From: Chiridota heheva
Taxonomy: Eukaryota; Echinodermata; Holothuroidea; Apodida; Chiridotidae
Length of the DNA stretch: 64,000 bases
NCBI GenBank assembly: GCA_020152595.1
Contig: JAIGNY010000912.1
Span: 346,001-410,000, forward strand
Direction: 5' to 3'
Within the stretch, counting starts at the first letter, position 1. Each line of letters starts with the position of its first letter. Position numbers and translations under genes: made by a program. This document shows, piece by piece, positions 1 to 64,000 of this stretch. The notes below the pieces were generated by a model. The model did not search any database. It was given only the letters and a program-made list of their open reading frames with translations, and was not told where the DNA came from.

Positions 1-236
1 GGGGAAAGTCAAAAGTGGAGGGGAAAGTCAAAAGTGGGGAAAGTCAAAGTGGAGGGGGAAAGTCAAAAGTGGAGGGGGAAAGTCAAAAGTGGGGAAAGTC
101 AAAAGTGGGGAAGTCAAAGTGGGGGCAGTCAAAAGTGGGGGCAGTCAAAAGTGGGGAAAAGTCAAAGTGGGGGGAAAAGTCAAAGTGGGGGGCAAAGTCA
201 AAAGTGGGGGGCAAAGTCAAAAGTGGGGGGACTAAG
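1..236. repeat. G/A-rich minisatellite, ~16-19 bp unit
   Basis: Imperfect tandem copies of GGGGAAAGTCAAAAGTGG fill the left edge of the window, and one isolated unit recurs near 300-316. The + strand is almost pure purine apart from the GTC core. Open frames across it are products of the repeat. It lies in an intron of the SCAMP gene, or upstream of the first exon visible here. Confidence 0.9.
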
Positions 237-378
237 TCAAGCACAAAATCATGCTAAGATGCAAAAAATTACTATACAAAAGATACAAATTCTGAAAAAA
301 GTGGGGGGAAAGTGCCTCCTTGCTTCCTCAAATCCTGCCGATTCATAAGACAATGAGAAGATTCAACATATTTGGGTG

Positions 379-672
379 ATTCTCTGAGTGTAACGAATGT
401 GACGGGCCACAAAATTGCCCTAGCATTTTCATGAATTACCTCCTGAACAATGCTAGGACCATTCTCTGGGTGTAATTAATGTGAAGGACCACAGAATTGT
501 CCAAGCATTTTCTTAAGTTCTCTCCAGGACAATGCTAGGGGGATTTTCTCATGGTAATTAATTGATGTGACTGACCACAGTTTCTCTCTAGCATTCTCCT
601 GAAAGGACCCTCTGGGACAATGCTATGACAATTCTCTGGGAGAAACTGAATTGACACAACAGAATTTCCCAT
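379..672. repeat. ~82-bp tandem repeat, 3.5 diverged units
   Basis: Units begin with ATTCTCTGGGTGTAAT-like sequence at 379, 461, 543 and 631. Each carries GACCACAGAATT, TAGCATTTTC and ACAATGCTAG in the same order. The spacing of 82, 82 and 88 bp shows tandem duplication. The array lies 240 bp upstream of the first visible SCAMP exon. No coding signal is seen. Confidence 0.75.
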
Positions 673-911
673 AATTGAGTGTTCTATTTTCTATAGTCAT
701 AACATGCACATCCACACTTACAATATTATGGCATGAAACATGAATGCTCAACACATTGTGTGCCTTGTGTATAGTATGAATGGGTGGTAACTTTGAGAAT
801 CTATAGCATTATTAGTACATATTTTCATCATTACAAAATTATTCCTGCCCTGCATACTTAGTATTAAGAAGCTGTTGATTGAATGTAAGGAATTTTTTCT
901 CTGTTTATTAG

Positions 912-1040
912 ACTACAAAGTCAACGCCAGCAGTACCACCAGCAGCACCACCGCCAGCACCAGCCCAGCAACAGCCTGCAGTCGTGAACACATCATCCGC
1001 ACAACAGCCACCACCCTACTCACAGTCTGCTGCTCAACCA
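912..1040 (+). CDS. SCAMP exon: proline/glutamine-rich N-terminal segment
   Basis: An internal exon of 43 codons, phase 0 at both ends. It is bounded by a pyrimidine-rich acceptor ending in TTATTAG and a strong donor GTAAGT at 1041. The product is low-complexity Pro/Ala/Gln and contains PPPYSQ. This matches the cytosolic N-terminal region of SCAMPs, which in vertebrates carries NPF and PY-type motifs for endocytic adaptors and Nedd4-type ligases. Here I see the PPPY, while any NPF repeats would lie in exons left of the window. The exon has little sequence identity of its own; its assignment rests on its frame, GC-richness, splice sites and position upstream of the unmistakable SCAMP exons. 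AAAG four codons in is a possible alternative acceptor. Confidence 0.8.
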
Positions 1041-2354
1041 GTAAGTAACATACACCCACCAACAAAGTTGGACGGATATTCTGTTTTGGATGGGTTCGAC
1101 GAAGACTTATAATTGTCAGAATCGACCGGAAGTTGAAAAACTTTGCAAAACTTTAACTCCTTCTTTCTTTGATTGTGTTTCGCAATAACAAAGTAGTCTA
1201 TGATACCCTTTTTCAATTGTTATCTTTTTGAAGAGTTTTGTACATTGCTTGATGTATTTCCTTTTTTTTGTTTTATTAAAAAGAAGACACCATGTAAAAA
1301 GTGTGAGATAAAGAAAATATTTTCGGAAAATGCACAAATTATGAGATACACTTACGGAGATTATTTCTATGTATTTTTACTCTCAGTTGTATCGGGAGTT
1401 ATCATTGTTTACTTGTCAAAATTCTAACAAATCATATACTTTGTAATGTGGACACGAACAACATAGAACGTAAAATTTTATTGTATTTTGAATTGCAAAA
1501 GAGATGTTTGATGATATTTTTATATTAGAATAATATCAATTATGACCAGCAAGGTATGACATCAAAAATACCAGTAAGTCCTTAAAATGGACTAAAACTA
1601 AGAAATAAATGAATATCGTGGTGTATATGGTATTTTTACACAAATTTGCAGTGAGCAATTTTTTTTTGGAGAAGTTCTTAAGAATGTTTTGCATTAGAAT
1701 ATTGCGAAAATGATCCTTACCTCGAAACCGCACAATCTAACAAGATCTGAGGAAGTTTTTTGATGTGTTACGGTAGATTTTTTGGGAAAAAGGCTCTGTT
1801 TGTTTGTGGCAACACGATAGGAAAATTTTTATAATGTGATTCATACATACACAGGTATATGTAAATACACTGTATGAGCCATTGTGAATCGAATACTACA
1901 AGTGTGTGTGTGTGTGTTTGATAATGGGTGGACCATTATGATGAGTATGTGATGAGACATTCTGAGGTGCACTGTACCTGGGAGAAACAAAAGTGAAGTG
2001 GGAAGCTATTAGTCCCAGTAGTGTCTGGTATTCACAACCAAGTAATTGTCATGATTTGAGTCAATGTTTTGGCCAGAAACTTTAAATTATATTGCTAAAT
2101 TGTTATAATCTTCATGTTAACACAAAAAATTGGCCATAAAATCAAAAGATGTTTAAGAAGACTATACATTATATTAATTTCACAAATGACAACAATGAAC
2201 CCATCACCAATGCTTTCAGTACTTTTATTACCTACAAGGAATACTTATCCTGGAATTCTCCTCAAATTGAAGAATACCCTTAATCCAAAAAATTCTGAAT
2301 GAATTAAACTGCATTCATGTGTGTGAGAATTAGTGCATGTACAATATTTAGTGT
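1041..2354. other. Intron sequence, nothing recognised
   Basis: AT-rich intron following the proline-rich exon. A short (TG)n run sits near 1902-1917. Open frames here are short, low-complexity and unsupported. Confidence 0.7.
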
Positions 2355-2490
2355 AGATTGATTTTTGCTTGCCTAAGAAGTCAACACACCATATTAATTA
2401 AGCCTTAATAAGCACGCTACCTTGATGTACTTATTAAGGCAAACTTAGCATGATGTATTACTTTCTTAGGCATGCATAAATCAATTTTGA
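2355..2490. mobile_element. Short foldback (MITE-like) element
   Basis: A nested imperfect palindrome. GATTTTTGCTTGCCTAAGAA at the left matches the reverse complement of TTCTTAGGCATGCATAAATC at the right. An inner pair GCCTTAATAAGCA / TACTTATTAAGGC lies between them. It would extrude as a ~135-bp hairpin. It is probably a non-autonomous DNA element; the target duplication is not clear. Confidence 0.6.
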
Positions 2491-3429
2491 ATACAATGTT
2501 TATTATTTTATAGCAACTACGCTGATGTGAAATGGAAAGGGTAATGAATTTGGAAACTAGCATAAATAGTAAAAATTTGTATTATAATTATTTGGTGTGC
2601 GAGCATTGTATTATCACTAGCAATATTAACATTTTCATATTGAGGCACATATTTTATAACATGAGATATACAAAATGAAGAGATAATTAAATTATAGTGA
2701 TAGGTAAACCCTAAAGGGGAGAGACAAATTTTTCTTGAAATTCATTTCTCTGTCAACTTCTTGATCAGATTTCTTTTGGAGAATTAATATTTTTGATTGG
2801 ATCAAAGCGTTGAAGAGGCCTAGCTTATTTTGAAATTAAATCTATAAAACAAATTCTGCAGAAGATCGTGTCGATATTCTCGAGCTTAGCTAACCTGTTT
2901 CAAAGGAAGACAAAAGTTTTCCATCAATTTGAAATCTCAGTAGGGGATTCCGTATTTTTCATTAAAGGTTTAGTTGGTTTCTGTTTGAAATATTGATTGT
3001 GAGATCTTAGAAATGATTCATTTTTAGTCATAAAGAGCTTTGAATCGTGTCTGTATCTGCAATATATCAACATATTTAAAAGTCATTCTCATTATCTTAT
3101 TAGTCTGGAGAAAGAAGTAAAGATTCTTGATTTTTTTCTTAGTTCATCATTTTTAAAATTTAAAGATTGCTCATTCTGATTGGAACTAAAACAGCTGAGT
3201 ATTTTAGCTCTCCATATAGACTTTCCAAAAGTAGGCCACTGTAACTTTTGTGAAACCATGACAACTCACTCGCAAATTTGATCCATTTTGCAAGAGTTTC
3301 TCCAAGTGCATTTTAAAGCAAGAAAGAAAATTCAGCAAATTTCAAATTTTCCAATCTGAAATGTGTGAAGTTTTTCCAATTGTGCATGACTTTGTCAAGA
3401 GATGCTGTATTTGCAAGATAAATCTTCAA
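2491..3429. other. Intron sequence, nothing recognised
   Basis: AT-rich DNA with no repeats, splice-bounded open segment or transposon signature that I can support. Confidence 0.65.
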
Positions 3430-3995
3430 CTACACATCAACAAAACCTGGCAAAACTCTAGGAATCACGAAGCCAGTAATAAACTTCACACCATCAAACC
3501 CAAAGTTGGGACCAACATCCTCTGCATAGTCCCAACCGCAGGGAAGACATCGTTTGCATCCGCCTCGGCCACTCCCTCTTACTCACTCCCATCTCTTATC
3601 CGGTTCCCCTGTCCCTCTCTGCCCCATTTACAACATAGATCTCTCCATCAAGCATATTTTCTTAACCTGTCCCTATACCAGAACTCCAGACCTCGTCTTA
3701 CTTCTTTCTCCTTAATCTCGGACCTATTCGAAAACAATTCTTTCTCAAACATCATCATCTTCCTCCGCAAGAACCTCTTCCACCACATATAATCTCCTCC
3801 TTTCTACACTTAACCTTACACACCCCTTTCTTTTCACCTTAAATTTTTCTCTTACATTAGCCTTTTCCCTTTATTTCCCTTACAAACCTTCCCATCTCCT
3901 CACTATCCTAACTCTTACACCATATTTTATTAACACCCTCTTGGCACATTTGACTCTGACTGTCGCGAGTGCCATTAAACATCAACAAACCAAAC
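3430..3995 (+). mobile_element. 5'-truncated LINE, 3' end (family A)
   Basis: The pyrimidine-rich strand encodes, in a broken frame, a zinc-knuckle-like C-terminus of a LINE polyprotein (HSHLLSGSPVPLCPIYN, then HIFLTCP). Non-coding sequence follows and ends in a TTTGACTCTGACTGTCGCGA block, CATTAAACATCAACAAACC and an A/C-rich tail. The same 3' block closes two other copies at ~30,060 and ~30,375, so all three belong to one family. Only the end of the element is present. It is dead on arrival, with no intact frame. Confidence 0.7.
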
Positions 3996-4729
3996 CAAAC
4001 CATAAATCTTTTTTAAATGCATTGTAAGTTTCCTGCTTATCTTCCAGTATGTCAAGATTATTACATGTCCATATAATGTAGTAGTTGCATGAGTATTTGT
4101 TATGCATTCATTACACTCTAAAAATAGTCCAATTTTTATTTCTGGATGACTAAAGAGAGTTTGTTTTAAAAGCGCACAAATTACCATCTACTTAAGATAC
4201 TTAAGATCCGGTTGGTAATAATTTCTCCCATGATCGATTCTGTTGGAATTATGAATGCTAATTTTTGAATGGCAGCTGCATGTGATGAATAGAGGAGTAG
4301 ATAGAAGTTATGCTATTAGTTGTGTCAAGAGGGATTTGTTATGCAAGCAAGCAAGATTTAGCATCATATTTATTAAAGGGATGATACTTGCATAATAATT
4401 TTGTTGGGGAAAGATTACAAATTATGTCCCCCTAAAAAATGAAATCTTACATAAATAAAGCCTATATGGCTGGCTACACCACTGTCTGGACTCGTTTCCC
4501 CCCCCCCCCCACCCCACCTCCTAACCTCCCCCCAATGTTGAAAAGAAATAACTGCCATTGCTTGTTTGTAAATGAAGAAAACAATATGAAGAATTTAATG
4601 CGTATGTTTACTATTTATGGAAAAAGCAACCTTTGCAATGACACCATTATTGTGTGCGGAACACTTTTGTAAACTGCTAAGTCTAAAGCAAGTCTGGTTT
4701 CATTTATTTGTAGACAAATGAGACAAGAA
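3996..4729. other. Intron sequence with a poly-C/CCCACC tract
   Basis: AT-rich apart from a run of C with CCCCACC interruptions at about 4498-4530. No gene is seen. Confidence 0.6.
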
Positions 4730-4829
4730 AATCTCCTTAATGGAAGAAGATTTTAATGCTTTCTCCAGCATTTTGTTACTCTTGAAATCCTCTTTCATAT
4801 AAGATGGACTTCCTTGACCACTCAACTAA
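4730..4829. mobile_element. Half copy of TTAA foldback element family 1
   Basis: Matches the right arm of the elements at 8937-9517, 19,211-19,532 and 20,123-20,650: ATCTCCTTAA, then TTTTGTTACTCTTGAAATCC, CATATAAGATGGACTTCC and TTGACCACTCAACTAAT. The left arm is missing, so it is a fragment. Confidence 0.65.
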
Positions 4830-5498
4830 TAATGATTTTAACCCTACAGTAGGATTGAAATTATATCGCATTCATCAGAATGTTCTCTCCATCCACTTGA
4901 CATTTAAATGGAGATGCAACTTAACATATTTACAAGATTATAGACAGTGTCTGAAAGAAATTTTTGTAGCCTCCTATTTTTTTCTTTTCTGATGGCAAGC
5001 ACATTACATGTAATTGCTTATCAAAGCAGCAGGTATGACTAAAGGTTAAACTTTAATTTTCTGTGGGTAATCCAGAGGATTGACCATAGCTCTGGATTAA
5101 TCATAGAATGGGGTAAATGCAAGCTATGCATGAGGGTGTAACCCATATCTTTTGACATAGGCTAATAAAGTTTTTATTTGTAGTGCATTATCAATTCTGG
5201 CACCATTTGTGCTTTTAAGGTGAGAGAGGAAGTGTAGACTTTCTAATCTATCAACAAACAGTTTCAAATCTTGACATTGAAACCTATGCAGACTGTTGTT
5301 GTGCAAACTTTATTTCAACCTGTGCATATTATTTTACAGCAACAAACAAGTGTAAAATAGTGGATGGTTTTACAAAAATAACAACAGTTAACAATATAAC
5401 ATGGATTAAGCAGATAAAAACAATGGTGTATAGAAAAAGAAAAATGATTAAATAAAATAGTACAAAGCTTCAAACACATTTAACCAAGGGCGGAGTGA
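4830..5498. other. Intron sequence, nothing recognised
   Basis: AT-rich intron sequence. Open frames are short and unsupported. Confidence 0.6.
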
Positions 5499-5988
5499 TA
5501 AACACTTTAAAGGGCAGTTGCTAGATCTTAAACACTTTAAGGGGCCAGTTGCCAGATCTTAAACACTTTAAGGGGGCAGTTGCTAGATCTTAAACACTTT
5601 AAGAGGCCAGTTGCTAGATCTTAAACATTAAGGGGCCAGTTGCCAGATCTTAAACACTTTAAGGGGCAGTTGCTAGATCTTAAACACTTTAAGAGGCTAG
5701 TTGCTAGATCTTAAACACTTTTAAGGGGCCAGTTGCTAGATCTTAAACACTTTAAGAGGCCAGTTGCTAGATCTTAAACATTAAGGGGCCAGTTGCCAGA
5801 TCTTAAACACTTTAAGAGGCCAGTTGCTAGATCTTAAACACTTTCAGGGGCCAGTTGCTAGATCTTAAACACTTTAGGGGCCAGTTGCTAGATCTTAAAC
5901 ACTTTCAGGGGCCAGTTGCTAGATCTTAAACACTTTAAGGGGCCAGTTGCTAGATCTTAAACACTTTAAGGGGCAGTTGCTAGATCTT
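5499..5988. repeat. 31-bp minisatellite, ~16 copies
   Basis: The unit is TAAACACTTTAAGGGGCCAG followed by TTGCTAGATCT. Variation is mostly in the number of Gs and in GCTAG versus GCCAG. Copies are very alike, so the array is recent or homogenised. It ends about 290 bp before the coiled-coil exon of SCAMP. Confidence 0.92.
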
Positions 5989-6281
5989 ACCAGAGAGATG
6001 TAGCTTTAACTTGTGCTTAAACAATGGGAATACATTCAAAGATCTAATAAAATTGGGTGAATAATTTCATCTAAGTATAGCAGTGTATTTTATATAGTGC
6101 ACAATGGTATTAATAACTGTCCGATGATGATTTAACTAGGATATCACGTTTTGATTGTTTGTTTTTTTCTTTAAGTTGGGTTCTCAATATTGAGCTTTCA
6201 TGTACCATTCCGTCATTTCTATGAGGCCTGAGACAAAAATGGATATTCTTTTCAACGGTGAAATTCTCTTCTCCTCTTTAG

Positions 6282-6390
6282 GCAATGGCAGCCGCTCAGG
6301 AAGACCTCCTGAAGAGACAGGAAGAGTTGGAACAGAAAGCGGCAGAATTGCAACGCAGAGAACAACAGTTACGGAATGCTCAGTTTAACA
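6282..6390 (+). CDS. SCAMP exon: cytosolic coiled coil
   Basis: A 109-nt exon between the acceptor CTCCTCTTTAG and the donor GTATGT, phase 0 in and phase 1 out. It encodes AQEDLLKRQEELEQKAAEL, followed by QRREQQLRNAQFN. This charged heptad-like helix sits between the proline-rich region and the membrane domain in all SCAMPs. The match to the family (LLKRQEELE.KAAEL.RRE) is strong. The single base carried over joins the next exon to form the codon before RENNWPPLP. The alternating charged/leucine spacing supports a short coiled coil used in cytosolic interactions. Confidence 0.93.
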
Positions 6391-6714
6391 GTATGTCCAA
6401 TGCAGTATGCATTTTTGTCAAAAGTTTGCAAAAGTTTGTAAACATTATTGGTCCAAAATCTACATCCCAGGAGAAATTCTTATTGAGACCTGTTCAATGG
6501 GAACCCATTTGAACGGGGAATTGGGACTTAAGGCGGATGTTGAGAATCACCATTAGACCTGTTAGGTGGTTTCCAGACAATTTTGATCTGTTTTAAATGG
6601 GATTTTTTTCCGGGGATGTTTAAAGAAGTATGAAATGTCAGGTTCATTTTACAAATTAGTTGTGGTTATTGTTTGGTGTGTAGTGGAAGCACAGAGTCAA
6701 TTATACATTCAAAG
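6391..6714. other. Intron sequence, nothing recognised
   Basis: Sequence following the coiled-coil exon donor. No repeat or open segment is supported. Confidence 0.55.
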
Positions 6715-7210
6715 GGCACTGGTTTTGAATCGTGGTAGAGTCATATGTTAGTGTCCTTCAGCAAGACATGTTTTATTGAATGGATCTAAGTATAACAATG
6801 GTTGATTGAGTGTCCATTACAGGGTTCTGGGTGCAGTCCAGCTGGGTCTGCAACTAGTATTCTGCGACTGGTTTATAAAAGACTGTCTTGATATAATACT
6901 TTACCAAGAGGGGCCTTCAGGAGGTAAAACTCAGTAAACAACAACAATAATAATATTATCTGTTTCAGTTTAGTCAGCTGTAAATGATTACTGAAGAGTT
7001 AACCTGTGATGGGCTAAGTCTCCTGTTCATTTTGAGTCATGCACTCTTATCTGTTTGCATCAATAAAAACCGGGATACACTCCAGCCCTACCCATGGAAG
7101 GCCCAGGATTGAATACTGTATTGGATGTAATTGAGTGTGCATGGTCTAATAAGCACCGACTCATTTTCCTTGACGGGTTTGACTGATAACATATCCCATT
7201 ATAAAAAAGT
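6715..7210 (+). mobile_element. SINE-like remnant(s), tRNA-type head
   Basis: A B-box-like GGTTTTGAATCGTGG is followed by TCCTTCAGCAAGACA and a body ending in (CAA)n(TAA)n near 6930-6955. A second block from 6970 (CAGCTGTAAATGA, CTGTGATGGGC) resembles the body of the inverted SINE at ~47,235-47,480. I infer one or two decayed SINE copies. Confidence 0.45.
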
Positions 7211-7603
7211 AATAAATATAATTGCTGTTGTTATTTCTTCAATATGTTAATGTTTTTTTGGTACACATTGAGTGTAGTTAGCATTATGAAAAAAGCCAAT
7301 AAAAGTGTGTGACTGCAAAGCTGATTCAATTGGCATACTCTCTTATTATCAACTGACCAACAAGATAATTTAGTTGTTGAACTTGAGCAGACAGTGTGCC
7401 TTGAACCCAAAACAAAACACTGTAGCCTAAATTCTCTGTATAAAACTTTAAAAACGGTTTTGAGCCAGGGTTGGTACATTGCAGTAATTATTCTTATGTC
7501 TTTCAACAAGGGAACAAGTTTTAGTATGAGCGCTTATTAGAAGAAAACAATTAGGCAGTAAAAAGTGGTTTTATTTTATAGGGCACTTATTATGTCGGTA
7601 TTC

Positions 7604-8213
7604 TTAAAGGAATATTCCCTTGGTTTTTTGTAAAAATATTATTTGAAAGAGTACTTTTAGAGCCAATTTGGTATAAAAATCAGGTTGATATCATATTCCG
7701 TTCAGGAGATATGGATTTTTTAAAATTTCCCAATTGCATTTGAAAGTTTTTGTACAGTATGGTGAATTCGTGTTTGATGATGTCATAGAGGCAATTCCGT
7801 CGCAAATGCTTATGTATTTCTTTGAAGATTAATTGGTTGTTTCTGTATGATTAGAAACAATTTTCCAAAAGTTATTGAAGTAGGCTATATTTGGCAATGT
7901 ATATAAGTACCTAAGTTTCATCAATTTATTTTTCTAGCAGGTTTATGATAGATTTTAATGAAATAAATAAACATTGTGAGAGAATGTGTTGCTGTGATGT
8001 CGCACTGAGCCTTTTCCTATTCGTTTAATGGCATTTTTTTGTGAACCTTAAAATGTGAATATCTCCTGGTAGGAATAACATGATGTTTGTACTAAATTGT
8101 TCTAATAAAAAAATTCCTATGAAAAGTTATAAAAAAAGATAATATTTATAAAAAAGATAATGTGCTTTTAAAAACATGGAAATATTTCTTTAAAAATGGG
8201 AATATTCCTTCAA
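7604..8213. mobile_element. TTAA foldback element family 2, copy 1
   Basis: Begins TTAAAGGAATATTCCC and ends GGGAATATTCCTTCAA, so the termini are inverted repeats next to TTAA or its variant. A diverged copy lies inverted at 46,194-46,898; they share an internal segment around GTACAGTATGGTGAATTCGT. A non-autonomous piggyBac-like element is the best guess from the TTAA flanks. No transposase frame is present. Confidence 0.7.
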
Positions 8214-8936
8214 TGACTACATTATGCAAGCAGTCTTTCTATACAAATAACATCATATTGGAACAACATTATTTACTTCACAACATCGTGTACTTCAGTA
8301 AATCAACCGAAAACAACCTTACCATTTGACATTGGTCTGTGCGTGTTGGATTGCCATGGAGGTAAACATGTTATCCTTAGAATTTGTTGTTGTATATGGT
8401 TAAAAACACTGCAAAAATAAAGTCTGCCCGGATTGAGTTTGGGTTGTTTTTACAGGCAACCAACAAGTGAATGGGATGTCCCTGCTTCCCAAGCTCAGAA
8501 GCACGGATATGTTAGCTCATTGTACATTTGATACCAAAGAAGATCGTGATAAATTAATTTTTTGCGTTCCTTTGCTTTGAAATAAATACTCAAAAGGTGT
8601 GTCATCTATCATCAGTATTATCAAACAGATGTCAACATGATCAAATAACAAGTCGTAAATTAATTTCATTTGATTTTAAAGTATGTGAGTTATTCTTTCT
8701 TCTCTCGACTTGGCAGGAATATTTGGAGAAAGTGATTCATAATGAATTAGTTGACGTGTGTTTTTGGTCACTTAAATTCAATTGATGTATGTTCCACATT
8801 CTTTAAACATATTCATACTATATATTTAGGTAGGCCTGTATAAAACATTTAGCACGTCTGATTTTTGTTTAATGATTTGTGGAAATGTTTTCTATATTAT
8901 TCAGCTTTGACTACTTTAAATTTCATCACGCAGCCT
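8214..8936. other. Intron sequence, nothing recognised
   Basis: AT-rich. No gene or repeat that I can support. Confidence 0.6.
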
Positions 8937-9517
8937 TTAAAGGATTAGTTTAGGGGTCATGCAAGTCTATCTTATATGAAAGAGAACTTTAAAAGCAATA
9001 AAATAGTAAAGAAAGCATTCAAAAATCTTATTTTCCATTAAGGAATTATCTAAGTTTAAAGTTTTGTGTCATTTAGAAACGACTGAAATCAGACTATTTG
9101 TTATGTCATAGTCTCAGATTCCTCAAAGTCTTTATGTATTCTATCATATTTTGTCCTGTAATTTTGTGGCTTAAAAACCATGGGATATGTCAATAAAGTA
9201 AATCTGAATCTTGGAAGGGTATTTATAATATACCATCTTCAGAAAGTTTGAGGAAAAATAATTTAAATAGGGAAAAATTCAATAAACTTTCTTCAAAAAA
9301 CATTGTAAAATACAATTGTTAAGAATGTGAGGATGAAAATGCCAACTCCCCATAGTAGACTTACTACACCAGTCATTTCTACACAGATAAGACAGCTTTA
9401 AAATTAAATATCTCCTTAACAGAATAAGATTTTTGAACACTTTCTTACCATTTTGTTTCTTTTGAAGTTTTCTTTCATATAAGATGGACATGCTTGACCA
9501 CTGAATTAATTATTTAA
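8937..9517. mobile_element. TTAA foldback element family 1, full copy
   Basis: Flanked by TTAA on both sides (8937-8940, 9514-9517). The long inverted arms begin AGGATTAGTTTAGGGGTCAT on the left and end ATGCTTGACCACTGAATTAA on the right. Arms exceed 100 bp and a unique ~300-bp centre lies between them. Related copies sit at 19,211, 20,123 and 30,612. It is non-coding and probably non-autonomous. Confidence 0.75.
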
Positions 9518-10376
9518 TTTTGTTGCATGACCATTCTTGAAGCTATCAAGAATTTTTTTTGAAACAAAACATCACCCCACATTCTTCAAGATTATAATAC
9601 TGTATGTTTCACCAAATATAACACTGTTCCAGCTAATATGACCTCTGACAGTGCGCTATAGGTCTGGATTATCAAGCAAACATCCTAGCTTTAAACGCCA
9701 GTTCATGCAGATTAGTATATGTTGAAAGATACAATCCAAATTAAATTTTGAACATAACAAGAAAATGTTAATTTTCAAATACAAAATTATTTAAAAGTGG
9801 GAAAACCTTTATTGCTTTTTTACAAACTGTTGAGCGTTACATTATTGACATGCTTTGTTAGACTTCTAATACTTTTGAAATATTGGCGGGTCATTAAAAA
9901 TTTTAACACTGCACCCAGCTCATTCAATGATTTAGGTTACCCAATTTGCACATTATTGTACATAGTATTTTACATATAGTAGTAATATTTTACTAACCGA
10001 CTGGTTAGCTGAAGTTGTAGAACACATGCTCTTCAGCCGGAGACTTAAAATGGGACCTCCGCTTTGTGCTCAGCATACGGAATCGGAGCAGGGCTATAGT
10101 ACAGGCTTGTGTACAATGTGTGGCTGCAGCTATGAGCCTTAAAGTTTCCATTGCAGAGCACTTTGATTATACATACTTGAGTTGTAAAGTGCTATATACA
10201 ACCAATTAAGGTGACAGTTTCGGTTGATGTTTACAGTTCATTTTATTACTTTTCTTTTGTGAATTCAAAAAAATCTTTTTGTTGCAATCATTTCCCACAC
10301 CAGAGTCTTGTTGTTTTGAATTATTTGTCAAAGAAGTCAAATTTAAGTTATTATGTCTCGTCGTTCTTTTCCACAG
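9518..10376. other. Intron sequence with a possible repeat at ~10,005-10,205
   Basis: Mostly AT-rich. The segment 10,005-10,205 is GC-richer and ends GTAAAGTGCTATATACAACC, resembling the 3' termini of LINE/SINE elements. It may be a retroelement fragment, though I found no second copy in the window. Confidence 0.4.
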
Positions 10377-10505
10377 CAAGAGAAAATAATTGGCCGCCAT
10401 TACCAAAGTGGTTTCCGTTACAGCCATGTTTTTATCAAGATTTTTCTGTGGACATTCCGTTAGAGTTTCAAAGAACAGTAAAGATGGGATATTATCTTTG
10501 GATTG
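10377..10505 (+). CDS. SCAMP exon: WPPLP / [11 protein letters not shown] segment
   Basis: The most diagnostic SCAMP exon. It has 129 nt between acceptor TTTTCCACAG and donor GTATGT. It takes one base from the coiled-coil exon and gives one base to the next. It encodes [18 protein letters not shown], then [16 protein letters not shown] and KMGYYLWI. This cysteine/aromatic block immediately before the first membrane span is almost invariant in animal SCAMPs and lies on the cytosolic face. The final YYLWI begins TM1, which is completed by whichever of three alternative downstream exons is used. All three accept the same single-base phase. Confidence 0.96.
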
Positions 10506-10583
10506 GTATGTATTTCTTCCTTGAATGTTTGTTTCATTAACTTAGTTCAGACTTGAATTGAACCTTACGACCACTCCAAGATT

Positions 10584-10980
10584 TGTCCCCTAAGTGCTCC
10601 CTGGGGTCTGCTAGGGCCATTTCACATTCTGTCCCCTAAGTGCTCCCTGGGGTCTGCTAGAGCCATTTCACATTATGTCCCCTAGGTGCTCCCTGGGGTC
10701 TGCTAGGGCCATTTCACATTCTGTCCCCTAAGTGCTCCCTGGGGTCTGCTAGAGCCATTCTGCAGCCTGTCCCCTAGTGCTCCCTTGGGGTCTGCTAGGG
10801 CAATTCCATATTCTGTCCCCTAGGTGCTCCTGGGGTCTGCTAGGGCCATTTCACATTTTGTCCCTTGGGTGCTCCCTGGGGTCTGTTTGGGCCATTCCTC
10901 ATTATGTCCCCTAGGTGCTCCCTGGGCCTGCTTAGGCCATTCAACATTCTGTCCCCTAGGTGCTCCTCTGGGGCCTGTGT
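10584..10980. repeat. 46-bp minisatellite, ~8.5 copies, hairpin-forming
   Basis: Copies start at 10,584, 10,630, 10,676 and onward. The unit contains CCCCTAAGTGCTCCCTGGGG, whose CCCC and GGGG ends can pair within each unit and between units. The array begins 79 bp after the donor of the constant SCAMP exon and precedes the alternative-exon cluster. The open frames in it are repeat artefacts. Confidence 0.9.
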
Positions 10981-13333
10981 CTCCGATTGTGTTAACTTTA
11001 TTTTCTTCCTGTTGCAAGAGTTTGTCACATTGCTTAAGTTTAGAAAGTTGTCTTAATACCTGTTCAGTGAATGATGTTTGTGAAATCAAAATATTTAAAA
11101 ATTGTTCAATTATAAAAGTAAAAAGGTTTTCTTTATTATTTTATTTTTGACAAACATAGATTGATATTCCGGTTTCTTCATGCAAAGTTTTTTTGTCTTA
11201 AAGAAGAAACTCTGCTATATTGCTCACAGACAATCAAACAACTTATGTTTTATAAAACCCCATTACTCTTTTCGAAATTAAAACAGACAGTACGATTGAA
11301 TATTTACAAGAAATAATGCCTACTCCTCATAGATTCCAATGATAAATTTTACGATTCTATCATTTCTTTGTCATATATGGATTTTACTGTTAAAGTGCTG
11401 TAAACCCAAACAAAATAAGTATTATTTTGTATAGTTCTATTCCTTTAATGAAAAACATGATACATTTGTAAATGTGCAACTTTATTACATTTATGGTTGC
11501 AGGCAGAACGAACTGTCACAGAAATCTAGCTAAGTACCAAATTAGATTATGATCACTGTATCCCAATGTACAAACCGGAACTGCTAATCTGACATGCAGC
11601 AATGGAAAAAACAATTCATCTAAATGTTGTTTATATTTTCTCCTGGCCATTATTTAAAATATTTTTCTTGTTTATGCACAGTTCCAAACTTTAATTTAGT
11701 TTATAGGAGACATTAAAAGTAGCTTTATTATTTTGGTGACAATTAAAATGGATGGAATAGTGTTCTGTATTTTTGCATAAAAAAAAAAAATTAGTAGGTT
11801 AAAACAGATGATGTTGTGGTCAAATTTAATGTGCCGTCAAAATGTACAAGCAGTTAAATTTCATGGAAATTGATTAAGCTTCATTGCTGCTGTGTGCCAT
11901 TTTGAATTGAAATTAGAAATTGCTATGAATAATTTGTTGTAAGAGGAAACTCTTAAGTTTTCACCTTGTCTGTTTGGAATTGACATTCCCTTTTAAAACT
12001 ATTCACATGGGAAATTACTTACGATGGTTAAAGATGAAAAATATAGAGTTAATGGCAAATATTTTGAATCAAAATACTTGAGTTTGTACGGTTGATTAGC
12101 TGTAGCATAATGATGTGGACCTCTGCTTGTTTGTGGATATGGTCAGCGAGGGAGTTGAACATTTTGTGTAGGTGATTGGGTGGAGGCTAAATCCCTTAAT
12201 TTAAGTATGTTAAATGAGGCTTGCCGTCAAATAGCAAGGGTTCATGGATAAATGGGAATTGATTGATTTTGTTTTCATTTATTTCACAACCAAAACTTTG
12301 TTTACAACCAATGTTAAAGGAGAGGTAGGGATGAACATAAAGATATATTTACAACGGTTGATGGGAAAAAACTACTGAAAGCTTTAATATACATGAAAAT
12401 CCCCTAAAAATGCTTCTTAATGACTTTCTATACATTACATCAATGCAAACAAAAAAACAAAATACTCAGATATCTTAGCATTCAAACTACAAAGAGAAAA
12501 GAAAAAAATCAGAAAACAAATTAGATAAAAATGATAATAGCAACAATATTTAAATGCAATTAAAAAAAAAAAAATCTTAGATTTAATTTCATAAAGACAA
12601 AAATACAGCATTCGAACATTTTTGTGGAGTTCGTCAGAGGCACATGTGTTTTTATCAAACTTTAAAATCTTTAGGGAAGATGAAAGCTCTCATAGAGTAG
12701 TTTCTTTAGTCTGAAATTAGGAACTGATTGTTTTTGGCATGCAGTGTGCAATAGAATAGCTTTTTAACACTTAAGTCAATCATCACTGTACAGTTGACAG
12801 TGATTAATGTAGGAAGAATTGAGTAATTTATTTTTATGACATTTTTTTTTCAATGATACAAGATTCCCTTATCCTATGAAGTTGTATATGTGTTAGTTTA
12901 GGTGATAGTCCTGTTTTATGCCTGTAAATATTTGATATATTGAATATTACAAGAGAATCTACTTTTCAAATATTCTACTGGTTTAAACCTTACAAGCTAG
13001 CGCCATGTATTTAATTTATATCAGTGTATGCGCATCACATATTTTGAAGATTCTTTTAGTTATTTTATTGTAAACTATTATTAGCCTTTGCTGTAATAGT
13101 CAAAAAGAAAATGACAGTTACATATTTCTTCATGAATGAGATGATTTCAAAGAATGTAATTATGCCACTTTGTATCAAAAATTTGCTTGCATAGATTTTC
13201 CCGTTATTTTTAATTGAATAAGAACCTGAACGTTTCCATTAATTATTCTTCATCTTAATAATGAAACAACAAATTTCTCCACAGTTTTTTACTCAAATAA
13301 CCAACTTTTTTCCATTCTCTCTACCTCTTTCAG
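10981..13333. other. Intron sequence upstream of the alternative exon cluster
   Basis: About 2.3 kb of AT-rich DNA with several homopolymer A runs. I see no exon-like segment with the E-peptide signature and no clear transposon. Confidence 0.6.
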
Positions 13334-13498
13334 TATACACCTTTCTTCTATTTTTCAATGTCTGGATCGCGATGCTGGTTTTGATTGCCGTTTCCTCCTC
13401 CAAAGCTGGCCTTTGCTTTGGGCTGTCCATTTTATTTTTGTTATTTTCCCATCTGGTGCATATGTGTGTTGGTTCAGACCTGTATATAAAGCCTTTAG
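13334..13498 (+). pseudogene. SCAMP alternative exon TM1-TM2, copy 1, with 1-nt frameshift
   Basis: Acceptor CTACCTCTTTCAG and donor GTGAGAAG are intact. The first part reads VYTFLLFFNVWIAMLVLIAV, a loop SSSKAG and CFGLSILFLLF, matching copies 2 and 3. After the TTATTTTCCC run the conserved sequence [17 protein letters not shown] continues in a different frame, as if one T were missing. The length is 165 nt; copies 2 and 3 are 172 and 178 nt, both 1 modulo 3. As written the exon would shift the downstream frame. The deletion falls next to a T/C homopolymer, so either a sequencing/assembly error or true decay (or use as a frame-breaking exon) is possible. The strong splice sites and well-kept second half argue for recent or apparent damage. 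Confidence 0.85.
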
Positions 13499-13854
13499 GT
13501 GAGAAGGGAATAGAATAAAATGAGAATCAACTCATAAATCAACATCATCTGCTGGTGGGGCATCCCTCCATTCATTTACTTTTTTGACTGCTTAGTGTTT
13601 GTAATGCCATTTTGATCATCGCTTATAAGTTTAGCCGAGAAAGTCATGTCGTAGATCAATCGTCTCGTATGTCACATGCAATTACACCTGTCCGCTCTAT
13701 TCTTGCAGGTTTCATGATTGAATGCTTCAATTATGCTGTTTTCACCATTGATAAAATTGTTTTCAGAAATTATATATTTCTCACCTAAGAGGCATCATTG
13801 TGTACTGTTAATCTGTCATGATGATGTATCTGTCTGTGCTTGCAGTATCATGTA

Positions 13855-14153
13855 ATACCGTATTTGACGTATTAAACGCCCCTGCTCTAATAAACGCCTA
13901 CCTAACATTTTTGACCTATAACATAATTTATTTGATTAATTTGAATATGTAAAATACTCAAATTTTGTTACATTCTTTGCTTATTTTGTATTTGATCTTG
14001 GTGGTTAGTGTGGGGCTAGCATTGAACTAGCTCACGTATATGGACAATGCAGTTCGAGTGGCACACTGTACATGGCCCTTGAGGATGGGCGCTTATCAGG
14101 AAAAAAATTGGCCTGAAAAGTGGTGCAATTATATTTTTGTGTCGAATACGGTA
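13855..14153. mobile_element. ~300-bp inverted-repeat MITE (TACCGTATT family)
   Basis: Terminal inverted repeats TACCGTATTTGAC and GTCGAATACGGTA match at 12 of 13 positions. Just inside the left end lies CTGCTCTAATAAACGCCTAC, then CTAACATTTTTGACC. This internal block is closely related to the 27-bp unit of the large array at 38,068-40,420, and the right-end GGGCGCTTATCAG recurs there too. No coding capacity. Confidence 0.75.
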
Positions 14154-15593
14154 CTTCACATTTCCAAACAGCATTAATGACAAATTTAAAAAGGGCCGTA
14201 GGTCAATAGCATAAAGATTTCAGCTTCAGAGTACATCTGTATTGTATGTATAATCTTTGCCTCGCATATTATTTTGATTATTGATTAGTTCAATTTGGCA
14301 TACATGTCATACATCATCAGCTTTCTAGCGCCTTTAAGCATTTATGTACGTTACTTGAAGTCGCTTGCAGATTTGTTAGACTCTCATTTGCATCATTCTT
14401 TGCAGGTATAACAAGAGAATTGTCCCATCAATCAGTGCCATCCGCTTCAGTATTTATAGGGTGGGTGGTAGGGGGAGGGAGGGGGGTCTCACCCAAAATG
14501 AGTAAGAATCATGTCCAATGCTTCAAGAGTGAGGCAAAATGCCAAGATTCTTCTACATCATTCAGTTAGAGAATTGTTACTTCCCTAAATTCATTGTTTC
14601 TTAAACAAACTGGAAGAGATCATTGTCTCAACATTGGATACTAAATAAAATATCAGCTTAATTGTGAAAACATGCACTTATGTATCTCTCTCTATATATA
14701 TATACACCACAAATAAAAACCTGCAGCCCCAAATATCACAAAATATTGTTTTGTATGTGCCAGGACCCCATCTTCCCCCGCTTCCGGCAGATGACTTTGT
14801 ATGAGCATTGACTATGTATGCTTTATCTTATGTTATCTTTCTGTATGTAGCATTTCTGGAGTTTGCTTTGCATTAGGTCAATACAAAATGTATAGTATTC
14901 ATTTTTGTTACAGGAATTGTTTCATTGCATTAAGTTAAAAATTAGATCAGCAAGAAATTATTATTTTTTTATTCTGAAAGTTCATAGATTAAGTTTACAC
15001 GATGAACAAAGAAATATTTGTCTGGTGGATACTTCCAATAAAATAGTGCATCAGACTGCACAGGAGATCTGAACTTCAATGATGTATTAATGCAGTGTTC
15101 GCATTAGGTTGCAGGATTGAAACAAGAAAAATCCAATCATTTTGGGTAGGAAATTCCCGCAAAAAAAATTAAGTAAGCTTATAGTACCGAAGTATTACAT
15201 ATTTTCCAAATTCCCCTGCAAAAATTGATAAGGGGAGAACCTCCCCCCTCCCCCATCATCCTTCAACACTAATATTAATGTTGTTGGAAGAGAGAAGAGT
15301 CACAATCTAACATCAAAGAATTCGAATTAAGATTAAGTTAAGGGGTCAAATTTTCGACCTGTGAGTATCGGTCTTTGCTTATATGTATTGAATAAAACAT
15401 CATAGCACAGCCGTTGATCCCCATCTGTATCTGCTAGCTTCCTGTAAACTGCTTTTGCTGCTCTATGCAGGGGTCAAGGTGTTCATCTCTGCTCTAGTGT
15501 TTTAAATGAAACATTAATTGAAAATTCTTTTAAATAATTGTTTGAAATTTTCTTGGAATATGCCTTTCATTCCCATCTGCTTGCTTTCTGTAG
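14154..15593. other. Intron between alternative exon copies 1 and 2
   Basis: Contains a short (TA)n near 14,692-14,703 and two G- or C-rich patches (about 14,459-14,492 and 15,236-15,256). No further exon copy was found. Confidence 0.6.
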
Positions 15594-15765
15594 GTTACAC
15601 ACTGCTGCTCCTGTTGAACACCTTCGTTGCTTTCCTCGTTCTTTGCATTATCAAGGGCAGCGGCACAAGCACTGGTCTCTTGTTCGGCCTCTCTCTTATC
15701 TTTTTATTCTTGTTTTCTCCTGGGGCGTATGTCTGCTGGGTTAGACCTGTTTATAAAGCCTTTAG
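15594..15765 (+). CDS. SCAMP alternative exon TM1-TM2-E peptide, copy 2
   Basis: A 172-nt exon between acceptor CTTGCTTTCTGTAG and donor GTGAGAAG, phase 1 in and phase 2 out. It encodes the rest of TM1 (YTLLLLLNTFVAFLVLCII), a luminal loop KGSGTSTG, TM2 (LLFGLSLIFLFLFSPGAYVC) and the cytosolic [11 protein letters not shown]. The last element corresponds to the SCAMP E peptide between TM2 and TM3, reported in mammals to act in exocytosis and phosphoinositide binding. Splicing to 23,239 completes the Arg codon and gives KAFRSDSSF, as in the family. Sequence just beyond the donor resembles that of copy 1, suggesting these two separated most recently. Use of this copy leaves the frame fully open. 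Confidence 0.92.
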
Positions 15766-17749
15766 GTGAGAAGAAGGGTGAGGATTAAAATAGATATGTA
15801 GTACCATGCATATTCATGATCACAGGATTTTAGCTTTCAGAAACATCTTTGAACTTAAAATTGCTGCCAGCATTGTGTCATTTCTAGAGTAAGGGTCTTT
15901 GGCTGGGTCATTTATGATGACGAAATGAGCAAGTCATGTTCGTGTTTCCATCCATTCATCATACACTGGTGGATGTCTCAATGTTTGCTTCCCTACTTTG
16001 ATGCTTATTTGATTTATTTTGGGAAGACTTGATGCATATTGAGCAATAAAATCTGTATTAACGTGTAGGGCAAAAATCTTATGTGGTACCGGTACAGTAC
16101 ATCTAGTTAGCGGTGCACGCTCCATGCAGTCAATGCAATATACTGCACAAAACGAAATTTCTGCACACACAAGACTGAGTGACAACAAGATGGTGAACAA
16201 AAATTGTGCCTTTGGGCCCGCTACAGGCTTTGTTAATCTGATTCCCATTACCCAGAACGGTTAGCAAACACAATTTTGTTTATTCCTTTTGCTAAAAACT
16301 CTAAAGATCCGGAGAAGTGTCATAAATGGTTTAAAACTTATGGCAGGCCACATGAACATCAAGTGTCAGTCCATTGGTCATGCATGGATTGCGGATTTGA
16401 GATTTGTTTACCCCACTTAGTTACCGCATTGCTATGGTGGATGTGGCCTATTTGCGTACTCAGAGAGCTTAATTCCAGCTCTCACTCGCAAAAAAGTATG
16501 CTTGTACGCTCCAATAAAAAAACGAGAAAATTTATCAAATAAACAGACATACACACCTGTGTTTTTCCCCTCTACATTTATTGCCTTATTAATTCTTTTC
16601 CATTAAGTTCTGAAGAATTTTTTTTTGTGGCGCAATATGACCCCTGGATTTAATGTACCATTTAATCTAGCCAACCAACCAATCAAAAATTCAGCAATTT
16701 AGAGTTACCATTTTTGATTGCGATATTAGTAAATAAAGCTTGTTTGCTTTGGTCATCCCCATTGCAAATTATGGCTCTTTTTGATCTGTTAATAGCATCA
16801 ACACTATACTGTACCGTTTTGTTGCAGAGTAACTATGGCGTACAAAGAGAATTTGTTCAATTTATCATTTTTTCACAGCCTTCTATTTATGGCTTTACAT
16901 TATCAGTTGTCATCTTCATCGCCTCTCATTGTAGTGAAAGTCAGATTCACACTCGTGTCCATTATAATTTTGTTTCAAGCCCATCTTCCACAACAGCATC
17001 GTAAGAGCTCACTACACCTACCAGTCTACATTCGCATCTTACATTGTTTTGACATTCAAGACTTAAGCTTCATGATGGAATGTCTGACACTTTCAGTAAA
17101 TGTAATTTCATAAGAAGTACTTGATTGTTACTAAACATTTTCATTTCAGATGTACATCATCATTGTCAATGTAATTTCTCTGTGTATCTTGTGATGTTTG
17201 TTCTTCATTTTGACCTTCTTAGGACAAAGCCGCAGCCAAGATGTTTTGGTTTGGTTTTTTCTTCAGATGGGAATGGGTGGGGGCAAACACTTGAAGAGAG
17301 GGCACTTGAGAGTCTCCACCTCCCCTTGCTTTTCATTATCCACTCACCGAAGCTGGTGAAGAGGGGATATAGCATCTTCACCATTCGTCTGTCCATCCAC
17401 ATCTATTGTTAGTTCGTCCACATCTATTGTCCATCTAGCTTCATGCATTGGTCAGCTACTATGGAACAAAAGATTGCTACCCTAGGAAAGGAATTTCAAG
17501 TTATTTTTTTTTGAAAACAAATTTATATGAAGGAGAACAAATGCATTCCAGACTTTAATAGCAGCAATTAAAGGATTTGTTCTGGGATGAAAAAAAGTTG
17601 AATAATAGATGTGATGACTGAATGGAATTTATAATGAAGTGTCTTGCGAATGAATAGTAAAAAATGTCTTCACTTGAATAGAATGGACACTTAATAGACT
17701 TGTGATAATCTGCCAATTAATTTGTACTGAATTTTCATTCTGATTTGGG
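15766..17749. other. Intron between alternative exon copies 2 and 3, first part
   Basis: AT-rich intron. An open frame at 16,276-16,542 (with DPEKCHKWFKTYGRP) has a vaguely domain-like look, but no splice context or recognisable family. It may be a decayed transposon fragment. Nothing else is supported. Confidence 0.5.
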
Positions 17750-18620
17750 AGAACAGGGAGGTAATAGTGAAGGTTGGAATGATGAGTTAGTTAAGAGTAT
17801 ATTTGGTAGATGAGTGGATGGCAAAAGTGGGTTGGGGTAGTAGGTGAATGGATGATGGAAGGTGAATAGGGGATGTAAGGTGAATGGGGTATGTTGGGGA
17901 ATAGAGGATGATATGTGAATGGAGGACGGTAGACGAACGGGAGATAGGGCAGGTGAAGGGGATGCTAGGTGAATGGAGCGTGTTAAGTTGATGGGAGTTA
18001 GAGGAAAGAATGTTGGGTCAAAAAGTAGAATGATTGGTAGATATAGGAATTAGGATGAAGGTGGGATAGCATGAGGTACAGGATGGGATGATTGTGTGAC
18101 AGGGTGGATGGCATGTGGGACAGGGTGGATGGCATGTGGGACAGGGTGGATGGCATGTGGGACAGGGTGGCATGTGGGAGAGGGTACCATAGAATGTGGG
18201 ACAGGATGTCATGGCATATAGGACAGGGTGGCATGGGATGTGAAACATGGTAGTGTCATGGCATGTATAACAGATTGGGATGGCATGTGGGACAAGTTGG
18301 GATGGAATGGGGACAGAGTGTAATGACATGTGAGACTTGATGGCATGTCATCTGGATTTCAGGGTAGGATGGTACATGGGACAAAGTGGGATAGGACAGG
18401 TGGTGGTAGATGGAAGGGTGGCATGTGGGACAGGGTAGGAGGGTACATGGAGGGATTGGATATGGGACAAGGTGGCATGGTATATAAGACAGTGAGGGAT
18501 GGCAGGTGGGAGAGGGTGGCATGGTATATGGGACAGGGTGGCATGGTATATGGGACAGGGTGGCATGGTATATGGGACAGGGTGGCAAGGCATATGGTGA
18601 GATGTCATCTTGATTGCAGG
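17750..18620. repeat. G-rich minisatellite, ~20-22 bp unit
   Basis: From about 18,090 the sequence is tandem GGGACAGGGTGGATGGCATG and its variant GGTGGCATGGTATATGGGAC. The flank back to ~17,750 is a diverged version (GGTGAATGGGG-like). There are almost no Cs on the + strand in long stretches. Runs of GGG spaced 5-12 nt apart give some G-quadruplex potential. It lies between alternative exon copies 2 and 3. Reading frames on either strand are artefacts of the repeat. Confidence 0.85.
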
Positions 18621-19210
18621 TGTGATTGCATATGGGTCATGTTGTGGAATGGTATCTGGATTTCATGTATGATTTCCTGTTGGGAGAGATATAGGATGGG
18701 ACATGCAGAACAGAGGGTGGAATGGCAGTTGTGACATAAAGTGGAAAGCATGTTATTAGCAAGGAGGGGATTTGTATCATTTGCGATGTCTGGTTTTTCA
18801 TGTTATTTCACTCAAGGGGAGCACAGAACCTCCTGTGCTGGCAATGGACCTATATTAAAGATATGCCATATTTTTTACAGGTTGTACTGTCATTAAGATT
18901 AGACAGCTTACCTCACCTTTATGTTACCATTAAATCAAAGTTAGCATAGATTTCAAAAAGTGCGCAATTCAGTAAAAATTCGACGCAAAGTCATTTTGCT
19001 GGGAAGTTTGTTTTTAGTGCTTAGATGGGGTAATAAAATTATGGAGGCTATGTGGTCGTAAGTATAAACAAACCATGCTATTGCCGAGGTACATTCTGTT
19101 ATCATGTAGGGGAAGCCAGTTTGAAGTCACAAAGTGACTATAAATACTTCGCTCCAGTTGCAACTTCTTTGAAAAGAGCGCTAACAAGTGCAACTGCCTG
19201 CCAGTATGTT
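18621..19210. other. Intron sequence, nothing recognised
   Basis: Unremarkable intron sequence between the G-rich array and the first foldback element. Confidence 0.55.
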
Positions 19211-19532
19211 TTAAAGGATTAGTTCAAGGGTCAAGCAAGAACATCTTACATGAAAGAAGATTTCAAAACAAACCATTTGGTGAAGATTGCATTCACCTAT
19301 CTTATTTTGTGAAGGAGATATTCAGATTCAAATTACATTTGTGTCCAAACAAGTGAAATCTTCTAGACTTGCCGCACTAGCTGTTTCTGTTCAGGTATTC
19401 GAGACAGAGCTTTAAACTTGAATATCTCCTTAACAGAATAAGATACTGAACTAGTTTCTTCACCATTTCATTTCTTTTAAAGTTTTTTTTTACATAAGAT
19501 GAACTTGTTTGACCACTGAACTAATCCTTTAA
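19211..19532. mobile_element. TTAA foldback element family 1, compact copy
   Basis: TTAA-flanked at both ends. The left arm begins AGGATTAGTTCAAGGGTCAA and the right arm ends TTTGACCACTGAACTAATCC. At 322 bp it is essentially the two inverted arms joined back to back. It ends 112 bp before alternative exon copy 3. Confidence 0.78.
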
Positions 19533-19644
19533 TACTCACTGCACTAATAGCCATGAAATGATGTCAAATAATTTCCAGGTATAGAATATTTGTCATGCTC
19601 TCATATTCATGTCCATTGCTTTTGATTTTACCATCATTTCACAG

Positions 19645-19822
19645 TGTACTCCGTTGTCATGATCATAAACGTGTTCATCACAGCAGCATACTTTTTCGTT
19701 GCCACAACCATAGATACAATACAGGGGGCTGGAACGTGCTTTGGATTATCCCTATTACTATTGATATTATTTATTCCGGGATCCTATGTTTGCTGGTTCA
19801 GACCTGTTTACAAAGCATTCAG
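19645..19822 (+). CDS. SCAMP alternative exon TM1-TM2-E peptide, copy 3
   Basis: A 178-nt exon between acceptor CATCATTTCACAG and donor GTAACG, phase 1 in and phase 2 out. It encodes [19 protein letters not shown], a longer and more polar loop [15 protein letters not shown]2 [18 protein letters not shown] and the E peptide [11 protein letters not shown]. It keeps the pattern shared with copies 1 and 2 (an N in TM1, [18 protein letters not shown]) but otherwise differs at most TM1 and loop positions. This points to an old duplication kept under selection for the membrane fold. Its donor differs from the GTGAGAAG of the other two. Foldback transposon copies lie on both sides. Confidence 0.92.
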
Positions 19823-20122
19823 GTAACGTACAGGTTACTTCTATGTAAAAGAGTTTCGTGTGGCCATTTTGTTTAGGGTATAGGGGGATGTGTAGGGAAT
19901 TAGAGGATCCATAGTTGGAGTAGGGATGAAATTAAGCTTGGCTAACAAATTTAATTTTTGTAGATATATCAAATATTGCTGAGGAGTGTTACAAGACACA
20001 TGCTTTTGCCTTCTCTCCATTTCAGTATTTACCTTGCAAAATTTATTCTTCGATGATGACAAAGTTTAAAGGTCTACGGATTGATCAAAATGATCCTAAT
20101 GGACAAAACATTTAACTCAAAC

Positions 20123-20650
20123 TTAAAGGATTAGTTCGGGGTCAAGCATGTCCATTCTATATGAAAGAAGACTTTAAAAGAAACAGAATGGTAAAGAAAG
20201 CATTCAAAAATCTTATTCCCTCAAGGAGATATCCAAGTTTAAAGTTTGGCATTATTTGTGTAGAAACAACTGAAATCAGACTAGTTGTAATGTCACAGCC
20301 TCAGATTCCTTAAAATCTGTATGTATTTTAAAGAAAGTTTATTTCATTTTTTCACTATTTGAATTATTTATCCTCAAACTTACTTCAGGTGGTATGTTAT
20401 AAATACCTTTCCTAGATTCAGTTTTACTACTTTTTTGACATAAGCTATGGCTTTTAAACCACAAAATCGCAGGACAAAATATGATAGAATACATCAATAC
20501 TTTAAGGATTCTGAGGCTATGACATCACAACTAGTCTGATTTCAGTCGTTTCTACACAACATTTTTAAATGCTTTCTGCACCATTTTGTTTCTTTTGAAG
20601 TCTCTTTCAAATAACTTAAAACTTGCTTGACCACTGAACTAATCCTTTAA
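20123..20650. mobile_element. TTAA foldback element family 1, full copy
   Basis: Flanked by TTAA. The left arm begins AGGATTAGTTCGGGGTCAAG and the right arm ends CTTGACCACTGAACTAATCC, with a centre related to the copy at 8937-9517. It starts 300 bp after the donor of alternative exon copy 3. Confidence 0.78.
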
Positions 20651-22429
20651 GACAACCATATCATTTCTAATGCTCAGAAATGAACGAAATAGAAGTCTTG
20701 TCAAAATAAATAGATAAAAGCACAGGAATATGGCAAAAATTGCAGCTTGCAGGCAGTCCAGCTGCTGTCAGAATACAGTTTATGTCTTTGCAAAAAACTT
20801 ACAAATTTTCACAATTGAAGCATTGTCACCAATTTCATAACTATAGGCACATATCTGATGGGTAGGTATGAAATTGTCAAATTAAAAAACTTTTATCTTG
20901 ACTTGGGTTTCTTCCTCTTCGTATTTGTATGTTTTACAGTATTCATGTTGTTTACATAAAATTTGTGGCAGTATATATACCATTTGTGATTTGGATTCGT
21001 TTTCACCTCTATATTAAAAACATTTTCATAGAATTTTTCATTGATTTTGATATAAGATTCCACATCAAATCTTTTGTGAGTCTCACTAGAATTGTTCTGA
21101 TATTTCTTTCTTTCATAAGATACATCAGGAAAGGAGTAGATAATATTTGTCAGGGCACTAGAATGAATTTTTTAAATTTATATATAGTATTTTTAATTTC
21201 TTTGTATACACTTACAGAGTTATAACTTCTTCTTTTTTAGCAAAAAATGTTTTTGTTTTTGTTTTTTTAAAGCAAAAAAGATGTTTTTTTAAAGCAAAAA
21301 AGGTGTTTTTTTTAAAGCAAAAAAGGTGTTTTTAGCCAAAAAGAGATTATTCATGACCTATAATATAGACCCTTTCAAGTTGGCAATTTCAGAAAAACTA
21401 CTAATAATAATGTCACATGGCTGAAATTCTTGTGTACATATTGAACCAATAGTATTGGGGGAATCTTATCGCCCAAACAAATACAGTACTGGGGCATTTT
21501 TTTCTCGGCTGCTACACAATTCACATGGGTAATGAGACGAAGCACATGAAAAAATGTTATTAAATGCTATGTACAGTGCGTTATACAGTACATGAAGGTT
21601 ATTCCCATGCGCATTGCTGCTTACAACTTTTACACCAACAACTGCACCTGATTGGTCGTGCAACAAAAGGGATTATTTCCCCAGCCAATGCTTGCTCAGA
21701 AGTACTGAAGTAATGACATCCAGTTTTATTAAAGACCTGGCCTATTTGATGCTTCAATAAGTATCTACAGTACCATCGAAGTTGTGACTTCCTTTTACCA
21801 ATTATTTTTAAAATAACATGTCTTCATATTTTAGTCTTTGCCCCTTGAAGTAGTGCAATGTTATTTTTAGAAATTAGCTCTTTGTTTAGATAGTAATCTA
21901 TCAGATTCATAGTATTAAGGTAAATATAATTAGTAGAACAAATGGTTTGACATATCAATATGAGACCTACTTGCTCACTGGACATTAACTACTGTGCTGT
22001 CAAGAATATCTTGTCAGCTAAGGTATTTTCTGTTTGTACGGCAAATTAGTTGTCTGATGGTTAAACCTTGTTTAAGTTATGTCTGCCCGGGTATAAGGTT
22101 TGCTTGTCCTGGATACAGTGTTCACACTAGGAGTTCAAACTTTAAGGAGGGGATGATTTTTCCATTCCATTGTTTATTTTTGAGGAGATTTAAAAAGGGG
22201 GGGGAATGGAATTTATTTTTGGGGAGAAAAAAACAAAGACCAAAAATACAACAACAAAAAACCGGCCAAATTTGCCTCCTTTTTTTGGCAATTTTTTTTT
22301 TTTGCAGGATTTTTTTTGTTACAGTTGGTTGTTTCGGTAGATATAACAATAGATGTTTAAAATAGTAGAAATGGAAAGTTATTGTCCTGATTAGTTCATA
22401 TATTGGCATATTTTCTTAAATCATATTTT
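20651..22429. other. Intron sequence with a small T/A-rich repeat
   Basis: Mostly AT-rich. At 21,238-21,345 there are about four tandem copies of an AAAGCAAAAAAGGTGTTTTT-like unit. An open frame at 20,929-21,225 follows a TTTTACAG but hits a stop in the exon phase and lacks the E peptide, so it is not a fourth exon copy. Confidence 0.55.
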
Positions 22430-23236
22430 AGAACTTACTTTATTACATTATTACTCATTATCTTTTTATTACTTACTTTATTACATTATTGCTAATTATC
22501 TTTTTATTATTTACTTTATTATATTATTGCTGAGTATATTTTTATTACATACTTTTTACATTATTGCTCATTATCTTTTTATTACCTACTTTATTACATT
22601 ATTGCTCATTATCTTTTTATTACTTACTTTATTACATTATTGCTCATTATCTTTTTATTACTTACTTTATTACATTATTGCTCATTATCTTTTTATTATG
22701 TACTTTATTACATTATTGCTAATTATCTTTTATTACTTACTGTATTACATTATTGCTAATTATCTTTTTATTACTTACTTTATTACATTTTTGCTCATTA
22801 TCTTTTTATTACTTTATTACATTATTGCTAAGTATCTTTTTTATTACTTACTTTATTACATTATTGCTCATTATCTTTTTTTTTTTACTTTATTACATTA
22901 TTGCTAATTATCTTTTTATTATTTGCATTATTACATTATTGCTAAGTATCTTTTTATTACTTTATTACATTATTGCTAATTAATTTTGTATTATTTTATT
23001 ACAACATTGCTAATTATCTTTTTATTACTTTATTACATTAATGCTCATTATCTTTTTATTACTTTATTACATTATTGCTAATTAGTTTTTTATCATTTAC
23101 TTTATTACATTATTGCTGAGTATCTTTTTATTACATTATTGCTCATTATTTTTTGTATTACCTTATTACAATATTGCTAATTATCTTTTTATTGATTGAA
23201 TTATTGCTAATTATCTTTTTGATTACTTTCTTTTGC
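22430..23236. repeat. 38-bp minisatellite running into a splice acceptor
   Basis: About 20 tandem copies of TTACTTACTTTATTACATTA followed by TTGCTCATTATCTTTTTA; spacing is 38-39 bp (22,563, 22,602, 22,640, 22,678) and some units are shortened to ~28 bp. Many carry TTGCTAAT followed by a T-rich stretch. The last unit merges into CTAATTATCTTTTTGATTAC and CTTTCTTTTGCAG, the acceptor of the TM3 exon. Open frames are artefacts. Confidence 0.93.
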
Positions 23237-23238
23237 AG

Positions 23239-23340
23239 GAGTGACAGCTCATTCAACTTCTTCCTATTCTTTTTCATATTTTTCTTCCAATTTATTGCTT
23301 CGGTTATACAAGCAATTGGATTGGATGGGTTCGGAACCTG
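23239..23340 (+). CDS. SCAMP exon: third transmembrane segment (constant)
   Basis: A 102-nt constant exon between acceptor TTTCTTTTGCAG and donor GTAAGT. It enters after two carried bases (completing the Arg of KAFR) and leaves two bases (TG) for the next exon, which make Cys with either alternative partner. It encodes SDSSFNFFLFFFIFFFQFIA, then SVIQAIGLDGFGT. FR-SDSSF..F is a highly conserved SCAMP junction, and the phenylalanine-rich stretch is TM3. It lies between the two mutually exclusive clusters and must be included in every isoform for the frame to hold. Confidence 0.95.
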
Positions 23341-24836
23341 GTAAGTACTTTTTTTAAATTGTTAACTGAATTATGATTCAAGAGAAGAAGGGAGGGGGTC
23401 ATACCCTTTATAATTTTAGGTGACAGTATGTTCAAAATCTATTATTTTATTTTATTTGAGACATGCTTATTTTACAACATTAGTGCCCCCTTCCCTTCCC
23501 GCCATTACAATATTTTGATTGCTCCACAGCCCCTGTGATTGGTAGGTTCAGATCAGGCTGTTGTCCAGGGATGTAACCAGATTTTTTTTAATGGAGGGGA
23601 GGGGGACAGGGGTGGGTAAGTGAGATGATGAGATTTTTAAGCTGTGGGCCACAGAGGCAGTGGGACGAAAACCTCCAGTTCTATCGTTTTAGTGATAATG
23701 AACCAAATTTTGACTTAAATGGAAATGTTGTGAATTTCTGTAGTCCACGCCCATTTGATAAAATATTGAGATATGTATGAATTGGAATATATGTACCCCC
23801 TTTACGCCTTTCCCACGGATATATCCATGTTGTTTGTTTATTTGCATATAATACATGAAGAAAGAATTTTAATCTTTACTGATATATAGACTTAAGGATT
23901 ACAATTATTATGGAATAAGCATAGTTGAACTTGTATTTAATTCTAAACAAAATTGATGTATTCATGGTTATTTCACCATGTTATGTTTTATTACAAACCT
24001 GTGGTGATCTTAAAAAGGTGACAATGACTCATTTTCAGGTTATGTACATGGATAATTTATGAAATGGTGAATTTTAAAATTGCTCAGAAACTAGAAAACT
24101 ATACAACCATATTTAGGTAATGTATGAGACCAATGCTTTACATGGGTTTTTGGATTATTCAGTCACTTTTTGTATATTATTGTAAGCAGATTATTTTTGC
24201 AAGTATGTTTTATTTCAAGGTTGGAAATTCTCACTTAAAACCCCAAGTTCACATAAACAAGATTCAAAGGTTTGTGGAACATGGCAGTCATTAGGAGCCT
24301 TTATTTACCTGAATTTCCTTCCTGTCATAGTTTGAATGATTCTTGTTTTGTAGACATTAGGTGATCAATATCTTTCATAGTCCTCCATAATTTTATCTTC
24401 ACTTCAGAGTTTTGAATAATTTTTTGCTGTTAATGATTAAGATTAGGTTGCAGCAGCATATCTTGAAAATGGAGCAAATTTATAAAAGAGGTTGACAGTG
24501 ATAGAAAGGCAAAAAAAATGATTAGACAGCTTTTCTTGCACCAGAGAAAGAAGGAAAACACTGAGAAATTCAGCTCATGGTGAGGATGTTGTTTGGCTGA
24601 AATTGTGACTGATGGACGGAGCTGGAGAAAGACTATGGTTCCAGCGGTTATAATCGCGGGAAAATCAGGAATTCGCGGGAAAAAAAATCAAAAAAAGTCA
24701 TTTAAAAAAAAACTCCTTTTTAGATTTTATGAGTAACATCAGTAAATGTGGTATATATGTGCTATAAAAATGTACCCCATGTAACTGCATAATTATTTGT
24801 TCAAGTTGAATTTATGAGTTTGCTTTCTTTCCACAG
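23341..24836. other. Intron with a possible hAT-like fragment at 23,571-23,831
   Basis: CAGGGATGTAACCAG at ~23,571 and the inverted partner GGATATATCCATG at ~23,819 bracket a G-rich then AT-rich insert, reminiscent of short hAT-type MITEs. Target duplications are not convincing. The rest is plain intron. Confidence 0.4.
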
Positions 24837-24984
24837 TGGGTTAGTTAATGGTCTGAAAACAATTGGCGATTCAAAGAGCGGTGACAACCAGAATACCTTT
24901 GGTATTGTGTTAGGGGTCCTGATGATACTCATTGGCTGTCTGTTTGGCGTTCTTGCTGTTCTAGATTTTCTGTATTTGACAAAG
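24837..24984 (+). CDS. SCAMP alternative exon TM3-4 loop and TM4, copy 1
   Basis: A 148-nt exon between acceptor GCTTTCTTTCCACAG and a weak donor GTTGAT. It starts by completing Cys and ends in phase 0 with LTK. It encodes CGLVNGLKTIGDSKSGDNQN, then TFGIVLGVLMILIGCLFGVL and AVLDFLYLTK: the luminal loop after TM3 and the whole of TM4. Compared with copy 2 at 26,920 the loop has six extra residues (acidic/polar, DSKSGDNQN). The CG..NGL start and AVLD...L.K end are shared. Both copies are 1 modulo 3 in length, so a transcript with both would shift frame before the last exon. Confidence 0.92.
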
Positions 24985-25332
24985 GTTGATAGAAGTATTT
25001 TTTCTTATCAGATAACCAATCCATCAGCCGTCAACTCAATACCATAATTTCATTCATTGAAATTATTGTCCATTTTTCTTTAAGGTTTTTTGCGAGTTGC
25101 TCATCAACCATTTTAGAAAGCAGAGTGGTAGTAAATTGTCTGGCTTTTTCCGTTGACACATTCATTCAATTATGTTCGCATTGTTCATTTGTCCAGGTTT
25201 TGTTGTCCATTGAGCCACTTTTTGCAGAAATAGTAAGATGCCAGGCAGTTGCTAGTGTTTTGTTTTAAAGAAAGTCCAAGTAATTACCATAATGGCTTGT
25301 CATGCTATGCATATGCATTTATTCCATTTTGC
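24985..25332. other. Intron sequence, nothing recognised
   Basis: Short intron stretch following the weak donor of TM4 copy 1. Nothing supported. Confidence 0.5.
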
Positions 25333-25419
25333 TTAACCCTAATTACTCTACCACGAGACCATATTATCGCCGTTCTGGGTGCCCCATTTAAAAAAAAATG
25401 CTGGTAGGGTAAGGGTTAA
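25333..25419. mobile_element. Tiny TTAA-CCCT inverted-repeat element, copy A
   Basis: TTAACCCTAATTACTCTACC at the left and GGTAGGGTAAGGGTTAA at the right are inverted repeats flanked by TTAA. The whole is only 87 bp. The CCCT start next to TTAA is what piggyBac-type ends look like; this is inference only. Confidence 0.6.
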
Positions 25420-25555
25420 TCAACCCGTGACAAGTGTGCCAACTCAAAAATATGTGCAGCATGATCCAGGTGGGCAGCCCAGTGGGTCACTGAAGCAGAA
25501 TGAACCCGACTCTGCTGCTCCGAAGACAGAGGACCCTTCAATAATCATTGTGTGC
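25420..25555. other. GC-richer segment between two tiny TTAA elements
   Basis: The 136 bp are less AT-rich than the surrounding intron. In one frame they read without stops as NQPVTSVPTQKYVQHDPGGQ, then PSGSLKQNEPDSAAPK. The sequence looks protein-like, but I see no splice sites, start or known family. It may be cargo of a composite of the two flanking elements, or a captured gene fragment. Confidence 0.35.
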
Positions 25556-25664
25556 TTAACCCTTCCTCTACCACATGGCGATATTATTGCTGTTTCTAGT
25601 GCTCTATGTTTGACTCGGCTTCCGAAGCACGTTTTCAAATACGTGCTGGTAGAGTAAGGATTAC
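25556..25664. mobile_element. Tiny TTAA-CCCT inverted-repeat element, copy B
   Basis: Begins TTAACCCTTCCTCTACCACA and ends GCTGGTAGAGTAAGGATTAC. The ends are related to copy A at 25,333-25,419. The right TTAA has become TTAC. Confidence 0.55.
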
Positions 25665-26289
25665 GTGGCCAATTATATGAATGGGCATAAATTGTAAACT
25701 ATCAGTTCTATTCATGGGTAAAAACTGCTTATTGTTTTTGTTGTTTTTGTGCTGGCAAAATTAGGTGTATTTTTAAAGAAAACAATGCTGTGCTGGGGAA
25801 AGGCTATCTTTCGGCTTTTAGTGCTATCAGAATCAGTTCTAGATGCTTGAACCACCCAGCCATTACACTTGCCTGGAGATTGTGAAGCCTTGAGTCTGAC
25901 AGTTACTAATATCTACGCTTAATAGCAAAACTTTAAGATAGCTGTTGTGGAGCCGTTACCCACTCCCCCCACCCCCTTCCCCAACCAATCAAACATTTTG
26001 GCTCTCACAATTTCCGGCAGTGAGTGAGAAAAGTAAATTTCAGTCAGTTAGCTGGTTAACAATTCCCTAACTTATTGACGTGGTACTCTGTTAATATATA
26101 TTCATAATTTGATCTGCCATATCTCAGAAAACTAAGGAAGATTTTGGCAAAATTTAAAGATTGTTTATCTTTGAATTTAAAACACATGAAACATTTCAAG
26201 TTTACGTTGTTGTCTAAAAGCTTTTTTCAGTGGTGTTTGTCCTTGTAGAAAGCATTGTCATGCAGAAGTAAGTATTACATTATATAGGT
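25665..26289. other. Intron sequence, nothing recognised
   Basis: Ordinary intron with one CCCCCCACCCCC patch near 25,966-25,980. Confidence 0.5.
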
Positions 26290-26850
26290 TTCCAGGACCT
26301 CAGTCATGTAAACATGTCAGGCATACCAAAAGTTGTCATGTAATCATGTCAGTCGTGTAAACATATCAGGCACATTAACATGTCAGGCATGTTTACATGC
26401 CAATCTTGTAAACATGTCAGGCATAGCAAAAATTGATCATGTAATTATGTCAGACATGCCAAAAGTTGATCATGTAAACATATCAGGTACATTAACATGT
26501 CAGGCATGTTTACATGTGAGTCTTGTAAACATGTCAGGCATGTTTACATGTCAGTCTTGTAAACATGTCAGGCATACCAAAAGTTGGTCATGTTTACATG
26601 TGAGTCTTGTAAACTTATCAGGCATGTTTACATGTCAGGCATATTTACATGTCAGTTGTGTAAACATGTCAGGCATGTTTACTTGCCAGTCTTGTAAACA
26701 TGTCAGTTTTGTAAACATATCAGACATGCCATAAGTTGATCATGTAAATATATCAGGCACATTAGTATGTCAGGTATGTGTACATGTCAGTCTTTTAGAC
26801 ATGTCGGACATGCCAAAAGTTAGTCATGTACACATGTCAGTCATCCATAA
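26290..26850. repeat. Palindrome-rich minisatellite (CATGT/ACATG units)
   Basis: Irregular tandem array of AAACATGTCAGGCATGTTTA, ACATGTCAGTCTTGTAAACA and CATGCCAAAAGTTGATCATG modules. TTTACATG and CATGTAAA alternate, so adjacent units can fold on each other. It ends about 70 bp before TM4 exon copy 2. Open frames are artefacts. Confidence 0.85.
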
Positions 26851-26919
26851 TCAGCATATTTAACGTAGTTGTTTGCGTCCATTTTGTTATCAAAACATGC
26901 TATTCTTTTCATTTCATAG

Positions 26920-27049
26920 CGGATGGATTAATGGCCTTAATTTGATGGGGCAGGCACAAGGTGGCCAACATATTGTAGCTGGTCTCATGCTCGTAGTAGG
27001 GGCTGCATTCACAACAATGGCCGTATTAGATGCCATTTTCTTACACAAG
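26920..27049 (+). CDS. SCAMP alternative exon TM3-4 loop and TM4, copy 2
   Basis: A 130-nt exon between acceptor CTTTTCATTTCATAG and donor GTGCCA. It completes the same Cys codon as copy 1 and leaves phase 0. It encodes CGWINGLNLMGQAQGGQHIV, then AGLMLVVGAAFTTMAVLDAI and FLHK. CGW.N/S-L.G is nearer than copy 1 to the usual family form, so this may be the ancestral or default choice. It joins directly to [12 protein letters not shown] at 32,079. Relative to copy 1 it has a shorter luminal loop and a small-residue-rich TM4 in place of one rich in Leu/Ile. The donor is a poor match to consensus, as is copy 1's, which would suit a regulated choice. Confidence 0.92.
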
Positions 27050-27375
27050 GTGCCAATTGTTTTGCTTTTTATTTTGTAATATTTGGTTACATATTTATTA
27101 TATGATGTCAAACGTGTACATTGTGTATGACACAGAGAGAGCTTGTGAAGAAATTACGTAGATGTCTTGTTCTGTTCAAGACATTTTGAGGTTTTAATGT
27201 CACAAGATTAAAAAACAATTCGTTAAGAAAGCCTACTTGACTGATGTGATGTATATACTTTCTTTACAATTGGTAAATTAAATGCTTGGAAGTTAATTTA
27301 TTTATCATTCTTGGGCTGAAAACATTTTTAAAATTTCAAGGGTTCGGATTGAAAATCTTTTACTACCCTCTCTTT
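27050..27375. other. Intron sequence, nothing recognised
   Basis: AT-rich intron following TM4 copy 2. Confidence 0.5.
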
Positions 27376-27712
27376 GATTATGCTGCAAACATATGCAATA
27401 CATTCTAATCACCCAAGATTATGCTGCAAGCATACGCAATACATTCTAATCACAAGATTATGCTGCAAGCATACGCAATATGTTCTAACCATACAAGATT
27501 ATGCTGCAAACATACGCAATATGTTCTAATCACACAAGATTATGCTGCAAGCATACGCAATATGTTCTAATCACACAAAATTATGCTGCAAGCATACGCA
27601 ATATGTTCTAATCACACAAGATTATGCTGCAAGCATACGCAATATGTTCTAATCATTCTAACACAAAATTATGCTGCAAACACGCAATACATTCTAATTA
27701 CACAAAAACAGC
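27376..27712. repeat. 41-bp minisatellite, ~8 copies
   Basis: The unit is CACACAAGATTATGCTGCAA followed by GCATACGCAATATGTTCTAAT. Copies begin at 27,376, 27,417, 27,456 and onward. It directly abuts the LINE that starts near 27,720. Confidence 0.88.
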
Positions 27713-30062
27713 ACCGATCTCTCCCTCACCTGCTGTCTCTGTTCTAAAATTATGGAAAAGATCATCAACCAGAGACTAAGCTGGTTCCTTGAGACCAACA
27801 GAATCTTCTCCCCTCACCAAAGCAGCTTCTGGAAATGCTGCAATACAGCGGATCAGTTAATCACGCTCAATCAAAAAAGGAACACCTCATTGCCATCTTT
27901 TTTGACCTCGAGATAGCTTTCGACACTACTTGGAAATACGGCATTAACCGCAAGCTCCACACCATCCGCCTCAGAAGCCACCTCCCCATCTTTATTGAAA
28001 ACTTCCTCTCACCCAGGCAGTTCCAATTTTGTATTGGCCACACCCTCTCCAACCTCTACCCCCAAGAAGAGGGTATCCCCCAAGACAGCATCCTCTCCCC
28101 TACTCTCTTCAACCTGAGCATTAACAACATCACGGACAACCTTGGCCCCAACATCAAATGTGGACGACTTCACCATCTTCTACTCCTCCCCTAGCTTTTT
28201 TCTCATTAAAAATAGGCTCCAACTTAGCCTCAATCGGCTGCAAGACTGGTGCAACAATAACAGTTTTAAATTCTCCAAAGACAAGACAGTCTGCATGCAC
28301 TTCTGTTATTTTAACAACCTCCACCCCAACCCGAACCTCGTGCTCAACAGCAATCACATCCCTAAGGTTGACCACACTAGTAGTTCCTGGGTCTAACCCC
28401 AAGTTCTTCTATGAGCAACACATCACCGACCTGAAACAGAAATGCAACAGCTCCCTCAATATTCTCCACCTCTCTCTTCAACACCACTTGGGGTGCGGAC
28501 CCCCATGCTCTTCTCAAAATCTTCAAGTTCACCATTCATGCCAAGCTCGACTATGGCAATATTGTCTACTATGCCACTCACAACTCTTACTACAACCACA
28601 TCAACACCATCTAAAATGAAGCCCACAGGCTTTGCCTGGGTGCTTACAGGACTTCCTCCATCACCAGCCTTCACATTGAACCCTCATCCTACTAAGGTGT
28701 ATAAAGCTTAGCCTTTCTTATGCTTCTAGAGCCCTCATTAACACCCAAAACCTTGTCTACAACCTCATTAGATATCCTAATTTCTCCACCTTCTTTGATA
28801 GGACTAAAACTATCCCCTCAAGCTTGTGCATGAAACCGGACCTCCACCATCTTGGTATCAAACCCGCCACTCTTGGCACCTTCTCCTGGCCCACTTTTCC
28901 TCCTTGGGCCACCGCCTTCCCTTCCATCCACTTTGCCTCTCCACTCATCACAAAACCCAACCCACCCAAACCTCTTCATCAACCTCCACAACCAAATCAA
29001 AGACCAACTCTCCAACTACACCTCCATCTATACTGATGGCTCCAAGAAAGACAGCAGCTGCTGCTGCCATCATCCAAGACATCACCTTCAGTAGCAGGCT
29101 TCCCAACTACTTGTCCATCTTCTCAGCCACGGCCATCCTGCTTGCTTTTAACTATACTGAGTAGTCCCCGCTCAGCCACTTTGCCATCTTCTCAGACTGG
29201 ACAAGACTGTCCTTCTCTACTCAACCTTAAGTGAGATAACCCCACGTCCCACCTCCTCCGTAAACTCTTTTCGCTCCCCCTCCTCCGTAAATTCCTTTCC
29301 CCCTCCTTAAATTCCTTTCGTCCACCCCTGCAGCCCCTACCTGCAGACCCCTCCCTCCAGCCCCCTTCCTCTGCAGGAAAAGTATTCTTATCTTCTGGAT
29401 GCCCAACTATGTTGGCATTCCGGCAACGACAGAGCTGATTCAGTTTTTAAGCTTGCCCTCAACCTCCCCCACCCCTTTTCCCAAAACTCTTCTGACATCA
29501 AACTGCTTATCACTTCCCTTGTTCGTGACCGCTGACAAACCTCTTGGGAATCCCAAATTGATAACAAACTCCACAACATCCAGCCCACTAAAGCCACAAT
29601 CTCTCGTGTAGACAATGTCCACATTACCTGCCTTAGAATAGGTCACACCCACCTCCTTACTGGCTCCCCCACCCCTCTGCATCAATTGTCATTGCCCCTT
29701 AGTCCACCACGTCCTCTTTGCCTACCTTCTGTACAACCTCCCCAAAGCTTCCCTTACTCCCCACAAATCCATAGCCGAGCTCTTGCAGAAAAAAACCGGG
29801 ATATAATTATTTCCTTCTTTCATTATGCCTCCCTCTACAACCATATTTAGTCCTCCTCTCCCACCCACCTCTCTCTCTACTTTTGCCCCCTTTTTCACCC
29901 ATGCACTTCCTCTTTTGATCCCAGCTTCCTAGCTCTTAGCCCCTGTACTTCTCTGAGACTCTCCTATTTTCTTTTCTTCCTACCTCTGGAATGATCTAAC
30001 CTCTCAGGCACAATTTGACCCTCGCTGTCGTGTTGCCACTAAGCCCTCATCAAACAAACAAA
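27713..30062 (+). mobile_element. Decayed LINE (family A): reverse transcriptase plus RNase H
   Basis: Frame-shifted and stop-ridden, but clearly a non-LTR retrotransposon. KIMEKIINQRLSWFLE starts the fingers region. IAFDTTW gives motif A. EEGIPQDSILSPTLFN gives motif B, with D for the usual G. A DDFTIFYSS stretch in another frame gives motif C. Farther on, YTDGSKKDSS looks like the start of an RNase H domain, and RIGHTHLLTGSP is the C-terminal zinc-knuckle region. The 3' end is TTTGACCCTCGCTGTCGTGT followed by CATCAAACAAACAAACAAC. The RT plus RNase H order suits an I-type or related clade. The element is inactive: several frameshifts, no 5' ORF. It sits in the last SCAMP intron in sense orientation. 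Confidence 0.85.
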
Positions 30063-30375
30063 CAACAAACTTCAGGAATAACTCCCCAGATAAAATGTTC
30101 TCCTTCCTTCACCATACCGCCCTCTACAACCATATTTAGTCCCCCTCCTACCTTTAGTCCCACCCTCTACCTACTTTTAATTTTTCCCTTTTTTTACACT
30201 CCTGCACTTCCTCTTTCAGTCACAGCTTACTTGATATTAGCCCTTGTCCTTCTATCAGACTTCTCCTATTATCTTTTTGTCATTCCTCTGGAATGATCTA
30301 ACCTTTCAGGCACAATTTGACCCTTGTCGTTACGGTGCCGTTAAGCCTTCATCAAACAAACACAATTTCCAGAAA
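30063..30375 (+). mobile_element. Second, 3'-only copy of LINE family A in tandem
   Basis: 30,080-30,372 repeats the last ~270 bp of the preceding LINE: CCCTCTACAACCATATTTAG, CTCTGGAATGATCTAACC, TTTGACCCTTGTCGTTACGG, CATCAAACAAACAC. Divergence is moderate. Either a truncated insertion landed next to the first copy's end, or the 3' end was tandemly duplicated. Confidence 0.8.
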
Positions 30376-30611
30376 ATTTCAATAAAGTGTACGAAGACGA
30401 AGCGACTGAGTCTGGGATGTCGCTTCTAGTCTTATGCCAGTCATTTCTACACAAATCTGATATTTAAGTTTTTGAAATTGCCTTCAAGCTTTTTGAATGG
30501 TTTCTGCACCATATTAGATAAACATTCTTTTACCTCTAAATGTAATCTTTAAGAAGCGTTATTAAAACTAGGGACAGACATGACATTTGTTATGAGATAA
30601 CATTAAAAACA

Positions 30612-31252
30612 TTAAAAGTATGAGTTCATTGGTAAAAAAATTGCCTCATATGAAAGAGGTCTTCAAAAGAAACAAAATGGTGAAGAAGTAGTAAGAAATC
30701 TTGTTTTGTTTGTTATTCAAGTTTAAAGCTCTGTCTTATCTGTTTAGAAATGACTGGTGAAGTATGTGTACCATGGAAGGTTGGCATCTTCATCCTCACA
30801 TTTTGAACAATTATTAATGTATATCAAAGGAAATTTATTTAATGTTTTTTACTGGTGGTAAATTATAATTACTCTTTATTTCTTCACTTATTCATTGGTT
30901 TTCAAGCCAAAAAGCACAGGACAAAATTTGATAGAATACATTAAGATTTTGAAGAATCTTGAGGCTGTGATGTCACAACTAGTCTGATTTCAGTTGTTCC
31001 TACACAAACTATACCAAACTTAATACTTAAATATTTCCTTAACGAAATGAGATTTGTGAATGCTCTCTTTACCATTTTTGTTTTTTTTGAAGTCCTCTTT
31101 CATATAAGATAGACATGTTGGACCCCTGAACTAATCCTTTAGATATCTCCTTAACGGGATAAGAATTGTGAATGCTTTCTTCACCATTTTGTTTTTTTGA
31201 AGTCCTCTTTCATATCAGATAGACATGCTTGACCGTTACCTAATCCATTTAA
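30612..31252. mobile_element. TTAA foldback element family 1, copy with duplicated right arm
   Basis: TTAA lies at both ends. The left arm (AAGTATGAGTTCATTGGT) is diverged. The right arm (ATATTTCCTTAACG to GAACTAATCCTTTAG) is followed at once by a second right arm ending TTGACCGTTACCTAATCC. The centre matches the copies at 8937 and 20,123. Confidence 0.7.
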
Positions 31253-31430
31253 TGATGTGATGTTTAACTTCCAGTCATATTTTATTTCTGCCTTTCACTC
31301 AATCAATCATTTTCCATCGATCAATGGAATAGTTAATCAATACATATTAATCAATCAGTATATGTAGATCACGGAGGTAGTTTTTAATATGTATGTAAAT
31401 GAAAGAAGAAACAACTTTCCCAAACAATTT

Positions 31431-31525
31431 TAAAGTCAACTTTGATAAGTCAACTTTGGTAAGTCAACTGTGATCAGTCAACTGTGATAAGTCAACTTTG
31501 ATAAGTCAACTTTGATAAGTTCTTT
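31431..31525. repeat. 15-bp minisatellite, ~6 copies
   Basis: AAGTCAACTTTGATA and variants (GGTA, TGTGATC) in tandem. No coding role. Confidence 0.8.
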
Positions 31526-32078
31526 ACTAACTCTGGGCATCTGATTATCATTATAATTTTTTGTGGTGTTTGTGCTTTTTATGGGGTGACTAAGAAGGCT
31601 TAGCTCGTAATCTTGTAATGGTATGTTAACCCGATTCATTTCAAACATTAGAACTTAAGCAAAAGGAAGCTTGTCTTTTGAAATAATGCACTTTAGATAA
31701 AGATGAAAAATTAGGTTGTAAGGCAGTACAGACTTACTAATTGATATAAGATTCAAGTGAAGATATTGCTTGGATCTATTATTTGAACTAAAAATATTCT
31801 TGTAAATTCTGTGAAAAATTTGTCCCTATTCTTGTAAAATTCCTCGTCCTCTCTTGCCTCCAAGAAGCTTTGATTCAAATTGTGTTTAAGTAGTTCAAAA
31901 CATTTAAGAAAGGATGTCAATTTTGACTTGTCACATACACCTATTTATTGATTCATGGGGCATCAAAACATGATATTTTTACCCTTCACCATGGAAAAAA
32001 CAGACTCTTAAATCTCTCCTTTATCTTCCAAATAATCTTAACCTATTGCATAACAACTATCACACACCTTTTTCACAG
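31526..32078. other. Intron sequence before the last SCAMP exon
   Basis: AT-rich. It ends in a good pyrimidine tract and acceptor (CACACACCTTTTTCACAG). Nothing else is seen. Confidence 0.55.
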
Positions 32079-32240
32079 GTTCATACACTGTACCGAGGCA
32101 CAGGCGCCAGCTTTGAAAAAGCCCAGCAAGAATTTGCAAAGAACGTTGTTTCCAACCCAGGAGTGCAATCAGCGACGAAACAAGCTGCTTCAGCTGCCGT
32201 CAGTGGGGCTGTGGATGCGTCTATCAACAACAGGATGTAA
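32079..32240 (+). CDS. SCAMP last exon: C-terminal cytosolic tail and stop
   Basis: The 162-nt terminal coding exon enters in phase 0, so it accepts either TM4 copy. It encodes [20 protein letters not shown], then [20 protein letters not shown] and a tail ending SINNRM before [19 protein letters not shown] is one of the most conserved SCAMP signatures, immediately after TM4 on the cytosolic side. Summing the visible exons with TM1-2 copy 2 and TM4 copy 1 gives 951 nt (316 residues plus stop). With copy 3 and TM4 copy 2 the sum is 939 nt (312 plus stop). Both are in frame, which supports the whole model. Confidence 0.97.
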
Positions 32241-34475
32241 ACGAAATGTGGGCATATTTACGACTGAATGTGGGTGTGGCCTGGTCATGTTTGACAGTCG
32301 TAGATGACCATGTGCATACTAATTATGGGTTCATAATTGCTCTATGGATGAACAGGTCATGTATGATCTGTAATAGAGATCTGCACCATTTAGCAAAGTT
32401 ACAACTTGTATATATATACACTATGTCCACGCAAGTCAAATCTAATTATATTTATTTATGGATCGATGGGATTGGAGGGATTGTCTCGGCTTCGTTGTTC
32501 ATTCTCAAAAATATGTAGCAATATTTGTATTGCTTTAAAAAAACTGGTTCTTTCTCTGGAAGAATCTTATTTGATTCATTTATGTTGTCCATGCAGTTAA
32601 ATTCCGTATTGAGTAATTTTGACACTTGTTTAAATGAAGAATGGTGAAGGCCTTTTTTCTGTGCAAGGGGCGGTGCCAGTCTCATCAATATGTGATTGAC
32701 ACTTTTGAAACAAAAGGAGGAGTGGCGCTAAAACATAGGGGTTTCTGGGAACATTCTTTTAAATGAAAAAAATTCTTAAAGAAAATTCTAAAGATCCACT
32801 TTCTCATACAGTGCTGAGTTTTGGAAAGAAAGTGACATATTGGGAGATACCACCCCAAGTGGTTGTGCTGAATCCATTGGTGGCCACATGGCTGCATTCA
32901 CTTGATGATACTTTCAGTTGCCCTGAATGCAATATTCTCAGTCTTCACATTCTTTGAAATGTAGAAGATGTTGCAAATGAAAATTTCTTTTTTTGGATCA
33001 TTGAGGTATTGGAATTGTCAAAATATACATAGAAATTTCCCTGAAATGAAAAGTTTGGAAAGACAACAGTTTCCGGGAAGTTTTATATTTCTTTTAATTT
33101 TCAATTAATGCTATCAATCAGTATAAAAGTATGATCATTAAATTGTGTCTTTCTTGGTGTCTATAATTCTTAGAAAATTTGCATGGACAGTCGTTTGTTC
33201 AGGGATGGTGGTTGTAGAGTGGGTGCAAAATAAAGAAGTTAAGTTTTATCACTTTAATCAAAGATTCTAAAAGAATTTCCATACTAGTTGCAATAATTTT
33301 TGAAAAAAACTTGTTAATGCAAATGGAATGATGCATGTTTCAGAACGTTAAAGACCCCATATAATTCATTTACTCTTTTATAATTTTACTTTTGAAGGTG
33401 ATAGGGGTAGGATCGGACTGTTTTATTTTAGGAAGAATATTAGTGGCCATAATTTTATGAGGTTGAATCTGTGTCATTTTCACTATTTTGTCTTCGCTGT
33501 TAGAATGCTTGTTTTTTTAGCAGCCAATAACTAAAGGAATCTCGGATGTTTTTTTTGTTGCCGGTTTGCATATTTAGTTGTCGTATTTAAATGTATTTAT
33601 CTTCAGTTTGGCCTAAATAAAATCTCAATTGTAATAGTAAGATTCCATCGTGGTAACACCATATGCAATTAAACAAATTATTTGTTTGTTTTTGTGTTTC
33701 AAAAGACCAAAGTTTAAATTTTAATACTAAATTCTCTACAAGTATGTATAGTGGTGTAACCCTCTTTTATATGTAACAAGTATGTACTTGTTCTCATCAA
33801 GTTAAAAGTATATTGATGTGTGGAAGCAACATGAACTAAATTGATTAAAAATCTATATAAAACTATTTAAGTAGCAAAAAAATCATTTCATCAAAATTGG
33901 TTAGAAATTATTGACCATTTTACAGCGTTTTGAAACCTTTGGACATCAATATGCAAATTTGTGATGTATTACAGGGCAACCTTGGGATTTTCATTTGTGA
34001 ATCCTTAAAGTTTTGAGTCTGCACCACATTCCTAATCAAATTGTAGCACAAACAAGACTTTCCTATCATTTTCAGTGACTTAAGTTTTAGAAAAAAGTAT
34101 AAAGAATGCTTAAAGATTTTCAGGGTCCACCCTGTCATACATTACAAATTTTGCACAAATTAAAAATGGATATACCTTTAATCAGCTCAACTCGAAAACA
34201 AAAAGTGTCATTTTCAAAATTCAGAAACTAATCTGCTCAGATATTCCTGCATGTCCATAGACTGTTACTAAAGAAGTGCAGGTCTTTCTGAATAAAGGTG
34301 TTTGAATGATTTTTCTTAAATATTATTCCATCTTCTCATATATATGTTTACTAACAAAGTTGCCAGCAGTATTATTGAAACTTAAAAGACTATCAACTGT
34401 TTTTACTTTCATTTTCTGTATTCTTTGGAAAGTTCATTGATATGAAGCAGTTTTGTTTATCTGCTTTAAAAAAGG
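32241..34475 (+). other. SCAMP 3' UTR and downstream flank
   Basis: No coding potential. AATAAA occurs at 33,229 and 33,616. The second (CCTAAATAAAATCTC) is a reasonable polyadenylation signal and would give a ~1.4-kb 3' UTR, as is common for SCAMP mRNAs. The true end cannot be decided from sequence. Confidence 0.45.
33616..33621 (+). terminator. Candidate poly(A) signal of SCAMP
   Basis: AATAAA lies about 1.4 kb past the SCAMP stop, with T/G-rich sequence beyond it. An earlier AATAAA at 33,229 is an alternative. Confidence 0.3.
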
Positions 34476-34479
34476 TTAA

Positions 34480-34700
34480 AAATCATGAAGACCTCTGTGG
34501 TGTTAGTGCTTTGTCCTCTCACCCGCATGTCCCAGGTTTGAATCCCGGTGGGTCTGCAACCATTGAGTTCACTTCACAACTGGTTATCAAAGGTTGGGGT
34601 CATCTTGATATGTCCAGCACTGGATGCTTTTCGTTAAACCTTGCATGCTATGAAAATCTCCTTATAATTTGACCAATCATTAATACAAATGATATAAATG
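34480..34700 (+). mobile_element. SINE-like element with tRNA-type B box
   Basis: CAGGTTTGAATCCCGGTGGG contains a near-consensus RNA polymerase III B box. A weak A-box-like GTGGTGTTAGTGC precedes it by ~30 bp. A clear cloverleaf tRNA cannot be drawn, so a tRNA-derived SINE fragment is preferred. Confidence 0.5.
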
Positions 34701-36631
34701 TTCACCAAAAATTCACCACAATTTATGTACAATTTATGACATATTGCACACTGAAGCCTCTTTAATGCCTTTTGTTCTCTGGCTTCAATACTTGAAGAAG
34801 AGTTGTTCTACTTTGTATGTTTTCAGCAGATTCTGTGATTTACACATAAACTGGATTGTTTAACTGTGTCGGATGCTGTTGCAAAGTATGTTTTGATTAG
34901 TGGGAACATCTGACGGGACAGTTAATGTCATTGGTCCTTAGGGTAGCACATAACTTATGGATGTTTTATTTACATGATTGTACTGAGATATGAAAGGGTG
35001 CATCTCTAAAAGAAGAGAACTTCAAAAATATCTACCAAATTTGAAGTACAAATGTTACATATTTTTTTTCTTTCCATAATATTATTTTAATTTTGCCATT
35101 TTTAACTAACTTTTAACATCTTTGATAAGCAGCCATGCAGTGCATTTTTCATAGAATAGCAGCTCAAAGAAAGCAATTAGTCAATCAACTAAACAATGAA
35201 AGTGTTATGTTGCCCACTGTTGTGAGAAGTAATAAGATGTTTATTGTACAATGTTGGATGAAGTGATAGTTACAATTACCGGTTTGCCCAGATTGTGTCA
35301 TGAAAATTAAGTGTAAAATGAATGAGATTCCATGTAGTTATGTTGTTTTTAATATTGATTAATTTTTGTGCATTATTTTGAATTCTAAATGAATCCTATA
35401 AATGCACTTGGTTGAAAAAGCAGTTTGATCCAACTCAAGCTGGTTTCAACTTTTGGGATGAATTTGGAATAGAATGCTTATTGGTTTGCTTAAAAGAAAA
35501 AATCAAGAACCGACAAATTAACTCAATTATTAGTAATTTGAAGATTTCTTCAAAAATTTAAAGAGTTTGATTTTGCTGTCAGCTGAGATTGAGGTACCTA
35601 GTTTTTACAAGTGTAATCGGTATTGATTTTATGGCCTGTATTCTTTACAGACTTGATCAAGTATTTAACTGTTTCTTGTGGTATTTCATATTTGTGACAT
35701 CAAAATGATAAATAGATATTTGTGACATCAAAATGATAAATAGTTTTGAAATGATCAGTTTTATCAATCATTGCATATTACCATAAACAGTGCAACTCGA
35801 AAGTTTTTTAATCCTTAATATTGGATAAGATTGGTAGTTTTTAAAAGCAGTTAGATTAAATTAGCTCAATCTTATCTTTCAATTAATTAAACGACACCTT
35901 TCTTTAGACTGTAGTTTAATCTATGAAAAAATTTGTGCAGTGGACTTCAGAAGCATACAAAAATAAGTTTGTACTTATTGCCTGGAATTATGCCAATCAA
36001 TAAATCTATGAAAATTTTTAGCTATTATAATGAGTTGATAACATGTTTCATGTTAAGAGCAAGAATGGTACTTTCCATAAAAGAAATTCATGTTTATGTA
36101 AGAAATGACATTGAAAACTGACATTGGACCTCCATTGAAAACCTGTCGAACATACAGTAAATTAATTTCCTCTTTGAAATAAAATTTGAAATAAAAGTAA
36201 TATTCATCATTAGATATCATTTTTTCTTTAAGAAAGAAGAAAACTTGTACAACCCAATTTATGCTTGTAAATTTTTATGTAAGTACATAATCTTAATATA
36301 AGTGTTTAGTTTTAAAATAAAACTGTAGATACCCATATTGGAAATGAATTTCTTATATATTTTGTACCCTGTTACTTGAAATTGTCAGTCTGTTGCAGTA
36401 AATGCAGTTTGAAGGGTATTTTAACAGAAGATTTTTTCTTTTTGGTTGGTTAAAGGTATTTGTATCATAACTGCTTTGTTACACCAAGCTTATTCTTGTG
36501 TTGTTTTTTGTAATAGAAATATTTAGAAAATATCCTTCAGAGTTAACATTATTGCAATGATTGCACAAAACCTAGATCGAAAAATATAAATGTTTGAAAT
36601 TCAACAAAGGCCGACTTGAGTTTTTCTATTG
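34701..36631. other. Intergenic, nothing recognised
   Basis: AT-rich. It contains a small ~24-bp direct duplication (TTTGTGACATCAAAATGATA) near 35,690-35,744. No ORF of interest. Confidence 0.55.
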
Positions 36632-36757
36632 CTCTTGTAAATGTTTTCATATATATTTGTGTTATGGAGAAAATGGTATATGAACAGGTCAAGACTCTTG
36701 TAAATGTTTTCATATATATTTGTGTTATGGAGAAAATGGTATATGAACAGGTCAAGA
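36632..36757. repeat. Perfect 63-bp tandem duplication
   Basis: CTCTTGTAAATGTTTTCATA... begins at 36,632 and again at 36,695. The two units are essentially identical up to TGAACAGGTCAAGA, so the duplication is recent. Confidence 0.9.
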
Positions 36758-37291
36758 TTTTATGTACAACAGAAAAAGCCTTTCAGTTTGAACAAAATAT
36801 AGTCTAAAAATCGGTTTAATGTAATTTTTTAAACTAAGAAGGAGTATATTTTCCTTTAAAAAATTGAGTATATTTTCCTTTAAAAATTATCATGCACTTG
36901 AAAAAAAAAAAAACAGAAACAATTTGTCATAAACATGGCTGATTCTATATATTAATACATTTTATTCACCAATCTCACAAGGAATTTTACCTTTCCACAA
37001 AATACAAGCATTTCAGATCAAAACTATACCCTTTCTTATACTATACATGTACAGATATACATTAAAAACAGCATTTCTAATTTTCAAGACCAGAAGAAAT
37101 TTTAAGTTTATTTATTTATAGAATAAATAATTACTTTGATTGTAAGTCCCAATTTTACTGGGAATTATAAAATCATTCTTGTATTTTTGTTGAAAAGCAA
37201 AAGAAAGATTTTAATGTAGAAATCCCTCCTTGGCTATCCTGAAGAGGAAAATTATATTGCACATTGGAAGAATTAAAGATTAATGTTGAGT
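36758..37291. other. Intergenic, nothing recognised
   Basis: AT-rich, with a short poly-A run at ~36,900. No gene is seen. Confidence 0.5.
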
Positions 37292-37413
37292 GTTTATATG
37301 CGTATTTAATGCACGGTTCAAAGGATTTTGGCCAGAGTAGAATGACCCAAATTTAGGAGGGACATTCACGAGTGCAAAATCCTTTGAACTGTGCATTAAA
37401 TACACATATAAAC
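37292..37413. other. Strong hairpin: 39-bp arms, 44-nt loop
   Basis: Left arm GTTTATATGCGTATTTAATG continues CACGGTTCAAAGGATTTTG. The right arm is its reverse complement with two differences, one of which would be a G-U pair in RNA of the + strand. A related motif (GTATTTAATGCACTGTTCA) recurs at ~37,590, so this is more likely a small foldback element than a unique RNA gene. A pri-miRNA-like transcript remains possible. Confidence 0.6.
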
Positions 37414-38067
37414 ACAATGCCAAAACCATTAATCTTTTCATCAAGTTTCCATGTTAGATTGTTTAAGTTGCATGAAAAAAGAATGAAAAACGAGAAAAGT
37501 TTGCACAATATGTTTTGCTTTGTTAAGAAATTCACCTGTTGTAAAAATTGTCCAAACCAAAGTCAAATACTGAACATCGTGCATTACAGTATTTAATGCA
37601 CTGTTCATGACAATGCAAATACTCCATACAAATGTTATAACAATTTAAAAAATACTTCAAATCAAAATATAAACGTTTATTGACAAAATGATATTGAGAT
37701 GGATGTTTAACAGATGACTGTCCGAGGTAGTAGTAATTTTGAAGATATCTGTACAGGTAGTATGTAATGTAAGTCCTTTTATATAAATCATGTACCACAA
37801 TCACTTTAAGAAAAGAAGATGAATCTGACAAAAACAAATTGGGATCTATAATAGCTGTATCCCCAAAAAAATGTTGAGGTGGATATGACATTTTCATCAC
37901 TTGAAGAAAAAATGTTGATGAATGGACAGAAATATAGAATTTTGACCAATACTGAATCACCTTATAATTTAAGAATTAAATGCCCTATCATACAAAATTA
38001 GAGAACAAGTTCTTAGCTCTCCAAATACCTTCAAGTATATTCTTGGTTGTGTCACTCAAAAATGATG
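37414..38067. other. Intergenic, nothing recognised
   Basis: AT-rich. The minus-strand open frame at 37,532-37,960 lacks any recognised domain and has AT-driven composition. Confidence 0.5.
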
Positions 38068-40420
38068 TACCATATTCGACATAAATAGTGCAAATGCTTT
38101 CTGATAAGCGCTAGCCCAACATTTCTGACTAATAGCGCCCACCCGACATTTCTGACTAATAGCGCCCACCCGACATTTCTGACTAATAGCGCCCACCCGA
38201 CATTTCTGACTGATAGCGCCCACGCTCTCCGATAAGCGCCCACGCTCTCTGATAAGCGCCCACCCGACATTTCTGACTAATAGCGCCCAACCGACATTTC
38301 TGACTGATAGCGCCCACGCTCTCTGATAAGCGCCCACGCTCTCTGATAAGCGCCCACGCTCTCTGATAAGCGCCCACCCGACATTTCTGACTAATAGCGC
38401 CCACCCGACATTTCTGACTAATGGCGCCCACCCGGCATTTCTGACTAATGGCGCCCATCCGACATTTCTGACTAATAGCGCCCTCCTGACATTTCTGACT
38501 AATAGCGCCCACCCGACATTTCTGACTAATAGCGCCCACCCGACATTTCTGACTAATAGCGCCCACCCGACATTTCTGACTAATAGGGCCCACCCGACAT
38601 TTTTGACTAATAGCGCCCACCCGACATTTCTGACTAATAGCGCCCACCCGACATTTCTGACTAATAGCGCCCACCCGACATTTCTGACTAATAGCGCCCA
38701 CCCGACATTTCTGACTAATAGCGCCCACCCGACATTTCTGACTAATAGCGCCCACCCGACATTTCTGACTAATAGCGCCCACCCGACATTTCTGACTAAT
38801 AGCGCCCACCCGACATTTCTGACTAATAGCGCCCACCCGACATTTCTGAAAAATAGCGCCCACCGGACATTTCTGAAAAATAGCGCCCACCCGACATTTC
38901 TGACTAATAGCGCCCACCCGACATTTTCGACTAATAGCGCCCACCCGACATTTTCGACTGATAGCGCCCACCCGACATTTTCGACTGATAGCGCCCACCC
39001 GACATTTTCGACTTATAGCGCCCACCCGACATTTTCGACTGATAGCGCCCACCCGACATTTTCGACTGATAGCGCCCACCCGACATTTCTGACTAATAGC
39101 GCCCACCCGACATTTTTGACTAATAGCGCCCACCCGACATTTTTGACTAATAGCGCCCACCCGACATTTCTGACTAATAGCGCCCACCCGACATTTCTGA
39201 CTAATAGCGCCCACCCGACATTTCTGACTAATAGCGCCCACCCGACATTCCTGACTAATAGCGCCCACCTGACATTTCTAACTAATAGCGCTCACCCGAC
39301 ATTTCTGACTAATAGTGCCCACCTGACATTTCTGACTAATAGCGCCCACCTGGCAATTCTGACTAATAATGCCCTCCTGACATTTCTGACTAATAGCGCC
39401 CACCCGACATTTCTAACTAATAGCGTCCACCCGACATTTCTGACTAATAGCGCCCACCCGACATTTCTGACTAATAGCACCCACCCGACATTTCTGACTA
39501 ATAGCGCCCACCCGACATTTCTGACTAATAGCGCCCACCTGACATTTCTGACTAATAGTGCCCACCTGACATTTCTGACTAATAGTGCCCACCTGGCAAT
39601 TCTAACTAATAGCGCCCACCCGACATTTTTGACTAATAGCGCTCACCCGACATTTCTAACTAATAGTGCCCACCTGACATTTCTGACTAATAGTGCCCAC
39701 CTGGCAATTCTGACTAATAGTGCCCACCTGGCAATTCTGACTAATAGTGCCCTCCTGACATTTCTGACTAATAGTGCCCTCCTGACATTTCTGACTAATA
39801 GTGCCCACTTGACATTTCTGACTAATAGTGCCCACCTGGCAATTCTGACTAATAGTGCCCTCCTGACATTTCTGACTAATAGCGCCCTCCTGACATTTCT
39901 GACTAATAGTGCCCACCTGACATTTCTGACTAATAGCGCTCGCCCGACATTTCTAACTAATAGCGCTCGCCCGACATTTCTGACCAATAGTGCCCACCTG
40001 ACATTTCTAACTAATGGCGCTCACCCGACATTTCCGACTAATAGCGCCCACCCGACATTTCTGACTAATAGCGCCCACCCGACATTTCTGACTAATAGTG
40101 CCCACCCGACATTTCTAACTAATAGCGCTCACCCGACATTTCTGACTAATAGCGCTCACCCGACATTTCTGACTAATAGTGCCCACCTGACATTTCTGAC
40201 TAATAGTGCCCACCTGACATTTCTAACTAATAGCGCCCACCCGACATTTCTGACTAATAATGCCCACCCAACATTTCTGACTAAAAGCACCCACGCTTTT
40301 GATAGGTGCCCACCCGACATTTTCAATTCGTAGTGCCCACGCTCTCTGATAACCGCCTACCCAACATTTCTGACAAATAGCACCTATGCTCCCTGATAAG
40401 ACCCCACCCCAACATTTCTG
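38068..40420. repeat. Large 27-bp satellite array (~85 units) inside MITE-like sequence
   Basis: The unit is AGCGCCCACCCGACATTTCT followed by GACTAAT, head to tail for 2.3 kb. Near the left end (38,215-38,370) and right end a second module ACGCTCTCTGATAAGCGCCC alternates with it. The array starts just after TACCATATTCGAC at 38,068, which is the inverted terminal repeat of the MITE at 13,855-14,153. Variant units cluster in blocks (TTTTCGACTGATAGCG at 38,925-39,075; CCTGGCAATTCTGAC at 39,350-39,850), a sign of segmental amplification. Because 27 is divisible by 3, frames free of stops in one unit stay open throughout, which yields 361- and 576-codon phantom ORFs. Confidence 0.93.
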
Positions 40421-42329
40421 AATAATAACATATCTGAAGATCAATTTCTAATAATTGATGTTGAAATGTTCCTGTTCTGATACGCATTGAATGTTGAAAG
40501 TCATAAACAGCCAGTAAAGGTGAGAGACCTATACACTGATTCATCCGACATACACCATTATCATTAAGTGTGCAAGCTCTTTCCTTTCAGTATGCTATCA
40601 TAGGGGCATCAATAATATGCCCAACGTGCATCAGATAAAGGCATCATATTACACTCGCTCGTGTTGGCAATGTAATTAGATCGTAGCTGTGCCAGGCCAA
40701 GCAAATAATGATATCATATTAGGTTGCCCTTGCTCTGGCGAGGCGTGTGATGTGCAACCGTCAATTTTGGCCAAAATCTGCAGTTACAGTGCATACTAAA
40801 CGGAAAGTGGAGGTACATCTTGCCAGTAACAAATAGGAGATTGTAATTGTTAACTCGCGGGGACGCACTGAGCTGTGAAACCCAAATACAGGGCTGTATA
40901 TTTACTAATTGCTTCATTTGCTGACTCCTGAGCATGGGGAAGAAAATTAGGCAGAAAGTAGTACAGTTCTATTTTCATAAGCGCTCTGGTAAAATTCAAG
41001 GTGAAATGGTCTGTGAGCAAATAAAATGAAAGCTAGTTCTTAAACAAATATGGTTTACATTTGAGTGTTTGGTATTTCATCAAAAGACAACAATAAAGGT
41101 AATATCTAATAATTTGTTACTCTCTTAAGTTCCAAGGTGATAAAAGTTGTAAGAAATTAAAATCTGATAAAAACCTTTCAATACTGTTTAAATTTCAAGG
41201 TGTGTTTGTTACATATAAATACGGTGATCACTCTGTATACAAATTAACATATCTGAAATCTTTGTGGTAGCCATAGTGGTTAATTTACTGGTGCCAGATT
41301 CTATGAAAATGTTCCATAACATTCTGGTACCAATATCTTGGTGAAAATTGTAAATGAAAACTTTTGGTTAATATTCATGATCTGCATAGGTTGTATTTAC
41401 ACTCCTTGTGTTTTCTGGAAATGTTTTCTAAAAACTTGAGATTAGCAATAATATAGATTACAAAGTTCTACAAATTTTCTAGAAACGCCAACCGTCAAAA
41501 AACATTTGTTAGCAACCAAGCCAATCCAACAAATGTACTACGGACTGATATTTTTCATCATCTGAAATGACAATGTTTTAATATGTAAAAGAAACACAAA
41601 ATCTTAATTTTTTTCCCCTACACTCTTAAAATTTTCTGATAAACAAGTACGTAAGTATGGTCTAACATGCTGAATACATATGTTGAAAACCATGTAAGTG
41701 TTGAAAACACTGTTGAAAAGATGTACTAATTGTAAATGTATAAACATATTAGAACAGCATTTCACTGTATCAGAACAGGTTATAGAGAACATTCCTTGCT
41801 ATGCTCAAGTTGTCAACTTCCTCTAATGCATTTTTAACTTGAAAAACCAACTTTTCTAAGGTTATTTTCAAGGCACCAAATAAGAAATTCTCCATCGAGG
41901 CACAGTACCTGAAGTATAGATATAATCAATTATCAAGGCATCAAATAAAATTAGAAATTCTACTTCAAGGTTTCTGAAGAATAGATATAATAGAAATGAA
42001 AGACTTCAGCTGTTCAAAAGTATGTGTACAATATAAGTACTTTGTAAACAAGAATGTAACAATTACACACTACTTATTTGTCTATTCTGCTCACAAACAT
42101 AATTCTATGGTATATATTTCAGTTATTTATTTAGGGCAAGAACCCCAAATTTTAAGATTACAAGCAGCAAAATTGCGCTGGTAAAAATTCATCAAACATT
42201 GCTGCTCATCAGGAAATCTTATTCGGTTATTGGGAAATTTCCTTAATTTGGAAAAAATTTCTTTATTTGGGAGAAATGTCCTTTAATTTTTAATTTTTGG
42301 TTCGATGCGATAGCATGAGGAAACTAAGC
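40421..42329. other. Intergenic, nothing recognised
   Basis: No repeat family or coding region that I can support. Confidence 0.5.
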
Positions 42330-43314
42330 GGTCATGATGACGTATGGGTGTGTGTGACGCTGAACTCGTAAACACGATATCTAAAGAACGACACACCGGA
42401 TTCATGTCATATGGCGTACACAGAAAGCTCATGGTCCGTAGATGTGCACTATTGGTTTTGATGGTGATGTCATGCATATTAATGAGTAGGCAGGGCTTAA
42501 ATGTAAAAAATCTGGAAATGTTTATATTTTATCAATCGCATGTCTGTTTTGTTTCATATTTGGTATAATTATGACATGAGCTGGTGTGTATATCTTTATG
42601 ATGTAAAAATGTTTATTTCATTAATATGCATAGTAGGCAGGGCTTAATCTGATTTTGCTAAAAAGATCTTGTAAACATGGTTTCTTAAGAATGGTAAACT
42701 GGATTCATGTCATGTGTGGTACACAGATAGCCCATGATCCACAGATGTGCCTTATTGTTTTTGGTGGCAATGTCACACATATTAATGAGTAGGTGGGGCT
42801 TAATGTGAAAATCTTTAAATACTCGTATTTTAAGAACCGCATGTCTGTTTTGTTTCATATTTGGTATAAATATGTTAGCTAGTGTGTACATGTTCATGGT
42901 ACTAAAATGTTGGATTTCATTAATATGCATAGTGGGTGGGGCTTAACATGATTTTGTTGAAAAGAGCTTGTAAACCAGTATCTCAAGAATGATACATGGG
43001 ATTCAGTAATACACAGATAGCCCATGGTCCATTAATGTGCTTTCATGTATTACACAGATAGCCCATGTTCCGTAGATGTGCCCTATTGTATTTGGTGGCG
43101 AGAACATGCATATTAATGAGTAGGCGGGGCTTAATGATAAAATCTTAGAATGCTTATATTTTAACAACCGCATGACTGATTTGTTTCAAATTTGGTACAA
43201 TTATGTTGTTAGCTAGTGTGTTCATGTTCATGATGTACTAAAATATTGAATTTCATAATTGATATGTATAGTGGGCAGTACTTAACGTGATTTTGTTGAA
43301 AAGAGCTTGTAAAG
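42330..43314. repeat. ~300-330-bp tandem repeat, left part
   Basis: Three-plus diverged units. The marker CATATTAATGAGTAGG occurs near 42,474, 42,777 and 43,107, and a second marker ATTAATATGCATAGTGGG-like occurs between them. Other shared blocks are AACCGCATGTCTGTTTTGTT, AAAAGAGCTTGTAAAC and CAGATAGCCCATGGTCC. The array is interrupted at 43,315 and resumes at 44,426. Confidence 0.85.
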
Positions 43315-44425
43315 TTCAAAGGATGCGACCGTTTATCGGTTAACCAATAAATGATCATTACTAATGTTACCGTTACAATAATTAGTGTTTCGTTTAAACG
43401 AAAATTCGGTATTAAAACTAATTCACACCATTCCCCACTGCCACTTAACATTCACTTTGAGAATCAAATTCTTCAAAGAAATTAAATTTTTGTTTCCCTT
43501 TACAGCATCAATAACTTTGATTTGTCCGTCGTGATGAACTCGAAAAGTCACCAGAATATGAGCACAATACACAGTGTGCTAATTGTTAGACCTAATCATC
43601 ATTACAAACAATGCTAAGCCCATTTGTGGACAGCAAAAATTATATTCTGTCCACCACATACTCGTTTTGTTTAGTGAAAATATACTCAGAATGTCTTGTA
43701 ATAATTCCTTAAATGCACCAAAATCAATATCTTGTCCACTTACCTGGCTTTATGAGCAAAGATAATTGTGGATTATCTTTAAACTGTGGATGTGGCCAAT
43801 GTCGGCCATTTTACCATTCACTGCTTAAACAAGGGAGCACTTGATCAACAATGCATCACACTCAACATTTATCTGGCCACATAATCCGGTGATAAAAGAC
43901 ATAAGTCCATAATCTTGATGGACATTTGTCAACAGAAAGTGTATTTACTGGGTATACAATAAAATTTACAGATTCAATTCAATTTTAATTTTGCTTGTTG
44001 GAGAAGTTTTCTCCTTTTAATGTTCTCATGTTTAGATATTGAACAGAACATGTAATAGTTGCAACACACTCTCCAAAATGGCCGTGGTAATCGCATACTT
44101 AACACTGATCAAACAGACTATTTATTTTATTCAATATCTTGATTCCAGCAGTCATTTGTGAATGGTAATATTTTATCTAATGATCTTTGTTTGTTAGAAT
44201 AAATGGCCAGAAATCTTTTTAAAATAAAGCAGATTTCTGACGCCACTAGTGCTTGCTGCTGAACTAAACAGGCCTAGTACTGTACTGTATGTACACACAG
44301 TGTGTGCAACAAGATACAACATAAACAATGGGCTTAATTCCATCTGACGTTTCGACGTGATATCGGTTAATCGATAAACAATCGATAAAGATGATCATTT
44401 ATCGTTTAATAAAACGGAAATGCAC
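43315..44425. mobile_element. ~1.1-kb insertion splitting the tandem array
   Basis: The array reads GAGCTTGTAAA then, 1.1 kb later, CAGTATTTCAGGAACGATA, exactly the sequence that is contiguous in the unit at ~42,965. Near the left end lie TTTATCGGTTAACC and AATAAATGATCATTA. Near the right end lie ATCGGTTAATCGATAAACAA and GATGATCATTTATCGTTTAA, which are partly inverted versions of the same words. I infer a non-autonomous DNA transposon. No transposase frame is present. Confidence 0.6.
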
Positions 44426-45005
44426 AGTATTTCAGGAACGATATGTGGATTCAGTTCATGTGGTAGACAGATAGCCCATGGTTCGCAGATGTTGACCTTT
44501 GTGTTTGTTTCAATGCCATGCATATTAATGAGTAGGTGGGGCTTAATGATAAAATCTTTCAATGTTGATATCTTAAGAACCGCATGTCTGTTTTGATTCA
44601 TATTTGGTGTAATTATGATGTTAGCTGGTGTGTGCATGTTTATGGTACCAAATGTTGAATTTTATTTATATGCATAGTGGGCAGGGCTTAACATGATTTT
44701 GTTGAGAAGAGCTTGTAAACTCAAGAATTTTATGCACATTCCAAAAATTTCACACACATTCCAAGAATTTCAAACACATTTCTCAAAAACAATATATGGG
44801 ATTCAGGTCATATGTGGAACCCAAATGGTCTGCTGATGTGCCCTATTGTATTTGGTTGCAAGATCATGCATATTAATGAGTAGGCGGAGCTTAATGTAAA
44901 TATCTTAAATTGCTTATAATTTAACAATTGCATTGTTTGTTTTATTTCATATTTGGTGTAAATGTGAATTGTTATGTTAGCTAGTGTGTTGATATACAAT
45001 GACAT
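44426..45005. repeat. ~300-350-bp tandem repeat, right part
   Basis: Continuation of the array at 42,330-43,314. The CATATTAATGAGTAGG marker recurs at ~44,521 and ~44,869, with the same order of the AACCGCATGTCTGTTTTG and TTAGCTGGTGTGT blocks. A short CACACATTCCAAGAATTTC duplication sits near 44,735-44,780. Confidence 0.82.
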
Positions 45006-45391
45006 GACAGGTAATACAAAACTTGCAAATCAATTAGCATATGAAAAAATGCATCAGTAAAACCTTTTGGTTCTGGTTGGAAACTTAAGTCCATTTTCAG
45101 GAAAATTTGAAAGTGTTCAGAAATTTCTGTAATTTTCATGAAATATCCCTTAAATATCCCTTAAACTAAAATGTGTTAATGTCCTTTGTACAAACATTTC
45201 CCTTAACTTCATAATTTTTTCAGGTTTATTTGAATAATTCCCAATTGCAACAGTGAAAATAAAATCCTCTAAAATGGACAATTTTCCCCCACTACCCCCC
45301 TTCTTCCTACACCTCTGTCTTCCCCTAAAGACATATTATTTCAGATAAAGGTAACTAAATTTAAATACCCAAACTACTACCAACTAGACGT
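45006..45391 (-). other. 3' UTR of the ZNF474-like gene
   Basis: On the minus strand this follows the TGA at 45,392. TTTATT at 45,225-45,230 (AATAAA on the gene strand) is a candidate poly(A) signal about 160 bp after the stop. The C-rich patch near 45,287-45,302 is unexplained. Confidence 0.4.
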
Positions 45392-45540
45392 TCATTTTGG
45401 TTTGCATGATCTCTGATGAACCATGAGTCGATCAGGAAGAAAAGTCCGTCCACAGTTGGGGCAAGCAGCGAGGTTTTGTTGCGATGCCTTCCACGCCGCC
45501 TCGTTCATCGACTCAATAGAAACTTGGCCATCTGCGCCAC
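45392..45540 (-). CDS. ZNF474-like gene, exon 3: last C2HC finger and stop
   Basis: The 149-nt terminal coding exon on the minus strand follows an acceptor read as TTTTTTACCCAAAG. The first two bases complete a Gly codon split with exon 2. It encodes [18 protein letters not shown], then [18 protein letters not shown] and RSCKPK before TGA (residues 490-538). This is the seventh finger (C516, C519, H531, C535), of the '[13 protein letters not shown]' type, and it ends the protein three residues after the last cysteine. The acceptor's pyrimidine tract is short and A-interrupted on the gene strand, but phase and homology fix the boundary. Confidence 0.9.
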
Positions 45541-46010
<470 letters not shown>

Positions 46011-46193
46011 TCATGAAAAATACAAAAACAAGATTATAAGCATCTTTCTAGATCCCATTAACTGTTTTATCAATTAAACTTGAATAAACATGAAATGAAG
46101 CTTTTAAAATCTTACTACAATGAAACAGTAACAATTTATATGACACTTTCATGGTTTAACATCTGGGATTGAAACTGGTGGCTCAATGACTAA

Positions 46194-46898
46194 TTAAAGG
46201 AATATTCCCATGTTTTTTCCAACCTTTCATAAAAAGAGAAATTTTTAGAAACAATTTAGTACAAACAACATGTTGATATGTTATTCCAGGAGATATTCAA
46301 ATTTTAAGATTCACAAAAAATGTTAATAAACAAATAGAAAAAGGCTCAGTATGACATCATAGCAACACATTCTCCCACAAAGTTTATGTATTTCATTCAA
46401 ATCTATCATCCTTTTTTTATTACCAAAAGCTGCTAGAAAAATAAATTGATGAAAGTTAGGTATTTATATACATTGCCAAATATACCCTACTTTTGGAACA
46501 TTGTTTTGATCATACAGAAACAACCAATTAATGTTCAAAGAAATACATAAACATTTGCAATGGAATTGCCTCTTTGTCATCATCAAACACGAATTCATCA
46601 TACTGTACAAAAACTTTTAAATTCAATTGGTATATCTTTAAAAAATCCATCTGCTGAACGTAACACGATTTCAACTGGAGTTTTGTACCAAAATGGCTCT
46701 AGAAGTATGCTCTTTCAAATAAAATTTTACAAAAAACCATGGGAATACTACAAAAAACCATGGGAATATTACAAAATACCATGGAATATTACAAAAAACC
46801 ATGGGAATATTACAAAATACCATGGAACATTACAAAATACTGAGAATATTACAAAAAACCATGGTATATTACAAAAACCCATGGGAATATTTCTTTAA
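46194..46898. mobile_element. TTAA foldback element family 2, copy 2 (inverted), with internal minisatellite
   Basis: Flanked by TTAA, with ends AGGAATATTCCCATG and CATGGGAATATTTC. Internally it is the reverse complement of the element at 7604-8213. At 46,725-46,890 its right end has expanded into about eight 18-21-bp units of ATTACAAAAAACCATGGGAA. It lies in intron 1 of the ZNF474-like gene. Confidence 0.72.
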
Positions 46899-47234
46899 AC
46901 ATTTTCATTGTTTTACTAAGTTTGGCTGATATTCATTGTGTTCTGACAAAATATAAAGTTGTAATCTACTGCTAAATCATGTTGATGGCTATTTGTTGTT
47001 TATTTTTCATACTTTTTAGAGATCATCTGATACTTCTCGGTTGCCTGGAGGTAAGGTTGACAACATGTCCCCTGTATGCCCTTCCATTCCCTCAATTCTG
47101 CAGCACTTGTTCGTGGTACTGCTATTTCTTTTTAGAAGCCACAAAACGAAGTATTGTTAAATGTCTTGTCACATATCTTCTCCTAGATTTTGGATACCGA
47201 TGTTGAAATATTTTATAGTACCTTACAATTGTTA
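46899..47234 (-). other. ZNF474-like intron 1 sequence
   Basis: Nothing recognised between the foldback element and the SINE. Confidence 0.45.
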
Positions 47235-47480
47235 AGTTAAATCCATCCGAGCCATTAGGCCCATCAGGTCAGGGCTTATCCATGGTTTCTATGGCACAAG
47301 TAAATAAGAACACATGACTCTTCTGATGGGACACCAGTCCATCACAGCTTAACTCCCCAGCAGTGCTGGTACTCATTTTACAGCTGAGTGTACTGGAGCA
47401 TGTAAAGGGTCTTGCTCAATGACACAATGCAGCGCTCGAGGCGAGAATCGAACCCGGTACCTACACTAACCACTGAAGCA
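47235..47480 (-). mobile_element. tRNA-derived SINE, minus strand
   Basis: On the minus strand the head reads CAGTGGTTAGTGTAGG, an A-box-like stretch. About 10 bp later comes CCGGGTTCGATTCTCGCC, a good B box. GTGTCATTGAGCAAGACCCT and CTGTGATGGACTGGTGTCCC follow, both typical of tRNA-SINE bodies. The body resembles the remnant at 6715-7210. Confidence 0.6.
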
Positions 47481-47790
47481 TTGTACATCTGCAATTGTAG
47501 CTACTCATTTATTCATGACAGAAATAAGAAAAAGGGTGTAATCTTAGCAGACTGTACTCATCAAATTAAATATTCTAAAGTAATCCAAGTGACGTTAATG
47601 TGACCAGCTAGACTGTTGCCTGATTGACTTCATTAACTTTTCTCCACGTTTAGCATGTCATATTGTAGACTTTGGCACTTGCTATATCTTACCCTTCATC
47701 TGGTCATGGTAGTGGGTTAAAAAGTACAAACAGTAAAGTAATCAATCCAACAATTTTTGTGACAGTAACACGTGCACTACTTTAAGATGA

Positions 47791-49763
<1,973 letters not shown>

Positions 49764-50498
49764 CAGTGTAATGCCTGGGCCCAAAGGCCCCAGGAAATTT
49801 GGGGGCCAGAGGCCTCTTACTGGGAGTGAAGCGAGTGTCAATTATGCTGGTGGCCAGGGGTCTCTGGCGCGAATGCAATTTCAACAATTTAGAGGTAGTA
49901 GAATTGGATTTCAGAGACACATTATTAAGAACATTATTATGCAATTTGTGAACTTTAATTTATAATTTACTTACAAATTAAAAAGCACACTGGACAACTA
50001 AAACAAAAACTCAACATTGTAGGAACCTTCTAAAAAATTTTTTAAACAATTTCATGAATTTGTTTTGTGTTTTGACCTTTATTTTTTCGGTCCTGCTGCT
50101 TTTAAAAGGCCTAACATAATTGACAAATGAGAGACCCCTCCATTTATCGATCCATGTTGTCTGTTTCAATTGGGGCTCAATCTAAACACAAGACAAGGGA
50201 GCCCATTGGTATTTATCGTGGGGCAGTAGGGGCTTATTTCGACTCTTGTCTTTTGTTTAGACTAAATGGGGACCTCAGTCACAACAAATGACAAGGGGCC
50301 CCAGGTCAAATTATTGAGAACTTAGAGGGTCCTGACTGGATGATAAATAAAATGTCTATCTCTTTTAGACTTTTGTTGAGTTCATAGGGAAATTAAGTTA
50401 TTTTCATATTGTTCTTTACATTTTCTCCCACTTTTTATTTTTCTGGAGGTCTTCTTTGGGTCGGAGGCCCTGGGTTCTGCCCCTGTGTAGCCGTACTG
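49764..50498. mobile_element. Possible hAT-like non-autonomous element
   Basis: CAGTGTAATGCCTGGGCCCA at the left and CTGTGTAGCCGTACTG at the right are loosely inverted, with GGGCCC/CCCAGG-rich subterminal sequence on both sides. The GC-rich ends contrast with the AT-rich flanks. Boundaries and target duplication are uncertain. Confidence 0.3.
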
Positions 50499-51639
50499 TG
50501 CTAAGGACAATTACACAAGCAAGTCAACTAAGCACAATCTTTCATGCAAAATGAACTACTTTAGTCACTCCCTTTAAATATGAGGTAAAAATTAGCATAA
50601 ATTTCCATTTTTACAAAATGAAATGTCATCTGGTTTTAGCTATCACTTATCAGGGTGTGCAGAAGCTCATTATTGGTCACATCATAATGAAATGATATAA
50701 TTATTCATGGTGCATTGTTTTTGTCTTTAATGTTTTGCATGATAATATTCTTTTTATAGTCTTTAAATTAAAATACAGCTCCTCCTAAAATATCTCAAAA
50801 TCATGTATTGCTGTATAAATCCAGTTGAACCATAGAGAGACTTACTATTTATAGGTCACATGCTTTTGCTTCTTTCATAAAAACTCTTTAATCCCTGGTG
50901 CTGAAGATGAATCCCATTCAAATCTATTCTCTGCAAAAAAACAAAAAAAAAGATGTTTTTTTTTTTACAACTGAAAAAAGAAGAGTTAAATACTTCCTGA
51001 AGACTACTCCCAATTGCCTTAAAAATTCAAATCGTTTTATTGGCAAAATCAAATGTTTGATCAAAAACAACCTAAAATTTGGGGTGAAAATATCTTTCAC
51101 AATATTTTATCTGTTGTTATTTAGTCATTTACTAATAGATTATAGTATGTCAACGAATTTGATGGTGAATGCAAATAAACTGCTGTTTCAGTCTAACGTG
51201 GCTTACAAAGTAGCTCCATTTTTTGTTTTTTGTTCACAGGCCTACCTGTAGAGAAACCTTTTTAAAGTCATTTCATATGTAGGCCTAGCTATTTCCAAAT
51301 TATGCAATAATAAGTAACAAACACAAGAGTCACAATACAAAAACAAAGTACTGTCCATACAATATTTCAAAAACATAATATAAGAATGATTCTGGTCCTG
51401 CAGCTACTAAAAGTTTAAATCATAGTACACCTAGGTGCAGTACATTTGGAAAAGGAGATTTAATTGAAGGAGATTTATTTACGAAACATTCAATAGCGAT
51501 AACATATGTGCATGAACATGCAAATCTGGTAATATTGAAAGCAAAGATATCGCCCCATAAATACAGTACAATCAGAAGTGAACGTCGCCATGCAAGTAAT
51601 GTCACTTCCACTTTTCAAGTTTCCTTAGTCTTACCATTT
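50499..51639. other. Intergenic, nothing recognised
   Basis: AT-rich with A and T runs near 50,935-50,970. Open frames have no recognisable content. Confidence 0.5.
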
Positions 51640-52000
51640 ATTAGTACCAAGGTTGAGGTAAGTAAGTCTTGTAAATTTGTTGCCTTCTTTCTACAGATTA
51701 TGACTTGCAGTCTAGCAAAGTTTCTACCTATTGCAATCCGTCAGGCTCAAATTGTTATACTTTTAAGAAGGTCCTTAAGACTCATCTTTTTCCTACAGAA
51801 TAAGTTTTATATAATTTTGTTGCCTATAATATTTAATTTCTTGTTGTATTTATCTAGTTTTTGATTTTTACCAATTCTTTTATGCTTGTATATTGTCCTG
51901 CAGTTCTTTATTCTTTGATATTGCATATTAAGAGTTTGTCTATGTAATATCAATTTTATTGTATAGTATGTCGATCTACGAGAAAGGCGCTATATATATA

Positions 52001-52038
<38 letters not shown>

Positions 52039-52041
52039 TAG
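51640..52041 (+). mobile_element. 5'-truncated CR1/L2-like LINE 3' end
   Basis: TTTAAGAAGGTCCTTAAGAC encodes FKKVLKTHLF-type sequence, the usual last residues of a CR1/L2/RTE-like ORF2, followed by a stop at TAA. A 3' UTR ends GAGAAAGGCGCTATATATAT and a (TAA)n tail at 52,002-52,036. Only the terminal ~400 bp is present. Confidence 0.65.
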
Positions 52042-53179
52042 GCAGGAAAGGAGGAGAAATGAGAATACAAATGAAATTAACTAAATAATGGCGGATTTCC
52101 TTATAGTTTGTATTTCTACCATAGAATTGTTCTTGACAAGTGTGATCTATAATCATCACTGAACAGTTGCTGTTGGTATGTATAAATAATCTTTCTTTTT
52201 TAATTCTTTCTAGTCCTGATGTGACTTTGGATTCCATCGATGAATAAAATGCTGAATTACAGAAAAACAACTGTAAAACATTAAATATAAGCCTATCTTA
52301 AATTAATAAAAGACGGCATATTTGTATAGTTTGAGTGTACCTGCTATGGAGATATAAAATCTATCAAATTAAATATTTTTGATGGAAAATTATATGCATA
52401 AAAGAAAGATAAAGAAAACAAACAAAACTTCATAGAAATTCTTTTTCAAAGGTCGCGTTCTGGTATCAGACTTTCAACAGTGAGGATGAAATAGGATGAA
52501 CTGCAGTCTGCACTACTGTAAAAATAAAATCACAAAATATTTTATAAATTTACTACTGAAAAGATCACTTTTATGGTTTAAAACACTATGCAAATTTATC
52601 TATAGCAATTATGACACACAATTACAGGAATTGTAAGGAACTGCACAAGACCTACAGTACCAATGCAAGCAGTTTTGACACCAGCGAGACAGAAAAAGCT
52701 GCGCTATGTTTATTGCAGCGATCGACAACTTTTATGACTTTAAAATTACGGGGAAATATGTACAAAGCGCACTTAAAAAAATTATGGGAGAATACACATC
52801 GAAATTAACAACATCAACTTACACGGATCTCAGATATTTGTATTCCTAATATTACGTCCTGGTCCAAAAAAATTGTTTAAAACTTTAACAAAACAAGTTT
52901 CCAAAGATAACGAAAATTTTGTTTTAACTTCTCCATCATAGAAAATAAAAGAAAACAAATAATATAAAAGCTGTAAAACTGCAGACAAATGCTATTTCCT
53001 TGTTTTGAAAATGTATGTTCTACTTCCATCTTTGCAAATGACAAAGAATGAAAAACTCCATAAACCAGTGGTACATTCCTTCCAAGCAAAAAGCTGTCGC
53101 CCCAGTAAATGGCTGCCAAGCTAATGTATAGCAAATTATAACCACATATTACAGTACATCGCATCAGTATAAGTTCTGT
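52042..53179. other. Intergenic, nothing recognised
   Basis: Possible introns or flank of the short ORF at 53,180-53,299. I see no supported exon. Confidence 0.4.
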
Positions 53180-53299
53180 TTAACGCAAAATCATAAGAAC
53201 TGTGTCAGAAATGATATGCCGTCCGCGTCCTCCTTCACATGTTACTACTTCTGGGTGGTTTATAACCTGGCGATAGGTTTCCTCAAACTCCTTGGCCAT
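53180..53299 (-). CDS. Unrecognised 39-codon ORF, possible first exon or uORF
   Basis: On the minus strand, ATG in a fair context (GCGCAGCATGG) opens a frame reading MAKEFEETYRQVINHPE, then VVTCEGGRGRHIISD, and stops at TAA. The first 17 residues have the composition and codon use of a real protein N-terminus and stand out from the AT-rich surroundings. I do not recognise the family. CAG/GTTATA at codons 11-12 or GAA/GTAGTA at codons 17-18 could be donors, in which case only the beginning is coding. It lies on the same strand as, and 4 kb upstream of, the ZNF474-like gene, so it could be the first exon of a separate gene or an upstream exon of that gene. Confidence 0.3.
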   Translation of the reverse strand: MAKEFEETYRQVINHPEVVTCEGGRGRHIISDTVLMILR

Positions 53300-53499
53300 G
53301 CTGCGCTAAGTTGTTGAAAGACATGTTTAACTGCATGCATGACACTTTTATGTAAACATTCAAAATGGAGGAAAGCCATAAAAAAAGACAACAATACCAA
53401 AACAGGGAGGGGGAGTGGACATCTAGCATTTTGTGAAGTGAGAAATATGAGGAAATTCACTGAGCACAGGAGAGGGATGATGGAAGCATCGCCTTATCT

Positions 53500-54240
53500 T
53501 CATTCGGGGAAACAAATCATGAAAATGGGGAGGGGGAAGGGACAACATCTTATACAAAGTATGTTTTCACAGTAAAAAGAATTCCCCCACCTCAAATTCA
53601 ATGTTTGGCAATCAAATTTGCCGTTTGACACCTGCAAACAGGGAGATCTTAACAAAGAACCGTGGCACTGCTGCCCCCACCCCGCCCTACCCACCCCTTC
53701 TTCCTATTCATAATACTTCCATTTTTTGGGGCAGAAATTTAGGAAAATGGGTGAGGGGACAATACGATCTACAAAATTATGTTTTCATGAAAGAGAATGC
53801 CCCCGCCCTAAATTCAATAGTTTAACGATCCCAGTTTGTCGCTTTAAGTTGCAAACAAGCTAGAAGATTTTAACAAAAATCCACTCCCCTGCCTCCCTCA
53901 CCCCCTTCTTGCTGTCATAATACTTTAATTTTTGTGGAGATATAGAAGAAAATTGGAGAGGGGATGAGATAATCTACCAAATTGTTTTCATAAAGGAGAA
54001 TGCCCCACCCTAAATTCTATAGCCTGATAATATTAAATTAAATATGTAGAAGAATTAATAACTCTGGAGTACCCCTCCAAATTGCTTTTCACCGCTGTGA
54101 TCCCCCGTCCCTTACCCATAACCACTAAACTCAAGTTTATGTCTTTAGACTTCAAATATTTGGAAGACAATATAAGAATAGGGAGGGGGTATATATCTTT
54201 GTAAGTATTTCCCTTTAAATGTGCCAATCTTAATTAATCG
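53500..54240. repeat. ~210-220-bp tandem repeat, 3 diverged units
   Basis: Shared blocks recur in the same order: GATAATCTACCAAATTGTTTTCATA-like, GAGAATGCCCCCGCCCTAAA, TTAACAAAAATCCACTCCCC and CACCCCCTTCTTGCTGTCAT. The first occurs near 53,540, 53,757 and 53,965. The G/C-poor text alternates with CCCC-rich patches. No coding function. Confidence 0.7.
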
Positions 54241-55349
54241 GACCACACTAGGCCAAAGTCCAGACGCAGCTGGCGTCAATCTGTAAACAATCTGTTAAAG
54301 GTGCTGGGAGTGAGGCAGAGGCATTATTTAAGATTCTTTAGATGTTTGCCATGTTTTTGCAGTATGTGTTTCACAGAGATTAATGTTATTGGAGTTTAAT
54401 GTTCTTAAGTTACGGGTAAGAATAATAATATTTCTGTTGGAAGGAAAGACATTTTCGCATTATCTAATTTATAAAGAAATAATTGTACCTGGGCTTATCA
54501 AATAGTGGGAGCAGCATATATGTTTCTGTTTACTTACGTCGCTGATTTCAAACTTTCAGGCAGATTTTGATGCGTTCTTTTCAACATTGGAAGTCTACAC
54601 TGCTTAGTACAGAATTGTATTTGTTCTCATTTTATAATTTTTCCTATTCTTTTCTTTCGCGTTTCACTTTTACTGTATAATGGAATTACATAATAAAAAG
54701 TTTTTAATAATGTTTCTTAATATTTTGGTGGAAATATTTCACGAGTTAAAATTTTACCCGACTATTTGGAATACTATATACTTCGGAATAAAACATGGAA
54801 ATCTCAGTAAATTTAACTTGTTTATCTTTATTGCGCTGATCCTTTTTATTTCGCTTATCATTTTAGTTTTAGTTTATATTAATTTATTTAATTTTTACTT
54901 CATGATTTATCAAAAATGGTCACGCCTCCCCAATAGTGCAAATGCAAGTTGCATTGGGGCCACGGTTCATTACTTTTCAGGTTGTAATTTTTTGTTGAAC
55001 TTATTGAAAATAAATAATGATCGTAAATCTCTGTGGTACACTCTGCATTGTCCCTACCAATTCATTGTGGGCTGAACTGTGTCGTTTGAAAAGACAAGGA
55101 AAATGAAATAATTAATTTTGCTTAAAACGGCAATTTCCATCACTTTAAAAGTATTATCTGAACTAAAGACATTGAGTGAAATTTGCAGGTTCGGTACGTG
55201 TGCAAATGTTAAGTAGACCCGAGGACCTTTTTTGTTGAAAGAAACAAGACTTGTGATTGGAAAATAATGCTTGTGATAGTATCTTTGTATTTAAAAATAA
55301 AATCACAAGTTGCATGAAAACCAATACCACGTTTATGGCTTTAAGAATA
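54241..55349. other. Intergenic, nothing recognised
   Basis: The open frame at 54,680-55,075 is AT-driven and hydrophobic with no family resemblance. No repeat is identified. Confidence 0.5.
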
Positions 55350-55440
55350 GGGTTTTTTTTTTTTTTTTGACGGTTTACCGGCCGCTTTACTGGCTTTTTA
55401 CCGGCGCTTCACTGGCGCTTTACCGGCGTTAAAATTACCA
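55350..55440. repeat. Poly-T followed by TTTACCGGCGC short repeats
   Basis: A 17-bp T run, then about five diverged ~12-15-bp units around CTTTACCGGCG. The CG dinucleotides are unusual for this AT-rich DNA. Confidence 0.6.
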
Positions 55441-55490
55441 GTGCAATTATCAAACTGCTCCAATCGGTACTGTAAAGTGCTGCTTCTTTA

Positions 55491-55512
55491 TGACGTCATT
55501 GCGTCATGACGT
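55491..55512. promoter_or_regulatory. CRE-like motif cluster
   Basis: TGACGTCATTGCGTCATGAC holds a perfect palindromic CRE (TGACGTCA) and a second GCGTCATGACG palindrome side by side. CREB/ATF binding is possible. No start site or gene is attached to it, so function is speculative. Confidence 0.2.
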
Positions 55513-57560
<2,048 letters not shown>

Positions 57561-57985
57561 TGAAATTTGGTAAACTTATTGGGATATTTGGTAAACTTAT
57601 TGGGATATTTGGTAAACTTATTGGGATATTTGGTAAACTTATAGGAATATTTGGTCAAATTATTGGGATATTTGGTCAAATTATTAGGTTATTTGGTAAA
57701 ATCATTGGGATATCTGGTAAAATTATTGGGATATCTGGTCAAATTGGGCAACATTTTATTTCTCTCATCAATTTTATTCAGCATGTCCCAAAGTTTAAGC
57801 AAATTACCCGAAAATGAAGGAAATTTCACGAAAATTGAAGAAAATTTATGAAAATGAAGGAAATTTTTCCAAAAATTGAAGTAAATTTCTATAAATATTT
57901 CATGAGAGGGAACCCTTTCAACGCCCTACCCTTTCCCTCACTTTTTAAAGGAGAATTATGGCCCTGGTTACATGCAGATATCATA
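57561..57985 (+). repeat. Dispersed repeat D, copy 1, with 21-bp minisatellite
   Basis: About eight copies of TTTGGTAAACTTATTGGGATA (57,566-57,740) lead into GGGCAACATTTTATTTCTCT, CAAAGTTTAAGCAAATTACC, runs of GAAAATGAAGGAAATTT and ATATTTCATGAGAGGGAACC. It closes with AAAGGAGAATTATGGCCCTG. The same series occurs at 59,190-59,497. It is non-coding and probably part of a larger transposable element. Confidence 0.8.
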
Positions 57986-59189
57986 TTTGCAACCATTCCA
58001 CCCAGGCAGAGGCGTATTCAACTTTCGGTGCGGAAAAGGGAGGGGGGGCGGCAAACGGTAATTATCAAAAAAGGGCGGTATTCAGAGATAAAAGAAGCTG
58101 GGAGATGGGGAAACTAACCTCTGGTAGTATTTCACTTTCCCGGAGAATGCTTTCTCCCGGTTGGAAAGTAAAATTGGTTGTCAATAATTAATATTAAATT
58201 TACAAGATAACCCTTTAAAAAGGGCTGTCGTGGCATTATATATTTGTTGCATTGATAGTAATAAAGAAAGCAGTGACATGTGTGAGGGGCTATTGGGGGC
58301 TTTCTCCCCCTCACCTCCCAAAATTATGTGGAAGCCATCAATATAATTAACTAAAATATAAAATGAACCATGTGTGGCAATTTTTGCAATCGTAGGTTCC
58401 CCTATCGACTGAGCTATCAGTAATTTTGGACCAAATCATATTTGTTACGCTTGGTTGTCGCTCATGTCCACAAGGATTTTCGCCGACTTAACATGTAAAT
58501 TTGCAAAGCACCATGTCCATACAGTAATGTACGCTATGCTTTAAGTTTCCATTGCCTTTACCTTAACCTATTCAGATTCAGGTTGCAAGATTACTTTAGC
58601 AGATGGAAAGTGGCGTACGTACCCACGCTAACATGTTCTTAACTTAGCTGTTGAAGTTTCCACTTAGACTAGCCTCGTTCATTTCAAATTTCAAATAATA
58701 TAATTTTCCTTCACTATCTCTTTGTGACTCTTCAAAAAATATTTTGGTGTAATAAATATTTTCTATTATGTTTCTGAAACAGTCATAATATATCAAGGAT
58801 ATCATTCTTCATATCACGTTTTGGAGGTGGCTATTAAAATATCGAATTGGCAGCGGAACTTTTCGTCTGCATTCCTCAACGTTGCCAATTTACATGATTT
58901 TTGCAAATAAATACAACGCTATAAATTTTTGAATTAGCATTCTGAAATTTATTGTAGCGTCGTAACCATTAAAATTCTTCAATAAATAAGACTTAATTTG
59001 AAGTCCATATTCTCTTCATTAAATGAAATCTAAAAAATAATTTTCAATTAAAAAATGGCGGATTTTGAGCATGTAGTTTACAATACTAGACCTGTCGCGT
59101 CGTGAGAGCTACGACACAACAAATAAAGGTATAATAACATGTTTTAGGTATTTTCTTATAGTGTTAAATGTATTAAAAATACAATTTTG
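57986..59189. other. Intergenic; weak tRNA-like phrase at ~58,390-58,420
   Basis: On the minus strand CTGATAGCTCAGTCGATAGG resembles a tRNA D arm, but no acceptor stem, anticodon arm or T arm follows. Otherwise AT-rich with nothing recognised. Confidence 0.45.
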
Positions 59190-59497
59190 AAATGTTAGTA
59201 AAATTATTGGAAATGAAATGTTAGCAAAATTATTGAAAAATTTGGTAAAATTATTGAGATATTTGGTAAAATTTGGCAACATTTTCTTTCTCTTATGAAT
59301 TTTGTTCAGCATATTCCAAAGTTTAAGCAAATTGCCCAAAAATTAAGGAATTTTTCCTGAAAATGAAGGAAATGAAAGAAAACTTTCCGAAAATTAAAGT
59401 ATATTTCCAGAAATATTTCATGAGAGAGGACCCTTTAAACGCCATACCCTGCCCCCCGCCCCCTCCACTTTGTAAAGGAGAATTATGGCCCTGGCTT
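59190..59497 (+). repeat. Dispersed repeat D, copy 2
   Basis: TTATTGAGATATTTGGTAAA, TTTGGCAACATTTTCTTTCT, CAAAGTTTAAGCAAATTGCC, ATATTTCATGAGAGAGGACC and AAAGGAGAATTATGGCCCTG follow the order of copy 1 at 57,561, in the same orientation. It ends at the (ATC)n tract. Confidence 0.8.
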
Positions 59498-59557
59498 ACA
59501 TTATTATTATCATCATCATCATCATCATCATCGTCATCATCATCATCATCATTGTCA

Positions 59558-59590
<33 letters not shown>

Positions 59591-59605
59591 TCATTATCAT
59601 CATCG

Positions 59606-59655
<50 letters not shown>

Positions 59656-59695
59656 GTCATCATTATCATCATCATCATCATCATCATCAATACAA
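59498..59695. repeat. (ATC)n/(GTC)n trinucleotide tract, ~198 bp
   Basis: Mostly ATC, with a central block of GTC/GTCG repeats at 59,557-59,590. It lies exactly where the minus-strand LINE at 59,696-60,470 should have its 3' tail, so it is probably a (GAT)n tail that expanded. The poly-Ser, poly-Ile and poly-Met frames are artefacts. Confidence 0.95.
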
Positions 59696-60470
59696 TAAAA
59701 GACACAAATTTAACAAAATATACAGATATATAAATCGTAAATGTAAATATAAAAATGGTAAAAAAAAGGGTAAAATATGTACAATAAATATGTGTAAAAT
59801 GGGAAAAGCATAGAAAAAAACCGACATTAGAAATTGTATAAAAGCACGATTAATAGAAAACAGATATAAAAAGAAAGGATTTTACAAATTTCTTAAAAAT
59901 CATCTATGTTTTTGGCACACTTGGCTTCATCAGATAAATTATTCCACAATGTAGCAGCTGAATGATCAAATCGCCCGTTCCGTACTTAGTAGTTTATGAC
60001 AGGTTTCGTAAGTAATGACTTGGATTCTGATCGAAGAGATCGAGTTGGCTGGTATTTATGTATTAAATCAGTGAGGTAAACAGGGGCTAAACCATTCAGT
60101 GACATATATGTATATAAAAGGATTTTACAACTGGAGCCTGCAGTGAATGGGCAACCAATGTAAGTCACGTAAGGCAGGTGTAATGTGTTCATGTCTACGA
60201 GTGCGACTACCTACAAGCCGTGCAGGGCAATTTGGACGATCTGAAGGCGGGTGGTGCGGTTATGAGGCAGACCATATAGTAGGGAATTGCAGTAATCCAA
60301 TTTTGATGTCACAAGGGCATGGATTAAGGTCTTACAAGCATCATCAGTTATATACCTCCTAATTTTGCCAATATTTTGGATCTGCCAATAACATGTCTGC
60401 AGTGCATCACACCGTCTCCCGCACCCGACCTTAGTGAAAAGTGGCCAATGGTTGGGTGACACTCACCGTT
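59696..60470 (-). mobile_element. 5'-truncated CR1/RTE-like LINE, minus strand
   Basis: Broken into several frames. On the minus strand it reads IRRYITDDACKTLIHALVTS, KLDYCNSLLYGLPHNRT, LLYTYMSLNGLAPVYLTDLI, HKYQPTRSLRSESKSLL and finally LWNNLSDEAKCAKNIDDF. This is the well-known C-terminal thumb region of CR1/L2/RTE-type reverse transcriptases. Missing pieces and stops show that it is dead. The 3' end meets the trinucleotide tract. Confidence 0.85.
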
Positions 60471-60665
60471 CTTCGGAGGGACGTAAAGCCGTCGGTCCCG
60501 ATGGTAGGAGTTTCACCCCCTGTCTGGTTCTCTGAACACTTCTCCAAAGAGCATTGTTAACCCGGTGTTCATCCACTTTCCATCTTGGCAAATTCATTGG
60601 GTCCACACTGAAAACACGTCATTGTGACTTACGTGTGCTTTCCCTGGCATATGCCTCAAGTGGAA
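60471..60665. mobile_element. SINE/LINE-like fragment
   Basis: CCGTTCTTCGGAGGGACGTA followed by AAGCCGTCGGTCCCG is a phrase seen at the ends of many invertebrate retroelements. The block is GC-richer than its surroundings. Boundaries are uncertain. Confidence 0.35.
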
Positions 60666-60879
60666 TACAAATACAAGTAAAATATGATTAGTTTGAAAAA
60701 AGGAAACTACTAAGGTAAAATTTGCAAAAAATCTAAGATCGCATTTGGTAGACACCTGACTGAATATTCTAGGGCAGATTCACAATACATAATTATGTAT
60801 GCGCTTTACGATACCTTCTAATATGTTCTCTAGGGGAGGCTGTCACGCGTTTCAGGGCTTTGTTTTAAGAAATTCTTAG

Positions 60880-61250
60880 TGGGGGCGCTCCCCCTCCCCG
60901 GTAAATTTTGCTTCCTTCACGGAAATTTTGCTCCTTTTTCGAAAACTTCACTTTTCGAGAAATTTTAGGTAATTTTTTCATTTTCGAACAATTTTTCTTT
61001 GATTTTCAACTTACATTTTCTTTTGTGACATATTCTTTCATTTTCGGGCATTTTTTTTCAAATTCCAGGATAAATTTTTTTAAGTATTGGAAAACTTGCT
61101 TTATTTTGGGTGAAATTTTGTTCTTTTTTGGAATATTTTGCTCACTTTCGGGAATTTTTTTTGTAATTTCTTTCATTTTCGGACAATTTTCTTGGACATT
61201 ATTTTCCATTTTGGGAAAAAAATTTTCCATTAAAAAAAAATGTGCTGTTA
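60880..61250. repeat. Low-complexity TTTTCG repeat, relative of repeat D
   Basis: A series of TTTTCGGAA/TTTTCATTTTCGGACAA phrases, essentially the reverse complement of the CCGAAAATGAAGGAA phrases of repeat D and of 63,180-63,360. No coding function. Confidence 0.55.
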
Positions 61251-62450
61251 AATTTGTTTGGTTATATATTAGGAAAAAAGGCCCTGAGACGTTTAAGAAA
61301 ATGGTTTTTAGAAAGGGTGGACACATTGCAAGAAGTGGACATTTTTATTTCAAAAGCAAGATTTTTGAGACTGTATATAACTATAATTACTTAGGATTAA
61401 ATTTTATGCCAAAAGCATGAAAGGGGTGTGGTCAATAATTCCCTGTTCAACAGAGTTCAAGTCTTAGGTTGCTTCGTTCAATTTTAAGAAAATTTTGTTC
61501 AGAATAATGCCTACTTTAACATACGGTTCTGAGTTATGGGGTATGCATGAAAGTACAATAAACAGATAAAAGTTTACAATTCGTTTCATAAATATGTATC
61601 AGGTTTACCACCAAATGCCATGAATATTTTAGCTCTGTAAGAGAGCTGGGTTGCTTTTCTTTAAACTATTAAAAGTCAAACAATACTAAAGCAAATAACT
61701 TATTGGTTAAGACTTCTTATTCTTGATAACAGCTATCAGACTCATTGATATGTAGAACAAAGAGTATTGCTAAACAAAAGAGTGCTATCATAAGGACTGT
61801 GTGTTACAAATATGTTGTATGAAACTGGGTTTGGTAATGTTTGGGATGGGCAGGGAGAAAGGATCACTACACATTTTTATAAAAATTTAAGCAGGAGTTT
61901 GTGACATAAATAGACAGAACTGGTTGAATGATATTCTATCAGTTCTTTGCGTTGGTATGTACAATTTAAAACTAAAAGTTATGCAGAGTATTATTTAATA
62001 ATGTTTTTAACTTTAAAGGTTGGTCTCCAAAATCAGATGTGCTTGCCTTGAAATTGAAGTCAATGAAGGCCGTTATGGTAATATAACTTATAAACAAAGA
62101 TTTTGTCAGGTTTGCGATTTAAAAGAATTTGGAGATAAATATCATTTTCTCTTAATTTGTCCATTCCTTCCTAAAATCCGCTGTAAATTTATTCCAAAAT
62201 ATTTCTTTCAACCCGCAAGTAGATCAAAAAGCAATATTTTATTAACAGCTGGTTCTAAATACTTATTTTTACAGTTATCACACTTTATTTTACACACAAT
62301 GGAAGCAAGACGTTTGTTTCTTTCTCTTTGATTATTCTTTGTTGTAAGAACCTCAATCATGTACCATTTGATTTATCGTTTATGTTTGTGACAAAGGCCA
62401 TATGGCCTAGAGCACTGTAATAAATTGTATTGTATTGTTTACCGGCCATT
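61251..62450 (+). mobile_element. Decayed LINE, 3' half
   Basis: Reads, across frameshifts, KKGPETFKKMVFRKGGHIAR, YNYLGLNF, TYGSELWGMHEST and, later, KIRCACLEIEVNEGRYGNI followed by CQVCDLKEFGDKYHFLLICP. This is the thumb/connection region and C-terminal CCHC-like region of an L2/CR1-like LINE. The element ends ACAAAGGCCATATGGCCTAG with ATTGTATTGTATTGT repeats, a typical LINE 3' tail. The open frame at 62,020-62,331 is the best-kept piece (103 codons). Confidence 0.82.
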
Positions 62451-63170
62451 CGGACAATTATCTTTTAAAAATTGGCCAAATCGGAGGGAAGAGGAGGAGG
62501 GGGGACCGGTCAAATCAATTTCAATGGACTGAATCGTACTAATTAATCGTTGTAAAATACAAGATAAAGATGTATATTTGTTTTCACTTCACATAAAAGT
62601 TTGCACACAGTCAATGGAAACAAATATTATTTGACTGTATATTAGGAGTTTTTATGTTCTATTAGCACAAATGCTAAAAATAGATGTATGTGAGTAATTA
62701 TGGAAAGAATGAGTTTAGTTTAGCAAAATATTCCAAACGGCCAAAATCGGCCAAATTTCAATTGACCGGTACTGAACTAATTTTACCCGCCAAACAGGTT
62801 TGCCCCTGTTTGAATAAATTTTGCCCATCTCTTTCTTTTTACTTTCATAATTATATATCTTTTTTATAAATAATACTGCTCTGCGTCTATGCAGGGCATT
62901 ATAATATATATGGTTACTTACTCTTTTCAGCCTGTCATTGATTCTGTAATATGATTACGGTATTATCCCTCCCCCTCCCAAGGGTCGCAAAGCAGTATTT
63001 CAAGTGTGATGGGGAGGGAAAGGGGGGGGGGCAGGCACGTTTCAAACGACTGATTTGAAAGACGGAAATACAAATTCAGGGAATTTGTAAATAATTCATT
63101 TATTCGATTCCAATTTAACCCAGGGGAAGGGGGGGGTTGGAGCGGTGGATAAAGGAGACGTTTAAACGAG
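62451..63170. other. Intergenic, nothing recognised
   Basis: G-rich patches at ~62,485-62,507 and 63,010-63,034. No gene. Confidence 0.45.
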
Positions 63171-63365
63171 CAGTGGAGATAGATTAAAGAAATTTGTCGA
63201 ATTTTTGGCAGAATTTGTCTGAAAAGGGAGAATATTTTCCGAAAATTAAAAACAATTAGCCGAAAATTGTCCGAAAATGAAAGAATTTTCTCGAAAACTT
63301 ATAAAAATTAGCCGAAAATTCCATAAGGGAATTTTCCGAAAATAAAGGGAAAAACCAGATAAGCA
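63171..63365. repeat. Low-complexity CCGAAAATT repeat, relative of repeat D
   Basis: Repeated TTAGCCGAAAATTGTCCGAA and GAAAATGAAAGAATTTTC phrases. It resembles the inner part of repeat D and the inverse of 60,880-61,250. Confidence 0.5.
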
Positions 63366-63895
63366 GCATCTTATATCAGTGCAAATTTGAGCGGGGAGGG
63401 GGGGGACGGGGGAAGGATGTGTGGGGGGTGAAACAAATGTGCCTGATGGAATTTGCATTTTCTCCACTTATCCAGTTATCTTGAAAGGACAGGGACATAG
63501 CTACTGATATATGGGCTTCTGAGCTAATTTTATTACCAATTATATAAAAAAGATTGGTTAATTTTCCAAAAAATCAGCCAATTTACTTTAAAACCTTGGA
63601 AAAAACTCCCGCGGCTAATTTCAAACCCTTTAGAAAACTGGTAAAAGAAATCATAACAATAATTTGGGTAAAAAGTTCCAAAGTTTTTTTTTTTTTTCGG
63701 GCAAAGAGAATTCATACCGGCCTTCCACATCGCCTAGTAGAGATTAATCCCGTGAGCATATGATTAGATTGGGTCCGGGGCAAAATATTTTTTCGAAGAG
63801 GACGATTTCCCTTGAAAATTTCTGGCTACATCCCTGATTTATCCCCCCCCCACCTCCTCCTCCTCTCCCCTTCGTCCCATCAAAATAAAAAGAAG
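63366..63895. other. Intergenic, possible hAT-type debris
   Basis: CTGGCTACATCCCTGATTTA near 63,820 and GGGGGGG/CCCCCCC stretches resemble terminal parts of hAT-like elements. The opposite end was not found. Confidence 0.35.
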
Positions 63896-64000
63896 AAGAA
63901 GATTTTATGAGAAAGATAAGTCCACTTTGGAGCAGGTTAAGCGAAGAGCCACTAGACTTATTCCCGAGTAAGAAATCTCTCTTATGAATCTAGGTTGCAA
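63896..64000 (+). mobile_element. LINE fragment entering from the right edge
   Basis: The last ~90 bp read, with a frame break, LEQVKRRATRLIPE followed by NLGC. LEQV.RRAT.LIPELRNLSYE.RL is a common stretch in CR1/RTE-like reverse transcriptases. The rest lies beyond the window. Confidence 0.6.

Follow-up and report, generated by a model that had tools for sequence, protein, structure and literature searches.

The SCAMP locus and its alternative exons

The DNA analysed here (the window) is a 64,000-nucleotide stretch of the genome of the sea cucumber Chiridota heheva. The gene that runs across positions 10377-32240 is a SCAMP, a vesicle membrane protein of Pfam family PF04144. Against a Pfam cut-off of 27 bits, the B-D2 product scores 191.7 bits and the C-D1 product 186.5 bits, while a fragment containing exon A, read in the uncorrected frame, reaches 78.5 bits. 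The constant parts of the protein place with holothurians in a tree, and the best protein-database match is 67% identical. The exons are collected in Table 1. The borders proposed in the preliminary description (10505; 13334, 15594 or 19645; 23340; 24837 or 26920) were borne out, with AG acceptors and GT donors.

Table 1. Exons of the SCAMP gene, in window positions unless marked otherwise
Exon	Position	Strand	Length (nt)	Content	Basis
Earlier exon, upstream of window	344412-344522 (contig)			NPF motif	tblastn with relatives' N termini
E1, constant	912-1040	+	129	Cytosolic proline-rich N-terminal part	AG/GT borders, frame
E2, constant	6282-6390	+		Charged ELEQKAAELQRREQQLR stretch, coiled coil by eye	
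E3, constant	10377-10505	+		Ends ...YYLWI; donor gtatgt; phase 1	Own-genome protein match
A, cluster 1	13334-13498	+	165	TM1, luminal loop, TM2, E peptide; frameshifted in the assembly	HMM, borders
B, cluster 1	15594-15765	+	172	TM1, luminal loop, TM2, E peptide	HMM, borders
C, cluster 1	19645-19822	+	178	TM1, luminal loop, TM2, E peptide	HMM, borders
TM3, constant	23239-23340	+	102	TM3, between the clusters	HMM match
D1, cluster 2	24837-24984	+	148	I-type TM3-4 loop and TM4; weak donor gttgat	
D2, cluster 2	26920-27049	+	130	W-type TM3-4 loop and TM4; weak donor gtgcca	
Last coding exon, constant	32079-32240	+		Ends ...NNRM and stop TAA	Borders, own-genome match

The alternative exons were located with HMMs from other species, run on six-frame, stop-to-stop segments of at least 15 residues. 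For cluster 1, exons C (E 4e-23) and B (E 1.6e-19) stood ahead of a next match at E 0.57, and exon A was found as two pieces in two frames (E 2.5e-9 and 9.2e-9). For cluster 2, D1 and D2 matched at E 3.2e-16 and 1.1e-15, with the next match at E 0.31. The TM3 model found the TM3 exon at E 1.3e-12 and, D1 and D2 aside, had its next match at E 1.6; it also matched D1 (3.4e-5) and D2 (0.0032), because some of its rows, derived from fused gene models, contained cluster 2 sequence. Differences between copies are synonymous-rich: by codon position (one/two/three) they are 21/7/37 for B and C, and 21/10/34 for D1 and D2.

Hydropathy gives four membrane spans in the window exons, of which the exchangeable exons together cover three. 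The predicted model of the Apostichopus japonicus relative has four long helices (148-182, 186-217, 220-242 and 264-305). An E peptide with a Cys-Trp pair follows TM2 in A, B and C, lying beyond the frame break in A; its letters are the same in A and C, with a separate version in B. Its C and W are invariant across 50 aligned SCAMPs, and one report describes them as important in SCAMPs (PMC10316736). As for N-terminal NPF repeats, a trait of the SCAMP1-3 type, one secure motif, GLEEFNPFED, is encoded upstream of the window on the same contig. In the tblastn search with relatives' N termini, the match that precedes the NPF exon carries an in-frame stop, and a first exon with MSDFDSNPFADP was not found. 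Against solved structures, a sequence search gave two weak, N-terminal matches to Dps proteins, and a fold search gave no match at E 0.001 or better.

Exon arithmetic, exon A and splice choice

Exons A, B and C all follow a phase 1 junction, whilst D1 and D2 both start in phase 2 and end in phase 0. The four intact alternatives (B, C, D1 and D2) are each 1 modulo 3 in length, so that inclusion of zero or two members of a cluster shifts the frame, and such a message would probably be degraded. As proposed, one exon of cluster 1 and one of cluster 2 would be chosen, with the tails and TM3 held constant. The preliminary description had considered all versions usable and had allowed up to six isoforms. 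Splice sites are indeed present everywhere and B, C, D1 and D2 are intact, but exon A (0 modulo 3) is frameshifted, so four of the six combinations, not six, have an open frame in this assembly.

The break in exon A is a net one-base shift within 13444-13456; the first part of the exon is in the frame of E3 and the last part in that of TM3. The exon with its flanks occurs once in the genome, apart from a short match to B. Its splice sites and codon pattern are otherwise intact, with no further decay. Most likely, exon A is a functional third option whose frame was disrupted by a recent mutation or by an error in the assembly. A different reading, which we regard as unlikely though deserving of some weight, is that exon A was recently broken or is deliberately unproductive (a poison exon), in which case a premature stop would lower SCAMP output and leave two coding members. 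Its length of 165 nt is out of frame and both A-containing products run into a stop within the D exon; moreover, the donor is strong and the same as that of B and the acceptor is pyrimidine-rich, such that the exon would be spliced. However, exon A is stop-free in both reading parts and, by eye, keeps the fixed SCAMP residues on either side of the break. Its differences from C at codon positions one and two (21/9) are near those between B and C, without the clear excess of changes at these positions that would mark an exon retained for its splice sites alone. Lastly, the break sits within a T/C run, and long-read assemblies err in such runs.

As for how a single copy might be chosen, the introns between copies are long (A-B 2,095 nt, B-C 3,879 nt, D1-D2 1,935 nt), which rules out exclusion by steric crowding. 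Incompatible U2/U12 sites were likewise rejected: the listed donors all begin with GT, the acceptors all end in AG, and no U12 consensus is seen by eye. Long introns and GT/AG borders throughout make trans-acting splicing factors the most likely basis of the choice. No regulatory element for splice choice was identified. Of the 21 inverted pairs with arms of at least 20 nt, 18 are accounted for by a dispersed repeat family, near exon C and within the last intron, and three by a repeat local to the D1-D2 interval; among these pairs, no selector RNA structure was seen beyond the repeats.

Cluster 1 donors are strong, and the weak donors of cluster 2 may perhaps aid splice choice. Donor weakness is no mark of alternative exons, since the donor of constant exon E2 is also weak: among the GT sites of the stretch (n=1,157), 22% pair with U1 at least as well as that of D1, 11% as that of D2 and 32% as that of E2. 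The weak donor of D1 would also suit an arrangement in which D1 is an alternative last exon, its frame extending 20 codons into the intron to give a SCAMP with a different short tail, and the frame is in fact open to 25044, where a TAA follows. Yet the 1,935-nt interval between D1 and D2 contains neither AATAAA nor ATTAAA, and the I-type cassette is followed by the usual VH..YR tail in Diadema X1, Branchiostoma floridae X1 and oysters, making such a terminal role for D1 very improbable.

Cassettes in other animals and their age

Isoforms of relatives were taken from computer-annotated models, and 173 of the 188 proteins fetched could be parsed. In predicted isoforms of Apostichopus, Diadema and Branchiostoma, the constant parts are the same and the differences fall at these cassettes. 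Isoforms X2, X3 and X4 of A. japonicus, with identities of 0.49 in cassette 1 and 0.27 in cassette 2, vary the two cassettes independently and represent three of the four possible two-by-two combinations. Identity is 0.45 in cassette 2 of Diadema X1/X2, 0.53 and 0.36 in the cassettes of B. floridae X1/X4/X5, and 0.59 in cassette 1 of B. belcheri X1/X2. In oysters, which exchange cluster 2 and TM3, cassette 2 identity is 0.35-0.47, with some borders parsed 7 residues apart. Thus, both cassettes vary in Apostichopus and Branchiostoma, and cluster 2 varies in Diadema and oysters. In addition, a holothurian-like open reading frame of 349 residues lies on a contig of 1,954 bases; so short a contig leaves no room for a gene of such length, and it is taken to be a spliced transcript that carries a single version of each cassette. 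The arrangement is not peculiar to this sea cucumber: predicted proteins from sea urchins and lancelets show it too, and those from oysters show part of it.

The preliminary description had allowed that the copies might be confined to this assembly, which the predicted isoforms of relatives speak against. An assembly artefact, with the copies arising from collapsed haplotypes or misjoined paralogous genes, is an explanation that we hold to be extremely improbable. The genome is split over 3,744 contigs, and a published assembly resembling the present one is highly heterozygous and based on long reads. However, amino acid divergence between copies is 42-56% over aligned positions, far above that between haplotypes, and matching cassettes are carried by the isoforms of other species. 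Nor was a second locus found: this is the sole SCAMP gene found in the 1.1 Gb genome, with seven of eight scored candidates matching in a genome-wide protein search and three of 12 in a PF04144 search, every match lying inside the SCAMP locus (D1 is absent from these matches). Phase and length arithmetic, the single locus and the predicted isoforms of relatives all support the proposal of one SCAMP gene with two independent clusters of mutually exclusive exons. Very probably, the gene gives rise to several SCAMPs through alternative splicing, in place of duplicated genes, the exons being observed in the DNA and the RNAs deduced from them.

The cluster 2 pair looks old; it is probably common to echinoderms and lancelets, and possibly to bilaterians, whereas cluster 1 looks lineage-specific. 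For cluster 2, the I and W labels were assigned mostly by the third cassette residue (18 I-type, 28 W-type, and five of 51 rows unlabelled). A tree of the whole cassette (40 columns) places I-type and W-type on opposite sides of one branch (89/92). When the first four residues, which include the label residue, are removed (50 rows, Ciona dropped), the I/W split needs two changes; constraining I-type together is then 9.68 log units worse and not rejected (p-AU 0.305), and constraining the deuterostome rows together scores better than leaving the tree unconstrained (p-AU 0.6). With 21 rows, support for the I/W split is 91/97 and a constraint joining deuterostome rows is not rejected (p-AU 0.582); with the label residue alone masked, a deuterostome clade appears (95/94) and I-type together has a p-AU of 0.215. 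Nor do the tests reject an origin of the pair confined to echinoderms (p-AU 0.339 and 0.194). Because these constrained alternatives stand, the trees of the pair show neither a bilaterian nor a deuterostome origin.

Cassette scores, computed without the first four residues, would accord in part with deep ancestry of the pair. The I-type cassette of B. floridae scores 125 with Lytechinus variegatus, 119 with Diadema and 89 with D1, as against 38 with its own W-type, and that of Saccostrea scores 90 with D1 as against 55 with its own W-type. Contrary scores come from Mya, whose I-type scores 75 with its own W2 and 69 with D1, and from D2, which scores 91 with the L. variegatus I-type and 67 with the B. 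floridae W-type. When regions were searched with the I-type cassette of lancelets, the only matches, two proteins among seven candidates, came from lancelets; the search was not sensitive enough for this to mean that other animals lack the cassette. All 56 named vertebrate proteins of SCAMP1/2 type have a W-type cluster 2; these are representatives of 90% identity clusters, which could hide isoforms, and SCAMP3-5 fall outside the list.

In the cluster 1 tree, where support is mostly weak, two lancelet variants group together (100/99), a third lies beside vertebrates, and A joins B (98/76). By score, A and B are slightly nearer an urchin cassette (107 and 104) than each other (97). That cluster 1 arose once for both lancelets and echinoderms is taken as the worse reading, as its cassettes tend to cluster by animal group.

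Tentatively, and with a little less than even confidence, we suggest that the D1/D2 pair was present in the bilaterian ancestor, that its I-before-W order was kept in echinoderms, lancelets and molluscs, and that it was lost in vertebrates as separate genes arose, with cluster 1 and the oyster TM3 being re-duplicated around the pair. If so, nearly the whole SCAMP membrane core would be exchangeable on fixed tails.

Parallels and implications

The preliminary description knew of no account of such a gene. None was found among the matches listed in open-access full texts, although isoforms of this kind already exist as predicted proteins with NCBI names. Muscle myosin heavy chain offers the nearest parallel: one study reports that arthropods have a single gene in which alternative exons form separate clusters, against several genes in vertebrates, and dates a mutually exclusive cluster to the bilaterian ancestor, with loss in vertebrates (PMC2257972). 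Myosin heavy chain is a motor protein, whereas SCAMP would swap membrane spans of a vesicle protein. SNAP-25 is likewise reported as a single-copy gene, active in exocytosis, whose exon 5 exists as two mutually exclusive duplicates (5a/5b, described for higher vertebrates; PMC2581893), but it is a SNARE with one cluster of two exons. Mammalian SCAMP1-5 (PMC4235465, PMC10316736) belong to the same family, with four spans, the E peptide and diversified versions of one scaffold, and are encoded by five separate genes, as against one gene in the sea cucumber. NALCN channels reportedly (PMC3557258) also vary a membrane protein core through alternative forms, there of the selectivity filter; that core is a channel pore, in a different gene family.

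Isoforms of the sea cucumber gene would share tail partners and differ in the membrane core, and might thereby tune sorting, lipid or cargo contacts by cell type. SCAMPs work in vesicle trafficking and regulated secretion, and the role of their membrane core has been poorly separated from that of the tails. A gene that naturally swaps the core with the tails unchanged would be a ready-made experiment on core function. It may also join muscle myosin heavy chain as a second example of invertebrates using alternative exons where vertebrates use gene copies.

Layout of the SCAMP gene

Within the window, the SCAMP gene occupies 912-32240 on the + strand and, as claimed in the preliminary description, holds three copies of one exon (cluster 1: A, B and C), two of another (cluster 2: D1 and D2) and a single constant TM3 exon, with all borders AG/GT. 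When exons are joined in frame from E1 on, the B-D2 product comprises 310 residues and matches Pfam PF04144 at 191.7 bits, and the C-D1 product 318 residues at 186.5 bits (cut-off, 27 bits). An NPF-motif exon lies ~1.5 kb upstream of the window; it aligns well from DPSVQQATANSS onward, with an in-frame stop at the match start and a provisional 5′ border. HMMs from other species, applied to six-frame segments of at least 15 residues, detected these copies and no extra ones in the window; the TM3 HMM also matched D1 and D2, because some of its rows, from fused gene models, contained cluster 2 sequence.

Features of the window and its upstream flank (window positions unless stated)
Feature	Position	Strand	Remarks
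NPF-motif exon	contig 344412-344522
Constant exon E1	912-1040	+	AG/GT borders, frame
Constant exon E2	6282-6390	+	AG/GT borders, frame
Constant exon E3	10377-10505	+	AG/GT borders, frame
Exon A	13334-13498	+	AG/GT borders; 165 nt
Exon B	15594-15765	+	AG/GT borders; 172 nt
Inverted repeats flanking C	19202-19541; 20125-20654
Example arms	19410-19514 / 20140-20244		105 nt, 77% complementary
Exon C	19645-19822	+	AG/GT borders; 178 nt
Constant TM3 exon	23239-23340	+	AG/GT borders
Exon D1	24837-24984	+	AG/GT borders; 148 nt
Exon D2	26920-27049	+	AG/GT borders; 130 nt
RVT_1 remnant	27835-28194
Last coding exon, constant	32079 to stop ending at 32240	+
Related repeat copies	about 30400-31249; 8940-9500		8940-9500 by eye
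Tandem repeat	38183-40333
Zinc-finger gene	45392-49230	-

Downstream of D2, the intron that precedes the last coding exon contains a reverse transcriptase remnant, presumably LINE-like. Two further features lie beyond the gene. One is a long tandem repeat (NSAHPTFLT / RVGAISQKC) that is open in both orientations and that we read as a minisatellite, not a gene. The other is a zinc-finger gene, which we take to be ZC2HC1-like: a single open frame of 440 residues holds five zf-C2HC_2 stretches, and an adjacent frame holds a sixth.

The assembly comprises 1.10 Gb in 3,744 contigs (for the published Chiridota heheva genome, PMC8913654 gives 1.107 Gb and 2% heterozygosity, with 4,609 contigs from Nanopore reads that were polished with Illumina data). 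All seven genome-wide SCAMP protein matches (8 best candidates scored) and all three PF04144 matches (12 best candidates scored) fall at this locus; since scoring covered the best candidates, a very divergent second SCAMP could exist. In a constant-part tree, the window SCAMP groups with Apostichopus and another holothurian-like protein (100/98).

Exon choice and the reading frame

The phase is 1 at the end of E3, 2 at both ends of the TM3 exon and 0 at the start of the last exon. Because B, C, D1 and D2 all have lengths of 1 modulo 3, the frame is lost if a cluster is skipped or if two of its intact members are included. Crowding was rejected as the cause of exclusivity, as the introns between copies (A-B 2,095, B-C 3,879 and D1-D2 1,935 nt) are too long. 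All donors are GT, with U1 pairing that is strong in cluster 1 (-9.4 to -9.5 kcal/mol), weak in cluster 2 (-4.1 and -5.3 kcal/mol) and weaker still at constant exon E2 (-2.9 kcal/mol). Exon choice may depend upon trans-acting factors. That D1 instead serves as an alternative last exon is very improbable, because neither AATAAA nor ATTAAA occurs between D1 and D2. A dispersed inverted-repeat family (AAAGGATTAGTTCA...GGTCAAGCA) flanks exon C on both sides; these repeats could loop exon C out but look like transposon remains.

Exon A has a length of 0 modulo 3. E3 sets the frame of the first 37 codons of A, and the last codons follow the frame that TM3 requires; a net one-base shift falls inside 13444-13456, and A-containing products reach a premature stop within the D exon. 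Given that the two halves need different frames, alternative splice sites at the ends of A could not, we infer, restore the frame. Exon A, which the genome search matched once, is otherwise without visible decay; neither reading part contains a stop codon, residues invariant in 50 aligned SCAMPs are retained (by eye), and differences by codon position are 21/9/33 for A versus C and 21/7/37 for B versus C. The frameshift best fits either an error in the assembly or a mutation of very recent origin. Of the six isoforms originally proposed as a maximum, four are thus open in this assembly, while the combinations with A are frameshifted.

Cassettes in other animals and age of the clusters

The same exon copies were sought among relatives (173 of 188 fetched proteins parsable), in pairs of predicted models with near-identical flanks and differing cassettes. 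Predicted isoforms do differ at the matching cassettes in Apostichopus (X3/X2/X4; identity 0.49 in cassette 1 and 0.27 in cassette 2, three of four combinations present), Diadema (X1/X2; cassette 2, 0.45), Branchiostoma floridae (X1/X4/X5; 0.53; 0.36), B. belcheri (X1/X2; cassette 1, 0.59) and, within species, oysters (cassette 2, 0.35-0.47; TM3, 0.56-0.69; some borders parsed 7 residues apart). Predicted L. variegatus X2 and L. pictus X3, from two species of one genus, gave 0.46 and 0.46. Oyster models also swap the TM3 segment (SDSSFNFF...QFICTIIQ versus SDSSFSFF...ICCIVM or ICCVVM; proteins P0019, P0022, P0027, P0032, P0036, P0039, P0050, P0063 and P0101), a third alternative site, not observed in the window. 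P0009, a complete ORF carried by a contig of 1,954 bases (source 'lgn'), is best read as a spliced transcript.

Cluster 2 cassettes are of W-type (CGWIN..., D2) or I-type (CG[ILV][IV]N..., D1). I-type similarity between lancelets and echinoderms exceeds that within species (B. floridae scores 119-125 with urchins versus 38 with its own W-type), and the three fused gene models noticed, which carry the two exons together (P0121 of B. belcheri, P0083 of Mya and P0109 of Nucella), all place I before W, as in the window. The main cassette 2 tree leans toward an I/W split (89/92) that depends partly on the label residue, mostly the third, on which the naming mostly rests; certain cassette similarities run against the split. 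Tree tests rejected neither separate deuterostome and protostome origins of the pair nor an origin within echinoderms. In cluster 1, by contrast with its shared layout, cassettes mostly group by animal group, so lancelets and echinoderms seem to have expanded it independently. All 56 named vertebrate proteins in a second protein list, SCAMP1/2-type representatives only and possibly with hidden isoforms, have the W-type, assigned by pattern in 53 and by eye in 3.

Predicted exchange of the membrane core

Helices at 148-182, 186-217, 220-242 and 264-305 are seen in the structure model of P0010, the relative from A. japonicus (mean pLDDT 73.9, pTM 0.57; ten-residue blocks 151-300 at 83-98). With the window exon borders placed on it by eye, cluster 1 is predicted to encode most of TM1, the loop, TM2 and the E peptide (residues 163-216) and cluster 2 a short helix in the loop together with TM4 (residues 250-297), and TM3 is the sole constant membrane span in the model. 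The E peptide Cys-Trp pair, called most important in PMC10316736, is retained, and the peptide carries Val in B versus Phe in A and C.

There is one Scamp gene in Drosophila and five in mammals (PMC4235465). The claim of no earlier description held within the best listings of open-access full text; no account of SCAMP mutually exclusive exons was found there, the main text of PMC9741552, on human tandem duplicated exons, does not contain SCAMP, and passages of PMC4912780, PMC2715136, PMC8797185 and PMC1794582 concern other subjects. Muscle myosin heavy chain offers the nearest parallel (PMC3912159). Judged from sequence, the SCAMP clusters appear to be a real, conserved and apparently previously undescribed case of mutually exclusive exons, in which a known mechanism would make a trafficking protein's membrane core exchangeable.
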